From the NCBI RefSeq assembly GCF_018129005.1, contig NZ_JAAEDL010000008.1, positions 124,001 through 188,000 of the forward strand: a DNA stretch of 64,000 nt, read 5' to 3'. The translations under genes were made by a program, and so were the position numbers. This document shows positions 1-64,000 of the stretch, piece by piece (position 1 is the first letter of the stretch; each line of letters opens with the position of its first letter). The notes under the pieces were generated by a model. It made no database searches, had not been told where the DNA came from, and saw only the letters and a list, made by a program, of their open reading frames with translations. The DNA comes from Neoroseomonas eburnea. GTDB taxonomy: Bacteria > Pseudomonadota > Alphaproteobacteria > Acetobacterales > Acetobacteraceae.

Positions 1-141
1 CCTGACGCGGCGGGCGATCCTGCCGTCGCCGGCCGGCGATACGGGATCATGCGCCGCGAAGCGGAGCCCTTCTCGGCGAGGCTGCCGCACGGACGCGCGC
101 AGATTCGTCCTTGGACACCGCAGCCGAGAGGGAGCACCGAG

Positions 142-861
142 ATGGCAGAGCGCGAACCGAAGGTCCTCACCTTCGATATCGTCGGCACGATCATCGACTT
201 CGAGACCGGGCTGCTCGCCTATCTCCGCCGCACCTGCGGGGAGGCCGCGGCGAAGCTGGCGGACGGCGCCATCCTCGACGCCTACCGCGCCGCCCGCGGC
301 ACGAAAGGGGCCTCGCGCTTCCCCGACGATCTCGAGCGCGTCTATGAAGCGATCGCCCCGCAACTCGGCCTGCCCCGGGATCCAGCCATCGCCAGGGGCT
401 TCGCCCAGAGCGCGCGCGACTGGCCGCCCTTTGCCGATTCCGTGGATGCGCTGCGCCGCCTTGGCCGCCGCTACAAGCTGGTGGCGATGACGAATGCGGC
501 GCGCTGGGCGCTCGACCTGATGGCGCCGCGCCTCGGCAACCCGTTCCACGACACGGTCACGGTGGACGAGGCATTGTGCGAGAAGCCGGACCCCCAGTAT
601 TTCGCCTTCACGCGCGGCCGTCTCAGCCGAGACGGCTACGCGCAGCGCGACATCCTGCATGTCGCGCAGAGCCAGTACCACGACATCGGCGTGGCCAAGG
701 CGCTCGGCTACACGGTGTGCTGGATCGAACGCCGCAAGGGCCTGGCGGGCTCGGGCGGCACTATCACCGCCGCGCGGCAGACGGAACCGGACTACCATCT
801 CGCGAACCTCGCCGAGCTTGCGGAGCTTGCTGAAGCGGGCGGCCTCCTGATGCGGACCTGA
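142..861 (+). CDS. HAD-superfamily hydrolase, haloacid dehalogenase type II-like
   Basis: A 239-residue HAD hydrolase of the L-2-haloacid dehalogenase-like branch. The nucleophile motif is FDIVGT with Asp12. Motif II is MTN (Thr117-Asn118), motif III is Lys148 in EKPDP, and the last motif is SQYHDIGVAKALG (Asp181). The family displaces halide or hydrolyses phosphate through an aspartyl intermediate; the substrate cannot be told from sequence. I chose the ATG at 142 because homology starts immediately after it; the open frame back to 49 has no HAD content. It is the first gene in the window and reads toward the amidase, about 385 bases downstream, so joint transcription is unproven. Confidence 0.85.
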   Translation: MAEREPKVLTFDIVGTIIDFETGLLAYLRRTCGEAAAKLADGAILDAYRAARGTKGASRFPDDLERVYEAIAPQLGLPRDPAIARGFAQSARDWPPFADSVDALRRLGRRYKLVAMTNAARWALDLMAPRLGNPFHDTVTVDEALCEKPDPQYFAFTRGRLSRDGYAQRDILHVAQSQYHDIGVAKALGYTVCWIERRKGLAGSGGTITAARQTEPDYHLANLAELAELAEAGGLLMRT

Positions 862-1246
862 CGCTTCCGGTTGTTCATCCATGGCATCCGGTGGTGCCGC
901 GGGGTGTTCGCCGTCGAATGCCCCGGGGCAGAGGAAGCGCGGCGCCCGCGGCCCGTCCGGTCGGCGAGGCGGCGCGGGCCACCGCCGGACCTGCATCCGG
1001 CATCTCGCTGCACGGTCGGGCGTCTGCGGCCGCCGTGCTTGCATCGTGCCGGGCCGGCATAGCTCGACGCGACGCGTGGCGCCTCCGCCGATCGAAGACT
1101 CCGCCGATCGAAGACGAGGCGGCGCGGCGGGTGGGCATCATCGCGCCGGCGCGCCAGCATGGGTGCGATGCGTCCGCCATTGGCCCCGGATTTGCGTGAT
1201 CGGCGAGAGCGATCCGAAGATGGCAGGAAGGAGCAGGGGCTGGACC
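862..1246. other. Intergenic gap without a recognisable gene
   Basis: This 385-base stretch lies between the HAD hydrolase and the amidase. Open frames on both strands cross it, but none encodes a recognisable domain and they look like GC-driven frames. It contains two near-identical copies of GCCGATCGAAGACT/G (about 1087-1116), a short tandem duplication. The amidase promoter probably lies here but I cannot place it. Confidence 0.5.
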
Positions 1247-2665
1247 ATGGACATCGATGAGATCGGCTATCTCGGCGTCAGGGACCTCGGTGCGCTGTAC
1301 CGGGCACGGCAGCTCTCGCCGGTGGAAGTGGCCAAGGCGGTGCTCGACCGCATCGAGAGGGTGGAGCCCAGGGTGAACGCCATGATGCGCCTGACCCCGG
1401 AGCAGGCGATGGCGGCGGCCAGGCGGTCCGAGGCGGTGTTCATGCAGAGAGGAACGCCGCGGCTGCTGGAGGGCATTCCCGTCACCATCAAGGACCTGCA
1501 GCACACCAAGGGCGTGCAGACGGATTTCGGCACGGCGGTCCTGCAGGGAACCATCCCGGATGTGGATGCGCCCTGCGTCAGCCGGCTGCTCGATGCCGGC
1601 GGGATGATGATGGGCAAGACGACCTCGGCCGGCGAGTGGGGCTGGAAGGGCGTCAGCCAGGCGCCGATCTCCGGCATCACGCACAATCCCTGGGGCAAGG
1701 GGCTGAATGCGGGGGCTTCCTCCTCCGGCGCCGGCGTCGCAGCCGCTTGCGGCTACGGGCCGCTGCACCAGGGTGGCGACGGGGCGGGGTCGATCCGCAT
1801 GCCTGCGCATTTCTCGGGCGTCTATGGGCTGAAGCCCACGCATGGTCGCGTGCCGAACTGGCCGATGTCGAACAATGATCTTGCGACCCATATCGGGCCG
1901 CTTGCGCGCACGGTGGAGGATGCCGCGCTGATGACCCAGGCGATGGCCGGGCCGCATGTCTGGGACTACACGTCCCTGGAGACGCCGCCACAGGACTATG
2001 CTGGCCAGCTCAAGGCGGCGAGCATGAAGGGCAAGCGGATCGGCTTCACGCGCGACCTGGGCCATGCGCGCGTCGATCCCGAGGTGGCCGACGTCGTGGC
2101 CCGCGCGGTGGAGGCCTTCGAGGAGATGGGTGCGCATGTCGAGGAGGTGACACCCGCCTGGGGACCGCGCGGACCGGAACTCGCGCGCTTCTTCTGGCCG
2201 GCGACCTTCAGCGGGCGGATCGACAGCCTGCCGGAGTTCGAGAGCCGGATGGATCCCGGATTTGTCGCCATGATCAGATATGCTTCCGGCTTCACCGCCC
2301 CGCAGTTCATGCAGATGCGCCTGCGTCGCTTCGACTACGTCCAGCAGATCCACGACTTCATGGAGGGCTACGACTTCCTGCTCTCCCCTGCCGTGAGCGT
2401 CGCCGCCTTCCCTGCCGACCGGCTGCAGCCGGAACACTGGCCGCAGCATGAGTGGGACTGGCTGATGTGGGCGGAATTCTCCTACCCCTTCAATTGGTCC
2501 GGCAGCCCGGCGGCGAGCATCCCCTGCGGCTTCACGCCCGCCGGCCTGCCGGTCGGGCTGCAGATCGTCGGCCGGCGCTTCGACGACCTCGGCGTGCTGC
2601 AGGCCTCCGCCGCCTTCGAGGAAGCCCGGCCCTGGGTCCAGCACAGGCCACCCCTCGCGCAGTAG
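1247..2665 (+). CDS. Amidase signature family hydrolase
   Basis: A 472-residue amidase signature enzyme, hydrolysing a carboxamide (or a related C-N bond) to acid and ammonia or amine. All three catalytic residues are visible: Lys82 in TIKD, the cis-Ser Ser159 in GASSSGAG, and the nucleophile Ser182 in GAGSIRMPA. The glycine-rich segment deviates from the usual GGSSGGS and GTDTGGS, so it is a divergent member. Aryl-malonamide, indoleacetamide or generic amidase is possible. ATG 1247 follows a purine-rich AGGAAGGAG stretch; ATG 1220 in the same frame is an alternative. The peptide-type binding protein begins 32 bases downstream, suggesting that an imported amide or peptide is the substrate. 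Confidence 0.9.
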   Translation: MDIDEIGYLGVRDLGALYRARQLSPVEVAKAVLDRIERVEPRVNAMMRLTPEQAMAAARRSEAVFMQRGTPRLLEGIPVTIKDLQHTKGVQTDFGTAVLQGTIPDVDAPCVSRLLDAGGMMMGKTTSAGEWGWKGVSQAPISGITHNPWGKGLNAGASSSGAGVAAACGYGPLHQGGDGAGSIRMPAHFSGVYGLKPTHGRVPNWPMSNNDLATHIGPLARTVEDAALMTQAMAGPHVWDYTSLETPPQDYAGQLKAASMKGKRIGFTRDLGHARVDPEVADVVARAVEAFEEMGAHVEEVTPAWGPRGPELARFFWPATFSGRIDSLPEFESRMDPGFVAMIRYASGFTAPQFMQMRLRRFDYVQQIHDFMEGYDFLLSPAVSVAAFPADRLQPEHWPQHEWDWLMWAEFSYPFNWSGSPAASIPCGFTPAGLPVGLQIVGRRFDDLGVLQASAAFEEARPWVQHRPPLAQ

Positions 2666-2697
2666 CTCAACCCCATCATCCACGGAGAGTGTGTGCC

Positions 2698-4275
2698 ATG
2701 AAGCGTCGTGACTTCCTTGCCACCGCAGCGGCCGGCGCCGCATCGCTCTCCGTCCCGGCGGGTGCGCAGCAGCGCAAGGTGGTGCGGTTCGTGCCGCAGG
2801 CCGATCTTGCGCTGCTCGATCCGGTCTTCACCACCGGGCTCGTCACCCGCAACCACGGCTTCCTGGTCTTCGACCAGCTGTATGGCCTCGATGACGACTT
2901 CATGCCGCAACCGCAGATGGTCGAGGGCCACGTCATCGAGAATGACGGCAGGACCTGGAAACTGACGCTGCGGGACGGCCTGCGCTTCCATGACGGCACG
3001 CCCGTGCTGGCCCGCGACGCGGTCGCCTCGATCAGCCGCTGGATGCAGACCGACGCCTTCGGCCAGACGCTGCGCGCCGCGACCGAGGACCTCTCCGCCC
3101 CCTCGGACAAGGTGATCCAGTTCCGGCTGAAGAAGCCCTTTCCGCTGCTGCCCGCAGCACTCGCCAAGCCTTCCGCCTTCTGCCCGGTGATGCCGGAGCG
3201 CCTCGCCTCGACGCCGGTGAATGTGCAGGTGACGGAGATGGTCGGCTCCGGCCCGTTCCGCTACATCGCCGCCGAGCGCGTCGCCGGCTCGCGCAACGTT
3301 TATGAGAAGTTCGCGGGCTATGTGCCGCGCTCCTCGGGCACGCCCTCCTTCGCCGCGGGACCGAAGCTCGTGCACATCGACCGCGTCGAATGGGTGACGC
3401 TGCCCGATGCTGCCACCGCCGCCGCCGCATTGCAGGCGGGCGAGGTGGATTGGTGGGAACAGCCCCAGCCCGACCTGCTGCCGCTGCTGCGCCGCCACCG
3501 CGACATCCGCGTCGAGGCGAAGGAACGCGGCGGGCTGATGGGCATGATCCGCTTCAACCACCTGGTCCCGCCCTTCGACAATGCGGCGATCCGCCGTGCC
3601 TTCCTCGCCGGCGTCCACCAGACCGAATACATGCAGGCGGTGATGGGGGAGGAGCGGTCGCTGTGGAACGACCGCTGCGGCTTCTTCCTGCCGGGCAGCC
3701 CGGTTGCGACCGATGCCGGGCTGGAAGTGATGACCGGGCCGCGCAGCCTCGACAAGGTGAAGCGCGATCTGGAGGCCGCTGGCTACAGTGGCGAGCGGGT
3801 CGTCTTCGTCGTGCCGACCGACCTGCCATCCCTGAATGCGATGAGCCAGCTCGCGGCCGACATGTTCCGCAAGGTGGGCATCAACCTCGACTACCAGGCG
3901 CTCGACTGGGGCACGGTGCTGCCGCGGCTGAACAACCGGGAAGGGCTGGACCGAGGCGGCTGGTCCGTCTGGTGCAACTACATCCCCGGCATCATCGCAA
4001 CCTCGCCGGCGACGCAATCCTATGTGCGCGGGCTCGGGCGCAGCGGGCCATTCGGCTGGCCGACCTCGGCGCGCATCGAGGCGCTGCGCGATGAGTTCAT
4101 GGATGCCGCGACGCTTCCCGACCAGCAGCGTATCGCCCGCGACATCCAGATCCAGGCCTGGCAGGACGTGCCCTACATCCCGACCGGGGCGTGGATGCAG
4201 CCCTTCGCGTTCCGCAGGAACATCACCGGCATGCTCAACGGCTTCCCGCTGTTCCATAACATCCGCAAGGGGTGA
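2698..4275 (+). CDS. ABC transporter substrate-binding protein, family 5 (peptide/nickel type)
   Basis: A 525-residue periplasmic solute-binding protein of the SBP_bac_5 (DppA/OppA) family. The start MKRRDFLATAAAG is a twin-arginine signal (RRDFL), with a hydrophobic stretch and an AQQ cleavage region near residue 25. The mature part has the usual family layout, including the YxPxxWxxxxxxDGxx-like region DGRTWKLTLRDGLRFHDGT near residue 85 and a C-terminal DIQIQAWQDVPYIPTGAWMQP segment. ATG 2698 is preceded by CGGAGAG and the signal peptide fixes this start. No permease or ATPase genes follow, so it is an orphan binding protein that must use transport subunits encoded elsewhere. Its neighbour upstream is an amidase. 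Confidence 0.9.
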   Translation: MKRRDFLATAAAGAASLSVPAGAQQRKVVRFVPQADLALLDPVFTTGLVTRNHGFLVFDQLYGLDDDFMPQPQMVEGHVIENDGRTWKLTLRDGLRFHDGTPVLARDAVASISRWMQTDAFGQTLRAATEDLSAPSDKVIQFRLKKPFPLLPAALAKPSAFCPVMPERLASTPVNVQVTEMVGSGPFRYIAAERVAGSRNVYEKFAGYVPRSSGTPSFAAGPKLVHIDRVEWVTLPDAATAAAALQAGEVDWWEQPQPDLLPLLRRHRDIRVEAKERGGLMGMIRFNHLVPPFDNAAIRRAFLAGVHQTEYMQAVMGEERSLWNDRCGFFLPGSPVATDAGLEVMTGPRSLDKVKRDLEAAGYSGERVVFVVPTDLPSLNAMSQLAADMFRKVGINLDYQALDWGTVLPRLNNREGLDRGGWSVWCNYIPGIIATSPATQSYVRGLGRSGPFGWPTSARIEALRDEFMDAATLPDQQRIARDIQIQAWQDVPYIPTGAWMQPFAFRRNITGMLNGFPLFHNIRKG

Positions 4276-4744
4276 GGCGGGGCGCCCCCCCCCACGCGAT
4301 GCGCAGGCGATCCTTGCGGGCATCCTGTTGCCGAGCGGGGGCTGACCGCTCTGCGGTCCATGTTCACCCCCGCCAGCGCAACGGCCATCGAGACCGCGCC
4401 GGCCGGCCGGATCCGCGCATGGGGTACGCCGGCCCTGCGCGGGAGGTTGGGATGCTCGTGATCCTGACGCTGCAGGATCTGAGCGCGGCGGCGCGCCTTG
4501 CCGACCGTCCGAGGGTGCTGACCGGGGTCTCCAGGTTGGCGATCGGCCACCGGAGATGGTGCTGACCGGGACGATGCCGACGGAAATCCGTCGCGTGCAG
4601 TCGGCCGTCGATCCCTTGTCCCCGCCGGTCTTGGCGCGGGAGGGCGCCTGTCGCCGCCTGGGCGATCCGCGTCATGCTCCATCGACCGGGCGAAGGCGCC
4701 GGTGGTGCGCTCCGCCATCGCAGGCCAGCCTCCGGGACCGGTTC
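4276..4744. other. Intergenic region between convergent genes
   Basis: These 469 bases separate the rightward binding-protein gene and the leftward TetR gene. Only low-complexity shadow frames cross it and none has a recognisable domain. A run of nine C sits at 4285-4293, just after the stop codon. No clear terminator hairpin was seen. Confidence 0.5.
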
Positions 4745-5407
4745 TCAGCCGTCCAGCGGCCTCGCGCGCTTCTCGGCGTATTCTCCGACATAGAGACGGA
4801 GATAGGCGAGCCGCGCGCGCAGCGCCTCGGCCGCCATCCTGGGTTCCACGGCGCCGCTGCGTGCGAAGGAGAGCGCCCAGATCGCGTCCGAGATCGTCAC
4901 CGAGACGTCGAAGGCGTCCTCCAGCACGCGGCTCTCGGCAACGATGAAATGCTGGACCAGCTTGCGGTAGTAGAGACTGCCGATGCGCCGGTTGGTCGCG
5001 AGGTCCGCCGCACGGATTTCCCATCCGCCCTGCGTCCCGAGGAACAGCCGCATGGCGACGGGATGCGCATGGTAGAAGCGCAGCGAGAGATCGGCGTGGA
5101 AGGCGCAAAGATCGCTCCAGTGCGTCAGCCGGTCATGGTCGATCCTGCGCGCCGCCAGCACCTCGAAAGCCGCATGATAGCGCCGGGCCAGTTCCATCAG
5201 CAGGGACTGGCTGGTCGGGAAGTAGTGGTAGAGCGAGGCAGGCGGCAGCTGTGCCTGCTGCGCGACCTCCTGCAGGCTGAGTTCGATGGCGTCCTGCCGC
5301 TGGATCACCTGATCCGCGGCATCCAGGATCTTCTCGATCCTCTGCCTGCCCCGCGCCTGGCGTTGCGGGCCTGGTTTCTTCGGCATGTCCTGCGGACCCT
5401 CGCTCAT
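4745..5407 (-). CDS. TetR family transcriptional regulator
   Basis: A 220-residue TetR-type repressor. The N-terminal HTH is at about residues 25-70 (EVAQQAQLPPASLYHYFPTS), the classical pattern in which the recognition helix ends in LYHYFPT. The remainder is an all-helical ligand domain with no recognisable ligand. It is the last gene of a leftward set: amidohydrolase, aminotransferase, then this regulator with an 80-base gap. It probably controls that set in response to an amine-type compound; this is inferred only from position. Met8 is an alternative start. Confidence 0.88.
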   Translation of the reverse strand: MSEGPQDMPKKPGPQRQARGRQRIEKILDAADQVIQRQDAIELSLQEVAQQAQLPPASLYHYFPTSQSLLMELARRYHAAFEVLAARRIDHDRLTHWSDLCAFHADLSLRFYHAHPVAMRLFLGTQGGWEIRAADLATNRRIGSLYYRKLVQHFIVAESRVLEDAFDVSVTISDAIWALSFARSGAVEPRMAAEALRARLAYLRLYVGEYAEKRARPLDG

Positions 5408-5486
5408 GCTTCAGGGCCCCTCATGCCCGTCGCGCAGGCGGGCTTCCGAGCGGCGCCGATCCTGCACGCCGGTGAATCCGGACGCA

Positions 5487-6401
5487 TCAGTCGTGATAGG
5501 CCACCGGCGTACAGAACGCGTCGTACTCGTGGCGTTGCCAGTAGAGGTCGTGGATGCGCATGGTGAGCTTTCCCGGCTTGCCGTCGCCGACCGGACGGCC
5601 CTCGTACCAGGTGACGGGTGTGATGCCGCCGGCGGTGGTGCTGGTGAAGATCTCGTCGGCCGCCGCCACCTCCTCGGCACGTACCGGACGCACCTCGCAG
5701 CGCAGTTGCAGGTCGGCGGCGATCTCCATGACGGTGCGCCGCGTTATGCCTTCGAACAGGCCGCGGTTCGGGGTGGCGAGCGCGCCGTCCTTGACGACGA
5801 AGATGTTGAAGCCCGGCCCTTCGGTCACGGTGCCGTCCGCCAGCGGCAGGACGGTCACCGCGGCGTCGCGGTCGTAGGCCTCGAAGAGGCTCATGGTCAG
5901 GTCGAGCCAGTGAAAGTTCTTGATCCGCTGGTCGAGCGATTCCGGCGGGATGCGCTGGGTCTTCGACAGGATCATGCGGAAGCCGTCGCGCCGCTGTTCC
6001 TCGTTGGCGATCCAGAGAAAGGGCTGGGCATAGACGTAGAGCCGGTTGCGGCAGAGCCGCGGATCGCGCGTGCCGGGCGGCTGAACGCCGCGCGAGCATA
6101 TCACCATCACGAATGCGTCGCGCTGCCGGGTGCGACGGACGCATTCCATCAGGATGCCGCGCAATTCCTCATCCGTGTGGGGCAGCGACATGCGCAGCCC
6201 CGCGATGGAGGCGCGGAAGCGGTCGATATGGTCCTGCAGGCGGAAGAAGCGACCCTTCCAGACATGCAGCGCGTCATAGGTGACATCGGAGCGCAGGAAG
6301 CCGCGATCGACGATCGGGACGGCGGCCTCGGCGAGCGGCATGTAGCGCCCGTCCATGTAGGCGACGCCCTTGACGGCGGCCAGTTCGTCGATCGCGTTCA
6401 T
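5487..6401 (-). CDS. Class IV PLP-dependent aminotransferase (BCAT / D-amino-acid / R-amine transaminase fold)
   Basis: A 304-residue fold-type IV aminotransferase. The PLP lysine is Lys161 in QRIKNFHWLDL. Glu194 in TVTEGPGFNIFVV contacts the pyridine nitrogen, and FEGITRRTVMEIA is the phosphate-cup loop. Length suits BCAT, D-amino-acid aminotransferase or R-selective amine transaminase; which one cannot be settled here. Its ATG overlaps the stop of the upstream amidohydrolase gene by four bases (ATGA), so the two are translationally coupled. Pairing with a deacetylase-fold amidohydrolase suggests that the freed amine is its amino donor or substrate. Confidence 0.88.
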   Translation of the reverse strand: MNAIDELAAVKGVAYMDGRYMPLAEAAVPIVDRGFLRSDVTYDALHVWKGRFFRLQDHIDRFRASIAGLRMSLPHTDEELRGILMECVRRTRQRDAFVMVICSRGVQPPGTRDPRLCRNRLYVYAQPFLWIANEEQRRDGFRMILSKTQRIPPESLDQRIKNFHWLDLTMSLFEAYDRDAAVTVLPLADGTVTEGPGFNIFVVKDGALATPNRGLFEGITRRTVMEIAADLQLRCEVRPVRAEEVAAADEIFTSTTAGGITPVTWYEGRPVGDGKPGKLTMRIHDLYWQRHEYDAFCTPVAYHD

Positions 6402-7435
6402 GCCGTTGCCTCCCTGCCCTCGAAGCCGGCAAGCGTGCCGGCGACGCAGCGCGCGATGGTGTCCATGTTGTAGCCGCCTTCCTGCGCGAGCACCGTGGGC
6501 AGGCCGAGCGCGGCGAGCCGCGCGCCGATGCGGCGGAAGCCGTCGTAGGTGACGGCAAGGCCGGCCATCGGGTCGGCCTCATGCGCATCCACGCCGAGGG
6601 AGACGACCAGCGCATCCGCCTCGAAGGCGGCGATCCGTGTGCAGGCGGTCTCGAGCGCCGCGAGGAAGGCATCGTCCCCCGAGCGCGCCGGCAGCGGCAG
6701 GTTCAGGTTGTAGCCGAGGCCGGTTCCCTCACCGCGTTCCTGCGCGTGGCCGGCGAAATGGGGATGGTAGTCGATCGGGTCGCGATGCAGCGAGACGAAG
6801 AGGACATCGTCGCGACGGTAGAAGACGCCCTGCGAGCCGTTGCCGTGATGGACATCCACGTCGATCAGAGCGACACGGCCAAAGCCCTGACGCAGATGCT
6901 GCGCGGCGATCGCGGCGTTGTTCAGGAAGCAGTTGCCGCCGCCCATGTCGGGGAAGGCATGCTGGCCGGAGGGGCGGCACAGCGCATAGACGGCGTGCTC
7001 GCCCTTCAGGACGCGCTCCGCGGCTTCGACCGCGAGATTGGCCGCATCGATCGCCGCCTTCCATGTGTGCTCTCCGATCGGCGCCCAGGCGTCGTGCATG
7101 TGGTAGCCTGCGCGGCCGACGATCGAGGCCGGATAGCCATTGTCCATGCCGCGGACCGGGAAGATGTCGGGGAAGACGTCTTCCGAGGCGCCCTCGATCT
7201 TTCGCCATTCGCCCCAGGCGGTCCTGAGGAAATCGAGGTATTCCGGCGTGTCCACCGCCGCGATCGGCGCCATCCCGTGCCAGGGCGCCTCGAGCAGAGC
7301 GTGACCATCCTGACGCAGCGCCGTGAGGATGTTGTCCGCCCGCGCCGGCAGGTCGCGGTTCCGCACCAGGCATCCATGCCGGAAGGTCTGGCCGGGTCGA
7401 TGCCCGGCGTGGTGCGGGGAGAAAAGGACCTGCAT
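6398..7435 (-). CDS. Histone-deacetylase-fold amidohydrolase (acetylpolyamine amidohydrolase-like)
   Basis: A 345-residue arginase/deacetylase-fold enzyme, close in length to bacterial acetylpolyamine amidohydrolase. Zinc ligands are visible in DVDVHHGNG (Asp and His near 194-196) and in SLGVDAHEADP (Asp283), and the GGYN tyrosine is present. The motif that is normally RPPGHHA reads RPSGQHA, so the first catalytic His is Gln158 while His159 remains; the codon is CAG. ATG 7435 has an AGGA eight bases upstream and begins with the family's usual first beta-strand; ATG 7480 is an in-frame alternative without a ribosome site. It heads a leftward operon with an aminotransferase and a TetR regulator. 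It should remove acetyl or another acyl group from an amine. Confidence 0.88.
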   Translation of the reverse strand: MQVLFSPHHAGHRPGQTFRHGCLVRNRDLPARADNILTALRQDGHALLEAPWHGMAPIAAVDTPEYLDFLRTAWGEWRKIEGASEDVFPDIFPVRGMDNGYPASIVGRAGYHMHDAWAPIGEHTWKAAIDAANLAVEAAERVLKGEHAVYALCRPSGQHAFPDMGGGNCFLNNAAIAAQHLRQGFGRVALIDVDVHHGNGSQGVFYRRDDVLFVSLHRDPIDYHPHFAGHAQERGEGTGLGYNLNLPLPARSGDDAFLAALETACTRIAAFEADALVVSLGVDAHEADPMAGLAVTYDGFRRIGARLAALGLPTVLAQEGGYNMDTIARCVAGTLAGFEGREATA

Positions 7436-7799
7436 GGGCAGCATCCTGATTGGCTCATAGTCGTCAAAATTCGAATTCAATGACGATGACAGGCCGGCAT
7501 CGCGCCATCAACACCATCTGAATTGAAGGAAATTCGAGTTACATCGATGCGGGCATGGGCAAGAGCCAGCCCCCGTTCGCTCGGTCCCGTCCGCGGCGCC
7601 GCAGCCGGATACGAATGCCGCGTCAGACGCCCGGTCGGCGGCGCCAGCCTTGCAGTCACGCCTTCTTCCGCCTCAGCATCGCCTCCTGAGCCGAGCCCGC
7701 AGGCTGAGTCCTGCTGTCGCGCCGCTTGGCAGATGACATGTTGCGCGCCGCCACCGGCAGGGAACCCAAGTCCCGCGCCGGAGGGCGCGCGCCGATGAA
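7436..7799. other. AT-rich upstream region of the amidohydrolase operon
   Basis: This region lies between the ends of two leftward genes and has no recognisable gene. Positions 7467-7540 are conspicuously AT-rich for this genome and carry related elements (TTCGAATTCAA near 7468 and AATTGAAGGAAATTCGA near 7520). They may be the promoter and operator of the amidohydrolase operon. No protein or footprint evidence is available. Confidence 0.35.
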
Positions 7800-8600
7800 T
7801 CACTGGAGCGGTCCCAACTCCACCGGCTCTCCCGGCCAGTAGTGCCCGGCCGGTGTCGGCCGCTCGCCGAAGAGGGATCGGCCAACGCGGACGACGTCCG
7901 CGCCTTCCTCGATCGCCGCTTCGAAGTCACCCGACATGCCCATGGAGAGCTCGGCGATGCCCGGATGATGCGCGCGCGCCCGGTCGCGCAGGGATCGAAG
8001 CAACGCGAAGCAAGGACGGACGCGCGCGAGATCCGGATGAAGGACCGCCAGCGTCATCAGCCCCCGTGGCCTGAGCGAGCGGAACCGTGCCAGCCCGTCG
8101 AGAAACGGCAGGAGATCGGCAGGAGGCAGGCCGTACTTGCTCTGCTCGCCCGAGGTGTTGACCTGCACATAGATATCGAGCGTCCGCCCGGCCGCCCCGA
8201 AGAAGCGGTCGAGCAAGTCCGCCAGCCGCAGGCTGTCGAGCGCATGGAACTCCGACGCGAAGCCGCTGAGGAACCTGGCCTTGTTGGTTTGCAGATGCCC
8301 CACCACGCTCCAACTCACGGGCAGATCGGAAAGAACCGCGTGCTTCGCGACCGCTTCCTGCACCTTGTTCTCGCCGAATGCCGACATTCCCGCCTGATGG
8401 GCCAGGCGCAGGATTTCGGCCGGCACGGTCTTGGTGATCGGCAGCAGGCGAACATCGGCCGGATCACGCCCGACGCGCCGGCAGGCGGCGGCGATGCGGT
8501 CGTTCACCCGCGCCAGCCTCTGCCGCAGCGTGTCGAGGGGATCGTCGCCGAAGCGCAGGCGGATGGCCTCCGCCGCGGTGTCGTGCCGTTCGACCTGCAT
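7800..8600 (-). CDS. YggS/PROSC family PLP homeostasis protein
   Basis: A 266-residue alanine-racemase-N-fold protein of the YggS/PLPBP family, which binds PLP and buffers vitamin B6 without known catalysis. Lys57 in LLPITKTVP is the PLP lysine. The family signature VGHLQTNKAR is intact, as are STNTSGEQSK-like (QVNTSGEQSKYG) and SMGMSGDFEAAIEEGADVVRVG. I chose ATG 8600 because the family starts there; ATG 8624 and 8666 are in frame. YggS is usually near proC or pilT; here it sits between PLP- and FAD-dependent amine enzymes, which may reflect local PLP demand. Confidence 0.93.
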   Translation of the reverse strand: MQVERHDTAAEAIRLRFGDDPLDTLRQRLARVNDRIAAACRRVGRDPADVRLLPITKTVPAEILRLAHQAGMSAFGENKVQEAVAKHAVLSDLPVSWSVVGHLQTNKARFLSGFASEFHALDSLRLADLLDRFFGAAGRTLDIYVQVNTSGEQSKYGLPPADLLPFLDGLARFRSLRPRGLMTLAVLHPDLARVRPCFALLRSLRDRARAHHPGIAELSMGMSGDFEAAIEEGADVVRVGRSLFGERPTPAGHYWPGEPVELGPLQ

Positions 8601-9013
8601 GGCTGGGTTCCGCCGTTCGTCCATCGAATGGGTGCTCCGCAAGGCCGCGCCGGCGGAGTATCGCATCAGCCCGGCCCGGCACCAGGGCCCGCAGGCCGAT
8701 GCCGGAGACGCGCCGCGAGCCGCGTTTCCAAACGGGCTCCCCGCGGGCGGGGGGGGGGCGAGCGAGGCGCGGAGGTCGGCATCACCCGCCTCATGGCAGT
8801 CGCGGCTCTATCACCCTCGACAGCCGCCTGATCGGGCCGGAGAAGGCGCGGCATAGCTTCGGCCGCACCATGTCCGAGCACGGAATCCAAAGCGATGTCC
8901 GATCCCCGGCCGGGCAGGATCCGAAGCGCGCTGCCGCGTCATGCGGGTGGCATCGCCCGCATGTCGGATGGATATGGGCAGGGCCGACGCGGCGTGGCAG
9001 CCTCGGCCTTCAA
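8601..9013. other. Divergent intergenic region
   Basis: This 413-base region lies between the leftward YggS gene and the rightward oxidase gene. No convincing gene was found. A run of ten G (8749-8758) marks it and could be a slippage-prone tract. Promoters for both genes must lie here but no confident boxes were found. Confidence 0.45.
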
Positions 9014-10348
9014 ATGACCGACACAGGCACGCCCTTCGCCCCCGGCTTCGTGGAGCGTCCATTCTGGTGGGAGGCCGCGCCGCCCACGCCCGCCGAGACG
9101 CGATTGCCCGATAGCGCCGAGGTCGTGGTGATCGGTGGAGGCATCGCCGGCCTCTCCACCGCATTGGAACTCGGCCGCAACGGCATGAAGGCGCTGGTGC
9201 TGGATCGCGAGCCGATCGGCTGGGGCGCTTCCTCCCGCAATGGCGGCGCGCTGAGCGGCGCGGGCAGCCTGGGCAAGGTGCGTTCGGATCTGGAGGAGGC
9301 CTTCGGCGCGAAGTTCGTCGCCGAGCTGGCCGAGGAAGGCGAGCAGGCCTTCGAGGATTTCGAGGCATTGGTGAAGCGCGAAGGCCTCGACTGCGACTAT
9401 GTGCGTTGCGGCCGCTTCGTCGGCGCGCACGCGGCGAAGGCGATGGACGGGCTGAAGCGCCGGGCCGAGATGATCAACAAGGCCGGCGGGGAGGAGGCCT
9501 TCGTCCTGCCGCGCGAGCGCGTGCAGGAGGAGATCGCGACGCCGCACTATCACGGCGGCATGCTGCTGCTGCGTGCCGGCGCGCTGCATCCCGCGAAGTA
9601 TGTGCGGTCATTGGCGCGTGCGGCGGTAGCGCAAGGCGCGGCGCTGGCGAGCGGCGTCGAGATGCTGTCCTACAAGCGCGAGGCCGATGGCGGCTTCGTG
9701 CTGGAGACCAGCCGCGGCCGCCTGCGCGCGCGGCATCTGATGCTCGGCACCAATGGCTATACCGGCACGGCGATGCCCTGGCACCGGCGCCGCCTGGTGC
9801 CGGTGGCGAGCTACATGATCGCGACGGAGGAGATCGGCGAGGAGCGCGTGCGCCGCGCCCTGCCGAAGCTGCGCGTCTATGGCGACACGAAGAAGATCCT
9901 CTACTACTTCCGCCCCTCGCCCGACTGCCGGCGCATCCTGTTCGGCGGCAGGGCGAGCTTCGTCGATGCCGATACCCGGCGAACGGCCGCCACGCTGCAT
10001 CGCTTCCTGACGCACCTGATCCCGGATCTGCGCGGCGTGCGGCTGACGCATTCCTGGAAGGGCAATGTCGCCTTCGCCTTCGACATGATGCCGCATGTCG
10101 GCGTGCATGAGGGCGTGCACTACGCCATGGCCTGCAACGGCAGTGGCGTGGTGACAATGACGCATCTCGGCAAGGCCGCTGCACATCAGATCCTCGGCGG
10201 CGACAATCGGCCCTCGGCCTTCGCGCGGCTCTCCTTCCCGACACGGCCCTTCTACACGGGCAATCCCTGGTTCATGCCGGCGGTCGGCACCGCCTACCAG
10301 CTTCGTGACCGGCTGGATGGGTGGCGCCTCACGCCGGAGGAGCCGTGA
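9014..10348 (+). CDS. FAD-dependent oxidoreductase, DAO family (PuuB / glycine oxidase-like)
   Basis: A 444-residue DAO-family flavoenzyme. The FAD-binding GGGIAGLSTALELGRNG starts at residue 41. Ala-Ser-Ser-Arg-Asn-Gly-Gly, the second flavin loop, follows at about residue 75, and the C-terminal block MACNGSGVVTMTHLGKAAA is typical of gamma-glutamylputrescine oxidoreductase PuuB. The family oxidises secondary or primary amines of amino acids and glutamylated polyamines with oxygen as acceptor. ATG 9014 is the last Met before the conserved block. Together with the acetylpolyamine-amidohydrolase-like gene to its left it supports amine or polyamine breakdown, though no glutamate-putrescine ligase is present. 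Confidence 0.88.
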   Translation: MTDTGTPFAPGFVERPFWWEAAPPTPAETRLPDSAEVVVIGGGIAGLSTALELGRNGMKALVLDREPIGWGASSRNGGALSGAGSLGKVRSDLEEAFGAKFVAELAEEGEQAFEDFEALVKREGLDCDYVRCGRFVGAHAAKAMDGLKRRAEMINKAGGEEAFVLPRERVQEEIATPHYHGGMLLLRAGALHPAKYVRSLARAAVAQGAALASGVEMLSYKREADGGFVLETSRGRLRARHLMLGTNGYTGTAMPWHRRRLVPVASYMIATEEIGEERVRRALPKLRVYGDTKKILYYFRPSPDCRRILFGGRASFVDADTRRTAATLHRFLTHLIPDLRGVRLTHSWKGNVAFAFDMMPHVGVHEGVHYAMACNGSGVVTMTHLGKAAAHQILGGDNRPSAFARLSFPTRPFYTGNPWFMPAVGTAYQLRDRLDGWRLTPEEP

Positions 10349-10599
10349 GGTGCGATCATCCCCGATGCCGAGGGGGGAGGAGATCGATGCTCGCCTCGCC
10401 CGGCTGAAGGAAGGGCTGCATCGGGCGAAGGCGGAGTTCGCGCCCTTCGTCGGGATGGAGGCGCTGGCGCGGCTCTCCGGCTTCGGCAGTTCGGCCGATC
10501 GCCGGCGCGGCACCGTCAGCAGGGTGTCGTGGTCGTCGGAGTTCGCCGGGCAAGGCGCCGAGGAATGCGCCGGCGCTGCGCCACACGGCGCCCACGCGG

Positions 10600-11928
10600 T
10601 CAGGTTGCGCAGGCGGCCGAGAAGGCGTGCGGCGTCCGTCCCATCGCGACCACCTCTCCCACCAGCACCAGGGCCGGTCCGCCACTCGACCAGGCGGGCG
10701 CCTCGGCAACGATGGAGCCCAGCGTCCCGCACAGGCTGCGCATCCCCGGCGTGCCGCCGCGTTCGATGATCGCGGCGGGGGTGGAGGGATCGAGGCCGGC
10801 CGCCACCAACCCTTCCTCCAGCGCCGGCAGGGTCGTCAGGCCCATGTAGACCGCGAGCGTGTGCCCCGTCCGCGCCAGCGCCGCGAAATCGAGGTCGAGC
10901 CGCCCCTCCCGCGTGTGCCCGGTGACGAAGGTGACGGCCCGCGACGCATCGCGGTGCGTCAGCGGGATGCCGGCATCCGCCGCGCAGGCCAGCGCCGCGG
11001 TGATGCCGGGCACCACCTCATGCGCGATGCCGGCCTCGGCGAGCGCCGCCGCCTCCTCTCCGCCGCGGCCGAAGACGAAGGGGTCGCCACCCTTCAGCCG
11101 CACCACACGCCTGCCCTGCCGCGCCAGGCGCACCAGCAGGGCGTTGATCTCCTCCTGCGGCAGGCAGTGGTTCGCGCGCGCCTTGCCGACGAAGATGCGC
11201 TCCGCATCGCGGCGCGCCATGTCGAGCACCGCCTCCGGCACCAGCCGATCATGCACGATGACGTCCGCCTCGCCGAGCAGGCGCAGGGCGCGCAGCGTCA
11301 ACAGGTCCGCCGCGCCCGGCCCCGCGCCGACCAGGTGGACCATGCCGGGCGGCGTGGCGTCGCTGCCGGCCAGGGCCCGGCCGAAGGCCGCCTCGGCCTC
11401 GCGCATGCGGCCGGCATGCGCGAGGTCCGCGACCGGCCCTGCCAGCACGCGGTCCAGGAAGCGGCGCCGCGCGGCGAGGTCCGGCAGCGCGCGCCGCACC
11501 GCGTCCTTGAACCTGTGTGCGAGCGCGGCGAGGCGGCCGAGGCCCGGCGGCAGCACCGCCTCCACCCGCTGGCGCAGCATGCGCGCCAGAACCGGCGCCG
11601 CACCACCGGTGGCGATGGCGATGGTGACCGGGTCGCGGTCCACGATCGCCGGCATGATGAAGGAGCACAGCTCCGGCCGATCCACGATGTTCACCGGGAT
11701 GCCGCGCGCCTGGGCCGCGGTGGAGAGGGCACGCAGCTCCGCCTCGGGCGCATCGGCCCCGATGGCGAGCGCGATGCCGTCCAGCAGCTCCGGCGCGAAG
11801 AGCGCGGCGTGGCGGATGGCGGCGCCGGCGCGGCGCAGCGGCTCGGCCTTGCGCTCGGCGACCTCGCCGCTGCCGAGTACCAGGGCGATGCGGCCGGACA
11901 GCTCCAGGAATGCGGGGAAGTGGCGCAT
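10600..11928 (-). CDS. cysG: Siroheme synthase, trifunctional (precorrin-2 dehydrogenase / ferrochelatase / uroporphyrinogen-III methyltransferase)
   Basis: A 442-residue CysG. Residues 1-150 form the NAD-binding dehydrogenase/ferrochelatase part, with GSGEVAERKAEPL at 19-30. The C-terminal SUMT methyltransferase begins at about 196 with MVHLVGAGPGAADLLTLRA and contains VRLKGGDPFVFGRGGEE. The enzyme makes siroheme, the prosthetic group of the nitrite reductase encoded upstream. ATG 11928 lies one base past the nasA stop, so it closes the nitrate assimilation operon. No clear terminator was seen after its stop. In the leftover 251 bases up to the oxidase gene I see no gene I would defend. Confidence 0.95.
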   Translation of the reverse strand: MRHFPAFLELSGRIALVLGSGEVAERKAEPLRRAGAAIRHAALFAPELLDGIALAIGADAPEAELRALSTAAQARGIPVNIVDRPELCSFIMPAIVDRDPVTIAIATGGAAPVLARMLRQRVEAVLPPGLGRLAALAHRFKDAVRRALPDLAARRRFLDRVLAGPVADLAHAGRMREAEAAFGRALAGSDATPPGMVHLVGAGPGAADLLTLRALRLLGEADVIVHDRLVPEAVLDMARRDAERIFVGKARANHCLPQEEINALLVRLARQGRRVVRLKGGDPFVFGRGGEEAAALAEAGIAHEVVPGITAALACAADAGIPLTHRDASRAVTFVTGHTREGRLDLDFAALARTGHTLAVYMGLTTLPALEEGLVAAGLDPSTPAAIIERGGTPGMRSLCGTLGSIVAEAPAWSSGGPALVLVGEVVAMGRTPHAFSAACAT

Positions 11929-11929
11929 C

Positions 11930-14575
11930 TCAGGCGGGCTCCGTCGTGCGTGCGGCGAGCAGCGCCGCGATCTCCGGCCGGCAGGACCCGCAGCCCGTGC
12001 CGGCGCGCGTTGCGGCGCCGACCGCCCCGACGCTGTCGGCGCCGCAGGCGCGGATCGCCGCCGCGGTGACGCCGTGGCAGGCGCAGACCAGCGGGGAGGG
12101 TGGCGGGCCGTCGGGCCGTCTGCCGGCGAGCAGCGCGGCGCGATCCGCAGCGGCGAGCACGCCGCTCGCCATGAGCATACCGACCCAGGCGCGTGGCGGC
12201 AGGTCGGCCGAAGGCGCCACCGCGACCATGCCGACCAGGGATCCGTCGAGCAGTGCGGCACCGCGGAACAGCCCGGCTGCCGGATCCTCGAGCCGCGCCC
12301 AATGGAGGCCGGGCCCGTCCAGCAACGCGCACAGCCGCGCGAAGGCTTCGGCCGGCGTGCCGGTGCCTGCCAACTCGTGCCGCCAGGCGCTGCCTTCGAG
12401 CGGCGCGATCGCGCACCAGGGCGCGAGGTCCGGCGCAAGGCGTCGCGGGGCCAGCAGGAAGCCGTGCCAGGTGGCGGCGTAGGCGCGCACGCGCAACGCC
12501 GCATGCTTCAGCTCCGGTTGGCCGCTGACCGGGTCCGTCACCGCGGCCAGCGTGCCGTTGATCCGCGCCGCGGGGGCGAATTCGGCGGTCCAGTGCATCG
12601 GCGCGAAGGCGGTGCCGCGGCGCTGCGCCTGATCCAGCGCCAGGCGCAGCACCGCGCTGCCGGTCGGCGTCTCCGCCACCACGAGTTCGCCGGCGGACAG
12701 GGTGCCCGCATCCTCCGGGTGCAGAGTCAGGCATGGTTCCGGCACATGCGCCATCAGGCGCGGCACGGCGCCGGTGCGCGTCATGCTGTGCCACTGGTCG
12801 CGCAGGCGTCCGGTCAGCAGGCGGAGCGGGAAGTCAGCGTCGGGTGCGGCGGCGGGGGCGCGAAAGGGCGTGGGCACCAGCCGCGCCCGGCCCGCCGGGA
12901 AGCCGCCCCCGGCGAAGAAGCGGCCGGTGCCCGGACCCGCTTCGGGCACGGGCCAGCGCGTCGGCGGCATCGCGGCATAGTGGGCGTCATCGAGCCCCGC
13001 GAGGCCCGAGATGTCGAAGGCTCGCGCTGCCGGGCGGGCGAGGCCCGTCACCGCGGCATGTTCCCGGAAGATGGCGGCCGGCCCGTCCCAGGCGAAGGCC
13101 GCGCCATGGCCGAGGCGCGCCGCCACCTGCGCCACGATCCACCAGTCGGGCCGCGCCTCGCCCGGCGCCGGCAGGAAGGTGCGCTGGCGGCTGATCACAC
13201 GCTCGCTGTTGGTGACGGTGCCGTCCTTCTCCCCCCAGGCGAGTGCGGGCAGGCGCACATGGGCGTAGCGCGCGGTGTCGGAGCGCCGCGTGGTTTCCGA
13301 GACCACCAGGAACGGGGCGGCGGCGAGCGCGGCGCGCACCGCCTCACCTTCGGGCAGGGACATGGCGGGGTTGGTCGCCATCACCCACATCGCGCCGATG
13401 CGGCCATCGCCCAGTGCGCGGAACATCTCCACCGCCTTCAGCCCTGGCCGCTGCGCGAGCCGCGGTGCACCCCAGTAGCCGGCCAGCGCAGCGGCCTCCC
13501 CCGGCTGGTCCCAGTCCAGATGGCCGGCCAGCATGTTGGCGAGCGCGCCGACCTCCCGCCCGCCCATCGCATTGGGCTGGCCGGTGATGCTGAAGGGGCC
13601 GCATCCGGGCTTGCCGATGCGCCCGGTCAGCAGGTGGCAGTTGATGATCGCGCTGGCCTTGTCGGTGCCGGCGCTGCTCTGGTTGACGCCCTGGCTCCAC
13701 AGCGTGACGACGCGCGGTGCCGCGGCCCATTCGGCGCAGAAGCGCGCGATCAGCGCGGGATCGAGCGAGGTCAGCGCGGCTGCCTGCGCGGCGATGGGGC
13801 GCGCGGCGGCGAGCGCGGCCCCGGCACCCTCCGTATGCGCGGCGAGCCAGGCCGTGTCGGCATGGCCGTGCTCGTGCAGATGCACCAGCAGGGCGGCGAA
13901 GAGCGCGACGTCGGAGCCAGGGCGGAGCGGCAGGTGCAGCTCCGCGCTGCCGCAGGTCGCGGTGCGGCGCGGGTCGACCACATGGATGCGCAGCCCGGGC
14001 CGCGCCGCCTTCGCCGCCAGCAGGCGCTGGTGCAGCACCGGATGGCACCAGGCGAGGTTGGAGCCTACCAGCACCACCAGGTCGGCCTGCTCCAGGTCCT
14101 CGTAGATGCCGGGCACCACGTCCTCGCCGAAGGCGCGGCGATGCGCGGCCACCGCGCTCGCCATGCAGAGGCGGGAATTGCTGTCGATGTTGCCGGTTCC
14201 GAGGAAGCCCTTCGCCAGCTTGTTGGCGGCGTAGTAGTCCTCGGTCAGCAACTGGCCGGAGACGTAGAGCGCGACATTCTCCGGCCCGCCTCTCTCCAGC
14301 GCGCGTGCGAAGCCCTCCGCCACGGCATCGAGCGCGGCGTCCCAGGAGGCACGCCTGCCGTCGATCTCGGGATGGAGCAGCCGGTCCTCGAGCCCAAGCG
14401 TCTCGCCCAGCGCCGTGCCCTTGCTGCACAGACGCCCGCCATTGGCCGGGTGCCGCGGATCGCCCGCGATCGCCGTGCCGCCCGCGCCGTCGGGTCTCGC
14501 CACCACGCCGCAGCCGACGCCGCAATAGGGGCAGGTGGTGCGGACGCCCCGGCGCGGGGCCTGGGAGCCGTCCAT
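11930..14575 (-). CDS. nasA: Assimilatory nitrate reductase catalytic subunit with C-terminal BFD [2Fe-2S] domain
   Basis: An 881-residue molybdopterin oxidoreductase reducing nitrate to nitrite in the cytoplasm. The N-terminal [4Fe-4S] ligands are Cys15, Cys18, Cys22 and Cys50 (CPYCGVGC, GGRLCSKG). The body carries the Mo-bisMGD folds (QGVNQSSAGTDKASAIINCH, LTGRLRDQWHSMTRTG). The C-terminus has a bacterioferritin-associated-ferredoxin-like [2Fe-2S] module with Cys831, Cys833, Cys862 and Cys865. No Tat signal, as expected of a cytoplasmic enzyme. Its ATG shares a base with the preceding stop (TGATG). Electrons probably come from the Fe/S flavin reductase encoded just upstream. Confidence 0.95.
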   Translation of the reverse strand: MDGSQAPRRGVRTTCPYCGVGCGVVARPDGAGGTAIAGDPRHPANGGRLCSKGTALGETLGLEDRLLHPEIDGRRASWDAALDAVAEGFARALERGGPENVALYVSGQLLTEDYYAANKLAKGFLGTGNIDSNSRLCMASAVAAHRRAFGEDVVPGIYEDLEQADLVVLVGSNLAWCHPVLHQRLLAAKAARPGLRIHVVDPRRTATCGSAELHLPLRPGSDVALFAALLVHLHEHGHADTAWLAAHTEGAGAALAAARPIAAQAAALTSLDPALIARFCAEWAAAPRVVTLWSQGVNQSSAGTDKASAIINCHLLTGRIGKPGCGPFSITGQPNAMGGREVGALANMLAGHLDWDQPGEAAALAGYWGAPRLAQRPGLKAVEMFRALGDGRIGAMWVMATNPAMSLPEGEAVRAALAAAPFLVVSETTRRSDTARYAHVRLPALAWGEKDGTVTNSERVISRQRTFLPAPGEARPDWWIVAQVAARLGHGAAFAWDGPAAIFREHAAVTGLARPAARAFDISGLAGLDDAHYAAMPPTRWPVPEAGPGTGRFFAGGGFPAGRARLVPTPFRAPAAAPDADFPLRLLTGRLRDQWHSMTRTGAVPRLMAHVPEPCLTLHPEDAGTLSAGELVVAETPTGSAVLRLALDQAQRRGTAFAPMHWTAEFAPAARINGTLAAVTDPVSGQPELKHAALRVRAYAATWHGFLLAPRRLAPDLAPWCAIAPLEGSAWRHELAGTGTPAEAFARLCALLDGPGLHWARLEDPAAGLFRGAALLDGSLVGMVAVAPSADLPPRAWVGMLMASGVLAAADRAALLAGRRPDGPPPSPLVCACHGVTAAAIRACGADSVGAVGAATRAGTGCGSCRPEIAALLAARTTEPA

Positions 14576-16134
14576 CAGTAGACATCCCGCTGGTAGCGGC
14601 CCTGGCGTGCCAGGGCGACGATCCAGTCGCGCGCCTGGTCCGCGTCGAGCCCGCCCTCGGACCGCGCGATGGCGCGCAGCGCGGCGTCGACATCCTTCGC
14701 CATGCGGGAGGCATCGCCGCAGACGTAGAAATGGGCGCCGTCCTGCAGCCAGCGCCACAGGTCCGCGGCTTCCTCCGCCATGCGGTGCTGCACGTAGTCC
14801 TTCGCCCGGCCGTCACGGCTCCAGGCGAGCGACAGGCGCGTCAGCACGCCGGCGCCGCGCCAGCCCTCGATCTCGTCGGCGAACAGGAAATCCGTCGCGC
14901 GGTGGCGGTCGCCGAAGAACAGCCATGACCGGCCCGTCTGGCCGAGCGCGGCGCGGTGCTGCAGGAAGGCGCGGAAGGGCGCGATGCCCGTCCCCGGCCC
15001 GACCATGATCACCGGCGTCGCGGCGTCGGCCGGCAGGCGGAAATGGCTCGTCTGCACCTGCGCCATCAGCGGCGCCTCGGGCGTCGCGCGGTAGGCGAGA
15101 TGCGTCGAGGCGATGCCGTCACGCCACCGCCCGCGCCGTTCCTCCCGCACCACGCCGATGCAGAGATCGACCCGGTCCGGCACGGCGAGCGGCGAGGAGG
15201 CGATGGAATAGAGCCGCGGCTTGAGCGCAGGCAGGCTGTCGAGCAATGCCTGCAGCGGCGGCCGCGCGGAGGGGAAGGCCTCCAGCAGGTCGAGCAGGTC
15301 GGCGCTGTCCGGCTGCGCGCCGTCATCGCCATCGGCCAGCGCACGCAGCGCCGCGGCGTGCGGCGCATGCGTCGCCGCCCCGGCGAGCAGGTCGAGCGTG
15401 CGGTCCAGCGGGCGCGCGATGTCGAGATGGTGCGCCAGCGCCTCCCGCAGCGGGCGCGCGGCGCCGGCGGCCTGCACCTCGGCCTCCGGATCGGCGCGCA
15501 GCGCTGCGATCACCGCCGCCACCAGCGCCGGGTCGTTCGGCGCCGCGACGGACAGGCTGTCGCCTGGCTCGTAGGCGAGGCCGCTGCCGGACAGGTCGAG
15601 CACGACGTGGCGCACGTCCTTGTCCGAGGCCGCGCCGGTCAGGCGCGATGCGGAAACGAAGCGGACCGGCACGCCCGCCGGCTTCGCGGGGGCCGAGGGT
15701 GCCGGCTTCGCCACGGCGGCCGGCGCCTCGGCCAGCAATGCCTTGAGCGCCTTCTGGGTCGCCTTGGCACCGGGCACGCACAGCGCCAGCGAGCTCTCGG
15801 CGCCGGAGGCGATGGCCTCGGCGTAGGTCTTGCATAGGTAGCCGCATTGCCCGCAATCGAGCTGCGCCATCGCCGCCATCAGCCGTCGCGGCAGCGGTCG
15901 CCCTTCCGCCAGCGCGAGCCGTTCGCCGAGTTCGAGCGCAGGGTCGTGCCAGGGGAAATCCTCAGCCGGCGCAGGCGGCGTGGCGGAGGCATTGGCAGGG
16001 CCGGCGGAGCCGCCATAGAGGCCGGCGAGGAAGCCATTCAGCCAGGCCCGCTGCGCCGGGGTGAAGGGCGCGGTCTCCGGGATGATCGGCACGGGGGCAG
16101 CACCCGGGAAGGCCTGCTGGATGATCGCATTCAT
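14575..16134 (-). CDS. CysJ-like NADPH/FAD reductase with N-terminal [4Fe-4S] domain instead of flavodoxin
   Basis: A 519-residue electron-transfer protein. The C-terminal two thirds is a ferredoxin-NADP reductase unit of the CysJ/CPR type: FAD loop RLYSIASSP, nucleotide site VGPGTGIAPFRAFLQHR, then FFGDRH and YVCGDASRMAKDVD. The FMN-binding flavodoxin domain of true CysJ is absent. In its place, after a low-complexity linker, is an FeS module with C-x2-C-x3-C-x17-C (Cys94, Cys97, Cys101, Cys119) in LDCGQCGYLCKTYAEAI, as in RnfB. It starts within the nirA stop (ATGA overlap) and ends in the nasA start. The likely role is to pass NADPH electrons to NasA and/or NirA. Databases often label such genes sulfite reductase alpha, which is misleading. 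Confidence 0.88.
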   Translation of the reverse strand: MNAIIQQAFPGAAPVPIIPETAPFTPAQRAWLNGFLAGLYGGSAGPANASATPPAPAEDFPWHDPALELGERLALAEGRPLPRRLMAAMAQLDCGQCGYLCKTYAEAIASGAESSLALCVPGAKATQKALKALLAEAPAAVAKPAPSAPAKPAGVPVRFVSASRLTGAASDKDVRHVVLDLSGSGLAYEPGDSLSVAAPNDPALVAAVIAALRADPEAEVQAAGAARPLREALAHHLDIARPLDRTLDLLAGAATHAPHAAALRALADGDDGAQPDSADLLDLLEAFPSARPPLQALLDSLPALKPRLYSIASSPLAVPDRVDLCIGVVREERRGRWRDGIASTHLAYRATPEAPLMAQVQTSHFRLPADAATPVIMVGPGTGIAPFRAFLQHRAALGQTGRSWLFFGDRHRATDFLFADEIEGWRGAGVLTRLSLAWSRDGRAKDYVQHRMAEEAADLWRWLQDGAHFYVCGDASRMAKDVDAALRAIARSEGGLDADQARDWIVALARQGRYQRDVY

Positions 16135-17864
16135 GCGAAGGCCTCCTCGCGTGCCGCGGCGAGGGCCGCGAGCGCCGCATCGTCGTGCCGTGCGGTGAAG
16201 GACTGGAAGGATTCGCCCTGCCGGCGCTGCGCCATCCAGGCGGTGAGCAGCGCGAGCACGGCCGGGCCGAGCTCGTCCGCCGCCACACCCTTCACGATCA
16301 TCCGGCCGATCTTCTGCTCCGGCCCCGCGCCGCCTCCGACATGCAGGTCGTAGCCTTCGAGCAGGTCCTCGCCGCGCTCGACCTTGGCGCCGAGCAGACC
16401 GATGTCCGCGACGTAGTGCTGCGCGCAGGAATGGTGGCAGCCGGTCAGGTGGATGTTGATCGGCGCATCGATCGAAATGCGCGTCTCGAGGTAGTCGGCG
16501 AGCTGTGCCGCGTGGCGCTTGGTGTTGCTGGCGGCGAACTTGCAGCCGGCATTGCCGGTGCAGGCCACCAGGCCGCCGCGCAGCGCGCTCGCCTCATGCG
16601 TCAGGCCGAGCGCGGCGATCGCCGCCAGCGCCTCCGGCACATGTGGCTCGGGGATGTCGCTGATGAGCAGGTTCTGCCACACCGTCAGCCGCAGCGTGGC
16701 GCTGCCGAAGCGGCGCGCGACCTCCGCCAGCCCGCGCAGCTGCATCGCCGTGAGCCGCCCGACCGGCGTCACCACGCCGATGTAGGACAGTCCCGGCTGG
16801 CGCTGCGCATGCACGCCGACATGGCCGTGCTTGGCCGGCGGCGCGCCGGGGCGGATCGCCTCCTCCGCCATGCGTTCCAGCGGCTGTCCGAGCCGGGCCT
16901 CGACCAGGCCGAGGAAGGCCTCGACGCCCATGCGGTCGAGCACGTATTTCAGCCGCGCCTTGCGCCGGTCGGTGCGGTCGCCCTCGGCGATGAAGACGCG
17001 CAGGATGGCGTCGCAGACGCGGACCACCTCGTCCGGCGCCACCACCGCGCCGGTGCCGCGCGCGAAGTCCCGGTGGCCGGAGATGCCGCCCAGCGTCAGG
17101 CGGAAGCGCAGGCCGAGATCCGTCTCCACCGCGGTCAGGCTGATGTCGTTGGTCTCCTGCAGAACCTCCACCGCACCGCCGCCGCTGACCGAGATGTTGA
17201 ACTTGCGCGGCAGGGCGAAAAGGTCGCGCGTGTGAAGGATGTGGTGGTGCAGCGCGCGCAGGATCGGTCGCGTGTCGATCAGCTCGGCCGGGTCGATGCC
17301 GGCGGTCGGGCTTGCGGTGATGTTGCGGACGTTGTCGGCCCCCGTGCCGCGCGGCAGCAGGCCGAGGTCACCGAGGCGCATGACCACTTCCGCGCCCTTG
17401 GTGGCCGGGATCTCGCGCAATTGCAGGTTGGCACGGGTGGTGACGTCGGCGTAGCCGCCCGCGCAGTCCTCGGCGATGGCGGCGATGCCGTCGGCCTGGT
17501 GGGAGGACAGGATGCCGCCCGGGATGCGCAGCCGGCACATGAAGGCGTCCTGCGCCGGGCCGACGAAGAAGAGCCCGTGGAAACGCCCCAGGAAGTCGTC
17601 GATCGGCTTGGGGAAGGTGCCGGCCTCGGCGCGGGTGGCGATCTCGTCCCAGCGGTCGAGCGGGTGCTTCTCCCGCTTCGCCTGCTCCTGCGGCGTCAAT
17701 GTGCCGCCGGCGGCGATGGCCGCATCCTGTGCGGCGCGCAGCGCATCGGGCGGTGCGCCGCCACCGCCGCCTGCGGGCGCGAGGCTGCCGCGGCGCGCCT
17801 CGACCCCGGCCATGAAGCCCTTGAGGTATTCCTGCTGGGTGACGTCGAAGGCGGTGTCGTGCAT
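16131..17864 (-). CDS. nirA: Ferredoxin-type siroheme nitrite reductase
   Basis: A 577-residue siroheme [4Fe-4S] reductase converting nitrite to ammonium with six electrons. The cluster ligands are Cys435 and Cys441 (ACTGNAGCKFA) and Cys476 and Cys480 (LTGCHHSCAQH). The two half-repeats of the NirA/CysI fold are recognisable (FMCRLRIPGG; NLQLREIP; VWQNLLISDIPE). It is the ferredoxin-type form, not the large NADH-dependent NirB, and it lies in a nitrate operon, which argues against sulfite reductase. Its ATG shares one base with the preceding FAD-oxidoreductase stop. Confidence 0.93.
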   Translation of the reverse strand: MHDTAFDVTQQEYLKGFMAGVEARRGSLAPAGGGGGAPPDALRAAQDAAIAAGGTLTPQEQAKREKHPLDRWDEIATRAEAGTFPKPIDDFLGRFHGLFFVGPAQDAFMCRLRIPGGILSSHQADGIAAIAEDCAGGYADVTTRANLQLREIPATKGAEVVMRLGDLGLLPRGTGADNVRNITASPTAGIDPAELIDTRPILRALHHHILHTRDLFALPRKFNISVSGGGAVEVLQETNDISLTAVETDLGLRFRLTLGGISGHRDFARGTGAVVAPDEVVRVCDAILRVFIAEGDRTDRRKARLKYVLDRMGVEAFLGLVEARLGQPLERMAEEAIRPGAPPAKHGHVGVHAQRQPGLSYIGVVTPVGRLTAMQLRGLAEVARRFGSATLRLTVWQNLLISDIPEPHVPEALAAIAALGLTHEASALRGGLVACTGNAGCKFAASNTKRHAAQLADYLETRISIDAPINIHLTGCHHSCAQHYVADIGLLGAKVERGEDLLEGYDLHVGGGAGPEQKIGRMIVKGVAADELGPAVLALLTAWMAQRRQGESFQSFTARHDDAALAALAAAREEAFA

Positions 17865-19078
17865 CACGCGGCGTCCTGGAAGGCGGGACCGAAGGCGAGC
17901 GTCGCGCGATGCGGCGCGACCGGCCGGCCGGAGGAGATCAGGTCGAGGTAGAAGGGCGAATCCGCCGTGTCGCCGTACAACACCGCGCCCACCAGGCGCC
18001 CGTCGCGCAGCCACAGGCGGCGCGCCCGGCCGGCCTGTTCGTCGGTGAGCGTCACCGCCTCGGCATCCGCGGGCGCCACCTCGCCCGCCGACCAGACGGC
18101 GATGCCCGAGACCTTCAGTGCCGTCGGATCGGGCCGTGGCGCATAGACCGCCTCGGCATCCGCGAGCGTCGCGGCGGCGACCTCGGCCATGGCGAGCGCG
18201 GGTGCGACCAGGCCGCAGACGACGCCGCGATGCTCGGCGCATTCGCCGATGGCGAGCACGGCGGGGTCGTCGGTGCGCATCGCGTCGTCGACGACGATGC
18301 CGCGCGCGACGGCGAGCCCGGCATCGCGCGCCAGCTCCGTCACCGGACGCACGCCGACGGCCATCACCACGATGTCGCAGGCGATGCGCCGGCCATCGGC
18401 GAGGCGGACGCCAGAAACCCAGGCCGAGCCCTCTATGGCCGTGGTCGCCGCCGGCATGGCGAAGCGCAGGCCGCGCGTGGCGCCGAGGCTCCGCGCCAGC
18501 AGCGCGCCCGCGGCGGCGTCGAGCTGGCGCTCCATCGGCCAGTCGACGGCATGTACCACCGTCACCTTCGCGCCGATGGCGGAGAGCGAGGCGGCGGCCT
18601 CCAGGCCGAGCAGGCCGCCGCCGATCACCACGGCCCGCGCGCCGCCTGCCGCCGCACGGTGGATGGCGCGGACGTCGTCGATGGTGCGATAGACGAAGAC
18701 GCCGGGAAGCTCGGCGCCCGGCAGCGGCAGGCGGGTGGCGCGCGACCCTGTGGCGATCACCGCGCGGTCCCAGGAGATGGCCTCACCGCGCGCGGTCACC
18801 GCGACGCGCGCCGCACGATCCAGCGCCGCGATCGGCGTCGCCGGCCGGTAGCCGATGCCGAGCGCGCGCAGCCGCCGCAGGTCGTGCGTGATCAGCGCCG
18901 GCACCTCGGCCTCGCCGGACAGCACACGGCCGAGGGCGACACGGTCATAGGGCAGCGCCGCCTCGGCGCCGACGAGCGTGACCTCCAGGCCGGCCTGCGC
19001 GGCGCGCTCGGCGCAGCGCATCCCGGCAGGGCCGGCGCCGATGACGAGCACGCGCATGGCCGGGCCCGCCACGGTCAT
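17864..19078 (-). CDS. NAD(P)/FAD-dependent oxidoreductase, NirB/NasB FAD-domain-like
   Basis: A 404-residue pyridine nucleotide-disulfide-type flavoprotein. The FAD site is VIGAGPAGM at 12-20. The NAD(P) site is VVIGGGLLGLEAA near residue 150, and an ATG/GD-like segment VLAIGECAEHRGVVCGLVAPA precedes the C-terminal domain. It corresponds to the first third of NirB/NasB (rubredoxin-reductase-like) standing alone, without siroheme and BFD parts. It overlaps the ABC ATPase stop by four bases (ATGA). It is probably a reductase feeding NasA or NirA with NAD(P)H electrons, possibly through the BFD domain on NasA; the partner is inferred. Confidence 0.87.
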   Translation of the reverse strand: MTVAGPAMRVLVIGAGPAGMRCAERAAQAGLEVTLVGAEAALPYDRVALGRVLSGEAEVPALITHDLRRLRALGIGYRPATPIAALDRAARVAVTARGEAISWDRAVIATGSRATRLPLPGAELPGVFVYRTIDDVRAIHRAAAGGARAVVIGGGLLGLEAAASLSAIGAKVTVVHAVDWPMERQLDAAAGALLARSLGATRGLRFAMPAATTAIEGSAWVSGVRLADGRRIACDIVVMAVGVRPVTELARDAGLAVARGIVVDDAMRTDDPAVLAIGECAEHRGVVCGLVAPALAMAEVAAATLADAEAVYAPRPDPTALKVSGIAVWSAGEVAPADAEAVTLTDEQAGRARRLWLRDGRLVGAVLYGDTADSPFYLDLISSGRPVAPHRATLAFGPAFQDAA

Positions 19079-19866
19079 GCCGCCGCCGGCAGGGCGTGGC
19101 GCTCGTGCAGGAAGCGCAGCACCGATTCCCGCGCGGCGAGGAAGCGCGGGTCGGAGGCCAGCGCCAGCCGGTCGCGCGGGCGCGGCAGGTCGATGTCGAG
19201 GATTTCCCCGATGGTGGCGTTGGGGCCGTTCGTCATCATCACGATGCGGTCGGAGAGCAGGACCGCCTCGTCCACGTCGTGGGTGATCATCATGACGGTG
19301 GTGCCGAGCCGCGCATGGATCGCCATCACCTGGTCCTGCAGATGCGCGCGCGTCAGCGCGTCGAGCGCACCGAACGGTTCGTCCAGCAGGAGCACCTTGG
19401 GACGCATGGCGAGGGCACGGGCAATGCCGACGCGCTGCTTCATGCCGCCGGAGATCTCGTGCGGACGCTTGTCGGCATGGGCCTCCATGCGCACCAGGGC
19501 GAGGTTCTCGCGCGTCCATTCGGCGCGCTCGGCGCGCGACATGCCGCGGCCGACCGTGCGGTCCACGGCGAGGCGGACATTCTCGGCGCAGGTCAGCCAG
19601 GGCAGCAGGCTGTGGTTCTGGAACACCACGGCGCGGTCGGGGCCGGGGTCCCGGACCTCGTGGCCTTCCAGGAGCACGCCGCCGAGGGTGGCGGGCAGCA
19701 GGCCGGCGACGACATTCAGCAAGGTGGACTTGCCGCAGCCCGAATGGCCGATGACGGCGACGTACTCGCCCTGCCGGACCTTGAGGTCGACGCCGTTCAG
19801 GACGGGCACGGCCGCGGCGCCGAAGGATACCGACACGCGCGAGATCTCGAGGAAGGGGCGTTCCAT
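19075..19866 (-). CDS. nrtD: Nitrate/nitrite ABC transporter ATP-binding protein
   Basis: A 263-residue ABC ATPase of the NrtD/SsuB/TauB family. Walker A is GHSGCGKST at 40-48, the signature is ISGGMKQRVGIARA, Walker B is VLLLDEPFGALD, and the switch His is in MMITHDVDEA. It energises nitrate import together with the permease just upstream and the NrtA-like binding protein. ATG 19866 lies 14 bases after the permease stop. Confidence 0.93.
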   Translation of the reverse strand: MERPFLEISRVSVSFGAAAVPVLNGVDLKVRQGEYVAVIGHSGCGKSTLLNVVAGLLPATLGGVLLEGHEVRDPGPDRAVVFQNHSLLPWLTCAENVRLAVDRTVGRGMSRAERAEWTRENLALVRMEAHADKRPHEISGGMKQRVGIARALAMRPKVLLLDEPFGALDALTRAHLQDQVMAIHARLGTTVMMITHDVDEAVLLSDRIVMMTNGPNATIGEILDIDLPRPRDRLALASDPRFLAARESVLRFLHERHALPAAA

Positions 19867-19880
19867 GGGGGCGTTCCTTC

Positions 19881-20771
19881 TCACTGCGCCGCGGTGCCGC
19901 GCGTGACGGCGCGGCCGACCAGCGCCATGGCGCGGTCGAGCGCGAAGCCCACGAGGCCGACATAGACGAGCGCCACGACGATGTCCGAGAGGTTGGAGGA
20001 GTTCCACGCATCCCAGACGAAGAAGCCGATGCCGACGCCGCCGATCAGCATCTCGGCGGCGATGATGGCGAGCCAGGAGAGCCCGACGCCGATGCGCAGG
20101 CCCGTGAAGATGTAGGGCGCGGCCGCCGGCACGACGATGCGCAGGAACCAGTCGATCGGCGAAAGCCGGATGACGCGCGCGACATTGCGGTAGTCCGCCG
20201 GCACGTTGCGGACCCCGACCGCGGTGTTGATGATGATGGGCCAGACCGCGGTGATGAAGATGACGAAGATCGCGCTCGGCTGCGCTTCGCGGAAGGCCGC
20301 CAGCGACAGCGGCAGCCAAGCCAGCGGCGGCACGGTGCGCAGCACCTGGAAAATCGGGTCGAGCCCCCGCATGGCGAGCATCGAGCTGCCCACCAGCATG
20401 CCAAGCGCGATGCCGACGATGGCCGAGAGCGAGAAGCCGACGGCGACGCGCTGCAGGCTGGCGGCGAGGTGCAGGCCGAGCCCCTTGTCGAGTCCGCCGC
20501 GGTCGTAGAAGGGGTTGGTGATCAGCTCCGCGCTGTCCGCCCAGACCTTGGACGGAGGCGGCAGGGTGGCGGCCGGGCCGGAGGCGGCCCATTCCCAGAT
20601 GCCGAGCAGCGCGGCGAGGACCATGAGCGGCGGCAGCAGCGTCGCCGCCAGGCCGCGCAGGTGCGGCACCAGGCGCACGATGATGCGCGACGGCGCGGCC
20701 GGCAGGGCCTGCGCCACGCTGGCGGCGGCGGGTGCGGCGCCCAGGCCGGGGGGCGGGGTGACGGCGTTCAT
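19881..20771 (-). CDS. nrtB: Nitrate ABC transporter permease
   Basis: A 296-residue inner-membrane permease of the NrtB/SsuC family. A proline/alanine-rich N-terminus is followed by about six hydrophobic segments. The cytoplasmic EAA-like loop is at about residue 195 (NVPADYRNVARVIRLSPID... WFLRIVVPAAAPYIFTGLRI), typical of NrtB. ATG 20771 lies four bases after the binding-protein stop. It forms the channel of the nitrate importer with the NrtD ATPase. Confidence 0.93.
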   Translation of the reverse strand: MNAVTPPPGLGAAPAAASVAQALPAAPSRIIVRLVPHLRGLAATLLPPLMVLAALLGIWEWAASGPAATLPPPSKVWADSAELITNPFYDRGGLDKGLGLHLAASLQRVAVGFSLSAIVGIALGMLVGSSMLAMRGLDPIFQVLRTVPPLAWLPLSLAAFREAQPSAIFVIFITAVWPIIINTAVGVRNVPADYRNVARVIRLSPIDWFLRIVVPAAAPYIFTGLRIGVGLSWLAIIAAEMLIGGVGIGFFVWDAWNSSNLSDIVVALVYVGLVGFALDRAMALVGRAVTRGTAAQ

Positions 20772-20775
20772 CGCC

Positions 20776-22038
20776 TTACGCCCGCGCCGTCTTGGTGATG
20801 GCGAGGGAGGCGAGATAGGCGGCGGGGTCATCCGGGTCGAAGACCTTGCCGTCGAAGAAGGCCTCGCGGCCGCGGCTGGTGGAGGAGGGTGTCTCGGCAT
20901 TCGGCACGCCGGCGCGCGCGGCGGCGGCACGCCAGATCGCCTCCTGGTTCACCTCGGCGATCAGCTTCGTCGTGTCGGTGTCCTCCGGCAGAACGCCCCA
21001 GCGGATGTCCTCGGTCAGGAACCAGAGATCATGCGAGCGGAAGGGGTAGGAGGCATGGTCGTTCCAGAACTTCATCACCAGCGGCGAGTTCTCGACGCGG
21101 CGGCCATCGCCATAGTCGATGGTGCCCTGGGTGCGGCCGATGATGTCGGTGGCCGGCACGTTGAACCAGGCGCGCCGGCCCAGGATCTGCGCGAGCTCGG
21201 GCCGGTTGGCCGGGGTGTCGCACCAGCGCGCGGCCTCGATCACCGCTGCGGTCAGCGCCTCGGCCGCGCGCGGGTGCCTGGCGATGAAGTCGGCGCGCAT
21301 GGCGAAGGACTTCTCGGGGTGATCGCGCCACAATTCCCCGGTGACGAGCGCCGAGTAGCCGAGGTTCTGGTTCACCAGCTGTGCGTTCCACGGTTCGCCC
21401 ACGCAGAAGGCGTCCATGGTGCCGACGCGCATGTTGGCGACCATCTGCGGCGGCGGCACGACGATGGTCTGCACATCCTTGTCCGGGTCGATGCCGGCGG
21501 CGGCGAGCCAATAGCGGATCCAAAGATCGTGGGTGCCGCCGCGGAAGGTCATGGCGACCTTGCTCTCGGCGGTCAGCGCCCCGCGCAGTGGGGAGGCATC
21601 GAGCCGTGCGCCCAGCGGCTGGTGCTTCTTCGCCACCGAGATCGCCTGGCCGTTGGTGTTCAGCCGCGCCAGGATGGCCATCGGCACCGGCTGGTTGTTC
21701 TGCACGATGCGCCCGGTGTGGATCAGGTAGGGCATGGGCGTGAGGATGTGCGCGCCGTCGATGCCGCCGCGTTCCCCGCCGAGGACGAGGTTGTCGCGCG
21801 TCGCGCCCCAGCTCGCCTGCTTCGCCACCTCGACCTCGGGCATGCCGTGCTTGGCGAAGAAGCCCTTCTCCTTGGCGATGATCAGCGGCGCGCTGTCGGT
21901 CAGCGCGATGTAGCCGAGCGACGCCTTGCGGACCTCGGGCACGGTGGATCCCTGGGCGAAGATGCCGCGCGGGGCGGCGGCGAAGAGTGCGGCGGTGCCG
22001 GCAAGTGCGGCACGGCGGCCGATGGGGGGCACGGTCAT
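20776..22038 (-). CDS. nrtA: Nitrate/nitrite-binding protein of the ABC importer
   Basis: A 420-residue NrtA/CmpA-family solute-binding protein with a twin-arginine-type signal (GRRAALAGTAALFAAAPRGIFAQG) for export. Family blocks LGYIALTDSAPLIIAKEKGFF, VVPPPQMVANMRVGTMDAFCVGEPW and DHPEKSFAMRADF are intact. Its ATG overlaps the stop of the cytosolic NasS paralogue by four bases, so the exported and the cytosolic nitrate-binding paralogues sit side by side. Confidence 0.93.
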   Translation of the reverse strand: MTVPPIGRRAALAGTAALFAAAPRGIFAQGSTVPEVRKASLGYIALTDSAPLIIAKEKGFFAKHGMPEVEVAKQASWGATRDNLVLGGERGGIDGAHILTPMPYLIHTGRIVQNNQPVPMAILARLNTNGQAISVAKKHQPLGARLDASPLRGALTAESKVAMTFRGGTHDLWIRYWLAAAGIDPDKDVQTIVVPPPQMVANMRVGTMDAFCVGEPWNAQLVNQNLGYSALVTGELWRDHPEKSFAMRADFIARHPRAAEALTAAVIEAARWCDTPANRPELAQILGRRAWFNVPATDIIGRTQGTIDYGDGRRVENSPLVMKFWNDHASYPFRSHDLWFLTEDIRWGVLPEDTDTTKLIAEVNQEAIWRAAAARAGVPNAETPSSTSRGREAFFDGKVFDPDDPAAYLASLAITKTARA

Positions 22039-23234
22039 GCGTCGGGCTCCTGGAATGTTGGCTGAGGCGGGGACGTCGCGGCGCGGCCGATGAACGGCGG
22101 CGGGTCGAGCCGCGCGGCGGCGGCGTGCCAAAGGTCGGCCCGCCAGGGCGCCAGGGCGGCATGGCGCGACGCTTCGGGGCCGAGGTGGCCCCAGCGGCGC
22201 ATGGCATCGAACCACCAGCCGGCCTCCTCCGCCCGGGGGCAGGAGGCGGCGGCGAAGCGCATGGGCGCGGCCAGGCGTCGTGGCGCGCCGCCCGGTGCCG
22301 CCGCCACCGTCCCGGCCAGCGCGGCGGCGATGGTGGCGGGCGCGAGGCCGGGAAAGGCGCGTTCCTGCAGCAGGGCGACCGCGGCGTTGCGGTTGGCGGG
22401 CTCATCGAGCCAGCGTGCCGCCTCGATGACGGCGGCCGTCGCGGCGATCATCGCATCGCGGTCGCGCTGCGCGGCGGCTTCGCCAAAGGCGAGCACCTTC
22501 TCGGGATGATCCGGCCAGATGTCGCCGCTGGCCAGCGCGAAGCGCCCGGCGCCGGCGGCAATGGCCTGGCTGCCCCAGGGCTCGCCGGCGCAGAAGCCCT
22601 CGATGGCGCCCTCGGCCAGGGCGCGGGCCATCTGCGGCGGCGGCACCACCACCAGGCGCACGTCGTGGTCGGGGTCGAGCCCGCCCGCCGCCAGCCAGTG
22701 GCGCAACAGGTAGTTGTGCGAGGAATGCGGGAAGACCACGGCGAGGGTCGGCGGGGGCAGCCCGTCCTCGGCGCGGCGGTGCAGGGCGGCGGCGAAGAGC
22801 GACGGTTCGAGCGGCGCCTCGAATGCCCCGATCTGCGAAGCCAAGGCGTGGGACAGGGTGATGGTGTTGCCGTTGCGTGCCAGCCCGGCGGTCACCGTCA
22901 GGCTGCGGCGGAAGCCGCCGGCGCCGGCGGCGAGCGCGATCGCCACGGGGCCAAGCAGGTGGGCGGCATCGAGCGCCCCGAAGGCCAGCTTGTCCCGCAC
23001 CGCGGCCCAGGCGGCCTCCCGCGACAGCGCGACGCGCACGCCGGCATTGGCGAAAAGGCCGAGCGCATCGGCCACCAGCAGCGGCGCCGCATCGGTGAGC
23101 GGGACGTAGCCGAAGCGCAACGTGCGCGGGGCGAGTGTGATCGCGGGAGTGCCGAGCGGGGTGTTCGAGGCGGGGCGAGAAACCACGCGGTCAAGCTCCG
23201 GCGGGGTCGGTTGGACCCCGAGAGAGCGGACCGC
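22035..23234 (-). CDS. nasS: Cytosolic nitrate/nitrite sensor NasS (NrtA-like, no signal peptide)
   Basis: A 399-residue NrtA/CmpA-fold protein without an export signal: homology begins at RFGYVPLTDAAPLLVADALG within about 40 residues of the start. In the known NasST system of Paracoccus, Azotobacter and Bradyrhizobium, NasS binds NasT when nitrate is absent and releases it when nitrate or nitrite binds. The NasT gene lies just upstream. ATG 23234 is my choice; it has no good ribosome-binding site (the stretch before it is CU-rich), and the frame runs up to an ATG at 23324, which would put the leader hairpins inside the coding region. A GTG near 23186 is another possibility. Confidence 0.87.
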   Translation of the reverse strand, partial: AVRSLGVQPTPPELDRVVSRPASNTPLGTPAITLAPRTLRFGYVPLTDAAPLLVADALGLFANAGVRVALSREAAWAAVRDKLAFGALDAAHLLGPVAIALAAGAGGFRRSLTVTAGLARNGNTITLSHALASQIGAFEAPLEPSLFAAALHRRAEDGLPPPTLAVVFPHSSHNYLLRHWLAAGGLDPDHDVRLVVVPPPQMARALAEGAIEGFCAGEPWGSQAIAAGAGRFALASGDIWPDHPEKVLAFGEAAAQRDRDAMIAATAAVIEAARWLDEPANRNAAVALLQERAFPGLAPATIAAALAGTVAAAPGGAPRRLAAPMRFAAASCPRAEEAGWWFDAMRRWGHLGPEASRHAALAPWRADLWHAAAARLDPPPFIGRAATSPPQPTFQEPDA

Positions 23235-23424
23235 CATTGGACCGCAGGATGAGGAGGTGGGCGGCGCGGCATGGGCACGCCGTTGTGCCCCGCCGGACCT
23301 CAGCCAGCGCTGAGATGTCACCAATTCACACCAAAGGCGCCGCCAGGAGGTAGCGGAAAATAGCCCACTAATAAGGCGAAATCGGCATTCCAGACATGAA
23401 GTGCATCATCATTCAACGTATTGC
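23235..23424 (-). promoter_or_regulatory. Putative NasT-responsive leader: promoter plus ANTAR-type hairpin pair upstream of nasS
   Basis: This 190-base nasT-nasS gap is the only sizeable space in the nas locus. On the minus strand a promoter-like pair TTGAAT (23416-23411) and TGGAAT (23392-23387) is spaced by 18. Downstream lie two hairpins six bases apart. The first (23316-23297) has CTCAGC/GCTGAG arms and a GCTG loop. The second (23290-23273) has perfect GGGCAC/GTGCCC arms closing the hexaloop AACGGC, with A at position 1 and G at position 4, the pattern recognised by ANTAR antiterminators. The first loop lacks that pattern, and no U-tract terminator is visible, so the mechanism is inferred from NasT and gene order. 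Confidence 0.5.
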
Positions 23425-23994
23425 CTAAAAATCGCGCAAGAAATCCTGCGCCACATCGACCAGACGGCGGCCGCGATCCATTGCCCAGCGCCGGAGCAGG
23501 CGATAGGCCTCCTCCTCCGACAGGCGGCGGCGCTGCATCAGGACGCCCTTGGCGCGCTCGATCACCACGCGCTGCGCCAGGGTCGCCTGCGCTTCCTCCA
23601 ATTGCGCCCGCAGTGCCTGGTGGGCGCGGAAGCGACGGATGGCGACCTCCAGCACCGGGCGGACGCGGGCCGGGGCCAAGCCTTCGACGACATAGGCGGC
23701 GACACCGGCTTCGAGCGCTGCCTCGATCTGGTCGGGCTCGCCGCGGCTGGCGAACACCACGACGGGGCGGGGCTCGTCGCGGTTGAGGGCGTGCATGCTC
23801 TCCAGCGCGTCGCGCGACGGATCGTCAAGGTCGCAGACGATGACCTCGGCATCCGCCTCACGCACGCGCCGCGTCAGGTCGACCACCTCCGAGGAGACGG
23901 CGACGACCTTGCAGCCAGCCGCTTCCAGGCCCGCCCGCACAGCGGAGGCCCGTTCGGCATCGGCATCGACCAGCAGCACCCGCAGGTGACGCAC
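23425..23994 (-). CDS. nasT: ANTAR-domain response regulator NasT (nitrate-responsive antiterminator)
   Basis: A 189-residue two-domain protein. Residues 1-120 are a receiver domain (LRVLLVDADAER, VIVCDLDDPSRD with the phospho-acceptor-position Asp). Residues 125-189 are an ANTAR RNA-binding domain (LAQRVVIERAKGVLMQ, EEEAYRLLRRWAMDRGRRL). NasT binds paired hexaloop hairpins in nas leader RNA and allows read-through; NasS sequesters it without nitrate. The start is GTG. It is separated from nasS by the leader described above, so it is probably transcribed independently of the structural operon. Confidence 0.93.
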   Translation of the reverse strand: MRHLRVLLVDADAERASAVRAGLEAAGCKVVAVSSEVVDLTRRVREADAEVIVCDLDDPSRDALESMHALNRDEPRPVVVFASRGEPDQIEAALEAGVAAYVVEGLAPARVRPVLEVAIRRFRAHQALRAQLEEAQATLAQRVVIERAKGVLMQRRRLSEEEAYRLLRRWAMDRGRRLVDVAQDFLRDF

Positions 23995-24396
23995 TCCGCA
24001 GTCGGGTTTCGCCGCGGCGTTTCTCCCGTGCCATTGTGCACTGCGGCAGGGGGGCCGCGGAAGGGAGAGCGTACAGGAAACCGACCCGCCGGCATCGGAT
24101 CAATCCTGCGCGCAACGGTTGAGATCCCGCGCGCCGCGTTCCTGCCCGGTCGCAGGCCCAGCGCTGCCTCCCCCGACGGACGGTGTCGGGAGATGGCGGC
24201 ACCGCCGCCATTGCCGACCGGCTTCGCCCGGATTCCGTGGGGAAGGTGCCCCCTTGGCATAACCATCATCGCCCCCGGTGATTGGAGTGGATGCGACCCA
24301 GGTCGCATGGTCCCGCGCAAGCACGGCCCATTGTTGATCCCGGGCCCCCCACGATCACCGGCGGGCGACACCCCGCCCAGTTGGACCAGACCCGCG
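23995..24396. other. Divergent intergenic region between nasT and the monooxygenase-like gene
   Basis: No gene is recognisable in these 402 bases. The nasT promoter should be at the left edge and the promoter of the rightward flavin gene at the right. I looked for a sigma-54 box before nasT; TGGCAC occurs near 24041 on the minus strand but the GC element is misplaced by two bases. Nothing else stands out. Confidence 0.45.
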
Positions 24397-25419
24397 ATGA
24401 AGAAGATCGGCTTTCTCTCCTTCGGCCACTGGACGCCGTCGCCCCAGTCCGGCACCCGCACCGCCGCCGATGCCCTCCTGCAATCCGTCGACCTCGCTGT
24501 CGCGGCGGAGGAACTGGGCGCGGATGGTGCCTATGTCCGCGTGCACCACTTTGCTCGCCAGCTTGCCTCCCCCTTTCCCCTCCTCGCCGCCATGGGTGCG
24601 AAGACCAGCCGCATCGAGCTCGGCACCGCCGTCATCGACATGCGTTACGAGAACCCGCTCTACATGGCCGAGGATGCCGGCGCCGCCGACCTCATCAGCG
24701 GCGGCCGCCTTCAACTCGGCCTCAGCCGCGGTTCGCCCGAGCAGGTGATCGATGGCTGGCGACATTTCGGCTACGCCCCGGCCGAGGGCGAGACCGACGC
24801 GGAGATGGGCCGGCGCCACGCCGAGGTCTTTCTCGAGGTGCTGCGCGGCCAGGGCTTTGCCAGGCCGAACCCGCGTCCGATGTTCCCCAACCCACCCGGC
24901 CTGTTGCGCCTGGAACCCCATTCGGAAGGCCTGCGCGAGCGCATCTGGTGGGGCTCCGGCTCCAATGCCACGGCGGTCTGGGCGGCCAGGCACGGCATGA
25001 ACCTGCAGAGTTCCACCCTCAAGGACGACGAGACCGGCGAGCCCTTCCATATCCAGCAGGCCAGGCAGATCCGCGTCTACCGGGACGCCTGGAAGGAGGC
25101 CGGCCATGACCGCGCCCCACGCGTGTCAGTCAGCCGCAGCATCTTTCCGCTGCTCGACGACCGCGACCGCGCATACTTCGGACATGGCGGCAGCGAGCAG
25201 GACCAGGTCGGCTTCATCGACGAGAAGACCCGCGCCATCTTCGGCCGTGGCTATGCCGCCGAGCCGGAGCTCCTGATCAGGGAGCTTCGCACCGACGAGG
25301 CGATCGCCGAGGCGGACACCCTTCTGCTGACCATCCCGAACCAGCTCGGCGTCGCGTACTGCGCCCACGTCATCGAGGGCATCCTGAAATACGTTGCCCC
25401 GGAACTCGGGTGGCGCTGA
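24397..25419 (+). CDS. Luciferase-like (LLM class) flavin-dependent monooxygenase
   Basis: A 340-residue TIM-barrel flavin enzyme of the bacterial luciferase-like family, using FMNH2 and oxygen to oxidise an organic substrate. Recognisable blocks are SVDLAVAAEELGADGAYV with RVHHFARQLASPFPLLAAMG, RIELGTAVIDMRYENPLYMAEDAGAADL, and GRLQLGLSRGSPEQ. It stands alone, with its own start at ATG 24397, next to the nitrate locus. The substrate is not predictable; alkanal, nitrilotriacetate-type or terpenoid oxidation are all represented in the family. About 290 bases to its right hold no gene I recognise. Confidence 0.87.
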   Translation: MKKIGFLSFGHWTPSPQSGTRTAADALLQSVDLAVAAEELGADGAYVRVHHFARQLASPFPLLAAMGAKTSRIELGTAVIDMRYENPLYMAEDAGAADLISGGRLQLGLSRGSPEQVIDGWRHFGYAPAEGETDAEMGRRHAEVFLEVLRGQGFARPNPRPMFPNPPGLLRLEPHSEGLRERIWWGSGSNATAVWAARHGMNLQSSTLKDDETGEPFHIQQARQIRVYRDAWKEAGHDRAPRVSVSRSIFPLLDDRDRAYFGHGGSEQDQVGFIDEKTRAIFGRGYAAEPELLIRELRTDEAIAEADTLLLTIPNQLGVAYCAHVIEGILKYVAPELGWR

Positions 25420-25709
25420 TCGCGGACGGGATCCTGATGCCGGCGAGCCCTTCGGCGGGCACGGTATCGGGGTCTTGGTTTCGCGCGCCTCCGCCCCACC
25501 TGCCCCGCGGCCATGCGGCCGAGCCTGGCCGATGAGGCAGGCGGAGCGGCAGGAAACGCCACCGCCCGGCCTGCTGATCCGGTGTCGGCGGCGGCGCGGC
25601 ACCGGGGCAGCGGATCATCGGTCGTGCCATTGGGCTGACCGTTGGCGCGGTGCGCGACCTGATCCCCGAGATGCCGCGGCGTGGCTCTTCGCCAGCCGCG
25701 GCACTTGCT

Positions 25710-26699
25710 TCAGTCCACCGAGGCGCCGGATGCCCGGATGATGGGCGTCCAGGCCGCCAGTTCCTCGCGCACGTAGCGCTGCGCATCGTCGAGGTAGAGG
25801 CGGCCAGGAGCCGTCGCGGTTTCCGCGTAGCGTCGGACGACATTGGGCGCCTCCAGCGATTCCCGCGTCACGGCCGCCAGCCGCTCCAGGATCGGGCGCG
25901 GCGTGCGTGCCGGCGCCGCGATGCCGGACCAGCCATCCACGACCAGGTCCGGGAAACCGAGCTCACGGAAGGTCGGAATGTCGGGGAAGGCGGGGATCCG
26001 TTCGGGCCAGGTGTGTGCCAGCGGTCGCAGCGCGCCGCTGCGGATGTTGGCGCTGGCGCCCGTCAGGCTGTCCACCATCATCGGCAGCACGCCACCGGCG
26101 ATGTCGGTCGCGATCTGCGCGGCGCCGCGATAGGGAACATGGGTCATGGTGATGCCGGCGGCCGCCTGGAAGCGCATCATCACGAGGTGCGGCATGGAGC
26201 CGATGCCGGAACTGCCGTAGCTCAACGCATTCGGGTCGCGCTTCGCCACCGCCACGAGCTCGTCCAGCGTGCGCGCCGGGAAGTCGGGACGTACGAGGAT
26301 CAGATACGGCGTGCTCATCACGGTGGCGATGTGCGCGAAGTCCCGGTCGGGATCCCAGGTCACGCGGTCGCCGTAGAGCACCTTGCCGACCACCATCGCG
26401 CTGATGACGGACAGCACCAGGGTGTAGCCATCGGCCGCCGCCTGCGCGACCTGGCCGGTGCCGAGGGTCGCGCCTGCACCCGGCCGGTTGTCCACCAGGA
26501 TCGTCTGCCCGAGGCGGCGGGACATCTCGCCTGTCAGGATCCGGGCGATGATGTCGGTGGTGCCGCCTGGCGCGAAGGGCACCACGAAGCGGATCGGCCG
26601 GGCCTGCGGCCAGGGAGCGGTCGATTGCGCGTGCGCGAGCACCGGCGTTGCAGCACCGGCGAGCGTTGCGAGACCGAGGCTGCGGCGGGAGATCGTCAT
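25710..26699 (-). CDS. Bug/TctC-family tripartite tricarboxylate transporter substrate-binding protein
   Basis: A 329-residue periplasmic binding protein of the Bug family. Signal MTISRRSLGLATLAG...AHAQ (twin-arginine-like, cleavage near 25). Family motifs are PIRFVVPFAPGGTTDIIAR and DNRPGAGATLGTGQVAQAAADG, and MTHVPYRGAAQIATDIAGG is the carboxylate-binding strand region. No TctA/TctB membrane genes accompany it. It follows a second Bug gene by 35 bases on the same strand and is the last gene of a leftward group. The ligand is probably a carboxylate; its identity is unknown. Confidence 0.92.
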   Translation of the reverse strand: MTISRRSLGLATLAGAATPVLAHAQSTAPWPQARPIRFVVPFAPGGTTDIIARILTGEMSRRLGQTILVDNRPGAGATLGTGQVAQAAADGYTLVLSVISAMVVGKVLYGDRVTWDPDRDFAHIATVMSTPYLILVRPDFPARTLDELVAVAKRDPNALSYGSSGIGSMPHLVMMRFQAAAGITMTHVPYRGAAQIATDIAGGVLPMMVDSLTGASANIRSGALRPLAHTWPERIPAFPDIPTFRELGFPDLVVDGWSGIAAPARTPRPILERLAAVTRESLEAPNVVRRYAETATAPGRLYLDDAQRYVREELAAWTPIIRASGASVD

Positions 26700-26734
26700 G
26701 CGTTTGCTTCCTCAGGAGGTTGCCGCGAGGGGGG

Positions 26735-27706
26735 CTATTCGACCTTGATGCCACGACGCCGGATGAAGGTGCCGATCGTGTCGCTGTCCGCTCGCGCGCG
26801 TTCCTGGATCGCGGCGGCGGAAGTGGAGACGGGCTCCAGCACGGCTTCGCGCAGGCGCTGCGTCACGGCGGGGCTGTCCACCACGGCGCGCACGGCGAGG
26901 TTGAGCCGCTCGACCACGGGCGCCGGCATGCCGGCGGGGCCGACGAAGGCATACCAGCCGGGCATGGTCACGTCGGCGAGGCCGGCCTCGCGCAGCGTCG
27001 GCACCTCCGGCAGCGCCGGGGAGCGTTCGCGCCCGAGCGTCGCCAGCGGCACCACGCCGCCGCTGCGGATCATCGGCAGCGTGCTGCCGAGCGGGTTCAC
27101 CATGGAATCCGTGTCGCCGGCGATGATGCTGGTGATCGCCGGGGCGGAGCCCGCGAAGGGGACATGAGTCAGGCGGATGCCGGCGCGCTCGGCGATCATC
27201 TCCATTGCCACATGCGTCGAATTGCCGATGCCGGCGCTGCCGAAGGTGACGCGCTCCGGCTCCGCGCGCGCGCGCTCGATGAACTGCGCCAATGTGGTGA
27301 TGCCGGTCCTGCGGCCGGCGACCATCACGAACGGGGTGTCGGCGATGGGCGCGATCCAGCTGAAGTCGCGCCAGGGATCGTAGGGCAGGTTGGGGTAGAG
27401 GTTCGGGTTGAAGCTGAAGATCGAGACGCCACCGAGCAGCACGGCGCTGCCATCGGGCCGCGACGCCTTCAGCGCGTTGATCGAGACGATGCCGTTCGCC
27501 CCGGGTCGGTTCTCGACGACCACCGGCCGGCCGAGTTCGCGCGACAGGGGTTCGATCAGCAGGCGGGCGAGGATGTCCGTCGCGCCGCCGGGCGGCTGCG
27601 GAATGATGACGCGCAGCGGCTGCGCGCTTTCCTGCGCGAGGGCTGGCGCGGCGGCGAGGGCGGTCAGCAGCGCGCCGGCACGGCGGCGCGTGATCTGCGA
27701 GGTCAT
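26735..27706 (-). CDS. Bug/TctC-family substrate-binding protein
   Basis: A 323-residue Bug protein with signal MTSQITRRRAGALLTALAAAPALAQ. Motifs are LRVIIPQPPGGATDILARLL, ENRPGANGIVSINALKASRPDG, VTFGSAGIGNSTHVAMEM and LTHVPFAGSAPAITSIIAGD. It resembles the Bug protein at 29421 more than the one at 25710 (shared NSTHxAMEMxA segment). Its ATG overlaps the GAF-protein stop by four bases, so it belongs to the M24-GAF-Bug-Bug transcription unit. Confidence 0.92.
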   Translation of the reverse strand: MTSQITRRRAGALLTALAAAPALAQESAQPLRVIIPQPPGGATDILARLLIEPLSRELGRPVVVENRPGANGIVSINALKASRPDGSAVLLGGVSIFSFNPNLYPNLPYDPWRDFSWIAPIADTPFVMVAGRRTGITTLAQFIERARAEPERVTFGSAGIGNSTHVAMEMIAERAGIRLTHVPFAGSAPAITSIIAGDTDSMVNPLGSTLPMIRSGGVVPLATLGRERSPALPEVPTLREAGLADVTMPGWYAFVGPAGMPAPVVERLNLAVRAVVDSPAVTQRLREAVLEPVSTSAAAIQERARADSDTIGTFIRRRGIKVE

Positions 27707-28194
27707 GCGGTTCTGCCTTCCAGGATGCGGAGGATGGGCGCCACGGCCAGCGCGGCGAAGACGGAGAGTACGGGAAGATGTGCCTCGGTGTAGTGCCCCG
27801 CGTCGTGCAGCAGGTTGATGGCGCCGAGCGTGCGGCCGTCCCAGTGCACGGGCACATTCACCGCGCCCTCGCAGCCGAGGGAGAGAATCAGCGGATGGTC
27901 GGGAAAGGCTCGAATGATGTCGGCCCGGTCCCGGCAGATGCGCGGCGCCCCCTGCTCGACGACGAGACGGTAGAATTCGGACTCCCGACGGATCGGCTTC
28001 TCGCCCGAGACGGGATAGGCATCCGGGCGGTTGCTGTAGAAGCGCCGGCTGACGTCCCGCGCCTCGTCCAGCACCAGCACGGTGAAGAGGCGATGCCCGA
28101 CGGCGCTCGCGAGCGCCGTATCGAGCGCCGCCAGCCCGGCCATGGGTTGGCCGGGTGCTGCAAGCGCGGCCGCGACGTGGCGCAACGCTTCCAT
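27703..28194 (-). CDS. Small stand-alone GAF-domain protein
   Basis: A 163-residue protein consisting of one GAF domain: MEALRHVAAALAAPGQPMAGLAALDTALASAVGHRLFTVLVLDE at the start, NVPVHWDGRTLGAINLLHDAGHYTEAHLPVLSVFAALAVAPI at the end. The length leaves no room for an output domain. It is wedged between the M24 gene (two-base gap) and a Bug gene (ATGA overlap). GAF domains bind small molecules; here a ligand-sensing or accessory role for the same compound is plausible but unproven. Confidence 0.8.
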   Translation of the reverse strand: MEALRHVAAALAAPGQPMAGLAALDTALASAVGHRLFTVLVLDEARDVSRRFYSNRPDAYPVSGEKPIRRESEFYRLVVEQGAPRICRDRADIIRAFPDHPLILSLGCEGAVNVPVHWDGRTLGAINLLHDAGHYTEAHLPVLSVFAALAVAPILRILEGRTA

Positions 28195-28196
28195 GG

Positions 28197-29387
28197 TCAC
28201 GCGATGGTCTGGGAGGCGAGGTCCTTCGGCGCGCGCGTCAGCACCTCGGGCTTTGCGCCGACCACCACGGTGTCGTCGTGGCGAAAGCCACCCAGACCCC
28301 ATTCATAGAGGCCGGGTTCGGCGGAGTAGACCTCGTTCTCGAGCAGCGGGCGCGTGTTGAAGGCCATGTCCTCAGGGAACTCGTGGCCGAGCGTACCCAT
28401 CCCGTGCCCGGTGCGGTGAAGGATGAGATCCGCGCAGCCGGCGCGCTCGATGACGGCCTGGGCGGCGGCATCGATGCCGCAGACGGGCCGCCCCGTGATC
28501 GCAGCCTCGCACGCCGCCTCGTTCGCCGCCCGCGCGGTTTCGAACAGGAATGCCTGGCGCTGTCCGGGCTTGCCGCAGAACCAGGTGCGCTCGTTCTCCA
28601 CCACGAGCCCGTTCACGCGCGGGATGACGATGTTGACGAGGCCGTCGCCCTTCTCGATGCGCTGGCCGGAGGAGCGGCCATCGCCATGCGGCGCGCAGCT
28701 CGCGGGGCCCGACAGCGTCCAGCAGCGCAGGATCTCGAGGTGCTCGCCGGGGAAGCGGCGGGCGGATTCCTCGGCCATGGCTGCGGCCATGGCCATGTCC
28801 ATCTCCTGCACCAACCGGCCGGGGCGGATCGCCTCGCGATAGCGGTCCTGCACCCAGTCGGTGAGCGCGGCGATCTCGCGGAGGAGCTGGATTTCCTCGG
28901 GGTGCTTCACCCAACGCAGGCTGCGGCAGGCGGCCGTGGCGCCCTCCAGCTTCAGGTGAGGCAGCAGCGACGCCGCGCGACCCAGCATGCCGCCGGGCGC
29001 ATCGGTGCCGATGCGCGCGCGGGCCAGGCCGGCGCGGCGCAGCCGGTCGGCCACCATTTCCGGCCATTGCGGCGCGAGCGGCACGCGGCGGGTCAGGCGC
29101 GGATGCTCGGCATAGAACTCCACATCCGTGACCCAGAGCTTCCCCGCCTCGATGCCGAAGCGCCAGTGATTGGTGGAGAGTTCGTTCAGGATAGCGAAGG
29201 GCGTGCCATTGCGCGGCACCACGCAGACGATCGGGCGTTCCCAGGTCTGCACGTCCGTCGCGAAGTTGGTCGCGAACTGGAAGAAGTCGGCCTGGGTGAA
29301 GGCGAGGGCGTCGTAGCCTTCGCGATCCATCACGGCATGCATGACGCCGAGGCGATAGTCGCGAACGGCAGTGCTGAGGACGGCCAT
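28197..29387 (-). CDS. M24 (pita-bread fold) family protein with non-canonical metal-site residues
   Basis: A 396-residue creatinase/aminopeptidase-P-fold protein with a creatinase-like N-domain (1-160) and an M24 C-domain. The five metal-ligand positions of Xaa-Pro peptidases (D, D, H, E, E) read Asn252, Glu264 (in GLVVENERTWF), His328 (GHGMG), Glu357 (AEPGLY) and Asp371 (FRHDDTVVV). The fold may therefore use a different metal chemistry or none, as in creatinase and some lyases of this fold. It is flanked by a Bug gene upstream and GAF and Bug genes downstream. Annotation as an Xaa-Pro aminopeptidase would be unsafe. Confidence 0.82.
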   Translation of the reverse strand: MAVLSTAVRDYRLGVMHAVMDREGYDALAFTQADFFQFATNFATDVQTWERPIVCVVPRNGTPFAILNELSTNHWRFGIEAGKLWVTDVEFYAEHPRLTRRVPLAPQWPEMVADRLRRAGLARARIGTDAPGGMLGRAASLLPHLKLEGATAACRSLRWVKHPEEIQLLREIAALTDWVQDRYREAIRPGRLVQEMDMAMAAAMAEESARRFPGEHLEILRCWTLSGPASCAPHGDGRSSGQRIEKGDGLVNIVIPRVNGLVVENERTWFCGKPGQRQAFLFETARAANEAACEAAITGRPVCGIDAAAQAVIERAGCADLILHRTGHGMGTLGHEFPEDMAFNTRPLLENEVYSAEPGLYEWGLGGFRHDDTVVVGAKPEVLTRAPKDLASQTIA

Positions 29388-29420
29388 GACGGCGTGCTCC
29401 TTGGTCGATGTTCGGGATGG

Positions 29421-30410
29421 TCAGCCGAGACGCAGGCCGCGGCGCTGGATGAAGCCACCCCAGACGGCGCTGTCGCGCTCGAAGCTCTCGCGGATCGTCG
29501 CGGGGCTGCCCTCGATCGGGTCGAGGTGGAGTTCACGCAGCCGCCGGCGGACCGCCGGATCCCGCAGCGCGGCCTGCAGCGCGGCGTTCACGCGCAGCGT
29601 CGCCTCCTCGGCCATGCCGGCGGGCCCCACGAGCGCGTACCAGCCCGGCATGGTCGGCGTCTCCACGCCCTCGGCGCGGAGCGTGGGCACATCGGGCAGG
29701 TCGGGCGCGCGTGCCTCCAGCAGGACGGCCAGCGGCACGACGGCACCGGCGCGGACATGCGGGATCAGGCTGCCCAGCACGCTGAGCATCGAATCCGTTT
29801 CGCCCGAGATCAGGCTGTTGAGCGGCGAGACCGAGCTGTAGGGCACATGGGTGAGCCGGATATTCGCCGCGTCGGCCACCATCTCCATCGCCAGGTGCGT
29901 CGAATTGCCGTTGCCGGCACTGGCGTAGGTCATCTCGCCCGGCCGCGCCCTTGCCCGCTCAAGGAACTGGGCGACGGAGGTGATGCCGATCTGCCGGCTC
30001 GCGACCAGCATGAAGGGCGTGTTCACGACGGGTGCGACGTAGGTGAAGTCGCGCGCCGGATCATAGGGCAGGTTCGGGTAGAGGAAGGGGTTGAAGGCGA
30101 ACATCGACACGCCGGCGAGCATCACCGCATGCCCATCCGGACGCTGCTGCTTCAGGTAGGCCGCGGCGATGTTGCCGTTGGCCCCGCCGCGGTTCTCGAC
30201 GACGACGGGTTGTCCGAGGTCGCGCGCCATGGGCTCGGCGAGCAGCCGCGCGATGATGTCGGTCAGGGTGCCGGCGGCGAGCGGGACGACCAGGCGGACT
30301 GGCTGGTGCGGAAAGCCTTGCCTGACCTGGGCGATGGCCGGACGGCTGCTGCTCGTGCCGACGGCCGCGACGGTGCCGGCAAGGAGCCGGCCCAACTCAC
30401 GCCTGTTCAT
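29421..30410 (-). CDS. Bug/TctC-family substrate-binding protein
   Basis: A 329-residue Bug protein, signal MNRRELGRLLAGTVAAVGTSSSRPAIAQ. Motifs are VRLVVPLAAGTLTDIIARLL, ENRGGANGNIAAAYLKQQRPDG and LTHVPYSSVSPLNSLISGE. ATG 30410 is chosen from the signal peptide; the frame extends to 30482 through the operator region. It is the first gene of a leftward unit with the M24, GAF and two more Bug genes, and it faces a divergent TetR gene that probably regulates it. Confidence 0.92.
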   Translation of the reverse strand: MNRRELGRLLAGTVAAVGTSSSRPAIAQVRQGFPHQPVRLVVPLAAGTLTDIIARLLAEPMARDLGQPVVVENRGGANGNIAAAYLKQQRPDGHAVMLAGVSMFAFNPFLYPNLPYDPARDFTYVAPVVNTPFMLVASRQIGITSVAQFLERARARPGEMTYASAGNGNSTHLAMEMVADAANIRLTHVPYSSVSPLNSLISGETDSMLSVLGSLIPHVRAGAVVPLAVLLEARAPDLPDVPTLRAEGVETPTMPGWYALVGPAGMAEEATLRVNAALQAALRDPAVRRRLRELHLDPIEGSPATIRESFERDSAVWGGFIQRRGLRLG

Positions 30411-30446
30411 GGTGCTGAGTCCTTCCGCCCTGTGTCTTTTAGATAA

Positions 30447-30464
30447 AAACAGGCTGGACTGTTT
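30447..30464. promoter_or_regulatory. Inverted repeat AAACAG-N6-CTGTTT, candidate TetR operator
   Basis: A perfect six-base inverted repeat with a six-base spacer in an AT-rich patch of the Bug/TetR divergent promoter region, about 37 bases upstream of the Bug start and 97 upstream of the TetR start. Size and position fit a TetR-family operator acting on both genes. Binding is inferred. Confidence 0.5.
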
Positions 30465-30560
30465 GGGATTTTGAGTCAACATCCAGCCGGCGCGAACCTA
30501 CCTAACCTCGGCCGGCGCATCGCAGCGCGCCGAGCCGCGACAACTGGAAGACGGCAGCGG

Positions 30561-31238
30561 ATGGACAGGACCCCGGCGAAGAACGCGCCCGACGCGCACC
30601 TCGCGGCGCAGGGGGAGCCCGCCACAGGCAAGCAGGCGCGTCGGTCGGCCGAGATGCGTCGGCGCCTCTGCCAGGCTGCTTTGGATGTGCTGTGCGAGGT
30701 CGGCTACGAATCCCTCACGACGTCCATGATCGCGGCGCGCGCCGGTGTCTCGCGCGGGGCGCAAACGCACCATTTCGCCACCAAGGCCGACATGCTGGTC
30801 GCCGCCTTCGAGCACCTGCTCCAGAACTGGGAGGAGGCGCGGCAGGAGGCCTTCGGCGGAACTGACCTGCGCGACGTTCCCTTCGAGGTCTACCTGCGCT
30901 TCGTATGGCGGGAGATCTTCAGCAAGCCGAGTTACATCGCTGCGCTGGAGCTGATGCTGGCCGCGCGTGTGGACAAGGAGCTCGGCGAAAGGCTGCGCCG
31001 GGCGCTCGATTCGCCGGCGAGCCAGCGAAATCTCCGATGGCACCAGATCCTCCGCTTTCCCGATGTCAGGAAGGAGGAGCAGTTCCAGCACATGACTCTC
31101 TGCCTGCTGCGCGGCATGGCGATCCACACCAGCTTCAATCGCAGCGACGATGTCAACGACGCCATTCTCGACGCGTGGATCGAACTTGCGAGCAAGGTCA
31201 TCGCGCTGGAACGGCCCGACGACACCACCGTTCGCTGA
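30561..31238 (+). CDS. TetR family transcriptional regulator
   Basis: A 225-residue TetR regulator. The HTH is at about residues 35-80 (ALDVLCEVGYESLTTSMIAARAGVSRGAQTHHFATKADML), with QTHHFATK replacing the usual LYxHFxxK. The C-terminal part (FEVYLRFVWREIFSKPSYIAALELMLAARVD) resembles the TetR_C domain of the AcrR/YbiH type. It is divergent from the Bug-M24-GAF operon, with an inverted repeat between, so it probably represses that operon and itself. Confidence 0.88.
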   Translation: MDRTPAKNAPDAHLAAQGEPATGKQARRSAEMRRRLCQAALDVLCEVGYESLTTSMIAARAGVSRGAQTHHFATKADMLVAAFEHLLQNWEEARQEAFGGTDLRDVPFEVYLRFVWREIFSKPSYIAALELMLAARVDKELGERLRRALDSPASQRNLRWHQILRFPDVRKEEQFQHMTLCLLRGMAIHTSFNRSDDVNDAILDAWIELASKVIALERPDDTTVR

Positions 31239-31359
31239 AGCCCCTCCGCCTGTTCGAGACTTGCCACGGTGCCAACGGTGGCGGATAGCGGCTGACGGCA
31301 TCTGATCGCCTGCCGCCATGTGCGCCACCCTCTGCCCCAATCGATGAACCGCCCGAGCT

Positions 31360-31795
31360 GCGGTGCAGTTCCACGGCGGTGCCGTCGAACACTGGTGCGG
31401 ACGGATTGCGGCACATCCCCTCGGGATCGTGGCCTGGGACGATGTGATGCGCGCTCGGCCCGATGGCGCGCAGGTGGTCGAGGTGCTCCAGCATGGCGCC
31501 GAGGTGAAAGGCGGTCGCATGGGGCCGGCCGGTCTCCACGCGCCCGTTCGAGTGCGTGACGTCGGAGGCGAGCACGACGCGACCGCGCACAGGGTTCACC
31601 CGGACGCACTGCAGCCCCATGGAATGTCGGCCGATCGCGCGCAGGGAGATGGCGGGCGTGAGGTGGGCATCGCCCGTGCAGAACCCGGCGCGGCCCGGAT
31701 AGATCATGCAGACGATGCCCGCCACGCCTTCCGCTTCGAAGGAATGGTGCAGCTTCCTCGTTCACCATAGCCCAGACGAAGTGGTCCACGGGCAT
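31360..31795 (-). pseudogene. Metallo-beta-lactamase-fold hydrolase (AHL-lactonase-like), internally deleted and frameshifted
   Basis: Two parts of one family are visible in different frames. The N-terminal part is MPVDHFVWAMVNEEA (from 31795). Then, after a frame change near 31735, comes the C-terminal part: GDAHLTPAISLRAIGRHSMGLQCVRV, GRVVLASDVTHSNGRVE, and HHIVPGHDPEGMCRNPSAPVF ending near 31363. The whole middle, including the HxHxDH metal motif, is missing. It abuts the truncated histidine kinase directly. It cannot be an active lactonase. Confidence 0.7.
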
Positions 31796-31796
31796 C

Positions 31797-32395
31797 GGGG
31801 CATCCGGCGCGGCCCACGCCGAGGCAGCTCCCGAGAAGCTCTGCCGAGGCTGCCATGATCTCGCGCGGCTCGATCAAGCCGTGCAGGCGTTCGCCCAGGT
31901 CGATCTGGAAGCGGAGCCGCCGCTCAGCAAGACGCCGGTCCTTGGTCTCGAGCAGCACGCACAGAACGCCACCGACGTCGCCCGTCTCGTCGCGGACCGG
32001 CAAGCAGGAGAAGGTCCACCAACCCGCATCGCCGCGGCCATCGCGCTCCATGACGATTGGCTGGTCTTCCAAGGAACTGCCTTTACCGGCGAGTGCAAGC
32101 GCCACGATGGGTCCGACGATGTCCCGGGACTCGGACCAGACGTCCTGAAGGGGCCGACCCAGGGCATTCGGCTTGCTCCCGAGGATCGGCAGATAGGCAT
32201 CGTTATGGAGGCTGATGAGCTCCGCACCCCCGGCCAGGTAACCCGGGAAGCCGGCGTTCCACATGATGCTCAGGGAGGTCGCAGGGATTGCGGCCAGGTT
32301 TCGGTCGGGCCCAGCGGCGATTTGGCCCAGTCATGCGCCTGCACCCGGGCGCCCATCTCACCGCCGCCCGTCAGAAACCGGGCGACACCGGCCAT
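31797..32395 (-). pseudogene. PAS/GAF sensor histidine kinase, frameshifted and truncated remnant
   Basis: The start MAGVARFLTGGGEMGARVQAHDWAKSPLGPTETWPQSL (from 32395) is the conserved opening of a family of PAS-containing kinases. The frame ends in TGA at 32270, but in the next frame the PAS domain continues (NAGFPGYLAGGAELISLHNDAYLPILG, WWTFSCLPVRDETGDVGGVLCVLLETKDRR, ERRLRFQIDLGERLHGL). A GAF domain just begins (PREIMAASAELLGSCLGVGRAG) and is cut at about 31797, where metallo-beta-lactamase sequence starts. Dimerisation and ATPase domains are absent. One indel near 32275-32285 explains the frameshift. Confidence 0.7.
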
Positions 32396-32779
32396 GGCTA
32401 CCCTCCTGCCCCAACGACAAAGCTTGACTGATTTTCCTGGACGCGGGTAGGCGCAAGTCACCCTTTGCCGCGGCTTTGGCGTGGTATTCGGTGGGCGGCA
32501 GACGGCCCGGACGTACCTGCGGCGGGGCGTGCCGGATGCCGAGGGACGGACTCCTGCGCACGGCGAGCGACCTTCGTCCTGGTGCCGCGGATGGACGACA
32601 AGGATCGCGTCTTCGCACGCTTCGAGGACGACAAGCCCGAAGCTTCTGAACGCGGTGAATGGCTCACCATCCCGCGTCGCACTGGCGCGACGGGTGGCTG
32701 AGGTCCTTCAGTTCAGCACTCTTGTGAGACCTGGCGACTGGGCAGCGACGGCACTGTCCTCCGCCCGACGGACCAGGAT
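32396..32779. other. Intergenic region in the decay zone
   Basis: These 384 bases lie upstream of the kinase relic and after the leftward DksA-like gene. Short open frames on both strands give no recognisable family. Codon bias looks weaker than in the surrounding genes, which fits degraded sequence. Confidence 0.4.
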
Positions 32780-33043
32780 CTACTTGAGCTGGCTGTCCTT
32801 GCTGCCGCGCCGGTTGATTCCGAAAGTCACCGGGCGTCGATCGCGCTCAGCCTGACACCGCACGCATGTTCGCACGCCGGGGATTGCCCGGCGCCGCGCT
32901 TCGGGGATCTCCTCGCCGCATTCGACGCAATGCGTCTGGCTCGCGCCACTTGGGATCGCCGCGCGTGCGCGAAGCACGCCGTCTGTCACCGTGTCCTCGA
33001 TCTGGGTTTGTACCGCCCCGTCAGGAGCCCACCCCGTTGCCAT
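32780..33043 (-). CDS. DksA/TraR C4-type zinc-finger protein (YbiI-like)
   Basis: An 87-residue protein with the YbiI-type layout: start MATGWAPDGAVQTQIEDTV, zinc ligands Cys39, Cys42, Cys60 and Cys63 (CVECGEEIPEARR...TCVRC), and the C-terminal NRRGSKDSQLK, which is highly conserved in this subfamily. It lacks the coiled coil needed to enter the RNA polymerase secondary channel as DksA does. The ATG at 33043 matches the family start. It appears intact although both flanks are degraded. Confidence 0.85.
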   Translation of the reverse strand: MATGWAPDGAVQTQIEDTVTDGVLRARAAIPSGASQTHCVECGEEIPEARRRAIPGVRTCVRCQAERDRRPVTFGINRRGSKDSQLK

Positions 33044-33329
33044 CGTCCGTCTCGAGGTTGCTTTCGCTCGGAAGACATATGGTCTTGCAGCGGCACCATT
33101 CAATCTCGATGGGGTCGTGTCCCGTCCATGCGTCTTCGAGCCGAGGGTCAGTGCCAACGAAGCCGATCGGGCCTCAAGGCATCCCGATACAAGCATTCCT
33201 CAGGCTGCGGCACCGCCGGGGATCGTCGATTTCCAGCTTAGACCGCTGCTGACAAGACCAACACCGTCCGGCCGATCCCCGAGGGCGGGGAATCTTGGTT
33301 TGGCCGGGGAGCATCCCCGTTTGCCGAAG

Positions 33330-33578
33330 ATGTGCTTCGAGAGTCTCATCTACGACGATCGATCAATGAACGCAGCCGATGCTGCTCTGGTGCCAGATCT
33401 TGCCAACAAGGTGATCGTCGCTGCTCGGGAGGTGCTGGTCGCCGCATGGACCGAGAGCCGTATCGACGCGGAACGCGTTCACCAGGCGCTCATTGACCTG
33501 CTTCAGGCGGTAGTGGACGCGGGTCAGCCTGACGGCACCAGCCTCGAGCATGGCGATTGCAGCCAGGGTGGACCCTGA
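33330..33578 (+). CDS. Hypothetical small protein, doubtful
   Basis: A possible 82-residue protein starting MCFESLIYDD (or at an internal Met, 33366). It is mostly helical and acidic and matches no family I know. Third-position GC is clearly lower than in neighbouring genes, and no ribosome site is evident. It may be a foreign small gene or a chance frame in the decay zone. The 286 bases to its left (33044-33329) contain only GC-rich inverted repeats (CCCCGAGGGCGGGG near 33279) and no gene. Confidence 0.25.
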   Translation: MCFESLIYDDRSMNAADAALVPDLANKVIVAAREVLVAAWTESRIDAERVHQALIDLLQAVVDAGQPDGTSLEHGDCSQGGP

Positions 33579-34095
33579 GAGGTTGCTGAACCTCAGGCCC
33601 TGATTGGCGCTGGAACGCGCCGGCAGGATCGACATCCCCGACCATCTGGGCGATCTCGCACGGGCGATCGAGCGCGCCTTGGTCGTCGTCCAATGGCGAA
33701 GGTCAGGGCGCCGAAGGCATCGCGCTGGGCACACCACCTGTTCGAACCGCTCGTAGATGGTCATCATCGGCCAGGCATTGCGTGTCGTCCGGAGCGTGCC
33801 GGAGGCCGCGACCCGGTAGCGCTCGAGGAGCGCGGCGGCCTGCGGTCGATCTGCGCTCATGCCCGCACTCCCGGTTGTCGGTTCTTCGCTCGCCCTCCTC
33901 ACCCGACACTGCGGATCGGCGATCAGCGCGATCCGGCAGCGCAGCTTGCATGCAATATCGAGATGGCGGACAGCGCGCAGCCTAGCACCGGACAAACCCG
34001 GCGCGGCACGGCTGCCGGAATAAATTGCGTCGCTGCCCGGCCAAGGCGGGGACAGGCTTTCCGGCTGCATGCGGCGAGCCGGTGCCCCAGCATGA
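33579..34095 (-). other. Degraded region with a possible PsiE-like N-terminal fragment
   Basis: In the leftward frame starting at ATG 33860, MSADRPQAAALL...RNAWPMMTIYERFEQVV looks like the start of a PsiE-family membrane protein, but the sequence then loses any transmembrane character and continues as unrelated frame down to 33363. I therefore read it as a relic at most. The rest of the 517 bases gives no recognisable gene. Confidence 0.3.
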
Positions 34096-35829
34096 TCAGG
34101 GCAGTGCCGTCGCGTGGTCCGCTGGCGGCCGTGGCAGGCCGAGCAGCTCCGGGTTCAACCCGGTGCGGACCTCCGTGATGCGTGCCGCGATCTCGTCCGT
34201 GGGGAGGCCGAGCGCAATCAGCACTTCCTCCGCAAGCGCCAGGCCCGCGGCGAGGTTCTCCGGCAGGATGCGCGACGCGCCGGCCTCGATGAGCGGCCGC
34301 AGCCCGACGGCGTCGTCGGTGCTCACGATGGCCGGCACCCTGGGCGCGGCGATCCGGAGGCGGCGCAGGAGTCGCTCGGTGGGGTGCTCGGGCAGGGTCG
34401 TCGCAACGATCCGCGCGCGCCCGACGGCGACGGCCCGCAGGATGGAGAGCCGCGTGGCGTCGCCGAACACGGCGCGGTGGCCGTGCTCCTGGGCCAGGCG
34501 CAGACGCTCGACGTCCCGCTCGATCACGACGTAGGGCACGGCGCTCGCCCTGAGCGCTGCCGCCACCAGGCGCCCGACCCGACCATACCCGCACACGACG
34601 GCGTGGCCCGAAAGCCCCGCGCAGGACTCGGCGATGGCGGCCTCGTCGATTTTGGTGCGGGCCTCGGCCCAGCCCAGGAGCGCGGCGACCTGGCCGCTTC
34701 GCTGTATGAGGAGGGGCGCTATCACCATGCTGAGCGCGACGGTGACGAGGACGAGCTGACCCGCCGCGGCATCAAGCAGCCCGGCCGCAAGCGCCTGGGC
34801 GACGATCAGCAGCGCGAACTCACCCCCGTGAGCGAGCACCAGGCCGGCGCGCAGCGCAGGCGCCGCCGCCCACCCGGCGATCCGCGCCACGGCGAAGACG
34901 ATCAGCGCCTTCGAGCCGACCAGCAGCAGCACCGCGCCCAGCACGAGCAGCGGGCTCGCGGTGATCGCGCCAGGATCGAGCGACATGCCGACGGTAAGGA
35001 AAAAGAGGCCGAGCAGCATATCGCGGAAGGGGCGGATCTCGTCCTCGACCTGGTGGCGGAAATCGCTTTCGCCGACCAGCATGCCCGCAAGGAAGGCCGC
35101 GATGGGCAGCGACAGCCCGGCCACGTGCGCGGCATGGGCCGAGGCCAGGATCAGCAGGAGTGTCACCAGCTGAAACAGCTCGTTGGACCTGGTGCCGGCA
35201 ACCCATTCGATGGCACGGGCGAGCGCGCGGCGGGCCAGCAGGGCCGTGGCGACGAAGAGCACGACGGCAACGGCGCTTCGCGTCACCCCCTGAAGCGTGT
35301 CAGCCTCGCCGCCTCTCCCGTGCAGTGCGTCCACCACCACGAGCACCGGCAGCGTGGCGAGGTCCTGGAACAGCAGGATTCCGAGCGCGATGCGGCCGTG
35401 CCGGCTGTTCAGCTCATCCTGGTCGGACAGCTGCTTGGCGGCGATGGCGGTCGAGGACATCGCGGCCGCGGCGCCGAGCACGAGGGCGGCGACCCAGCCG
35501 GCGCCCGCGAACCAGGCCACCGTCGCGGCAAGCGCGGTCGTCGCGACGACCTGCAGGCCTCCCAGGCCGAACACCACCGTGCGCGCCGCGATCATGCGCG
35601 GCAGCGAGAACTCCAGCCCGACGATGAACATCAGCAGGGCAACGCCGAGTTCGCCGAGAAAGCGGATGCCCTCGGTGGCACCCAGGAGGTTGAAGCCATG
35701 CGGACCGACCAGCAGCCCCGCCGTCAGGTAGCCGATGATCGGCGAGAAGCTCAGCCGCACGAGCGCGGCGACGACCACGAAGGAGGCGGCGGCGATGACG
35801 AGCATCTCGAGGATGAGGTGGTCGGCCAT
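34096..35829 (-). CDS. Kef-type monovalent cation:proton antiporter (CPA2) with TrkA-N domain
   Basis: A 577-residue membrane protein. Residues 1-385 contain about a dozen hydrophobic segments with CPA2 landmarks: FSPIIGYLTAGLLVGPHG, the ELGVALLMFIVGLEFSL segment, AAAMSSTAIAAKQL, and GILLFQDLATLPVL. From about residue 395 a RCK/TrkA-N Rossmann domain follows (GHAVVCGYGRVGRLVAAALRA, VIERDVERLRLAQEHG, VFGDATRL). It resembles YbaL/RosB more than KefC, and no KefF-type ancillary gene is present. It probably exports K+ or Na+ in exchange for protons. ATG 35829 is the family start. Confidence 0.9.
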   Translation of the reverse strand: MADHLILEMLVIAAASFVVVAALVRLSFSPIIGYLTAGLLVGPHGFNLLGATEGIRFLGELGVALLMFIVGLEFSLPRMIAARTVVFGLGGLQVVATTALAATVAWFAGAGWVAALVLGAAAAMSSTAIAAKQLSDQDELNSRHGRIALGILLFQDLATLPVLVVVDALHGRGGEADTLQGVTRSAVAVVLFVATALLARRALARAIEWVAGTRSNELFQLVTLLLILASAHAAHVAGLSLPIAAFLAGMLVGESDFRHQVEDEIRPFRDMLLGLFFLTVGMSLDPGAITASPLLVLGAVLLLVGSKALIVFAVARIAGWAAAPALRAGLVLAHGGEFALLIVAQALAAGLLDAAAGQLVLVTVALSMVIAPLLIQRSGQVAALLGWAEARTKIDEAAIAESCAGLSGHAVVCGYGRVGRLVAAALRASAVPYVVIERDVERLRLAQEHGHRAVFGDATRLSILRAVAVGRARIVATTLPEHPTERLLRRLRIAAPRVPAIVSTDDAVGLRPLIEAGASRILPENLAAGLALAEEVLIALGLPTDEIAARITEVRTGLNPELLGLPRPPADHATALP

Positions 35830-35862
35830 CGCAGGCTGTCCCCGGTTATCACCGCACAAGGA

Positions 35863-35882
35863 TGCACCTTAGCAGAGGTGCA
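35863..35882. promoter_or_regulatory. Inverted repeat TGCACC-N8-GGTGCA in divergent promoter region
   Basis: A perfect six-base inverted repeat between the antiporter and the LysR gene, 34 bases upstream of the antiporter start and 73 upstream of the LysR start. It could be an operator for the LysR protein, but LysR sites usually keep T-N11-A, which is not obvious here. Low confidence. Confidence 0.3.
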
Positions 35883-35954
35883 GGCGCTTCTGTCGGGCCC
35901 GCGTCGCGATCAACCCTGCTTCCGGGGCAGGCGCGGCCGCCGTAGCGTTGCGCG

Positions 35955-36860
35955 ATGGACCGGCTGACCGCGCTGCGGCTCTTCCTGCGGACTCTCGATC
36001 GCGGCGGCATCGCCGCGGCGGGGCGCTCGCTCGGGCTGTCGGCGACAGCAGCGTCGCGGGCGCTGCGCGAATTGGAGGACGACCTCGCGCTGCGGCTGTT
36101 CGACCGCACGACGCGCCATGTCGCGCCGACCGAAGCGGGGCGGCGCCTGGCCGCCCGCATCATGCCCCTGCTCGAGGGCCTCGACGCCGCCATGGTCGAG
36201 GCGCGCGAGATGCACGAGGAAGCGACCGGCACGCTACGCATCGTCGCGCGGCGCTCCTATTCGCTGCGCCATGTGGTGCCGCATCTCGCCGGCTTCCGCG
36301 CCGCGCATCCGCGGGTGGAGATCGATCTGGAGCTGACCGAGCAGACCGGGCTGGTGCCCGCGCATGGGGTGGACCTGGTGATCCGCCTGGGTCTGCCGGC
36401 GGGAAAGTCGTTCACCGGGTACCGGCTGGCATCGGGCCGGCGCATCCTGTGTGCCAGCCCCGGCTACATCGCAAGGCACGGCGCTCCGGCCTCGCCCGAC
36501 GCCGTGCTGCAGCACCCCTGCCTGACCTATCGCGAGGCCGATGAGGCGCCGGTCTGGGTATTCACCACCGCCGACGGCGCGCGGCGGGAGGTCACGGTGT
36601 CCGGGCCGTTCCGCTCCAACAGCGGGGAGGCGCTGCGCCAGGCCGCGCTGGATGGCATGGGCCTGGTGCTGCTGCCCGAATGGATGGTCGGTGACGATGT
36701 CGCGGCCGACCGCCTGACGGCACTGCTGCCCGGATTTCCTGCCTGGCCCGGCCCCTACCAGGCCGAGATCCACGCCGTGCATCTCCGCGCCGATCGGCTT
36801 CCGGCCAAGATCGCGGCCTTCGTCGCGCATCTGCTCGCCGTCGCGGATCCTGCCGCCTGA
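35955..36860 (+). CDS. LysR family transcriptional regulator
   Basis: A 301-residue LysR regulator. The winged HTH is at 1-60 (LRTLDRGGIAAAGRSLGLSATAASRALRELEDDLALRLFDR), followed by the linker helix and a substrate-binding domain (TGTLRIVARRSYSLRHVVPHLAGF; DLVIRLGLPAGKSF; GMGLVLLPEWM). It resembles the CrgA/DmlR-like subgroup. It reads toward the TauD-GMC pair 80 bases downstream and may control it. Confidence 0.92.
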   Translation: MDRLTALRLFLRTLDRGGIAAAGRSLGLSATAASRALRELEDDLALRLFDRTTRHVAPTEAGRRLAARIMPLLEGLDAAMVEAREMHEEATGTLRIVARRSYSLRHVVPHLAGFRAAHPRVEIDLELTEQTGLVPAHGVDLVIRLGLPAGKSFTGYRLASGRRILCASPGYIARHGAPASPDAVLQHPCLTYREADEAPVWVFTTADGARREVTVSGPFRSNSGEALRQAALDGMGLVLLPEWMVGDDVAADRLTALLPGFPAWPGPYQAEIHAVHLRADRLPAKIAAFVAHLLAVADPAA

Positions 36861-36940
36861 CGGCAGAGTGTTTTGCGAAGATGCCGGCTGGCGCCGCAAT
36901 GCGATGCGCCGCCAAGGTGGGGGCAGGAGGAAACGCCCCC

Positions 36941-37801
36941 ATGATCGAGACAACCCCGCTCACCCCCGTTCTCGGCGCCCGCATCACCGGCATCGACATC
37001 GCCCGCGGCGTCGACGCGACGACGTTGGCCGCGCTGCGCCATGCGCTCGACCGCTTCTCGGTGCTGGTCTTTCCCGACCAGCGGATCGACGACGCGGCGC
37101 AGATCGCCTTCAGCGAGGGGTTCGGGCCGCTCGAACGCACCCGTCCCGGCGCACCCGGGGCCGGGAGCCCGGTGATCATTCTCTCCAATATCGGCCAGGA
37201 CGGCGCGATCACGCCGCCGACCGACAAGCAGGTGCTGAACAACAAGGCGAACCGGTTCTGGCACCATGATTCCTCCTTCAAGCCGGTGCCGGCGCGGGCC
37301 TCGCTGCTGTCGGCCCGGGAGATTCCTTCGGCCGGCGGGGATACCGAATTCGCCTCCATGCGCACGGCCTTCGCGGCGCTCGACCGGGCCGAGCAGGACG
37401 CCTTGCGGGGTCGCGTCGCCATCCATGACTTCGGCTGGTCGCGCAGCCGCGTCGATCCGGCGCTGGTGACCGAGGCCGAACGCCGCCAGCACCCGCCGGT
37501 GCGCCAGGCGCTGGTGCTCGAGGAGAACCCATATGGCCCGGCCCTGTATCTCGGCGCGCATGCCCGCAGCATCGAGGGGATGGGCGAGGCGGAGTCGCGC
37601 GCGCTGATCGATCGGCTGATGGCGCAGGCGACGCAGCCTGCCTTCACCTACGCGCACAAATGGCGGCCGCATGACCTGGTCATGTGGGACAATCGTGCCG
37701 TGCTGCATCGGGCGACCCCCTTCGCGACGACGACGGAACGCCGCACCATGGTGCGCACCTGCGTCGCCGGCACGGCACCGACCATCGCCGTGGCGGCATG
37801 A
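36941..37801 (+). CDS. TauD/TfdA family 2-oxoglutarate-dependent dioxygenase
   Basis: A 286-residue Fe(II)/2-oxoglutarate oxygenase. Iron ligands are His108, Asp110 (WHHDSSF) and His256 (VMWDNRAVLHRATPF). Arg272, which binds the 2-oxoglutarate carboxylate, is in TMVRTCVAG. Spacing and length are close to TfdA (2,4-D dioxygenase). The family hydroxylates a carbon next to a sulfonate, ether or carboxylate. ATG 36941 has AGGAGG ten bases upstream. It overlaps the broken GMC oxidoreductase gene by four bases (ATGA), so the product was probably once oxidised further by that enzyme. Confidence 0.92.
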   Translation: MIETTPLTPVLGARITGIDIARGVDATTLAALRHALDRFSVLVFPDQRIDDAAQIAFSEGFGPLERTRPGAPGAGSPVIILSNIGQDGAITPPTDKQVLNNKANRFWHHDSSFKPVPARASLLSAREIPSAGGDTEFASMRTAFAALDRAEQDALRGRVAIHDFGWSRSRVDPALVTEAERRQHPPVRQALVLEENPYGPALYLGAHARSIEGMGEAESRALIDRLMAQATQPAFTYAHKWRPHDLVMWDNRAVLHRATPFATTTERRTMVRTCVAGTAPTIAVAA

Positions 37802-39000
37802 CGGCGGAGACTTTTGATGGCGACTGGGACCACATCATCGCCGGCACGGGCAGCGCCGGCTGCGTGCTGGCCAACCGCCTTTCGGCCGATCCGCGCCGCC
37901 GCGTGCTGCTGCTGGAAGCCGGCGGGGAAGCACAGCATCCGTACCTCCGTGTGCCGGCGGGCTTTCTCAAGACCTTCCGCGATCCGCGCTTCAACTGGAA
38001 CTTTGTCACCGAGCCCGGCCCTGGCGTGGACGGGCGGGCGATCCATACGCCACGCGGGCGGGTGCTCGGCGGGTCCTCGGCGATCAACGGGCATCTCTGG
38101 GTGCGCGGATCGGCGCGGGATTTCGACGATTGGGCGCAGGCGGGTTGCCGGGGCTGGTCGCATGCGGATGTGCTGCCGCATTTCCGCAGCCTTGAGGACT
38201 GCCGCGACGATGCGCACCGCGGCGCCGGCGGGCCGCAGCATGTCTCCGACATCCCCGCGTTGCATCCGATCGTCGCCGACTTCCTGGAGGGCGGCGCCGA
38301 ATGCGGCCTGGCGCGCAACCCGGACTACAACGGCGCGGCGCAGGAGGGCGTCTTCACCTACCAGCGCAGCATCCGCCGCGGCAGCCGCTTCAGCGCGGCG
38401 AGCGCCTTTCTCGCACCGGTACGTCGCCGCGCCAATCTGCGTATCGTCACCGGCGCGACGGTGCTGCGCATCGAGACGGCCGCGGGGCGTGCCACCGGCA
38501 TCACCTTCACCCGTGACGGCTGCACGCTGACGGCGCATGCGAAGGGCGACATCGTGCTGGCCGCGGGCGCGATCGGGACACCGCACCTGCTGCAGGTCTC
38601 GGGCCTCGGCCCGGCGGCGCTGTCGCGGGCGCCACTGCGAGGACAGCAGCCCGCCTGCATTCAACACCCGCCCTACCACATCAGACGTACCGGAGCCGCG
38701 GGGGGGGCCAATCCTACGGCACTCTGCAGACGGAGGCATCAGGCACCATCCGTACATGCCGAAATGGCCCCGAGAGACAGGCCCCGCGTTTCCTCGGCTG
38801 GGGCCGGCGGACGGGCGTCTCTCAGGTACGATTCACGCATTGGCCTCGCGTGTCTGGCAGCAAAGGCGGGCCTTTCGCAGGCCGGCCACGCCGACCCGGA
38901 AATCGTCTGCGACACCGCGACTGCGTGGTTGTGGTCGCAGTCTCCCGCGAACCCCTCTCTGCCGCCTGCTAGCCTGATTTCCCTGTTCTGCAGGGAATGA
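37798..39000 (+). pseudogene. GMC-family FAD oxidoreductase, truncated after signature 2
   Basis: The first 275 residues or so are a good GMC oxidoreductase (choline dehydrogenase-like): GTGSAGCVLANRL FAD motif at 16, GMC signature 1 GGSSAINGHLWVRG, GDIVLAAGAIGTPHLLQVSG (signature 2) at about 38553-38612. After GLGPAALSR (about 38628) the family sequence stops and unrelated, repeat-bearing sequence follows to a chance stop at 39000, with a run of eight G at 38700-38707. The substrate-binding C-terminal half and catalytic His are missing, so no activity is expected. It overlaps the dioxygenase stop by four bases. Confidence 0.8.
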
Positions 39001-39011
39001 ACAGGGAAATC
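38976..39011. repeat. 36-base palindrome: 13-base arms GATTTCCCTGTTC / GAACAGGGAAATC
   Basis: The arms are perfect inverted copies around the 10-base spacer TGCAGGGAAT, which itself carries another CAGGGAA. It lies between the truncated GMC gene and the transposase relic. It would fold into a stable stem in DNA or RNA. See the wider CAGGGAA cluster. Confidence 0.75.
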
Positions 39012-39149
39012 GGCGCCAGATGGTCCGATCCGGGGGCGCCGTCGCAACTGTAGTGCGCAGATATCCTGGAGTTCCGCGGCATTTCCCTACGGACCCGAAC
39101 AGGGAATTTCCAAGCGCGTTGCAGGGAACAGTGCACGGCACGCAGGGAA
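38976..39149 (+). repeat. Cluster of CAGGGAA repeats in a gene-free region
   Basis: CAGGGAA occurs on the plus strand at 38991, 39002, 39100, 39122 and 39143, mostly as (A)CAGGGAAtt, and the inverse TTCCCTG at 38979, with a variant TTTCCCTA near 39082. The copies sit in sequence (38629-39257) without any recognisable gene. Similar AACAGGGAATT-type repeats occur in other alphaproteobacterial genomes near mobile DNA, from general memory and not checked here. Confidence 0.6.
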
Positions 39150-39257
39150 TTCGGCTGCCAGGAATTGCTTGGGAGCCGCCCGCCGTTCGCGGTAGCGGCC
39201 GTGTCCGTGGTGATGGTGTAGGAGCGCGCTGGTCACCTGAGCGGGTATGAGCCGGGG

Positions 39258-39680
39258 TTAGATTGCCACGGCGGGCAGGCTGACGTTGGGAGCATCGCTG
39301 ATGGGGGCGAGCGTCTCAGGGCTCATGGAGCGGGGCTGCACGGCTCATTCGTCATTCTGCTCGTTCAGGATAGCACCGAGCAGGCGAGTGACGGCTTCCT
39401 CTTTGGGAAAGATGCCGACCACGTCGGTGCGGCGCTTGATCGCAGACCACTCATTCCAGCGGGTTGGTGGAGTGGATCTTGGCGCGGTGGTCCCTGGGGA
39501 GCGCCATGAACGCCAGCACGCCCTCCTCAGCCTGGTCCATCAGGGCGGCGAGCTTCGGCACCCTGGGGCGGAGTTGGTCGGCGACGGTGCGCCATTGCCT
39601 CTTCGCCCCCTCGGCATCGGCCTCGGCAAAGGCGGCGCCGATCCAGGTCGAGACGAAGCGGCGGTGGCCGTCGCCGGCAT
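39258..39680 (-). pseudogene. IS256-family (Mutator-type) transposase, C-terminal relic
   Basis: On the minus strand the C-terminal third of an IS256-type transposase can be read: RRFVSTWIGAAFAEADAEG (near 39675), KRQWRTVADQLRPRVPKLAAL, HRAKIHSTNPLE. After a frame change near 39455 it goes on as IKRRTDVVGIFPKEEAVTRLLG and AILNEQNDE, with TGA in place of the expected Trp, then NVSLPAVAI and TAA at 39258-39260. The DDE region upstream is gone. It is a dead fragment, and no terminal inverted repeats were found. Confidence 0.8.
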
Positions 39681-39731
39681 GTGGCTCTCGACCCCTTCCT
39701 CGGTAGCGGCACGACGCTGGTCGCGGCGTAG
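39681..39731 (+). pseudogene. DNA methyltransferase C-terminal motif relic
   Basis: Directly at the point where transposase homology ends, the plus strand reads VALDPFLGSGTTLVAA followed by TAG. DPFLGSGTT is the AdoMet-binding motif of N4-cytosine/N6-adenine DNA methylases. Only 16 codons survive, in a frame with no methylase sequence upstream. It looks like a scar of an earlier insertion or deletion. Confidence 0.55.
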
Positions 39732-39881
39732 GGGAACTGAGCGCTCTTGAGTTCACCGATCGCGCATCCTGCATAGCGGTTTTGCCGCGGCGCGACCCTC
39801 AGAACTGAGGTGCGCCGTCAATTCGATGGCATCCAAGGTGACGGAGCGCCTCCACGCCGCAGAGGCGACTCGAATAGTACA

Positions 39882-39895
39882 TTGTGCATTCTACC
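39882..39895. promoter_or_regulatory. GntR-type box, site A (TTGTGCATTCTACC)
   Basis: One of five related boxes in the catabolic island, 74 bases upstream of the Bug start at 39970. It matches TAATGCATTCTACC at 12 of 14 positions. A GACT sequence lies 16 bases before its CATTCT, the same spacing as at site B, consistent with the box overlapping a -10 region. Confidence 0.5.
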
Positions 39896-39969
39896 TTCTG
39901 TGCGCATGCTGAAGCGCGCGGTCCGCAGCGAGCGCTCGACGCGCGGCGGAGCAGCACAGGAGGAAATCG

Positions 39970-40971
39970 ATGTTTTCGAATCGGCGCGATCTTTGGGGCC
40001 TCGCGGCGGCTGCGGCCGCGTCTTTCGGAGCCGCGCGCGCCGCACCTGCTCAACCTCTGCGACCTTGGCAGCCGACAAAGCCGATCACACTGGTCGTACC
40101 TTTTGCCGCTGGCGGGACCACGGACCTGATGGCGCGGCTAATCGCCGGGCCGATGAGGCAGCGCTTCTCTCAGCCGGTGGTCGTCGAGAACGCGGCCGGC
40201 GCCAGCGGCAACATCGGCGCGGCCCGCGTCGCCCGCGCCGGCGCGGACGGCCACACTGCGCTATTGGCCCATGTCGGCGTACTAGCCATCAACCGGCACC
40301 TCTTCCGGAACATGCCGTTCGACGCCGAACGCGATTTCGTGCCGGTCGGTCTAGTCTGCACCAATCCGATGGCCCTGCTGGTCTCGACGCGCTCCGGGAT
40401 CCCGGATCTGGCGGCCCTGATCGCGCGGGCGCAGGAAGGTCGCCTCAAGGTCGCGACCTCGGGGAACGGCTCGACGCTCCATATCGGGGCGCTGCAGTTC
40501 CTCGCGGCCGTCGGTGGGCGGGCCGACCTAATCCCGTATCGGGGCGGGGCGCCGGCTGTGAACGACCTGCTGGCGGGCGTGGTGGACATGCTGGTCGAGC
40601 AGGCCGCGAGTGCCATCACGAACCAGCAGGGAGGCATGGCGCGCGCCTTCTTCGTCACGGGCAGCGCCAGGTTACCTGGCTTGCCAAACGTGCCGACGGC
40701 GGCTGAGGCCGGGCTGCCAGCCGTGAATTTCGAGGTCTGGAACGGCGTAGTGCTGCCGGCCGCGTCCTCACCGGCTGTGGCCGCGGCCTGGAACGCGGCG
40801 CTCACCGCCGCCCTGACCGACAGCGATGTGAGGTCGCGCCTCGTTCAGCTCAGCGCCCGCCTGCCGGAAGGCCAGGAAGGCAGCCCAGCGCATCTCGGCG
40901 ACCTCATTCGTCGCGACGGCGAGAAATGGGGCCGGCTGCTGCGGGAGACGGGCGTGCAGCCAGGGGATTGA
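39970..40971 (+). CDS. Bug/TctC-family substrate-binding protein
   Basis: A 333-residue Bug protein with signal MFSNRRDLWGLAAAAAASFG...ARAAPAQ. Motifs are KPITLVVPFAAGGTTDLMARLI, ENAAGASGNIGAARVARAGADG and LIPYRGGAPAVNDLLAGVVD. ATG 39970 is preceded by AGGAGG. It is the first gene of the catabolic island, with a GntR-type box upstream, and it precedes the CoA ligase genes by 55 bases that contain another box, so it is probably transcribed on its own. Confidence 0.92.
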   Translation: MFSNRRDLWGLAAAAAASFGAARAAPAQPLRPWQPTKPITLVVPFAAGGTTDLMARLIAGPMRQRFSQPVVVENAAGASGNIGAARVARAGADGHTALLAHVGVLAINRHLFRNMPFDAERDFVPVGLVCTNPMALLVSTRSGIPDLAALIARAQEGRLKVATSGNGSTLHIGALQFLAAVGGRADLIPYRGGAPAVNDLLAGVVDMLVEQAASAITNQQGGMARAFFVTGSARLPGLPNVPTAAEAGLPAVNFEVWNGVVLPAASSPAVAAAWNAALTAALTDSDVRSRLVQLSARLPEGQEGSPAHLGDLIRRDGEKWGRLLRETGVQPGD

Positions 40972-41009
40972 GGGTAGCGCTGGAGAGCGTTGTTGACTCA
41001 AAGAATGGA

Positions 41010-41023
41010 AAATGCATTCTACC
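41010..41023. promoter_or_regulatory. GntR-type box, site B (AAATGCATTCTACC), three bases before the CoA-ligase start codon
   Basis: It matches the consensus at 13 of 14 positions. TTGACT (40993-40998) lies 16 bases upstream of CATTCT (41015-41020), giving a plausible -35/-10 pair with the box over the -10 element. Transcription from it would begin at or near the start codon at 41027, which would make the mRNA almost leaderless. Confidence 0.55.
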
Positions 41024-41026
41024 TCG

Positions 41027-42166
41027 ATGTTGATGCTCGAAGCCGAAGGCAAGGCGTTGTTGGCCGGATCGGGTCTCCCGATCCCGGCCGGTGCGCACCT
41101 CGTCAGTGACGCCGCCGGCGTGGCTGGCCTGTCGCTCACCTTTCCCCTGGCTGCCAAGGCGCAGGTCCGCAGCGGCGGCCGCGGCAAGGCGGGCGGAGTC
41201 CGCCGCTGCGACGGACCCGCCGAGGCCGAGGCCGCCGTGGCCGCCATTCTCGGCACACGCTTCGGGGGCGAGCTCCCATCGGGCGTGCTGCTGGAGCCTT
41301 GGTTGCCCATCGCGCGGGAGATGTACCTCTCCGTGGTCGTGGATGGCCGCGCTGGCGGTTTTGTCGCTCTCTACGCGCCCGAGGGCGGCGTTGAGATCGA
41401 AGCCGGTCCGCCGCCGCTTCGCTACGAGTTCGGCTTGCCGCGTAACTTCCGCGCCCATGAGTTCCGCCGCCTGCTCGAAACGGTGGAAGCCGATCGCGCG
41501 GTGCGCGAGCGCGTCATCGCGCTGACGCGCAGGCTGCTGCAGGTCGCCGCGGCACAAGACTGCACAACCGTTGAGATCAATCCGCTGATCCGTCTCCAGG
41601 ACGGCAATCTGGTCCTCGGCGACGCGAAGGTGGTGCGCGACGACGCCGCGGCCTTCCGCCACCTGGAGCTCGAGGCCGCCCTGGTCTCCGAACGCATGCG
41701 CGAAGTCGAGGATGTCCGTCGCTGCCAGGACGCCAGCCTGATGCTGGTCTGGCTCGAAGGTGAGGTCGGGCTGATTTCCGGCGGCGCCGGCATGACCATG
41801 GCTGCCATGGATGCGATTGCGGCCGCCGGCGGCGCCCCGGCCTGCTTCCTCGACACCAGCGGCAACCCTACCCCCGCCGGCTTCGGCCTGGCCTTCGAAC
41901 TGCTCGATCGCAACCCCGGTGTCCGCGCCATCCTGGTCAGCATGTTCGGTGGTGGGCTGCACACCGACCGCGTCGCACGCACACTCGTCGGCATCCTTGA
42001 GGCCCGCGGGCCCGGGGCGAAGCCGGTGGTGCTCCGCCTGCAGGGCACCGGCAGCGAGGCGGCGACCGAGATCCTCGCCGCCGCCGGCCGTGTGAACCAC
42101 GCCTCGCTCGAAGAGGCCGTCGCCGAGGTCGTCGCCCGTACGCGGGCCCCGGAGGCCCGGGCATGA
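41027..42166 (+). CDS. Succinyl-CoA-synthetase-type acyl-CoA ligase, beta (ATP-grasp) subunit
   Basis: A 379-residue SucC-like protein (also resembles malate-CoA ligase beta). The ATP-grasp N-domain has PLAAKAQVRSGGRGKAGGVRR near residue 50 and TVEINPLIRL near 185. The C-terminal CoA-ligase domain includes GLISGGAGMTMAAMDAIAAAGG and FLDTSGNP. It forms the ligase with the alpha subunit encoded next (ATGA overlap), making a CoA thioester from a carboxylate and ATP. The substrate need not be succinate, since this copy sits in a catabolic island. ATG 41027 lies just after the box; ATG 41033 is an alternative. The ATG at 41012 lies inside the box. Confidence 0.9.
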   Translation: MLMLEAEGKALLAGSGLPIPAGAHLVSDAAGVAGLSLTFPLAAKAQVRSGGRGKAGGVRRCDGPAEAEAAVAAILGTRFGGELPSGVLLEPWLPIAREMYLSVVVDGRAGGFVALYAPEGGVEIEAGPPPLRYEFGLPRNFRAHEFRRLLETVEADRAVRERVIALTRRLLQVAAAQDCTTVEINPLIRLQDGNLVLGDAKVVRDDAAAFRHLELEAALVSERMREVEDVRRCQDASLMLVWLEGEVGLISGGAGMTMAAMDAIAAAGGAPACFLDTSGNPTPAGFGLAFELLDRNPGVRAILVSMFGGGLHTDRVARTLVGILEARGPGAKPVVLRLQGTGSEAATEILAAAGRVNHASLEEAVAEVVARTRAPEARA

Positions 42167-43056
42167 GCATCCTTCTTCGCGCTGGCGCGCGCGTCGTCAT
42201 CTTCGGCATCACCGGCCGCTTCGGCACGTTCTCCATCCGCGACCTTCGCGCCTCAGGCACCGAGGTAGTGGCCGGCGTGGTGCCCGGCCGCGGCGGCACC
42301 GAGGTCGAAGGCGTACCCATTTTCGGCTCGGCAGAGCAGGCGGTGTGCGACACCGGCGCCGACTGCGCCCTCATCTACGTGCCGGCGCCACTCGCCCTCG
42401 ATGCTGTGCTCGAGGCCATCGATGCCGACTGCCAGCTCGTCGCCTATCCTGGCGACGGCCTGCCGGTGGCCGACGCCATGGAGATGCGTGCCGCCGCTCG
42501 CGCGCGCGGCGCCTGGCTGGTCGGGCCGAACTCGCCCGGCTTGATATCCCCGGGCAAGGCGAAGCTGGGCTTCATGCCGAGCTTCTGCTTCCGCCCCGGC
42601 CCCGTCGGGCTGATCTCGCGTTCTGGCTCACTGTCCTACGAGGCGTCCTACCGTCTCTCCTGCGCCGGCGTTGGGCAATCCACTGTGATCGGCATCGGAG
42701 GCGACCCGGTGAAGGGCGTTACCGCTGCCGAGGCCGTGACCATGTTCCACGAGGACCCAGAGACGGCGGCCATTGTCTATCTCGGCGAGATCGGCGGCAC
42801 CGATGAATACGCCGTCGCTGACTACGCCCGGCGTCTGGATGCCAAGCCCGTCACCGCCTTGCTCGTCGGTCGCACGGCGCCACCCGGCAAGAAGATGGGC
42901 CACGCCGCCGCGCTGGTCGGCGGCTACGCCGACAGCTGGGCGGCGAAGGTTGAGGCGCTCGCCGCCGCCGGGGTCAACGTGGCCCGCAGCCTCGACCAGC
43001 TTCCTATCGCCGCCGCCGAATCCCTGGCCCGCGCGGGCCTCGCGCCCGCCGCCTGA
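42163..43056 (+). CDS. Succinyl-CoA-synthetase-type acyl-CoA ligase, alpha subunit
   Basis: A 297-residue SucD-like subunit. The CoA-binding Rossmann start is VVIFGITGRFGTFSIRDL (the family has QGITG). VGPNSPGLISPGKAKLGFMP and the phospho-His His247 in PPGKKMGHAAAL are intact. It binds CoA and carries the phosphohistidine intermediate. It is translationally coupled to the beta subunit. Succinate, malate, itaconate or a branched dicarboxylate are all conceivable substrates. Confidence 0.92.
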   Translation: MSILLRAGARVVIFGITGRFGTFSIRDLRASGTEVVAGVVPGRGGTEVEGVPIFGSAEQAVCDTGADCALIYVPAPLALDAVLEAIDADCQLVAYPGDGLPVADAMEMRAAARARGAWLVGPNSPGLISPGKAKLGFMPSFCFRPGPVGLISRSGSLSYEASYRLSCAGVGQSTVIGIGGDPVKGVTAAEAVTMFHEDPETAAIVYLGEIGGTDEYAVADYARRLDAKPVTALLVGRTAPPGKKMGHAAALVGGYADSWAAKVEALAAAGVNVARSLDQLPIAAAESLARAGLAPAA

Positions 43057-43101
43057 CCGTCACCACCGCACCCAAGACGATCACGAGAGGAACCGCCCCG
43101 C

Positions 43102-44304
43102 ATGACCACCGCCGAGATCACGATGCAGGATCGCCCCGCCGAGGGGCGCATCACCGACGACGCCGTCGCCGAGGCGCGCAAGATGATCGGCATGCAGCTG
43201 CGCCCCGAGGGGCCGTACCTGCAGGACGCGACGCCCGATACGCTGCGCAACTGGTGCAACGGCATCGGCGATCTGAACCCGCTCTACCGCGACCTTGAGC
43301 ACGGTCGCCTGTCGCGCCACGGTATGCAGCTCGCGCATCCGATGTTCCCCATGGCCTTCGGCTGGATCGGCCGCACCCGCTGGGGCCTGTCGGGCGTTCA
43401 CGGCTTCTACGCCGGTAATGACTGGGAACTGTTCCGCCACATCCGCCCCGGCGACCGGGTGAACGCGATCGAGCGCGTGGTGGGCGTCGAGGAGAAGGAG
43501 AGCAAATTCTCCGGCCGCCTGGTCATGCAGTATGTCGAGGCGAGCTACTTCAACCAGCGCGGCGAGCTGCTGGCCCGCGGCCTCGGCTGGTGCACGCGGC
43601 ATGAGCGCAAGGCAGCGCGCGACGCCGGCAAGTACAAGGACATCGTCCCCTACGAATACACGCCGGAGGAGTTCGAGCGCCTCGACGATGCCATCCTCAA
43701 TGAGGAGAAGAACATCCGCGGCAATCTGGTCCGCTATTTCGAGGACGTGCAGGTCGGCGAGGAGCTGCCGCCGATCGTCCGCGGCCCCCTGTCCCTGATG
43801 GATACGATGGGCTTCCTGGTCGGCTGCGGCCGCGGCCACACCCATGGCGTCGTGCTGAAGAACGCGGTCAAGCACCCCGGCCACTTCTTCCGCAACCCGG
43901 AGGCCGGTGGCGGCATCGAATACACCGGCATCGGCCACCATCGCGACTCCGTCGCGAAGGAGGTCGGCGTGCCCGGCACCTACGACTACGGTCCGCAGCG
44001 CTCGGCCTGGATGTGCAGCCTGGTCACCAACTGGATGGGCGATGCCGCCTTCCTCAAGCGCGTGCGCAGCGAGATGCGGCGCTTCAACACCATGGGCGAC
44101 AGCACCTGGTGTAAGGGCAAGGTGACGCGGAAATACGTCAAGGACGGGCATGCGCTGGTCGACATCGAGATCTGGGGCGAGAACCAGCGCGGCGAGCTGA
44201 CCACGCCGGGCATGGCGACGGTCGCGCTGCCCTCGCGCGACGTGAACAACAAGGTGTTCCTCGACGGCGCCGGTCTCGACCTGGACCTGCCGCTGGTGCG
44301 CTGA
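43102..44304 (+). CDS. MaoC-like double-hotdog acyl-CoA dehydratase/hydratase
   Basis: A 400-residue protein with two hotdog halves: an FAS1-like dehydratase N-half (ATPDTLRNWCNGIGDLNPLYRD, SRHGMQLAHPMFP) and a second half (YFEDVQVGEELPPIVRGPLS, GRGHTHGVVLKNAVKHPGHFF, WGENQRGELTTPGMATVALPS). Such enzymes hydrate enoyl-CoA or dehydrate hydroxyacyl-CoA, for example mesaconyl-CoA hydratases. GAGAGGA precedes ATG 43102. It sits between the CoA ligase and the CoA-transferase pair, so its substrate is probably the CoA ester they make. Confidence 0.85.
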   Translation: MTTAEITMQDRPAEGRITDDAVAEARKMIGMQLRPEGPYLQDATPDTLRNWCNGIGDLNPLYRDLEHGRLSRHGMQLAHPMFPMAFGWIGRTRWGLSGVHGFYAGNDWELFRHIRPGDRVNAIERVVGVEEKESKFSGRLVMQYVEASYFNQRGELLARGLGWCTRHERKAARDAGKYKDIVPYEYTPEEFERLDDAILNEEKNIRGNLVRYFEDVQVGEELPPIVRGPLSLMDTMGFLVGCGRGHTHGVVLKNAVKHPGHFFRNPEAGGGIEYTGIGHHRDSVAKEVGVPGTYDYGPQRSAWMCSLVTNWMGDAAFLKRVRSEMRRFNTMGDSTWCKGKVTRKYVKDGHALVDIEIWGENQRGELTTPGMATVALPSRDVNNKVFLDGAGLDLDLPLVR

Positions 44305-44332
44305 GCCTGACATCGCGAGGGAGGACGGCCGC

Positions 44333-45475
44333 ATGAACCAGGCTGCAGCGGGGCCGCTCGAGGGGATCAGGGTGGTCGAGCGCAGCGCCGGCGTCGCCGC
44401 GGCGGCTGCCGGCCGGCTCCTCGCGGCGATGGGTGCCGAGGTCGTGCTGGCGGAGGACCCCGCCGGCACGCCCTTGCGGCGCGAGCCTCCTTTCATCGGG
44501 CCTGGCATCAGCGCGCTGTTTGCCTATCTCGCCGCCGGCAAGCGCAGCGTCGTGGTCGACGGCGCCACCGCGCTGCACCGCCTGGCCGATGGCGCGGACA
44601 TCCTGATCGACGACACGCCGGTCGAGGATCGTGTGGCGCTCGGCCTTGATCCCGCCGCGGTGCGGCGCCGGTATCCCCGCATCGTGCATGTCTCGGTCCT
44701 CCCCTTCGGCGCATCGGGCCCGAAGGCCGGATGGCGCGGCGAGGAGGTCAACCTCATCCACGCCTCGGGCGAGGGCTACCTGCTGCCCAACGGCCTGTCC
44801 GTGGAGCTCTTCCCCGATCGTCCGCCGCTGAAGATCCATGGGCACTTCGCCTGCTGGCAGGCGGGCGTGGCCGCGGTGCTCGGCGCGCTCTCCGCGCTGT
44901 GGAGCAGTACGGGGCAGTTCGTCGACATCTCCGTGCAGGACGCGGCGCTGGCAGTCGGTGCCTTCGCCATCCAACGCCTCGGCGACGGGGAGGTGGAGCA
45001 CCGCACGACGCGATCCTTCCGCTTCGGCGGCGTGATCGAATGCCGCGACGGTTATGTGGAACTCCTCACGCTCGAGGACCGGCAGTGGCAGGGCCTGGTG
45101 AAGCTGATGGGCGATCCGGACTGGGCGGCCGATCCGGCGCTCGCCGATCCGGTCTCACGCAGCGCCAAGGGCAAGGAGATCAATGCGCGGATCCGTGCCT
45201 GGGCCCTGCAGCATCCGGTCGCGGAACTGGTGGCGCGGGCGCAGGAGCTCGGCGTCCCGATGGGGCGCTACAACACGCCGGCGGAGATCCTGGCCGGTCC
45301 GCACGAGAATGCCCGGGGCATCTTCGCACCGGTCGCGATGCTCGGCCTGGGACCGGTCCCCGTGCTGAGCGCGCCGGTGCGCTTCGGGCCCGATGCGCTG
45401 CCGCTGCGCCGCGGTCCGCCCGATCTCGGCGCCGACCAGCGCCTGCTGGCGCAGCCCGCCGCGGAGGTCGCATGA
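44333..45475 (+). CDS. Class III CoA-transferase (CaiB/BaiF), Cys in place of catalytic Asp
   Basis: A 380-residue CaiB/BaiF protein, slightly short. The opening GPLEGIRVVERSAGVAAAAAG lacks the usual ADFT core. In the segment that normally carries the catalytic Asp (D-x3-G, five residues before an Ala-rich helix) it has HFACWQAGVAAVLGALSAL, i.e. Cys174 at the Asp position (codon TGC). It may be inactive alone and act as the partner of the next gene, whose Asp is intact. The two genes overlap by four bases (ATGA), favouring a heteromer. This alignment was done by eye. Confidence 0.85.
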   Translation: MNQAAAGPLEGIRVVERSAGVAAAAAGRLLAAMGAEVVLAEDPAGTPLRREPPFIGPGISALFAYLAAGKRSVVVDGATALHRLADGADILIDDTPVEDRVALGLDPAAVRRRYPRIVHVSVLPFGASGPKAGWRGEEVNLIHASGEGYLLPNGLSVELFPDRPPLKIHGHFACWQAGVAAVLGALSALWSSTGQFVDISVQDAALAVGAFAIQRLGDGEVEHRTTRSFRFGGVIECRDGYVELLTLEDRQWQGLVKLMGDPDWAADPALADPVSRSAKGKEINARIRAWALQHPVAELVARAQELGVPMGRYNTPAEILAGPHENARGIFAPVAMLGLGPVPVLSAPVRFGPDALPLRRGPPDLGADQRLLAQPAAEVA

Positions 45476-46674
45476 CCATGGCCGGACCCCTTGCTGGCGT
45501 GCGCATCGCGGACTTTACCGTCCACGCCGCGGGCCCCTTCTGCACGCACATGCTGGCCCAGCTTGGCGCCGAGGTGATCAAGGTCGAGAGCGCCCAGCGC
45601 CCCGACATCTTCCGCAAGCCGCATCCGGTCTATGGCCGGCTGGGTGCTGCGACCTTCGACCAGGTGGCCTCGGCGAAGCTCTCGGTGCGGCTGAACCTGA
45701 AGCATCCGAGGGGCATCGAGCTCGCGAAGCACCTGGTCGCGCAGAGCGACATCGCGGCGGAGAGCTTCCGCCCCGGGGTGATGACGCGCCTCGGCCTTGG
45801 CTACGACGCGCTGCGTGCGGTGAAGCAGGACATCGTCATGTTGTCGGTCTCGGCCTCGGGGCAGAGCGGCCCCGACTCGCATTTCGCGGGCTATGCGCCG
45901 CTCTTTGGCGCCTGGGGCGGGCTTGGCTGGCTGACCGGCTATCCGGACGGGCCGCCGGTCGAGATGCGCCATGCCATGGATCATTCCGTCGGCCTGCATG
46001 CGGCGATGGCCGCCGTGGCGGCGCTGCACCGCCGGCGCCGCACAGGGGACGGCTCGCATGTCGATGTCTGCGCGCGCGAAGTTGCCGCGGCCGCGGCCGG
46101 CGACGCGCTGATCGAAGCCGCCGCCGGCGGCACGCCGCGCCGATGGGGCAACGCGCATCCGCGCATGGCGCCGCATGGCGTCTATCCGGCGCGCGATCCG
46201 GATTCCTGGCTGACCATTGCTGTCGCCGATGAACGCGCCTGGCTCGGCCTGCTGTCCGTCATGGGGCGCCGTGACCTTGCCGGCGATCCGCGCTTTGCGA
46301 CGGAGGCGGCGCGCCACGCGGTGCGCATCGCCCTCGACGCCATCGTCGCCGACTGGACGCGGCTGCAGGATGCCGAGGAGGCGGCCGCGCTGCTGCAGCA
46401 GGCGGGCTGTGCCGCGCATCCGTCCTGGGACACGCCGCACATCGCGGCCGATCCGCACCTGCGCGCTCGCGCTGCCATCGTCGACACGACGGAGCCCGAT
46501 GGCACGATGCGCGCCGCGGTGGGCGTGCCGGTGCGCCTGTCGGCAACCCCGCCGCGCGGGATCTGGCGCGGCACGCCGCAGCTTGGCGAGGATGAGGACA
46601 GGATCTTCGGCGATCTGCTCGGCCTCGACGTCGGGGCGCGGCGCAGCCTGGAAGCCGAGGGCGCGATTCTCTGA
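45472..46674 (+). CDS. Class III CoA-transferase (CaiB/BaiF)
   Basis: A 400-residue CaiB/BaiF protein with canonical opening GPLAGVRIADFTVHAAGPFCTHMLAQLGAEVIKVE. SFRPGVMTRLGLGYDAL is in place, and the catalytic Asp is in MDHSVGLHAAMAAVAAL. It transfers CoA between carboxylates via an aspartyl-CoA mixed anhydride. It is coupled to the preceding Cys-variant paralogue and followed 25 bases later by an HTD2-like hydratase. Confidence 0.92.
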   Translation: MTMAGPLAGVRIADFTVHAAGPFCTHMLAQLGAEVIKVESAQRPDIFRKPHPVYGRLGAATFDQVASAKLSVRLNLKHPRGIELAKHLVAQSDIAAESFRPGVMTRLGLGYDALRAVKQDIVMLSVSASGQSGPDSHFAGYAPLFGAWGGLGWLTGYPDGPPVEMRHAMDHSVGLHAAMAAVAALHRRRRTGDGSHVDVCAREVAAAAAGDALIEAAAGGTPRRWGNAHPRMAPHGVYPARDPDSWLTIAVADERAWLGLLSVMGRRDLAGDPRFATEAARHAVRIALDAIVADWTRLQDAEEAAALLQQAGCAAHPSWDTPHIAADPHLRARAAIVDTTEPDGTMRAAVGVPVRLSATPPRGIWRGTPQLGEDEDRIFGDLLGLDVGARRSLEAEGAIL

Positions 46675-46699
46675 AACGCCGCAACGCACGGGAACACGG

Positions 46700-47542
46700 A
46701 TGAGCGAACACGAATGGGGAGCCTGGATCGGCCGGAGCGAAAGCCGCACTGAGGCGATCGCTCCTGACCGCGTGGCGGCGCTGGCCGCGACGCTGGACCT
46801 CGACCAGGCGCAGCAGCCCGGCGCGCCTTTGCCGCCGGGCTGGCACTGGCTTTTCTTCAACCCCTTCGTTCGTCGAAGCGAACTCGGCGAGGACGGGCAT
46901 CCGAAGCGCGGCGGCTTCCTGCCGCCGGTGCCGCTGCCGCGCCGGATGTGGGCCGGCGGGCGGGTCGAGTACCTCGCGGACCTGCCGGTCGGCGCGACGG
47001 TGGAGCGGCGCAGCGAGATCGTCTCGATCGATCGCAAGGTCGGCAAGCGCGGCGAGCTGGTCTTCGTCACGGTGCGCCATATCCTTGCGACCGGCGGCGC
47101 GGACTGCATCCGGGAGGAGCAGGACATCGTCTACCGTGCGCCCTCTGCGCCCGGCACGCCGGCGCCGCCGCCCGAGGCCGCCCCCGGCGGAGCCATCGCA
47201 TCGGAGGAGGTGCATCCCGACCCGGTGCTGCTGTTCCGGTATTCGGCGCTGACCTCCAACGGCCATCGCATTCACTACGATCTGCCCTATGCGCGCGAGG
47301 AGGAGGGCTATCCAGGCCTCGTCGTGCACGGGCCGCTGACGGCGACGCTGCTGCAAGGCTTCGCGCGGCGCTGCTGCGGCGATGCTCGGTTGGCACGCTT
47401 CGCCTTCCGCGGTGTCAGCCCGCTCTTCGCCGGCCATCCCTTCCGCCTGGAGGCAGCGGCCGAAGAGGAGGGGCTGCAGCTCTGGGCCCGCGGGCCCGAG
47501 GGTGAGCTGGCGATGGGCGCCGAGGCCACGTTCCGCACGTGA
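46700..47542 (+). CDS. HTD2 / mesaconyl-C4-CoA hydratase-like hotdog dehydratase
   Basis: A 280-residue FAS1-like dehydratase. PGWHWLFFNPFVRRSELGEDGHPKRGGFLPPVPLPRRMWAGG near residue 50 is the family hallmark. The second hotdog has NGHRIHYDLPYAREEEGYPGLVVHGPLTATLL, which holds the hydratase His/Asp region. Related proteins are mitochondrial HTD2 and the mesaconyl-C4-CoA hydratase of the 3-hydroxypropionate cycle. It ends the first rightward block of the island. ATG 46700 follows ACGGGAACACGG. Confidence 0.87.
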   Translation: MSEHEWGAWIGRSESRTEAIAPDRVAALAATLDLDQAQQPGAPLPPGWHWLFFNPFVRRSELGEDGHPKRGGFLPPVPLPRRMWAGGRVEYLADLPVGATVERRSEIVSIDRKVGKRGELVFVTVRHILATGGADCIREEQDIVYRAPSAPGTPAPPPEAAPGGAIASEEVHPDPVLLFRYSALTSNGHRIHYDLPYAREEEGYPGLVVHGPLTATLLQGFARRCCGDARLARFAFRGVSPLFAGHPFRLEAAAEEEGLQLWARGPEGELAMGAEATFRT

Positions 47543-47547
47543 CCCGT

Positions 47548-47572
47548 GCGGCCGGAGAGCGTCTCCGGCCGC
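47548..47572. terminator. Bidirectional terminator-like hairpin between convergent genes
   Basis: The arms GCGGCCGGAGA and TCTCCGGCCGC are a perfect 11-base inverted repeat around GCG. It lies in the 38-base gap between the rightward hydratase stop and the leftward Bug stop. It lacks a T-tract, so it may act with Rho or as a 3'-end stabiliser. Confidence 0.6.
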
Positions 47573-47580
47573 GCCGGCCC

Positions 47581-48579
47581 TCAGTCTACGCGGATGTTCG
47601 CCACGCGCACGACCTCGCGCCACTTGACGATGTCGGCTTCGAGGAAGCTGCGGAACTCCGTCGGGGGCATGCCGACCGGCACCAGCCCCTGGTCGAGCAG
47701 CCGCTGGCGCAGCCCAGGATCGGTCAGGGCGCGGCGCATCGCGCCATAGATCGTGTCGACCTGGCGCGGCGGCAGCCCCGTAGGGCCGAACAGGCCGTGC
47801 CAGGCCGCGACGTCGAAGTCGGGCACGCCCTGCTCCTCGACTGTCGGCACATCCGGTGTCCATTCCAGCCGTTGGTTGGAGGTGGTGGCCAGCGCGCGCA
47901 GCTTGCCATCGCGCACGAAGGGGAGAACCGCGGTGACTTGGTAGACGAGCATCGGCACCTGACCGCTGACGACGTCGGTCACCGCCTGCGCCCCGCTGCG
48001 GTAGGGGACGTGCTCGAGCTTCGCGCCGGTGCGCATCTTCAGCAGCTCGCCGGCCAGGTGGCTCGAGGTACCGTTGCCGGCAGAGGCGTAGTTCACACCG
48101 CCTGGCTGCGTCTTCATCCAGGCGATGAACTCCGCCAGGCTGCGCGCGGGAACCTGCGGGTTTACGACCAGCAGGTTCGGCGCATTCGTCACCAGCGAGA
48201 TGTGCGTGAAGTCGCGCAGCGGATCGTAGGGCAGGCGAGGCATCAGCGAGACGATGACGGAATGCGAGGCGACCGCGCCCATCAGCAGCGTGTTGCCGTC
48301 GGGCGCGGATTTGGCGACGACCTCGCTGCCGACGGCGCCGCTGGCGCCGACGCGGTTCTCGACCACCATCGGTTGGCCGAGCGTCTCGGCCATGTGCTGG
48401 GACACGAGACGGGTCATGATGTCCGTGCTGGTGCCCGCGCCGTAGGGAACGATCAGGCGGATCGGCCGGTCCGGCCAGGTGCCCTGCGCGAGGACCGGCA
48501 GCGTCGGCAGGGCCGCGGCGACGCCAAGCAGATGCCGACGCCGCCACTGGCTATGCCGCGCGCTTGTGGGCTGATCCAT
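47581..48579 (-). CDS. Bug/TctC-family substrate-binding protein
   Basis: A 332-residue Bug protein, signal SQWRRRHLLGVAAALPTLPVLAQG. Motifs are PIRLIVPYGAGTSTDIMTRLV, ENRVGASGAVGSEVVAKSAPDG and LEHVPYRSGAQAVTDVVSGQ. It is transcribed leftward, alone, from the divergent region shared with the ABC binding protein, with a GntR-type box 41 bases upstream of its start. Confidence 0.92.
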   Translation of the reverse strand: MDQPTSARHSQWRRRHLLGVAAALPTLPVLAQGTWPDRPIRLIVPYGAGTSTDIMTRLVSQHMAETLGQPMVVENRVGASGAVGSEVVAKSAPDGNTLLMGAVASHSVIVSLMPRLPYDPLRDFTHISLVTNAPNLLVVNPQVPARSLAEFIAWMKTQPGGVNYASAGNGTSSHLAGELLKMRTGAKLEHVPYRSGAQAVTDVVSGQVPMLVYQVTAVLPFVRDGKLRALATTSNQRLEWTPDVPTVEEQGVPDFDVAAWHGLFGPTGLPPRQVDTIYGAMRRALTDPGLRQRLLDQGLVPVGMPPTEFRSFLEADIVKWREVVRVANIRVD

Positions 48580-48620
48580 GGCTCGTTCCTTCCCTTCGGG
48601 CCGCGAGTGGTGCCGCTAAA

Positions 48621-48634
48621 TAATGCATTCTACC
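48621..48634. promoter_or_regulatory. GntR-type box, site C (TAATGCATTCTACC)
   Basis: The best copy of the box and the one from which I took the consensus. The inner TAATGCATT is almost a perfect palindrome. It overlaps the promoter-like element of the leftward Bug gene. Confidence 0.55.
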
Positions 48635-48752
48635 CGCAATTCGACAAGGGCCTGCCTCTGGGCCTCCTGGGGTGGACGCGTTGCTCGGCCCAATTTCTGC
48701 GGGAGAAACGTCAGAATTCAAGGTTTCGAACGGGTCCTCAAAAAATTCTGGA

Positions 48753-48766
48753 TAATGCATAATGCT
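48753..48766. promoter_or_regulatory. GntR-type box, site D (TAATGCATAATGCT)
   Basis: The palindromic core TAATGCATAA is conserved but the right flank differs from the TACC of the other sites. It lies 133 bases upstream of the ABC binding-protein start, in an AT-rich patch that includes GATAAT (48751-48756). Confidence 0.45.
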
Positions 48767-48899
48767 TTTAGGTTGACGCTCTCGGGAGCCGGAGGAATGA
48801 TCCGCCACGTCCAACGAAGACCCGGCGCCCTCGTGGCTGCGCCGAGCCCCGCCCGACAAGAACCGAAGCCGCCCCGGCGGCCCGAGGAGGAAGCCGTCC

Positions 48900-50111
48900 A
48901 TGCAGATCACGCGATCGCAGTTCCTGTCCCTGTTCGCGGCCAGCGCAGCCTCGCGCCTCGCGACCCCGGCCTTGGCGCAGGATGCGAACCCCGGCATCGA
49001 CGCCGCCTCCAAAACCGTCACGATTGGCGGCTTCACGCCCATCACCGGGCCGGTGCCGTTTTACGGAATCCTGACCCGCGCCGCGGACGCCTGCTTCCGC
49101 CACATCAATGAGAATGGCGGCATCCGCGGCTGGAAGGTGCAGTACGTCACCATGGACGACGGCTACGAGCCGTCGCGCAGCGTCGCGGTCACGCGCCGGC
49201 TCGTCGAGGAGCACAAGATCTTCTCGCTCGTCGCCGCCGTCGGCACGGCGACGAACGTCGCAGTCATTCCCTATGCCCGCGAGCAGGGCCTGCCGATGAT
49301 CGGGCCGATCGGTGGCGCCTCGGCCTTCTTCACGGAACGCAACGTCTTCCCGCTGCTGCCCGACTATGGCTGGTCGGCGGCGGCGAATGCCGAATACGCG
49401 CTGGACGATCTGCGTCTGCGACGCCTGGCGCTGCTGTGGGAGAATGACGAACTCGGGCGTTCGGCCAAGCGCGGCTTCGACAAGTACATGACGGCGCGCG
49501 GCATCGAGCCCGCGGAATCGCAACCCTTCGACGTGCGCGCGACCGACTTCACGCCGCAGATCCGCCGGCTCGCCAACGCGCAGGCGGACGGCGTGATCAT
49601 GTTCGGCTCCAACGCGAACCTCGCCGCGGCCCTACGCGCAGCCGACCGCGCCGGCTTCCGGTCCAACTGGTTCGCGCCATTCTTCACCGCGGACCCCTCG
49701 ACCTTCCGCCTTGCGGGTGATCTGCTGAACGGGACCTATTTCTCCTCCTGGCTGCTGCCGGTCGGCGGCGACGAGCCGGAGGTCAAGGCCTATCGCGAAT
49801 CCGCCGCGCGCTTCGCCCCGAACGACCCGATCGGCGTGTTCGGTCTGAACGGCTGGAGCAACGCCGCGCTCTTCGCGGTCGGCTTCGGCAAACTGGTCGA
49901 CAGCGGGCGGCCGCTGACGCGGGCCAATCTCATCGAGGTCATGGAGACCCTGACCGACGCCGCAGTGGGCGGCGCGCGCAACGTGACCTTCAAGCCGGGC
50001 GACCATCGGGGCACGCGGCAGGAAGGCATCATCCGCGCCGAGAACGGCGCCTTCAGGCTGGTGCGCGAGTTTCGCCCCTATCCGGCCGCGGCCTTCGACA
50101 TGCCGGCCTGA
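48900..50111 (+). CDS. ABC transporter substrate-binding protein, branched-chain amino acid (HAAT) type
   Basis: A 403-residue LivK-like (Peripla_BP_6) protein with signal MQITRSQFLSLFAASAASRLATPALAQD. The mature domain begins VTIGGFTPITGPVPFYG, then YVTMDDGYEPSRSVAVTRRLVEE and the GTATNVAVIPYAREQGLPMIGP block. AGGAGG precedes ATG 48900. It heads the rightward operon that ends with LivF and the lactonase-like gene. Two dehydrogenase genes are inserted between it and the permeases. The ligand may be any amino acid or aromatic or aliphatic carboxylate. Confidence 0.92.
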   Translation: MQITRSQFLSLFAASAASRLATPALAQDANPGIDAASKTVTIGGFTPITGPVPFYGILTRAADACFRHINENGGIRGWKVQYVTMDDGYEPSRSVAVTRRLVEEHKIFSLVAAVGTATNVAVIPYAREQGLPMIGPIGGASAFFTERNVFPLLPDYGWSAAANAEYALDDLRLRRLALLWENDELGRSAKRGFDKYMTARGIEPAESQPFDVRATDFTPQIRRLANAQADGVIMFGSNANLAAALRAADRAGFRSNWFAPFFTADPSTFRLAGDLLNGTYFSSWLLPVGGDEPEVKAYRESAARFAPNDPIGVFGLNGWSNAALFAVGFGKLVDSGRPLTRANLIEVMETLTDAAVGGARNVTFKPGDHRGTRQEGIIRAENGAFRLVREFRPYPAAAFDMPA

Positions 50112-50131
50112 ACGGGGACACAGCGGACAGA

Positions 50132-50887
50132 ATGACGATGATACCGATCAGCGCGGGCCCGCGGCTCGACGGGCGCGTCGCCCTGGTCACCGGCGGGATG
50201 GGCGGCATCGGCCGCGCCGTCTGCGCCACCCTGGCCGAAGCCGGGGCGAAGGTGCTCGCGACCGACCTGCAGGAGGACCGGGCCTGGCTCGATGCCACGC
50301 CAGGCGTCGCCTTCCTGCGCCACGACGTCACGTCCAGCGCCGAGACGGATGCCGTTCTCGACCGCGTCGCGGCGGAGCATGGCCGGCTCGATATCCTGAT
50401 CCTCTGCGCCGGGAGCATCGCGCGGACGCCGCTGGCGGACAGCACGGATGAGGAGTGGCAGTCGATCCTCGACGTCAACCTGATGGGCGTCGTGAATCCG
50501 CTGCGCAAGGCCTATCCGATGATGGTGCAGCAGGGTGGCGGCAAGGTCGTCGCGCTGGGTTCCATCGCTGCGAAGATCGGCGGCGTCGCGGCCGGCCCGG
50601 CCTATGTCGCCGCGAAATCGGCCGTGCACGGGCTGATGAAGTGGGTGGCCAAGGCCGGCGCGCAGCACGGCGTCTACGCCAATACGGTCGCACCCGGCCC
50701 GGTGGAGACACCGATGTGGCAGACCGTGACGGGGCGCGCCCCGCCCTCGGCCAATGGCAGCGTGCCGCTCGGGCGTTTCGGCCAGCCCGAGGACATCGCC
50801 CAGGCCATCCTGTTTCTCTGTTCGCCCGCGTCGAACTGGATCACCGGAACGGTCCTCGACGTGAATGGCGGCATGTTGATGGACTGA
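50132..50887 (+). CDS. Short-chain dehydrogenase/reductase (SDR)
   Basis: A 251-residue classical SDR. The cofactor motif is TGGMGGIG (20-27) with an Asp at residue 45 (LATDLQ), favouring NAD. Catalytic Ser144, Tyr158 and Lys162 (YVAAK) are present, as is VNGGMLMD at the C-terminus. It oxidises or reduces a hydroxyl/keto group, probably of the imported compound or a CoA ester. It lies 20 bases after the binding-protein gene and four bases before the next dehydrogenase gene. Confidence 0.92.
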   Translation: MTMIPISAGPRLDGRVALVTGGMGGIGRAVCATLAEAGAKVLATDLQEDRAWLDATPGVAFLRHDVTSSAETDAVLDRVAAEHGRLDILILCAGSIARTPLADSTDEEWQSILDVNLMGVVNPLRKAYPMMVQQGGGKVVALGSIAAKIGGVAAGPAYVAAKSAVHGLMKWVAKAGAQHGVYANTVAPGPVETPMWQTVTGRAPPSANGSVPLGRFGQPEDIAQAILFLCSPASNWITGTVLDVNGGMLMD

Positions 50888-50891
50888 CGCC

Positions 50892-51779
50892 ATGGCAGTG
50901 GAACGGATTGCCTTCATCGGCCTTGGCGTCATGGGCGGGCCGATGTGCCGCAACCTGGCGGCCAAGCATGCGGGGGAGGTGCGCGCCTTCGACCTGAACG
51001 ACGCCGCGCGTGCGGCGCTGCAGGACAGCCGCGCGCGCGTGACGGCGGAGATCGCGGCCGTGCTGGATGGCGCCGACATCCTCCTCCTCTCCCTGCCCGG
51101 CGCGAAGCAGGTGGAGGCGGTCTGCGCGACCTTGCCGCAGACCGGCAAGCCGGGGCTGCTGGTGGTCGATCTCAGCACGACGACTGTCGCCTCGGCGCGC
51201 CGCACCGCGGCGATGCTGGACGCCGCCGGCATGGCCTTCGCGGATGCGCCCGTCGCCCGCACGCGGGAAGCCGCGGTCCGCGGCGAACTTAGTATCATGG
51301 TCGGCGCGAGCGATGAGGTATTCGCCCGAATCCGTCCGCTGCTCGGCCATATGGGCACCGACGTCACGCATTGCGGCGGCATCGGCACCGGCCAGGCCGT
51401 GAAGCTCATCAACAACGCCCTGGTCTTCGAACACGTCGCGGCACTTGCCGAGATGATGGCGATCGGGGATCGCGCCGGGGTCGATCCCGCCGTGCTGCTG
51501 GACGCCGTCTCGCGCGGATCGGGCGACAGCTTCGTGCTGCGCAACCACGGGCGGAAAGCGATGCTGCCGCGAGAATTCCCCGACCGCGCCTTCCCGTCGG
51601 ACTACGTGCTGAAGGACATCGCAGGCATGCTGGAGCTCGCCGGGGATGCCGGCGTCCCGGCACGCATCACCGAGACGGCGCGCGACTACTACGCCGAAGT
51701 CGTGCGCCGCGGCTGCGGCAGCCGCTACTTCCCGGTCGTGCTCGAGCTCATCGCGGGCCGCATGGACGACCCGACCTGA
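50892..51779 (+). CDS. 3-hydroxyisobutyrate dehydrogenase-family NAD(P)-dependent oxidoreductase
   Basis: A 295-residue beta-hydroxyacid dehydrogenase. The Rossmann motif is FIGLGVMGGPMCRNL at 8-22 and the catalytic lysine is Lys171 in GQAVKLINNAL. The substrate signature, usually DAPVSGG, reads DAPVARTRE, so specificity differs from 3-hydroxyisobutyrate or tartronate semialdehyde enzymes. The stop shares a base with the next ATG (TGATG). A branched hydroxyacid intermediate would suit the rest of the island. Confidence 0.9.
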   Translation: MAVERIAFIGLGVMGGPMCRNLAAKHAGEVRAFDLNDAARAALQDSRARVTAEIAAVLDGADILLLSLPGAKQVEAVCATLPQTGKPGLLVVDLSTTTVASARRTAAMLDAAGMAFADAPVARTREAAVRGELSIMVGASDEVFARIRPLLGHMGTDVTHCGGIGTGQAVKLINNALVFEHVAALAEMMAIGDRAGVDPAVLLDAVSRGSGDSFVLRNHGRKAMLPREFPDRAFPSDYVLKDIAGMLELAGDAGVPARITETARDYYAEVVRRGCGSRYFPVVLELIAGRMDDPT

Positions 51780-52669
51780 TGAGCGCGGCGCTGCAGGACC
51801 TGCTGCCCCTCATCTGGACAGGGGCCATCACGGGCTGCCTCTACGCGATCGGCGCGCTCGGCCTGGTCATGATCTTCAAGGCGACGCGCGTCGTGAACTT
51901 CGCCCATGGCAACATGGCAGGGCTCGCGGCCTTCGTGGTCTACGCCTTCACGGCGCATTCGGGCGGCATCGGCTGGCTCGCCGCGGTCGCTGTCGCGCTC
52001 GCGATCGTGGTCGCGCTTGCGCTGGTGACCTACGGCGTGCTCGCGCGCGTATCGGAGCGGTCCGACCTGCGCGGCACTATCGGCACGCTCGGCATCGGGC
52101 TGATCCTGCAGGGCGCGACTCAGGTCGTGTTCGGGGCGGATATCGTGAACCTCGACTTGCCGGTGCCGCGCTGGGGCACGTCTGTCGCCGGCCTGCGCAT
52201 CACCTCCTACGACGTGGCGGTGCTGGTGGTGACCGCGCTGGTCGTCGCGACACTGTTCCTCGTCATCGAGCGTACGCGGCTCGGCATCGCGTTCCGCGCC
52301 GTCTCGACCAATCCTTTCGCGAGCCGCGTCTGCGGGCTGAACCTGTTCGCCGTGCAGGGCGTCGCCTGGGGCACAGCGGCCGGGCTCGGCGTCATCGCCG
52401 CGCTGCTCATCGTGCCCACCACCTTCCTCAGCTCCACGACGGTCGCGACCTTCATGCTGCAATCCTTCGCCGCGGCGGTGCTGGGGGGCTTCTCGAGCCT
52501 GCCGGGCAGCATCCTCGGCGGGCTGGTCGTGGGAATCGCCATGAACCTGTTCAGCTACTTCGTGTCGCCCGAGCTCAACAGCACCTTCCTGCTGGTGTTG
52601 ATCCTCACAGCGCTCAATCTGTTCCCGGGCGGCATCCTGCCTCAGCGCGGCGGAGGGTCCCGTGCCTGA
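51779..52669 (+). CDS. livH: Branched-chain amino acid-type ABC permease LivH
   Basis: A 296-residue inner-membrane permease with about eight hydrophobic segments. LivH marks are GCLYAIGALGLVMIFKATRVVNFAHGNM near residue 15 and FAAAVLGGFSSLPGSILGGLVVG near 235. It pairs with LivM as the channel. It ends in an eight-base overlap with LivM (GTGCCTGA). The gene symbol denotes family; the substrate is probably not leucine here. Confidence 0.92.
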   Translation: MSAALQDLLPLIWTGAITGCLYAIGALGLVMIFKATRVVNFAHGNMAGLAAFVVYAFTAHSGGIGWLAAVAVALAIVVALALVTYGVLARVSERSDLRGTIGTLGIGLILQGATQVVFGADIVNLDLPVPRWGTSVAGLRITSYDVAVLVVTALVVATLFLVIERTRLGIAFRAVSTNPFASRVCGLNLFAVQGVAWGTAAGLGVIAALLIVPTTFLSSTTVATFMLQSFAAAVLGGFSSLPGSILGGLVVGIAMNLFSYFVSPELNSTFLLVLILTALNLFPGGILPQRGGGSRA

Positions 52670-53648
52670 CGGCATGAGCGTCGCCGAAGCCCGGCCCGGA
52701 GCCCGCGCGCGGTCGCTCGGTGCGTTGCCGCGCGACGGCCTGCTGCTTGTGCTGCTCGCAATTGTACCCAGTATGCTGGGCGGCTTCTGGATCTACGGCA
52801 TCGGCGTCTGCATGGCGAACGCCGTCGCGGTCCTCTCGGTCAGCTTCCTGCTGCGCTACGGCGGCGAGGTATCGATCGGGCAGAGCTTCTTCCTCGCGCT
52901 CGGTGCCTACTGCGTCGCGATGATGGAGCGCGAAGTCGGCGTTTCCGTCGTCGTTTCCCTGCCGGTGGCGGCAGTCGTGGGGGTGGTGCTCGGGCTCGCC
53001 TTCGCCTGGCCGTCGCGGGCACTCTCGGGCATCTATCTCGCGGTTGCGACCATGGCGTTGGCACTCGCTGTGCCGGAGCTGATCCTGCTGCTCGGTCCGG
53101 TCGCCGGTGGCTATGAAGGCCTCTACGTGTCGCGGGCCCCGCTCGTCGGCGTGTCTGTCGATCTGCAGCGCTACTACCTTCCGCTCGTCGCGCTGGCTGC
53201 GGTCGTGCTGCTGCTCGCCCATTTCCGCCGGTCGCGTCAGGGGCTGGCGTTGCTGACCGCTCGCGACCATCCCCGCGCCGCCGAGGCCTTCGGCTTCTCC
53301 CGCGGCTATGCGCGGCTTGCGGCCTTCGCCATCAGCGCGGGCATCGCGGCGATCGGCGGTGCGTTGCTCGCCTTCGCGGCCTCGACGGTCTCGCCGAACA
53401 GCTACACGCTATGGACGGCGATCTATCTGCTTGTCGGCTCGGTGGTCAGTCTCGGCTCCCTTGGCCTCTTCGGGGCGCTGGTTGGTGGCGCCTTCATCAC
53501 ACTGGTTCCGCAGGTGCTTGCGTCCTGGGGCGACTGGGTGCCGATCCTCTACGGCCTCGCGCTGCTGGTTGTGGTCGTTCTCGGCGACCGTCCGGCGGAA
53601 GCCCTGACGAAGCTGCGTAAGCGGCTGGCGGGAGGGCGCGGTGGCTGA
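52662..53648 (+). CDS. livM: Branched-chain amino acid-type ABC permease LivM
   Basis: A 328-residue permease with LivM landmarks: YGGEVSIGQSFFLALGAYCVAMM, RALSGIYLAVATMALALAVPELI, and VSLGSLGLFGALVGGAFITLVPQ. The GTG start at 52662 overlaps the LivH stop; ATG 52674 is an alternative start. The next gene starts in its last eight bases (GTGGCTGA). Confidence 0.9.
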   Translation: MPDGMSVAEARPGARARSLGALPRDGLLLVLLAIVPSMLGGFWIYGIGVCMANAVAVLSVSFLLRYGGEVSIGQSFFLALGAYCVAMMEREVGVSVVVSLPVAAVVGVVLGLAFAWPSRALSGIYLAVATMALALAVPELILLLGPVAGGYEGLYVSRAPLVGVSVDLQRYYLPLVALAAVVLLLAHFRRSRQGLALLTARDHPRAAEAFGFSRGYARLAAFAISAGIAAIGGALLAFAASTVSPNSYTLWTAIYLLVGSVVSLGSLGLFGALVGGAFITLVPQVLASWGDWVPILYGLALLVVVVLGDRPAEALTKLRKRLAGGRGG

Positions 53649-54414
53649 GGCAGCGACCCTTGCGGCCGAACGGATCTCGCTCGCCTTCGGCGGGCATCGC
53701 GTCCTCAGCGATGTCAGCCTCGACTTCCGTGCCGGCCAGGTTACCGGGCTGATCGGGCCCAACGGCGCGGGCAAGACCAGCCTGTTCAACTGCCTGACCG
53801 GCCTCTACCGGCCGCAGGAAGGGACGATCGCGCTGGGCGACATGCGGCTCGAGGGCCTCGCACCCGCGCGGCGGGCGCGAGAGGGCCTGGCGCGGAGCTT
53901 CCAGCATGTCGCGCTGTGCCCCGACCTCAGCGTGATCGAGAATGTGATGTTCGGCCGGGCGCGCCTCGGCCGTTCGGGCTGGGCCAGTGCTTTCCTGCCA
54001 CTGCCGCGCGGCCGGGCGGAGGCGGCAGACGCGCGCGCCACGGCCGAAAGGATCCTCGCCCGGCTGGGTCTCGCAGCCTTCGCCGACGACATGCCGGCCA
54101 GCCTACCACCGGGCACTCAGCGCATGGTCGAGATCGCGCGCGCCATCGTCGCGGACCCTCGCGTGCTGCTGCTCGATGAACCCGCCGCCGGCCTCAACGC
54201 GGCCGAGACGCGGCACCTGACCGAGGCCCTCCGCGCCCTCGCCGGCCCCGACCTCGTGATGGTGGTGGTGGAGCACGACATGGACCTCATCATGGAGGTC
54301 TGCGACCGCATTCACGTGCTGAACTTTGGCCGCCTGATCGCCTCCGGCACGCCGGCGGAAATCCGCGCGGACCCGGAAGTGGTACGCGTCTATCTCGGTG
54401 ATCCCGATGACTGA
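53641..54414 (+). CDS. livG: Branched-chain amino acid-type ABC ATPase LivG
   Basis: A 257-residue ATPase starting with GTG. Walker A is GPNGAGKTS, Walker B is VLLLDEPAAGLN and the switch His is in VVVEHDMDLIMEVCD. The usual LSGGQ-type signature reads LPPGTQRMVEIARA, as in other LivG proteins. LivG and LivF form the heterodimeric motor. Codons overlap with LivM before and LivF after. Confidence 0.93.
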   Translation: MAEAATLAAERISLAFGGHRVLSDVSLDFRAGQVTGLIGPNGAGKTSLFNCLTGLYRPQEGTIALGDMRLEGLAPARRAREGLARSFQHVALCPDLSVIENVMFGRARLGRSGWASAFLPLPRGRAEAADARATAERILARLGLAAFADDMPASLPPGTQRMVEIARAIVADPRVLLLDEPAAGLNAAETRHLTEALRALAGPDLVMVVVEHDMDLIMEVCDRIHVLNFGRLIASGTPAEIRADPEVVRVYLGDPDD

Positions 54415-55144
54415 GCTGCTGCGCATCGAGGACTTGGCCGTTAGCTACGGCCCGTCGCCGGCGGTGTCCGGCATCTCACTCTCCGTGCCCGATCGCGGGA
54501 CGGTGGCGTTGCTCGGGGCCAATGGCGCGGGCAAGTCGACCGTGCTGAAGGCGATCGCGGGCCTCGTGCCGAAGTCAGCGGGGCGCGTGCTGCTCGCCGG
54601 CGAGGATGTCACCGCGACGGACACGCGGCACCTGGTTCACGCCGGCGTCGTCTATGTGCCCGAGGGGCGGGAGATCGTGCCGAACCTCTCGGTCGACGAG
54701 AACCTCGTGCTCGGCGGTTTTCACCTGGATGGCGCGACGCGCCGGCAGCGGCGCGACATGGTGCTCGGCATCTTCACCGAGATCGCCAGCCGCGCCTTGA
54801 GCCCGGCTTGGCGGCTGAGCGGCGGCGAGCAGCAGATGCTCGCGATCGGCCGCGCGCTGATGGCCGGCCCGCGGCTGTTGCTGCTGGACGAGCCCTCGCT
54901 CGGCCTCGCGCCCCTGCTGGTGCGAAGGGTCTTCGACCGTCTCGCCGCGATCCGGGCCGAGACGGGTCTGGCCATCGTGTTGGTCGAACAGAACTTCCGC
55001 ATGACCGTGCGCGTCGCCGACACTGTCCACTTCCTGCGGGGCGGCCGGCTGCTGGGTAAGCGCGACGCCGTCGAGCTACGCAATCCCGCCGCGATGGATG
55101 AGGCGATCGCTGCCTATCTCGGCGCCGGCGCCTCGGCGGCCTGA
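54407..55144 (+). CDS. livF: Branched-chain amino acid-type ABC ATPase LivF
   Basis: A 245-residue ATPase. Walker A is GANGAGKST, the signature is LSGGEQQMLAIGRAL, Walker B is LLLLDEPSLGLAP, and EQNFRMTVRVAD follows. The ATG at 54407 begins within the LivG stop region (ATGACTGA). A GTG at 54398 is in frame but less likely. It completes the importer. Confidence 0.93.
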   Translation: MTELLRIEDLAVSYGPSPAVSGISLSVPDRGTVALLGANGAGKSTVLKAIAGLVPKSAGRVLLAGEDVTATDTRHLVHAGVVYVPEGREIVPNLSVDENLVLGGFHLDGATRRQRRDMVLGIFTEIASRALSPAWRLSGGEQQMLAIGRALMAGPRLLLLDEPSLGLAPLLVRRVFDRLAAIRAETGLAIVLVEQNFRMTVRVADTVHFLRGGRLLGKRDAVELRNPAAMDEAIAAYLGAGASAA

Positions 55145-55157
55145 GGGGAGACATCCG

Positions 55158-56087
55158 ATGGAACTGAAGGGGCGGGAGATCGCGCGGGGACTGCGCTTCC
55201 CGGAAGGGCCAGTATGTCTGCCGGACGGCAGCGTGCTGGTCGTGGAGATCGAAGGCGGCACCCTCACGCGCATCTCGTCCAGCGGGGCGAAGGAGGTCGT
55301 CGCGCAGCTCGGCGGTGGGCCGAACGGCGCGGCACTTGGGCCCGATGGCAAGATCTATGTCTGCAACAACGGCGGCTTCCGCTGGCTCGAGCAGCAGGAC
55401 GGCTACCTCCGGCCGCTCGGCATCGCCGAGGACTACGACGGCGGCCGGATCGAGCGCGTGGACCTCGCCACCGGCAAGGTCGAGCTGCTCTACCGTGACT
55501 GCGACGGCCGTCCGCTTTGCGGCCCGAACGACCTGGTCTTCGATGGCCAGGTGGGCTTCTGGTTCAGCGACCTCGGCAAGGTGCGGGCGCGCAGCATGGA
55601 TCGCGGTGCGGTCTACTATGCGCGCATGGATGGCAGCGCCATCCGCGAGGCGATCTTCCCCGTGCTGACGCCGAACGGCGTGGGCCTGTCGCCCGACGGC
55701 CGCACGCTCTATGTCGCCGAAACCGAGACGAGCCGCCTCTGGGCCTATGAGGTGACGGCGCCGGGTGTGGTGAAATTGGAGCCCTGGCCAGCGCCGAATG
55801 GCGGGAGGCTTCTCTTCGGGGCGCCGGGGTACCAGCGCTACGACTCCCTTGCGGTCGAGGCGGGCGGCAACATCTGCGTGGCGACGTTGGTGCGCGGCGG
55901 CATCAGCGTCATTTCGCCGGATGGCGCGCTGCTCGAATTCCACGAGGCGCCGGAGGCCTACTGCACCAACATCTGCTTCGGCGGGCAGGACCGGCGGACC
56001 GCCTTCATCACTCTCTCGGGCACGGGGCGGCTGATCGCGGTGGAGTGGCCTCGCGCCGGCCTCCGGCTGCATGACGGGCCGGGCTGA
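55158..56087 (+). CDS. SMP-30/gluconolactonase-like beta-propeller hydrolase
   Basis: A 309-residue SMP-30/gluconolactonase/LRE-like protein. Metal-ligand motifs are GLRFPEGPVCLPDG (Glu near 16), CGPNDLVFD and LTPNGVGLSPDGRTLYVAET. No signal peptide is seen. The family hydrolyses lactones; the substrate is probably a lactone formed from the island's hydroxyacid intermediate. GAGGGGAG precedes ATG 55158. It is the last rightward gene, 15 bases before a convergent stop, with no terminator hairpin visible. Confidence 0.88.
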   Translation: MELKGREIARGLRFPEGPVCLPDGSVLVVEIEGGTLTRISSSGAKEVVAQLGGGPNGAALGPDGKIYVCNNGGFRWLEQQDGYLRPLGIAEDYDGGRIERVDLATGKVELLYRDCDGRPLCGPNDLVFDGQVGFWFSDLGKVRARSMDRGAVYYARMDGSAIREAIFPVLTPNGVGLSPDGRTLYVAETETSRLWAYEVTAPGVVKLEPWPAPNGGRLLFGAPGYQRYDSLAVEAGGNICVATLVRGGISVISPDGALLEFHEAPEAYCTNICFGGQDRRTAFITLSGTGRLIAVEWPRAGLRLHDGPG

Positions 56088-56102
56088 TCCTGGCGCCCAT
56101 CG

Positions 56103-56684
56103 TCACGCTGCGAAGTCGACCTCCGCGGCGGGCTGGACCTTCGCGAAGCGCTTGACGCAGAAGAGCGCGCTGCGGTGTTCCTCGTCCGTCGCACCCGCGC
56201 AGCAGTCTTCCACAACCACTGCCTCGTAATCCCGATCATGCGCCTCCCGCGCGCCGGTGTGGACTACGCCGTTGGTTGAAACGCCGGTGAGGTAGAGCCG
56301 CTGCGCCCCGAGGGCACGCAGCGTCGGTTCGAGGGAGGTGCCGTAGAAGGGGCTGACGCGGTGCTTGACGATGTCGAGGTCGCCCTCCAGTGGGGCGATC
56401 GCCGCATGCACCTCAGTTCCCCAGGTGCCGAGCTTGAAGATCCCGCGGCTGCGCGCCCCTGAGAAGACCGGGGAGTTCGGCGGGCATTGCACGTAGTCGG
56501 GCGAGAAGCCCACGCGTACATAGCCGACGCGGACCTCAGCCGCGCGCGCCCTGGCGATCAGCTCCGCCGTTCGCTCGAGGATCTTCTCCCGCGCGATGGT
56601 CGGCGCATAGGTCGCGCCATTGGGACCGTCCGGATGGATCAGGTCGTTCATCATGTCCATGACGAGCAGGACGGATCGGCTCAC
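56103..56684 (-). CDS. Isochorismatase-fold hydrolase without the catalytic Cys
   Basis: A 193-residue isochorismatase/cysteine-hydrolase-fold protein. Asp10 (LLVMDMMND) and Lys107 (IVKHRVSPFYGT) of the triad are present, but the nucleophile position in LTGVSTNGVVHTGAREA is Val140 (codon GTA), not Cys. True isochorismatases also lack the Cys and hydrolyse a vinyl ether with Asp and Lys, so hydrolysis is not ruled out. A nicotinamidase or N-carbamoyl-type activity is unlikely. It lies 21 bases after the GntR gene and is probably co-transcribed with it. Confidence 0.83.
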   Translation of the reverse strand: MSRSVLLVMDMMNDLIHPDGPNGATYAPTIAREKILERTAELIARARAAEVRVGYVRVGFSPDYVQCPPNSPVFSGARSRGIFKLGTWGTEVHAAIAPLEGDLDIVKHRVSPFYGTSLEPTLRALGAQRLYLTGVSTNGVVHTGAREAHDRDYEAVVVEDCCAGATDEEHRSALFCVKRFAKVQPAAEVDFAA

Positions 56685-56705
56685 GGTCGGTCTCCTTGAC
56701 GGTAG

Positions 56706-57380
56706 TCAGTCGCTCGGTGCGGTGCCCGGGGCGTTATCGTCCTGCCGGGCCTTGAGCATGTCATTGAGTTCGCTCCAGCCGGCCTCGATGTGGCGGCGGA
56801 GGCAGAGCATCGCCCCGGCGACATCGCCCTCGATCATGCAGCGGAGGAGTTCGGCGTGTTCCTCCGCCGCGCGTTCCGCGCGGCCGCCGATGCGGTTGAT
56901 GATGTCGAAGGGGTAGCGGGCCCAGAGAATCTGTACGAAGTGCAGCGTCTGCGGCGCCTTGGCCGCGTCGTACATGCGGCGATGGAAGCGGTAGTTCGCC
57001 CCACGGGCGGCGGCGCTGTCCTTCTGCGCGGCGGCCATGGCGAATTCGTCGGCGAGCTTACGGATCTCCTGCAGGTCGTGCGTCGTCGCACGCTCGACCG
57101 CATAGCGGACGAGCTGGCCCTCTAGCAGGATGCGCAGGTTGAGGATCTCGTTCGAGGCGCCGATGTCGAAGGGGACGACCGTCGCGCCCTTGTAGGAGCG
57201 GCTGTCAATGTAGCCCTCGGCCTCGAGCAGGCGCAGCGCCTCACGGACCGGAGTGATGCTGATCTGAAGCTGCTCCGCGATCTCGGCCTGCTTGAGCCTT
57301 GCGCCGCGCGCGAGCCGGCCTGAGAGGATGGCTTCGCGCAGGTGGTCGGCGACCTGTTCCTCTTTCGTGCGATACTCCAT
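56706..57380 (-). CDS. GntR family regulator, FCD subfamily
   Basis: A 224-residue GntR/FadR-type (FCD) regulator. The winged HTH is at 8-70 (VADHLREAILSGRLARGARLKQAEIAEQLQISITPVREALRLLEAEGYI). A helical FCD effector domain follows, with possible metal-binding His residues (FHRRMYDAAK, EHAELLRCM, LRRHIEAGW). ATG 57380 is the family start. The related box at 57446-57459, 65 bases upstream, implies autoregulation; four further copies of the box in the island are its likely targets. The effector is unknown but probably the imported acid or its CoA ester. Confidence 0.92.
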   Translation of the reverse strand: MEYRTKEEQVADHLREAILSGRLARGARLKQAEIAEQLQISITPVREALRLLEAEGYIDSRSYKGATVVPFDIGASNEILNLRILLEGQLVRYAVERATTHDLQEIRKLADEFAMAAAQKDSAAARGANYRFHRRMYDAAKAPQTLHFVQILWARYPFDIINRIGGRAERAAEEHAELLRCMIEGDVAGAMLCLRRHIEAGWSELNDMLKARQDDNAPGTAPSD

Positions 57381-57445
57381 CGAGCCTTGTCCCTTCTGGC
57401 CTCCCACTGGCCGAGGCTGAACCGGCTCGGTGATCCGATGCAGAT

Positions 57446-57459
57446 AATGCATCATACCT
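57446..57459. promoter_or_regulatory. GntR-type box, site E (TAATGCATCATACC)
   Basis: It matches the consensus at 12 of 14 positions, in the region upstream of the GntR gene. It lies in an AT-rich patch (57440-57475) including TATGAT and CATTAT on the minus strand, so it probably overlaps the regulator's own promoter. Confidence 0.55.
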
Positions 57460-57601
57460 CATTAAATGTCGAGCCGTTCCGCGACGCAACGGGACGTTTG
57501 GCACAGCCCAATCGCGCGCGGGATGCAAGACATAATCGGCTGTGGCTGCGCCTGATTACTTCGCCCGCGTAGGCCGGGCCGGGAGCCGCAGGCCGAGGGA
57601 C

Positions 57602-59626
57602 TCAGGCGCTATCTGGCCCTGCCGCGAAGGTGACGAGTTCGGTCCCTTCCTCGACCATCTCGCCGACGGCATGCATGACCTGCGCGATGGTTCCCTCCAT
57701 CGGAGCGCGAAGCGTGAGTTCCATCTTCATCGCCTCGATGACCAGCAGCGGCGCGTTCTTCGCCACGCTATCGCCGGGCGCCACGAGGATGCGTGTCACC
57801 CGTGCGGGAATCGGCGCCGTGACGCGGTCGCCACCGGCGGTTTCGACGCGCGGTGGTGCCAGGGGATCTACCTGCACCAGCGTATGGTTGCGGCCGCCAA
57901 CGATGACGGTGACCTCGGCCCCGCGGCGCGTCGCGGACAGGCGCCGCGACACGCCGTCCACTGTCAGGAGAAGTCCGTCGGGATCCTCCTCCAGGCTGGC
58001 GGAGACCGGACCGCTCGGCAGGTCCAGGCGGAAGGTGCCATCCGGCAGAGGGTGCGTCCGCAGCGCGAGTGTGACCCCATCCCCCCGGCGGAAATGCAGA
58101 TCCTGGTAGCCGTCGCCATTCATCCGCCAGGCATCCACGGCAGCCCAGGGCGACCAGGGATCGCCGCTGGCCCGCGCCGCCGACTGGATCGCAAGGTCCT
58201 GCGCCCGGACGGCGGCTAGCGCGGCGGCGGCGAGCACGACCGCCTCGTCCGCCACGGACGAAGCAGTGTCATCCGGCAGCAGACGCGCGGCATGGCGTGC
58301 GATGAAGCCTGTGTCGAGATCGGCGGTTCCGAAGGCAGGATGCGCGACGATGGCGCGCAACAGGCCGAGATTCGTTTCGAGCCCGACGACCTCGTACTCC
58401 GCCAGCGCGGCCGTCAGGCGCCGCACGGCGGCCGGACGATCCTCGCCCCAGACGATCAGCTTGGCGATCATCGGGTCGTAGTGCGGCGTGATCGCGTCGC
58501 CCTGGCGCACACCGGTGTCGACGCGCACCTTGCCTGGCACCGCGTGCGGCTGGCGCAAATGAGCGAGGCGGCCGGTGGACGGCAGGAAGTCGCGGCCCGG
58601 GTCCTCGGCATAGATGCGCGCCTCGATGGCATGGCCCCGGATCGAAAGGCCCTCAGGCGGCAGCGGCAGGCGTTCGCCGGCCGCCACACGCAACTGCCAT
58701 TCCACCAGGTCGAGGCCCGTGACCATCTCCGTCACCGGATGCTCGACCTGCAGGCGAGTGTTCATCTCCATGAAGTAGAAGGCATCGCCCTCGGCGATGA
58801 ACTCCACCGTGCCGGCGCCGACATAGCCGACCGCGCGCGCGGCCGCGACGGCAGCGTCGCCCATGGCCTGCCGGCGTGTGAGGTCCATCCCCGGTGCCGG
58901 CGCTTCCTCCAGCACCTTCTGATGGCGGCGCTGGATCGAGCAGTCACGCTCGAATAGCGAGACTGTGTTGCCCTGCGTGTCAGCGAAGACCTGGATCTCG
59001 ATATGCCGCGGCCGGGAGAGGTACTTCTCGACCAGCACCCGGTCGTCGCCGAAGGACGCGAGAGCCTCCCGTTGCGCGCCTTCCAGCGCGGGTAAGAAGT
59101 CGTTGACGGACTCGACCACGCGCATGCCCTTGCCGCCGCCGCCGGCGCTTGCCTTGATCAGCACGGGAAAGCCGATCCGTTTCGCGGCATCCATCAGCAG
59201 TGCGGGATCCTGCGCCTCACCATGGTAGCCAGGCACCAGCGGAACCCCGGACCGCTCCATCAGCGCCTTCGATTCCGCCTTCGATCCCATGGCGCGAATT
59301 GCTGACGGCGGGGGCCCGATGAAGACGATGCCGGCCTCCGCGCAGGCCTCGGCAAAGGCCGCATTCTCTGATAGGAAGCCGTAGCCAGGATGGATCGCCT
59401 CGGCGCCGGAACGCCGGGCGACGTCGATGATGCGCGGGATCGAGAGGTAGCTGTCGCGCGCCGGTGCGGCGCCAATGGGCCAGGCTTCATCGGCGAGGCG
59501 CGTGTGCCGCGCGCCAGCATCCGCCTCCGAGTAGACAGCGACGGTGGCTATGCCGAGTCGGCGCGCGGTGGCGATGATGCGGCATGCGATCTCGCCACGA
59601 TTGGCGATCAGGATCTTGCGGAACAT
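57602..59626 (-). CDS. liuD: Biotin-dependent acyl-CoA carboxylase, alpha subunit (3-methylcrotonyl-CoA type)
   Basis: A 674-residue biotin carboxylase plus biotin carboxyl carrier. The carboxylase domain starts MFRKILIANRGEIACRII and has ASAGGGGKGMRVV (ATP-grasp), ERDCSIQRRHQKVLEEAPAP and FMEMNTRLQVEHPVTE. The C-terminal biotinyl domain carries Lys634 in EAMKMEL. Size and the neighbouring LiuB- and LiuC-like genes favour methylcrotonyl-CoA carboxylase, which carboxylates 3-methylcrotonyl-CoA in leucine breakdown. Geranyl-CoA or a related branched enoyl-CoA is also possible. ATG 59626 is the family start. Confidence 0.88.
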   Translation of the reverse strand: MFRKILIANRGEIACRIIATARRLGIATVAVYSEADAGARHTRLADEAWPIGAAPARDSYLSIPRIIDVARRSGAEAIHPGYGFLSENAAFAEACAEAGIVFIGPPPSAIRAMGSKAESKALMERSGVPLVPGYHGEAQDPALLMDAAKRIGFPVLIKASAGGGGKGMRVVESVNDFLPALEGAQREALASFGDDRVLVEKYLSRPRHIEIQVFADTQGNTVSLFERDCSIQRRHQKVLEEAPAPGMDLTRRQAMGDAAVAAARAVGYVGAGTVEFIAEGDAFYFMEMNTRLQVEHPVTEMVTGLDLVEWQLRVAAGERLPLPPEGLSIRGHAIEARIYAEDPGRDFLPSTGRLAHLRQPHAVPGKVRVDTGVRQGDAITPHYDPMIAKLIVWGEDRPAAVRRLTAALAEYEVVGLETNLGLLRAIVAHPAFGTADLDTGFIARHAARLLPDDTASSVADEAVVLAAAALAAVRAQDLAIQSAARASGDPWSPWAAVDAWRMNGDGYQDLHFRRGDGVTLALRTHPLPDGTFRLDLPSGPVSASLEEDPDGLLLTVDGVSRRLSATRRGAEVTVIVGGRNHTLVQVDPLAPPRVETAGGDRVTAPIPARVTRILVAPGDSVAKNAPLLVIEAMKMELTLRAPMEGTIAQVMHAVGEMVEEGTELVTFAAGPDSA

Positions 59627-59637
59627 CGCGGCGCTCC

Positions 59638-60426
59638 TCAGCCTTCTCGGCGCCAGGACGGCTGCCGCTTGTCGAGGAAGGACATCAGTCCCTCCTGGCC
59701 TTCGGCCGAGGCACGGCGCTGGGCGATTCGCCGCCCGGTCTCGGCCCCCAACGCCGCATCCACGACGCGGCCCTCGGCGAGGAACACCAGATCCTTCGCA
59801 TCGGCCTGCGCGCCGGGAGCGCCTTGCAGGATCGCCTTCAACACCTCCTCGCCAGTCGCGACCAGGCGCTCCGCGGCGACCACCTCGTGCACCAGGCCGA
59901 TATCGACGGCGCGCGATGAGGAGAAGACCTCGGCGGTCTGGAAGTAGCGGCGCGCCCAACGCGGCCCAATCGCGTTGATCACATAGGGGCTGATCGTCGC
60001 CGGGGTCAGTCCAAGCTTCACCTCGCTCAGGCAGAAGGTCGCGCCCTCGCTCGCGATCGCCACGTCGCAGCAGGCGACTAGCCCGACGCCGCCGCCATAC
60101 GCCGCTCCTTGGATCAGCGCCAGCGTGGGCTTCCCTAACCGGTCCAGCGTCTGCATCAAGCCGGCCAACGCGGCGGCGTCGGCAAGGTTCGCCTCCTCAC
60201 TGTGCCGCGCCATCCGGCGCATCCAGTCGAGGTCGGCCCCGGCCGAGAAGCTGCGCCCGGTGCTCGCCAGCATCACCGCGCGGACGCCCGCGTCCCCGCC
60301 GAGGCGCCGGAGTGCCGCCGTCAGCTCCGCGATCAGCGTGTCGTCGAAGGCGTTGTGACGGTCCGGCCGGTTCAGCGTGATCGTGGCCACGCCGCGCGCA
60401 TCGACGGCTTCGAGGAAAGTGCTCAT
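59638..60426 (-). CDS. liuC: Enoyl-CoA hydratase/isomerase family protein (methylglutaconyl-CoA hydratase-like)
   Basis: A 262-residue crotonase. Features are RPDRHNAFDDTLIAEL, the oxyanion loop TGRSFSAGADLDWMRRM, GAAYGGGVGLVACCDVAIA and the acid Glu in FCLSEVKLGLTPA. The SAGADLxWMRRM pattern is typical of LiuC, the 3-methylglutaconyl-CoA hydratase. It lies 11 bases before the biotin subunit and 16 bases after the carboxyltransferase, so it is in the carboxylase operon. Confidence 0.88.
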   Translation of the reverse strand: MSTFLEAVDARGVATITLNRPDRHNAFDDTLIAELTAALRRLGGDAGVRAVMLASTGRSFSAGADLDWMRRMARHSEEANLADAAALAGLMQTLDRLGKPTLALIQGAAYGGGVGLVACCDVAIASEGATFCLSEVKLGLTPATISPYVINAIGPRWARRYFQTAEVFSSSRAVDIGLVHEVVAAERLVATGEEVLKAILQGAPGAQADAKDLVFLAEGRVVDAALGAETGRRIAQRRASAEGQEGLMSFLDKRQPSWRREG

Positions 60427-60442
60427 CTTCTGCGATCCGCCT

Positions 60443-62050
<1,608 letters not shown>

Positions 62051-62064
62051 GAAGGGCTATCCTG

Positions 62065-63288
62065 TCAGGCAGGGGGGCCGTGGATGACGCCGAGGCCGCG
62101 CAGTGTCTCGACCTGTTCCTCGGTGAGTCCGAGTTCACGACGCAGCACTTCCACCGTGTGCTGCCCGAACATCGGTGGCGGTTCGAGCGGCGCCTGCCGC
62201 TCACCGGGAAACTTGATCGGCCGCCCCAGCATCCGCAGCGGACCTGCCGCAGGGTGATCCACCTCTACCAACATCTCGCGGGCGGTCGCGTGGGGATGGG
62301 ACAGCGCAGCATTCACGCCGAGCACGGGTGCGTGCGGGACGTCGTGTTCCTCGAGCAACCGCTGCCACTCCGCGACCGTCCGCGTCGCGGTGATGGCGGC
62401 GATGCGCGGCTCGATCTCCGCGCGATGCTCACGGCGCAGCGCCATGGTCGCGTAGCGGGGGTCCCTCCCCATCTCGGGGCAGCCCAGCGCCTTGCACAGC
62501 TTCGGCCAGAAGCCGTCGGCTAGGCAGGCGATGATGATGGTGCCGTCGGATGCGGGAAAGCCATCATAGGGCACGACGGAAGGATGTGCCGACCCCATCG
62601 GCGTCGGATCCTGCCCGGTCAGGAAGGCGAGCTGGGACAGATAGCCCAGCAGCGACATGGTGCCGTCATAGAGGCTGACGTCGATCAGCCTTCCTCGCCC
62701 CGTCGTCGTGCGTTCATGCAGCGCGGAGAGGATCGCGATGGCGCCGAAGATGCCCCCCGACATGTCGCCGATCGGCAGGCCCAGCTTGACCGGCGGCCGG
62801 CCCCGTTCCCCGTTCACACTCAGCACGCCCGTCAGCGCCTGGGTGACGATATCGAAGGACGGCTTGTCGCGCAGCGGCCCGGTCAGGCCGAAGCCGCTGA
62901 TGGCGCAGTAGATCAGTCGCGGGTTGAGCGCCATCAGCGCCTCGGCACCGAGGCCGAGGCGGTCCATCACGCCGGGGCGAAAATTCTCGATCAGCACATC
63001 GGCGGTGGTGACGAGCCGGCGCAGGATGTCCGCGCCCTCCGGCTTGCGCAGGTCTAGCACCAGGCTCCGCTTGCCGCGGTTGAGGCCGAGGAAGTAGTGG
63101 CTCTCACCGCCGATGAAGGGTGCGAAGCCGCGCGTCTCGTCACCCTTGCCGGGCGGCTCGATCTTGATGATCTCGGCGCCGAGGTCGCCGAGGAACTGCG
63201 CCGCGAGCGGCCCCGCCAGCACGCGCGTCAGGTCGACGACGCGCAGGCCAGCAAGCGGGCCGCCCCAGGATTGAGCCGGATCGCTCAC
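62065..63288 (-). CDS. Class III CoA-transferase (CaiB/BaiF)
   Basis: A 407-residue CaiB/BaiF protein with canonical opening GPLAGLRVVDLTRVLAGPLAAQFLGDLGAEIIKIE. ENFRPGVMDRLGLG and the catalytic Asp in PIGDMSGGIFGAIAIL are intact. It probably activates the acid whose CoA ester the carboxylase uses. It lies nine bases after a Bug binding-protein gene and 14 before the carboxyltransferase, so uptake, CoA transfer and carboxylation are one leftward operon. Confidence 0.93.
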   Translation of the reverse strand: MSDPAQSWGGPLAGLRVVDLTRVLAGPLAAQFLGDLGAEIIKIEPPGKGDETRGFAPFIGGESHYFLGLNRGKRSLVLDLRKPEGADILRRLVTTADVLIENFRPGVMDRLGLGAEALMALNPRLIYCAISGFGLTGPLRDKPSFDIVTQALTGVLSVNGERGRPPVKLGLPIGDMSGGIFGAIAILSALHERTTTGRGRLIDVSLYDGTMSLLGYLSQLAFLTGQDPTPMGSAHPSVVPYDGFPASDGTIIIACLADGFWPKLCKALGCPEMGRDPRYATMALRREHRAEIEPRIAAITATRTVAEWQRLLEEHDVPHAPVLGVNAALSHPHATAREMLVEVDHPAAGPLRMLGRPIKFPGERQAPLEPPPMFGQHTVEVLRRELGLTEEQVETLRGLGVIHGPPA

Positions 63289-63297
63289 CGATGCGCC

Positions 63298-64000
63298 TCA
63301 GCTCGCCCGCAGGCCCAGGCTCTCGATCACCGGCTGCCACTTTGCGCGGTCGACGCGCATCAGGGTAACGAGATCCTCCGGCGTGCCGCCGAGCGGTTCC
63401 GCGCCGGCCGCGATGACGCCCGCGCGCAGGGCAGGGTCGGCAAGCGCTGCGTTGGACGCCTCGTTCAGTGCCCGCACGATCTCAACCGGTGTCCCCTTCG
63501 GCGCGAAGAAGGCGTTCCAGGCAGTCACCTCCGCATCGATGCCCTGTTCCCGGAAGGTCGGCACGTCCGGCAGCGAACCCGAGCGCCGCCCGAGCGACAC
63601 GCCCAGCGGCCGGATCCGTCCGCCCTGCAGGGTGCCGAGCGAACTCGCGATGGTGTCGACCACCGCAATCACGTCGCCACGCAACGCGCCGGTGAGGGCC
63701 TGCGCGCTTCCGTTGTAGGGCACCTGCTGGATCTCGACGCCGGCGGCGCGGCGCAGGATCTCGGCCGCGACGCGGGAGGTCGTGCTCGGCACGCCGATCG
63801 ACACCTGCCCTGGCCGCGCCCGCGCGGCCGCAATGAGATCCGTGAGCGAACGGATCGGCGATTCCTGGTTCGTGTAGAGCAGCATGCCGAGGTTCAGGAT
63901 GGCGGCAATCGGTGCAAAGTCGGCGACAGGATCGAAGCCGAGCGAGGCGAACATGAATTCGTTCGCCGCATGCGTGGCATTGGTACCCCACAGCAGGGTG
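63298..64000 (-). CDS. Bug/TctC-family substrate-binding protein, 5' end outside the window
   Basis: About 233 C-terminal residues of a Bug protein; the frame continues past the edge upstream of MFASLGFDPVADFAPIAAI (readable LLWGTNATHAANEF before it). Family parts are ARPGQVSIGVPSTTSRVAAEIL, IQQVPYNGSAQALTGALRGDV and LPDVPTFREQGIDAEVTAWNAFFAPKG. The signal peptide and promoter lie outside. It is the first visible gene of the leftward carboxylase operon. Confidence 0.9.
   Translation of the reverse strand, partial: TLLWGTNATHAANEFMFASLGFDPVADFAPIAAILNLGMLLYTNQESPIRSLTDLIAAARARPGQVSIGVPSTTSRVAAEILRRAAGVEIQQVPYNGSAQALTGALRGDVIAVVDTIASSLGTLQGGRIRPLGVSLGRRSGSLPDVPTFREQGIDAEVTAWNAFFAPKGTPVEIVRALNEASNAALADPALRAGVIAAGAEPLGGTPEDLVTLMRVDRAKWQPVIESLGLRAS

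Follow-up and report, generated by a model that had tools for sequence, protein, structure and literature searches.

The window analysed here, a 64-kb stretch of DNA, contains a putative catabolic island with genes for uptake, CoA activation and hydration, together with a gene for a GntR-type regulator and five predicted operator boxes (Table 1). The start of the ligase gene is most likely at 41027 or 41033, and that of gntR was placed at 57380 because the N-terminus MEYRTKE is invariant in the 23 proteins aligned. Comparisons with Pfam, NCBIfam and the PDB yielded clues to the substrate at the level of enzyme classes only. Since the clusters combine a lactonase with CoA activation and MaoC hydratases, joined on the five plasmids by a CoA ester lyase, we considered, as a matter of speculation, a route from a lactone to an itaconate-like C5-dicarboxylate. 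The lactonase found in the clusters is one of two unrelated kinds, and this genome has six matches of the HpcH/HpaI type, all on other contigs.

Table 1 Genes of the cluster and predicted operator boxes, with window positions; scores in bits refer to the ortholog matrix.
Feature	Position	Strand	Remark
Box 1	39874..39895	+	precedes BugA; palindrome register at 39874-39892 (25.0 bits), with a TACC half-site in addition
BugA, TctC-family periplasmic binding protein	39970..40971	+	
Box 2	41002..41023	+	upstream of SucCD-like/enzyme operon; 27.2 bits
Succinate--CoA-ligase beta-like subunit	41027..42166	+	below NCBIfam cut-offs
Succinate--CoA-ligase alpha-like subunit	42163..43056	+	below NCBIfam cut-offs
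MaoC-like dehydratase/hydratase 1 (MaoC1)	43102..44304	+	
CaiB-type CoA-transferase 1	44333..45475	+	
CaiB-type CoA-transferase 2	45472..46674	+	
MaoC-like hydratase 2	46700..47542	+	FAS1_DH match just below Pfam cut-off; conserved in cluster
BugB, TctC-family periplasmic binding protein	47581..48579	-	
Box 3	48613..48638	-	precedes BugB; a single strong ATGCAT whose partners are weak (12.2 and 10.4 bits)
Box 4	48745..48770	+	upstream of ABC-importer operon; top palindrome of window (28.7 bits)
Substrate-binding protein, Liv-type ABC importer	48900..50111	+	first gene of importer operon
SDR oxidoreductase and 3-hydroxyisobutyrate-dehydrogenase-like protein	50132..51779	+	
LivH, LivM, LivG, LivF importer genes	51779..55144	+	LivH placed by conservation and neighbours
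SMP-30/gluconolactonase-like protein	55158..56087	+	
Isochorismatase-family cysteine hydrolase	56103..56684	-	downstream of gntR
GntR regulator, FCD subfamily	56706..57380	-	224 aa; VanR-like six-helix effector domain
Box 5	57444..57462	-	upstream of gntR; 24.8 bits

The regulator possesses a GntR winged helix-turn-helix (wHTH; PF00392, residues 7-68, E 2.8e-16) and an FCD domain (PF07729, residues 78-199, E 9.1e-22), both above cut-off. In the predicted structural model (mean pLDDT 90), the effector domain consists of six long helices, H73-97 to H187-215, plus a five-residue helix (H158-162); having six rather than seven helices would place the protein in the VanR group of the FCD subfamily, and the nearest folds of the model include McbR and Atu1419. 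The FCD metal-ligand pattern is Asp-x3-His followed by two further His residues. H133, H175 and H197 are invariant in 23/23 aligned proteins, but the residue at the first position is Asn129, not Asp. The recognition-helix stretch SITPVREAL is likewise identical in all 23 aligned proteins.

The predicted operator boxes and their form

All five boxes described in the first-pass annotation are present, reading TTGTGCATTCTACC at 39882, AAATGCATTCTACC at 41010, TAATGCATTCTACC at 48621, TAATGCATAATGCT at 48753 and TAATGCATCATACC at 57445, the last having originally been set at 57446. They lie in promoter regions and are far from chance, with gaps to the start codons adopted here of ~75 nt (BugA), 3 nt (SucC-like), ~42 nt (BugB), ~134 nt (importer substrate-binding protein) and ~65 nt (gntR). 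They are intergenic, as had been claimed, with the qualification that those at 41010 and 57445 overlap in-frame ATGs of longer ORFs (at 41012 and 57455, respectively). The claim that four of the five keep TACC on the right is borne out; the exact self-complementary TAATGCATTA occurs in no box, the best agreement being one mismatch, at three sites.

A 7-bp period of ATGCAT units is visible from the window sequence alone. A 19-bp palindrome, ATAATGCATNATGCATTAT, was read from the gntR upstream DNA of other species, and an ortholog matrix was built from 34 sites, all outside this genome; its central part reads TGCAT-N-ATGCA (C at -3, A at -2). By this comparison the predicted operator consists of ATGCAT units arrayed with a 7-bp period, the best two-unit form of which is ATAATGCATNATGCATTAT. 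We rejected TAATGCATTCTACC as the operator, its TACC end being a degenerate second half-site at which other species have TGCAT. The box at 48753, previously regarded as the odd one, is the strongest match to this operator and no outlier, and box 3 represents a single strong unit (0.33 scores of 12.2 bits are expected per 64 kb).

With up to three mismatches, the first-pass motif shows a modest excess in the window (4 matches against 0.75 expected, with 4 reached in 1/100 shuffles). The signal is strong across the 5.86-Mb genome, where up to two mismatches give five places, four of them in the window, and none for the reversed-pattern control. The palindrome ATAATGCATNATGCATTAT, at up to four mismatches, matches four of the five boxes but no other place in the window (0.025 matches expected per 64 kb), and at up to three it matches two places in the whole genome, both of them first-pass boxes. 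All of the nine best ortholog-matrix positions in the window (ranks 1-9) fall at the five boxes, and the best score away from them is 8.8 bits, against 24.8-28.7 bits for four boxes and 12.2 bits for that at 48621, in keeping with the earlier statement that the window holds no further box. No strong operator copy was found elsewhere in this 5.86-Mb genome; many copies at random positions, the outcome that the first-pass annotation had named as speaking against a regulon, did not appear in the whole-genome scan. Two further matches were rejected as regulon members: C37:19776, the fifth genome-wide match, is located within a long ORF and reaches 1.5 bits with the ortholog matrix, and the near-match C8:48951 also lies inside a long ORF, with nothing above 8 bits around it.

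Conservation of the sites and the cluster

Conservation of gntR and the catabolic cluster extends across Alpha- and Betaproteobacteria, the taxa including a Roseomonas MAG, Bradyrhizobium, Azorhizobium, Agrobacterium, Paraburkholderia, Variovorax, Cupriavidus and Rhodobacterales. When words were counted de novo in the upstream regions of orthologs (33 regions), AATGCAT came out as the top 7-mer (22/33, against 1.3 expected), and the most enriched word upstream of the orthologous gntR, importer and enzyme operons is the same as that of the boxes. The operator is present, at up to four mismatches, in 20 of the 25 close-ortholog loci; the other five (L018, L019, L020, L022 and L029), which share the identical recognition helix, stay at or below 11.0 bits across the stretch read. 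Genome-wide palindrome matches in 26 ortholog genomes (16 with matches) lie in or beside the cluster in 48 cases out of 49; cluster genes adjoin the two split-off matches of one genome, G152, and all eight Bradyrhizobium genomes have three operator matches each. In L036, from another genome of the family, a Bug gene lies beside gntR with sites upstream. Five plasmid clusters, fetched through MaoC1 after the consensus had been fixed, all carry a site at up to three mismatches. By this comparison the sites lie upstream of gntR and the Bug genes as well as of two operons, that of the ABC importer and that for CoA ligase, hydratase and CoA-transferase.

Distant GntR homologs (41-54% identity; L037-L039, L099 and L100) lack a strong site in the ~3.6 kb read (best 14.1 bits), so that the site specificity is confined to the close orthologs. 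The palindrome is of little use as a stand-alone marker: at up to three mismatches it is found in 26/150 family genomes, against 15/150 for the reversed control, and at up to two in 14/385 class genomes. Of the three class genomes that have a close homolog, a single one, G261 (which is also the genome of L027), is among these 14.

Predicted promoter geometry and proposed modes of control

The shared enriched word, the co-occurrence of site and cluster, and the combination of wHTH and FCD domains support the first-pass proposal of a local regulon under the neighbouring GntR/FCD gene. Predicted sites lie upstream of gntR itself and of the adjacent structural operons, which is the layout of local autoregulation. 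Judged from sequence, the boxes are very probably operators of the neighbouring VanR-group FCD GntR protein, forming an autoregulated switch for one catabolic island, and GntR is most likely an autoregulated repressor of this pathway only.

Sites overlap the predicted -10 elements at the enzyme, BugB and gntR promoters. At box 2, TTGACT (-18) and CATTCT (+4), counted from the box centre, read as -35 and -10 elements; box 3 overlaps the promoter match TTGTCG-16-CATTAT and box 5 the match TCGACA-17-CATTAT; at BugA no promoter match was found. Importer sites lie 2-4 bp before the -35 element in 16 cases out of 18, and box 4, two bases before TTGACG, is outside the core promoter. We infer that GntR dimers bind adjacent ATGCAT units and, without ligand, would cover the -10 region at the enzyme, BugB and gntR promoters, excluding RNA polymerase, until a pathway acid or its CoA ester occupies the FCD pocket and GntR is released. 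At the importer promoter, because the operator lies directly upstream of -35 at a nearly fixed spacing, GntR may repress by hindering polymerase or, less likely, activate. The outcome would be a single autoregulated switch over uptake, CoA activation and hydration.

A possible, if doubtful, extension is that GntR works in two modes, repressing the enzyme, Bug and gntR promoters and activating the importer operon. At 16/18 importer sites TTGAC begins 12-14 bp beyond the centre of the operator, against 17-26 bp before it at 7/14 enzyme-operon sites, and CitO is described as an FCD protein that binds upstream of the cit promoters and induces them (PMC4746285); however, 8 of the 16 importer sites with the fixed spacing are from Bradyrhizobium and are not independent, the importer sites of L085 and L086 lack TTGAC, and an operator touching -35 can repress too. 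More doubtful still is the bolder proposal of a separate FCD operator class (a 7-bp ATGCAT array, no GT/AC, an invariant helix) combined with opposite modes for uptake and catabolism; if true, one protein would repress the enzyme and regulator promoters over -10 and activate the importer from before -35.

It is improbable that the boxes belong to another regulator, such as the product of the LysR gene at 35955-36860 or a more distant protein, with gntR as bystander or target. The attribution to GntR rests on co-occurrence, the LysR gene is 3 kb upstream of box 1, a MarR gene lies near the cluster on two Agrobacterium plasmids, and the five site-poor loci retain gntR; yet no LysR is among the matches listed for the 27 ortholog loci at E 1e-15, gntR is in all 27 (though the loci were fetched that way), the five plasmids fetched through MaoC1 each have an annotated GntR gene in the stretch, and gntR is itself preceded by a site in the window and in Bradyrhizobium, Azorhizobium and others. 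That the boxes are only AT-rich -10 regions, alike by chance or as shared promoter elements, can hardly be credited: some boxes overlap the -10-like hexamers CATTAT/CATTCT and the first-pass motif alone gives just the modest window excess, but genome-wide occurrence is restricted to the cluster here and in other genomes, the ATGCAT pair is conserved in clusters of distant taxa, the 7-bp period is seen in the window, and the importer box lies outside the core promoter.

Relation to known regulators and significance

GntR, as the probable autoregulated repressor, has a counterpart in Atu1419 of Agrobacterium fabrum, a VanR-group FCD-GntR repressor of its own and catabolic genes (PMC7797058). Both regulators combine a wHTH with a six-helix effector domain, predicted in the case of GntR. 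The short dyads of Atu1419 overlap -10 or sit between -10 and -35, which we liken to the boxes here; two sites in one divergent region lie 190 bp apart, compared with 132 bp between boxes 3 and 4; and a recognition-helix Arg contacts DNA, R46 being invariant among the 23 proteins aligned here. The operators differ (ATGTATACAT for Atu1419, ATGCATNATGCAT here), the Atu1419 ligand is N5,N10-methylenetetrahydrofolate (PMC7797058), and the proteins share 26-27% identity.

FadR-subfamily operators (PMC4494728) are AT-rich dyads like the boxes, with weaker extra half-sites 7-12 nt from the centre that are comparable to the 7-bp arrays; their consensus, TKGT/ACMA with GT and AC 2-3 nt apart, is not matched by the ortholog matrix, which has TGCA/TGCA and no GT/AC. 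NanR of E. coli (PMC8012715) is also a GntR-type repressor of a catabolic system with a short tandem-repeat operator, but it uses GGTATA direct repeats, (GGTATA)3, whereas ATGCAT at 7-bp steps is direct and inverted at once. Solved structures of McbR/YncC, PmiR, DhdR and AlkR are fold neighbours of the predicted GntR model, McbR being the best (TM 0.80 by query length, 27% identity); these proteins control other regulons than the cluster here, and the AlkR operator is given as ATTGTCAGACAAT (PMC12042122). Full-text literature searches brought up one mycobacterial GntR paper (PMC4609117), no AATGCATT among the matches listed and, judged by title, nothing else on this topic; this is a weak absence, as most subscription journals are outside their scope.

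Overall, this is probably a rather ordinary type of bacterial gene regulation whose exact DNA signature appears unusual. The predicted operator is without the GT/AC core usual in the family and would be an exception among FCD operators, which as a rule have GT/AC. The analysis provides a regulon that can be tested, for a CoA-dependent catabolic island that is widespread in Alpha- and Betaproteobacteria and apparently uncharacterised; the predicted operator marks the pathway membership of genes and may offer a biosensor-like route to the substrate.

A putative operator motif defined from other species

All five boxes proposed in the first-pass annotation are present as it described, except that the last begins at 57445, not 57446. 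Its 14-mer gives a modest excess in the window (4 matches, 0.75 expected), and a whole-genome scan (5.86 Mb, at most two mismatches) gave a strong one, with five places, four of them in the window, against none for the control; the fifth lies inside a long ORF. A looser pattern finds six places genome-wide (reversed control, one), and the two outside the cluster are both in long ORFs.

Guarding against circularity, we defined the motif independently of the window, from 27 fetched loci that encode relatives of this GntR regulator; 25 are close orthologs (64–85% identity) and two were set aside (L030, matching over 87 residues only, and L031, 27% identical). Bradyrhizobium and Azorhizobium have a near-perfect palindrome, ATAATGCATNATGCATTAT, upstream of gntR, and AATGCAT emerged without any prior as the most enriched 7-mer, in 22 of 33 upstream regions picked by hand from orthologs (with Bradyrhizobium reduced to three strains) against 1.3 expected. 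At up to four mismatches this foreign palindrome matches the window at 39874, 41002, 48745/48752 and 57444, where 0.025 matches are expected per 64 kb, and nowhere else in it; in the whole genome, at up to three, it matches only at 48752 and 57444. A matrix built from 34 sites, all outside the N. eburnea genome, scores four boxes at 28.7, 27.2, 25.0 and 24.8 bits and the fifth (48620) at 12.2 bits (chance expectation per 64 kb: 0.15 at ≥14 bits, 0.33 at ≥12 bits). The nine best positions in the window all fall within the five boxes and the tenth (59574) reaches 8.8 bits, in agreement with the earlier claim that no further box is present.

Boxes, promoter matches and neighbouring genes in the window
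Feature	Position	Strand	Promoter match
Box, BugA (TctC-family binding protein)	39882		none
Box, SucC-like gene	41010		TTGACT-16-CATTCT
Box, BugB (TctC-family binding protein)	48621		TTGTCG-16-CATTAT
Box, SBP (substrate-binding protein) of the importer operon	48753		
Box, gntR	57445		TCGACA-17-CATTAT
Biotin-carboxylase, gamma-carboxygeranoyl-CoA-hydratase-like, carboxyltransferase and CaiB genes, upstream of gntR; no box	57602-63288	minus	
ORF next after these genes, with some similarity to a Bug-gene region	63298-63954		

Distribution across orthologs

Matches at up to four mismatches occur in 20 of the 25 close-ortholog loci, and the same 20 reach at least 20 bits on the matrix, to which most of them supplied sites. 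The other five (L018, L019, L020, L022 and L029) have no such match, score below 20 bits, and encode regulators with recognition helices identical to those of site-bearing orthologs. Across the 26 ortholog genomes searched, 16 hold 49 matches at up to three mismatches (each strand pair counted once, overlapping registers separately; reversed control, 3), of which 48 fall inside the fetched locus or no more than 2 kb outside it, or next to cluster genes on another contig, the sole exception being G171:C252. Two matches in genome G152 are on a separate contig with SucC and SucD homologs. Each of the eight Bradyrhizobium genomes carries exactly three, one upstream of gntR, one upstream of the importer SBP and one at the cluster's SucC-like end; this last site falls inside the fetched stretch for L010 and L012, and at its end or slightly further out for the remaining six. 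A later retrieval through MaoC1 added five plasmid clusters (two from Agrobacterium, and one each from Cupriavidus, Qingshengfaniella and Salipiger), and every one of them has one or more sites at up to three mismatches. In L036, from a further genome in the same family as the window, 25.0- and 16.5-bit sites precede a BugB homolog, which itself precedes gntR. For GntR homologs of 41–54% identity, the 3.6 kb read contains no strong site (best 14.1 bits); at up to three mismatches the palindrome is also absent from their genomes, G004, G005 and G141.

A strong, 31.6-bit site in L007 (20537) would, by tblastn alignment, lie inside the SucC homolog, towards its 5' end. On the Agrobacterium plasmids, the sites preceding MaoC1 and a separate CaiB gene (4959 and 13876 in L083; 4976 and 13876 in L087) have a variant half in common, ATAATATAAAATGCATTAT or nearly so.

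Putative operator architecture and promoter geometry

Aligned on ATGCAT, the five window boxes carry a weaker second ATGCAT exactly 7 bp away, on either side, with a mean of 3.4 of 6 matches at −7 and +7 (background 1.3; next best offset 2.6). The 42 ortholog cores agree (3.9 matches at each side) and were picked via the palindrome, so that independent evidence for the 7-bp period comes from the window figure only. Because weaker units recur at 7-bp steps, we take the TACC end for a degenerated TGCA. ATGCAT is self-complementary, which makes the array both a direct and an inverted repeat. A dimer may have its centre at the spacer base or at an ATGCAT unit, the data fitting either.

Promoters here are assigned by sequence match and not from mapped transcription starts. 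At 7 of 14 enzyme-operon sites TTGAC begins 17–18 or 25–26 bp before the operator centre. These two registers differ by roughly one 7-bp unit and make CATTAT, CATTCT or CATCAT within the operator the likely −10; the remaining seven have no TTGAC at those positions. The window's own promoter matches at the SucC-like gene, BugB and gntR follow this arrangement. An exact TTGAC is found at none of 16 gntR sites. The promoter counts leave out two importer sites, L006 18737 and L028 11351, together with L012 20636, L006 9922, and several Bug and other rows. Operator and presumed −10 (41002-41033 in the window) end only a few bases short of the start codon of the SucC-like gene, and in L010 and L012, both from Bradyrhizobium, the operator abuts the ATG; with the operator against this start, the transcript may be leaderless.

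Comparison among species shows the sites, their conservation and their genes. As the most likely scheme we infer an autoregulated repressor of the cluster, predicted to bind these operators and to be released from them by a pathway acid or CoA ester. At importer sites TTGAC begins 12–14 bp after the operator centre (2–4 bp after the 19-bp palindrome) in 16 of 18, eight of the 16 being from Bradyrhizobium and the two without it being L085 and L086; at this promoter, activation instead of repression is a serious alternative to the repressor scheme.

The regulator and its pathway

The regulator has GntR and FCD domains, both above cut-off. Its presumed metal site retains three invariant histidines, with Asn129 at the first-ligand place, where Asp is usual in FCD proteins. 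The AlphaFold model has six long effector-domain helices (pLDDT 90), its nearest folds include McbR and Atu1419, and these predicted features fit the VanR group as described in PMC7797058. The FadR-subfamily operator consensus in PMC4494728 is TKGT/ACMA, with NanR and BioR named among the exceptions; the operator here is without GT/AC. The type of system is already well known; the operator is possibly a new variant.

Three blocks of genes are conserved: gntR-isochorismatase, SBP-SDR-HIBDH-LivHMGF-SMP30, and (SucCD-like)-MaoC1-CaiB1-CaiB2-MaoC2, the name SucCD being only approximate, as the proteins fall below curated cut-offs for succinate--CoA ligase. Bug genes occur in several of the compared ortholog clusters, and a CoA ester lyase on all five plasmids. 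At one position the window, Bradyrhizobium and betaproteobacteria have SMP30, where the plasmids of Agrobacterium and Rhodobacterales have a protein of the N-acyl-homoserine-lactonase family, an exchange that hints at a step opening a lactone. The genes suggest a pathway that takes up an organic acid and breaks it down through CoA intermediates, and the cluster (window 39970-56087; L006-L029, L083-L087) is a widely conserved, CoA-dependent catabolic island, apparently uncharacterised so far.
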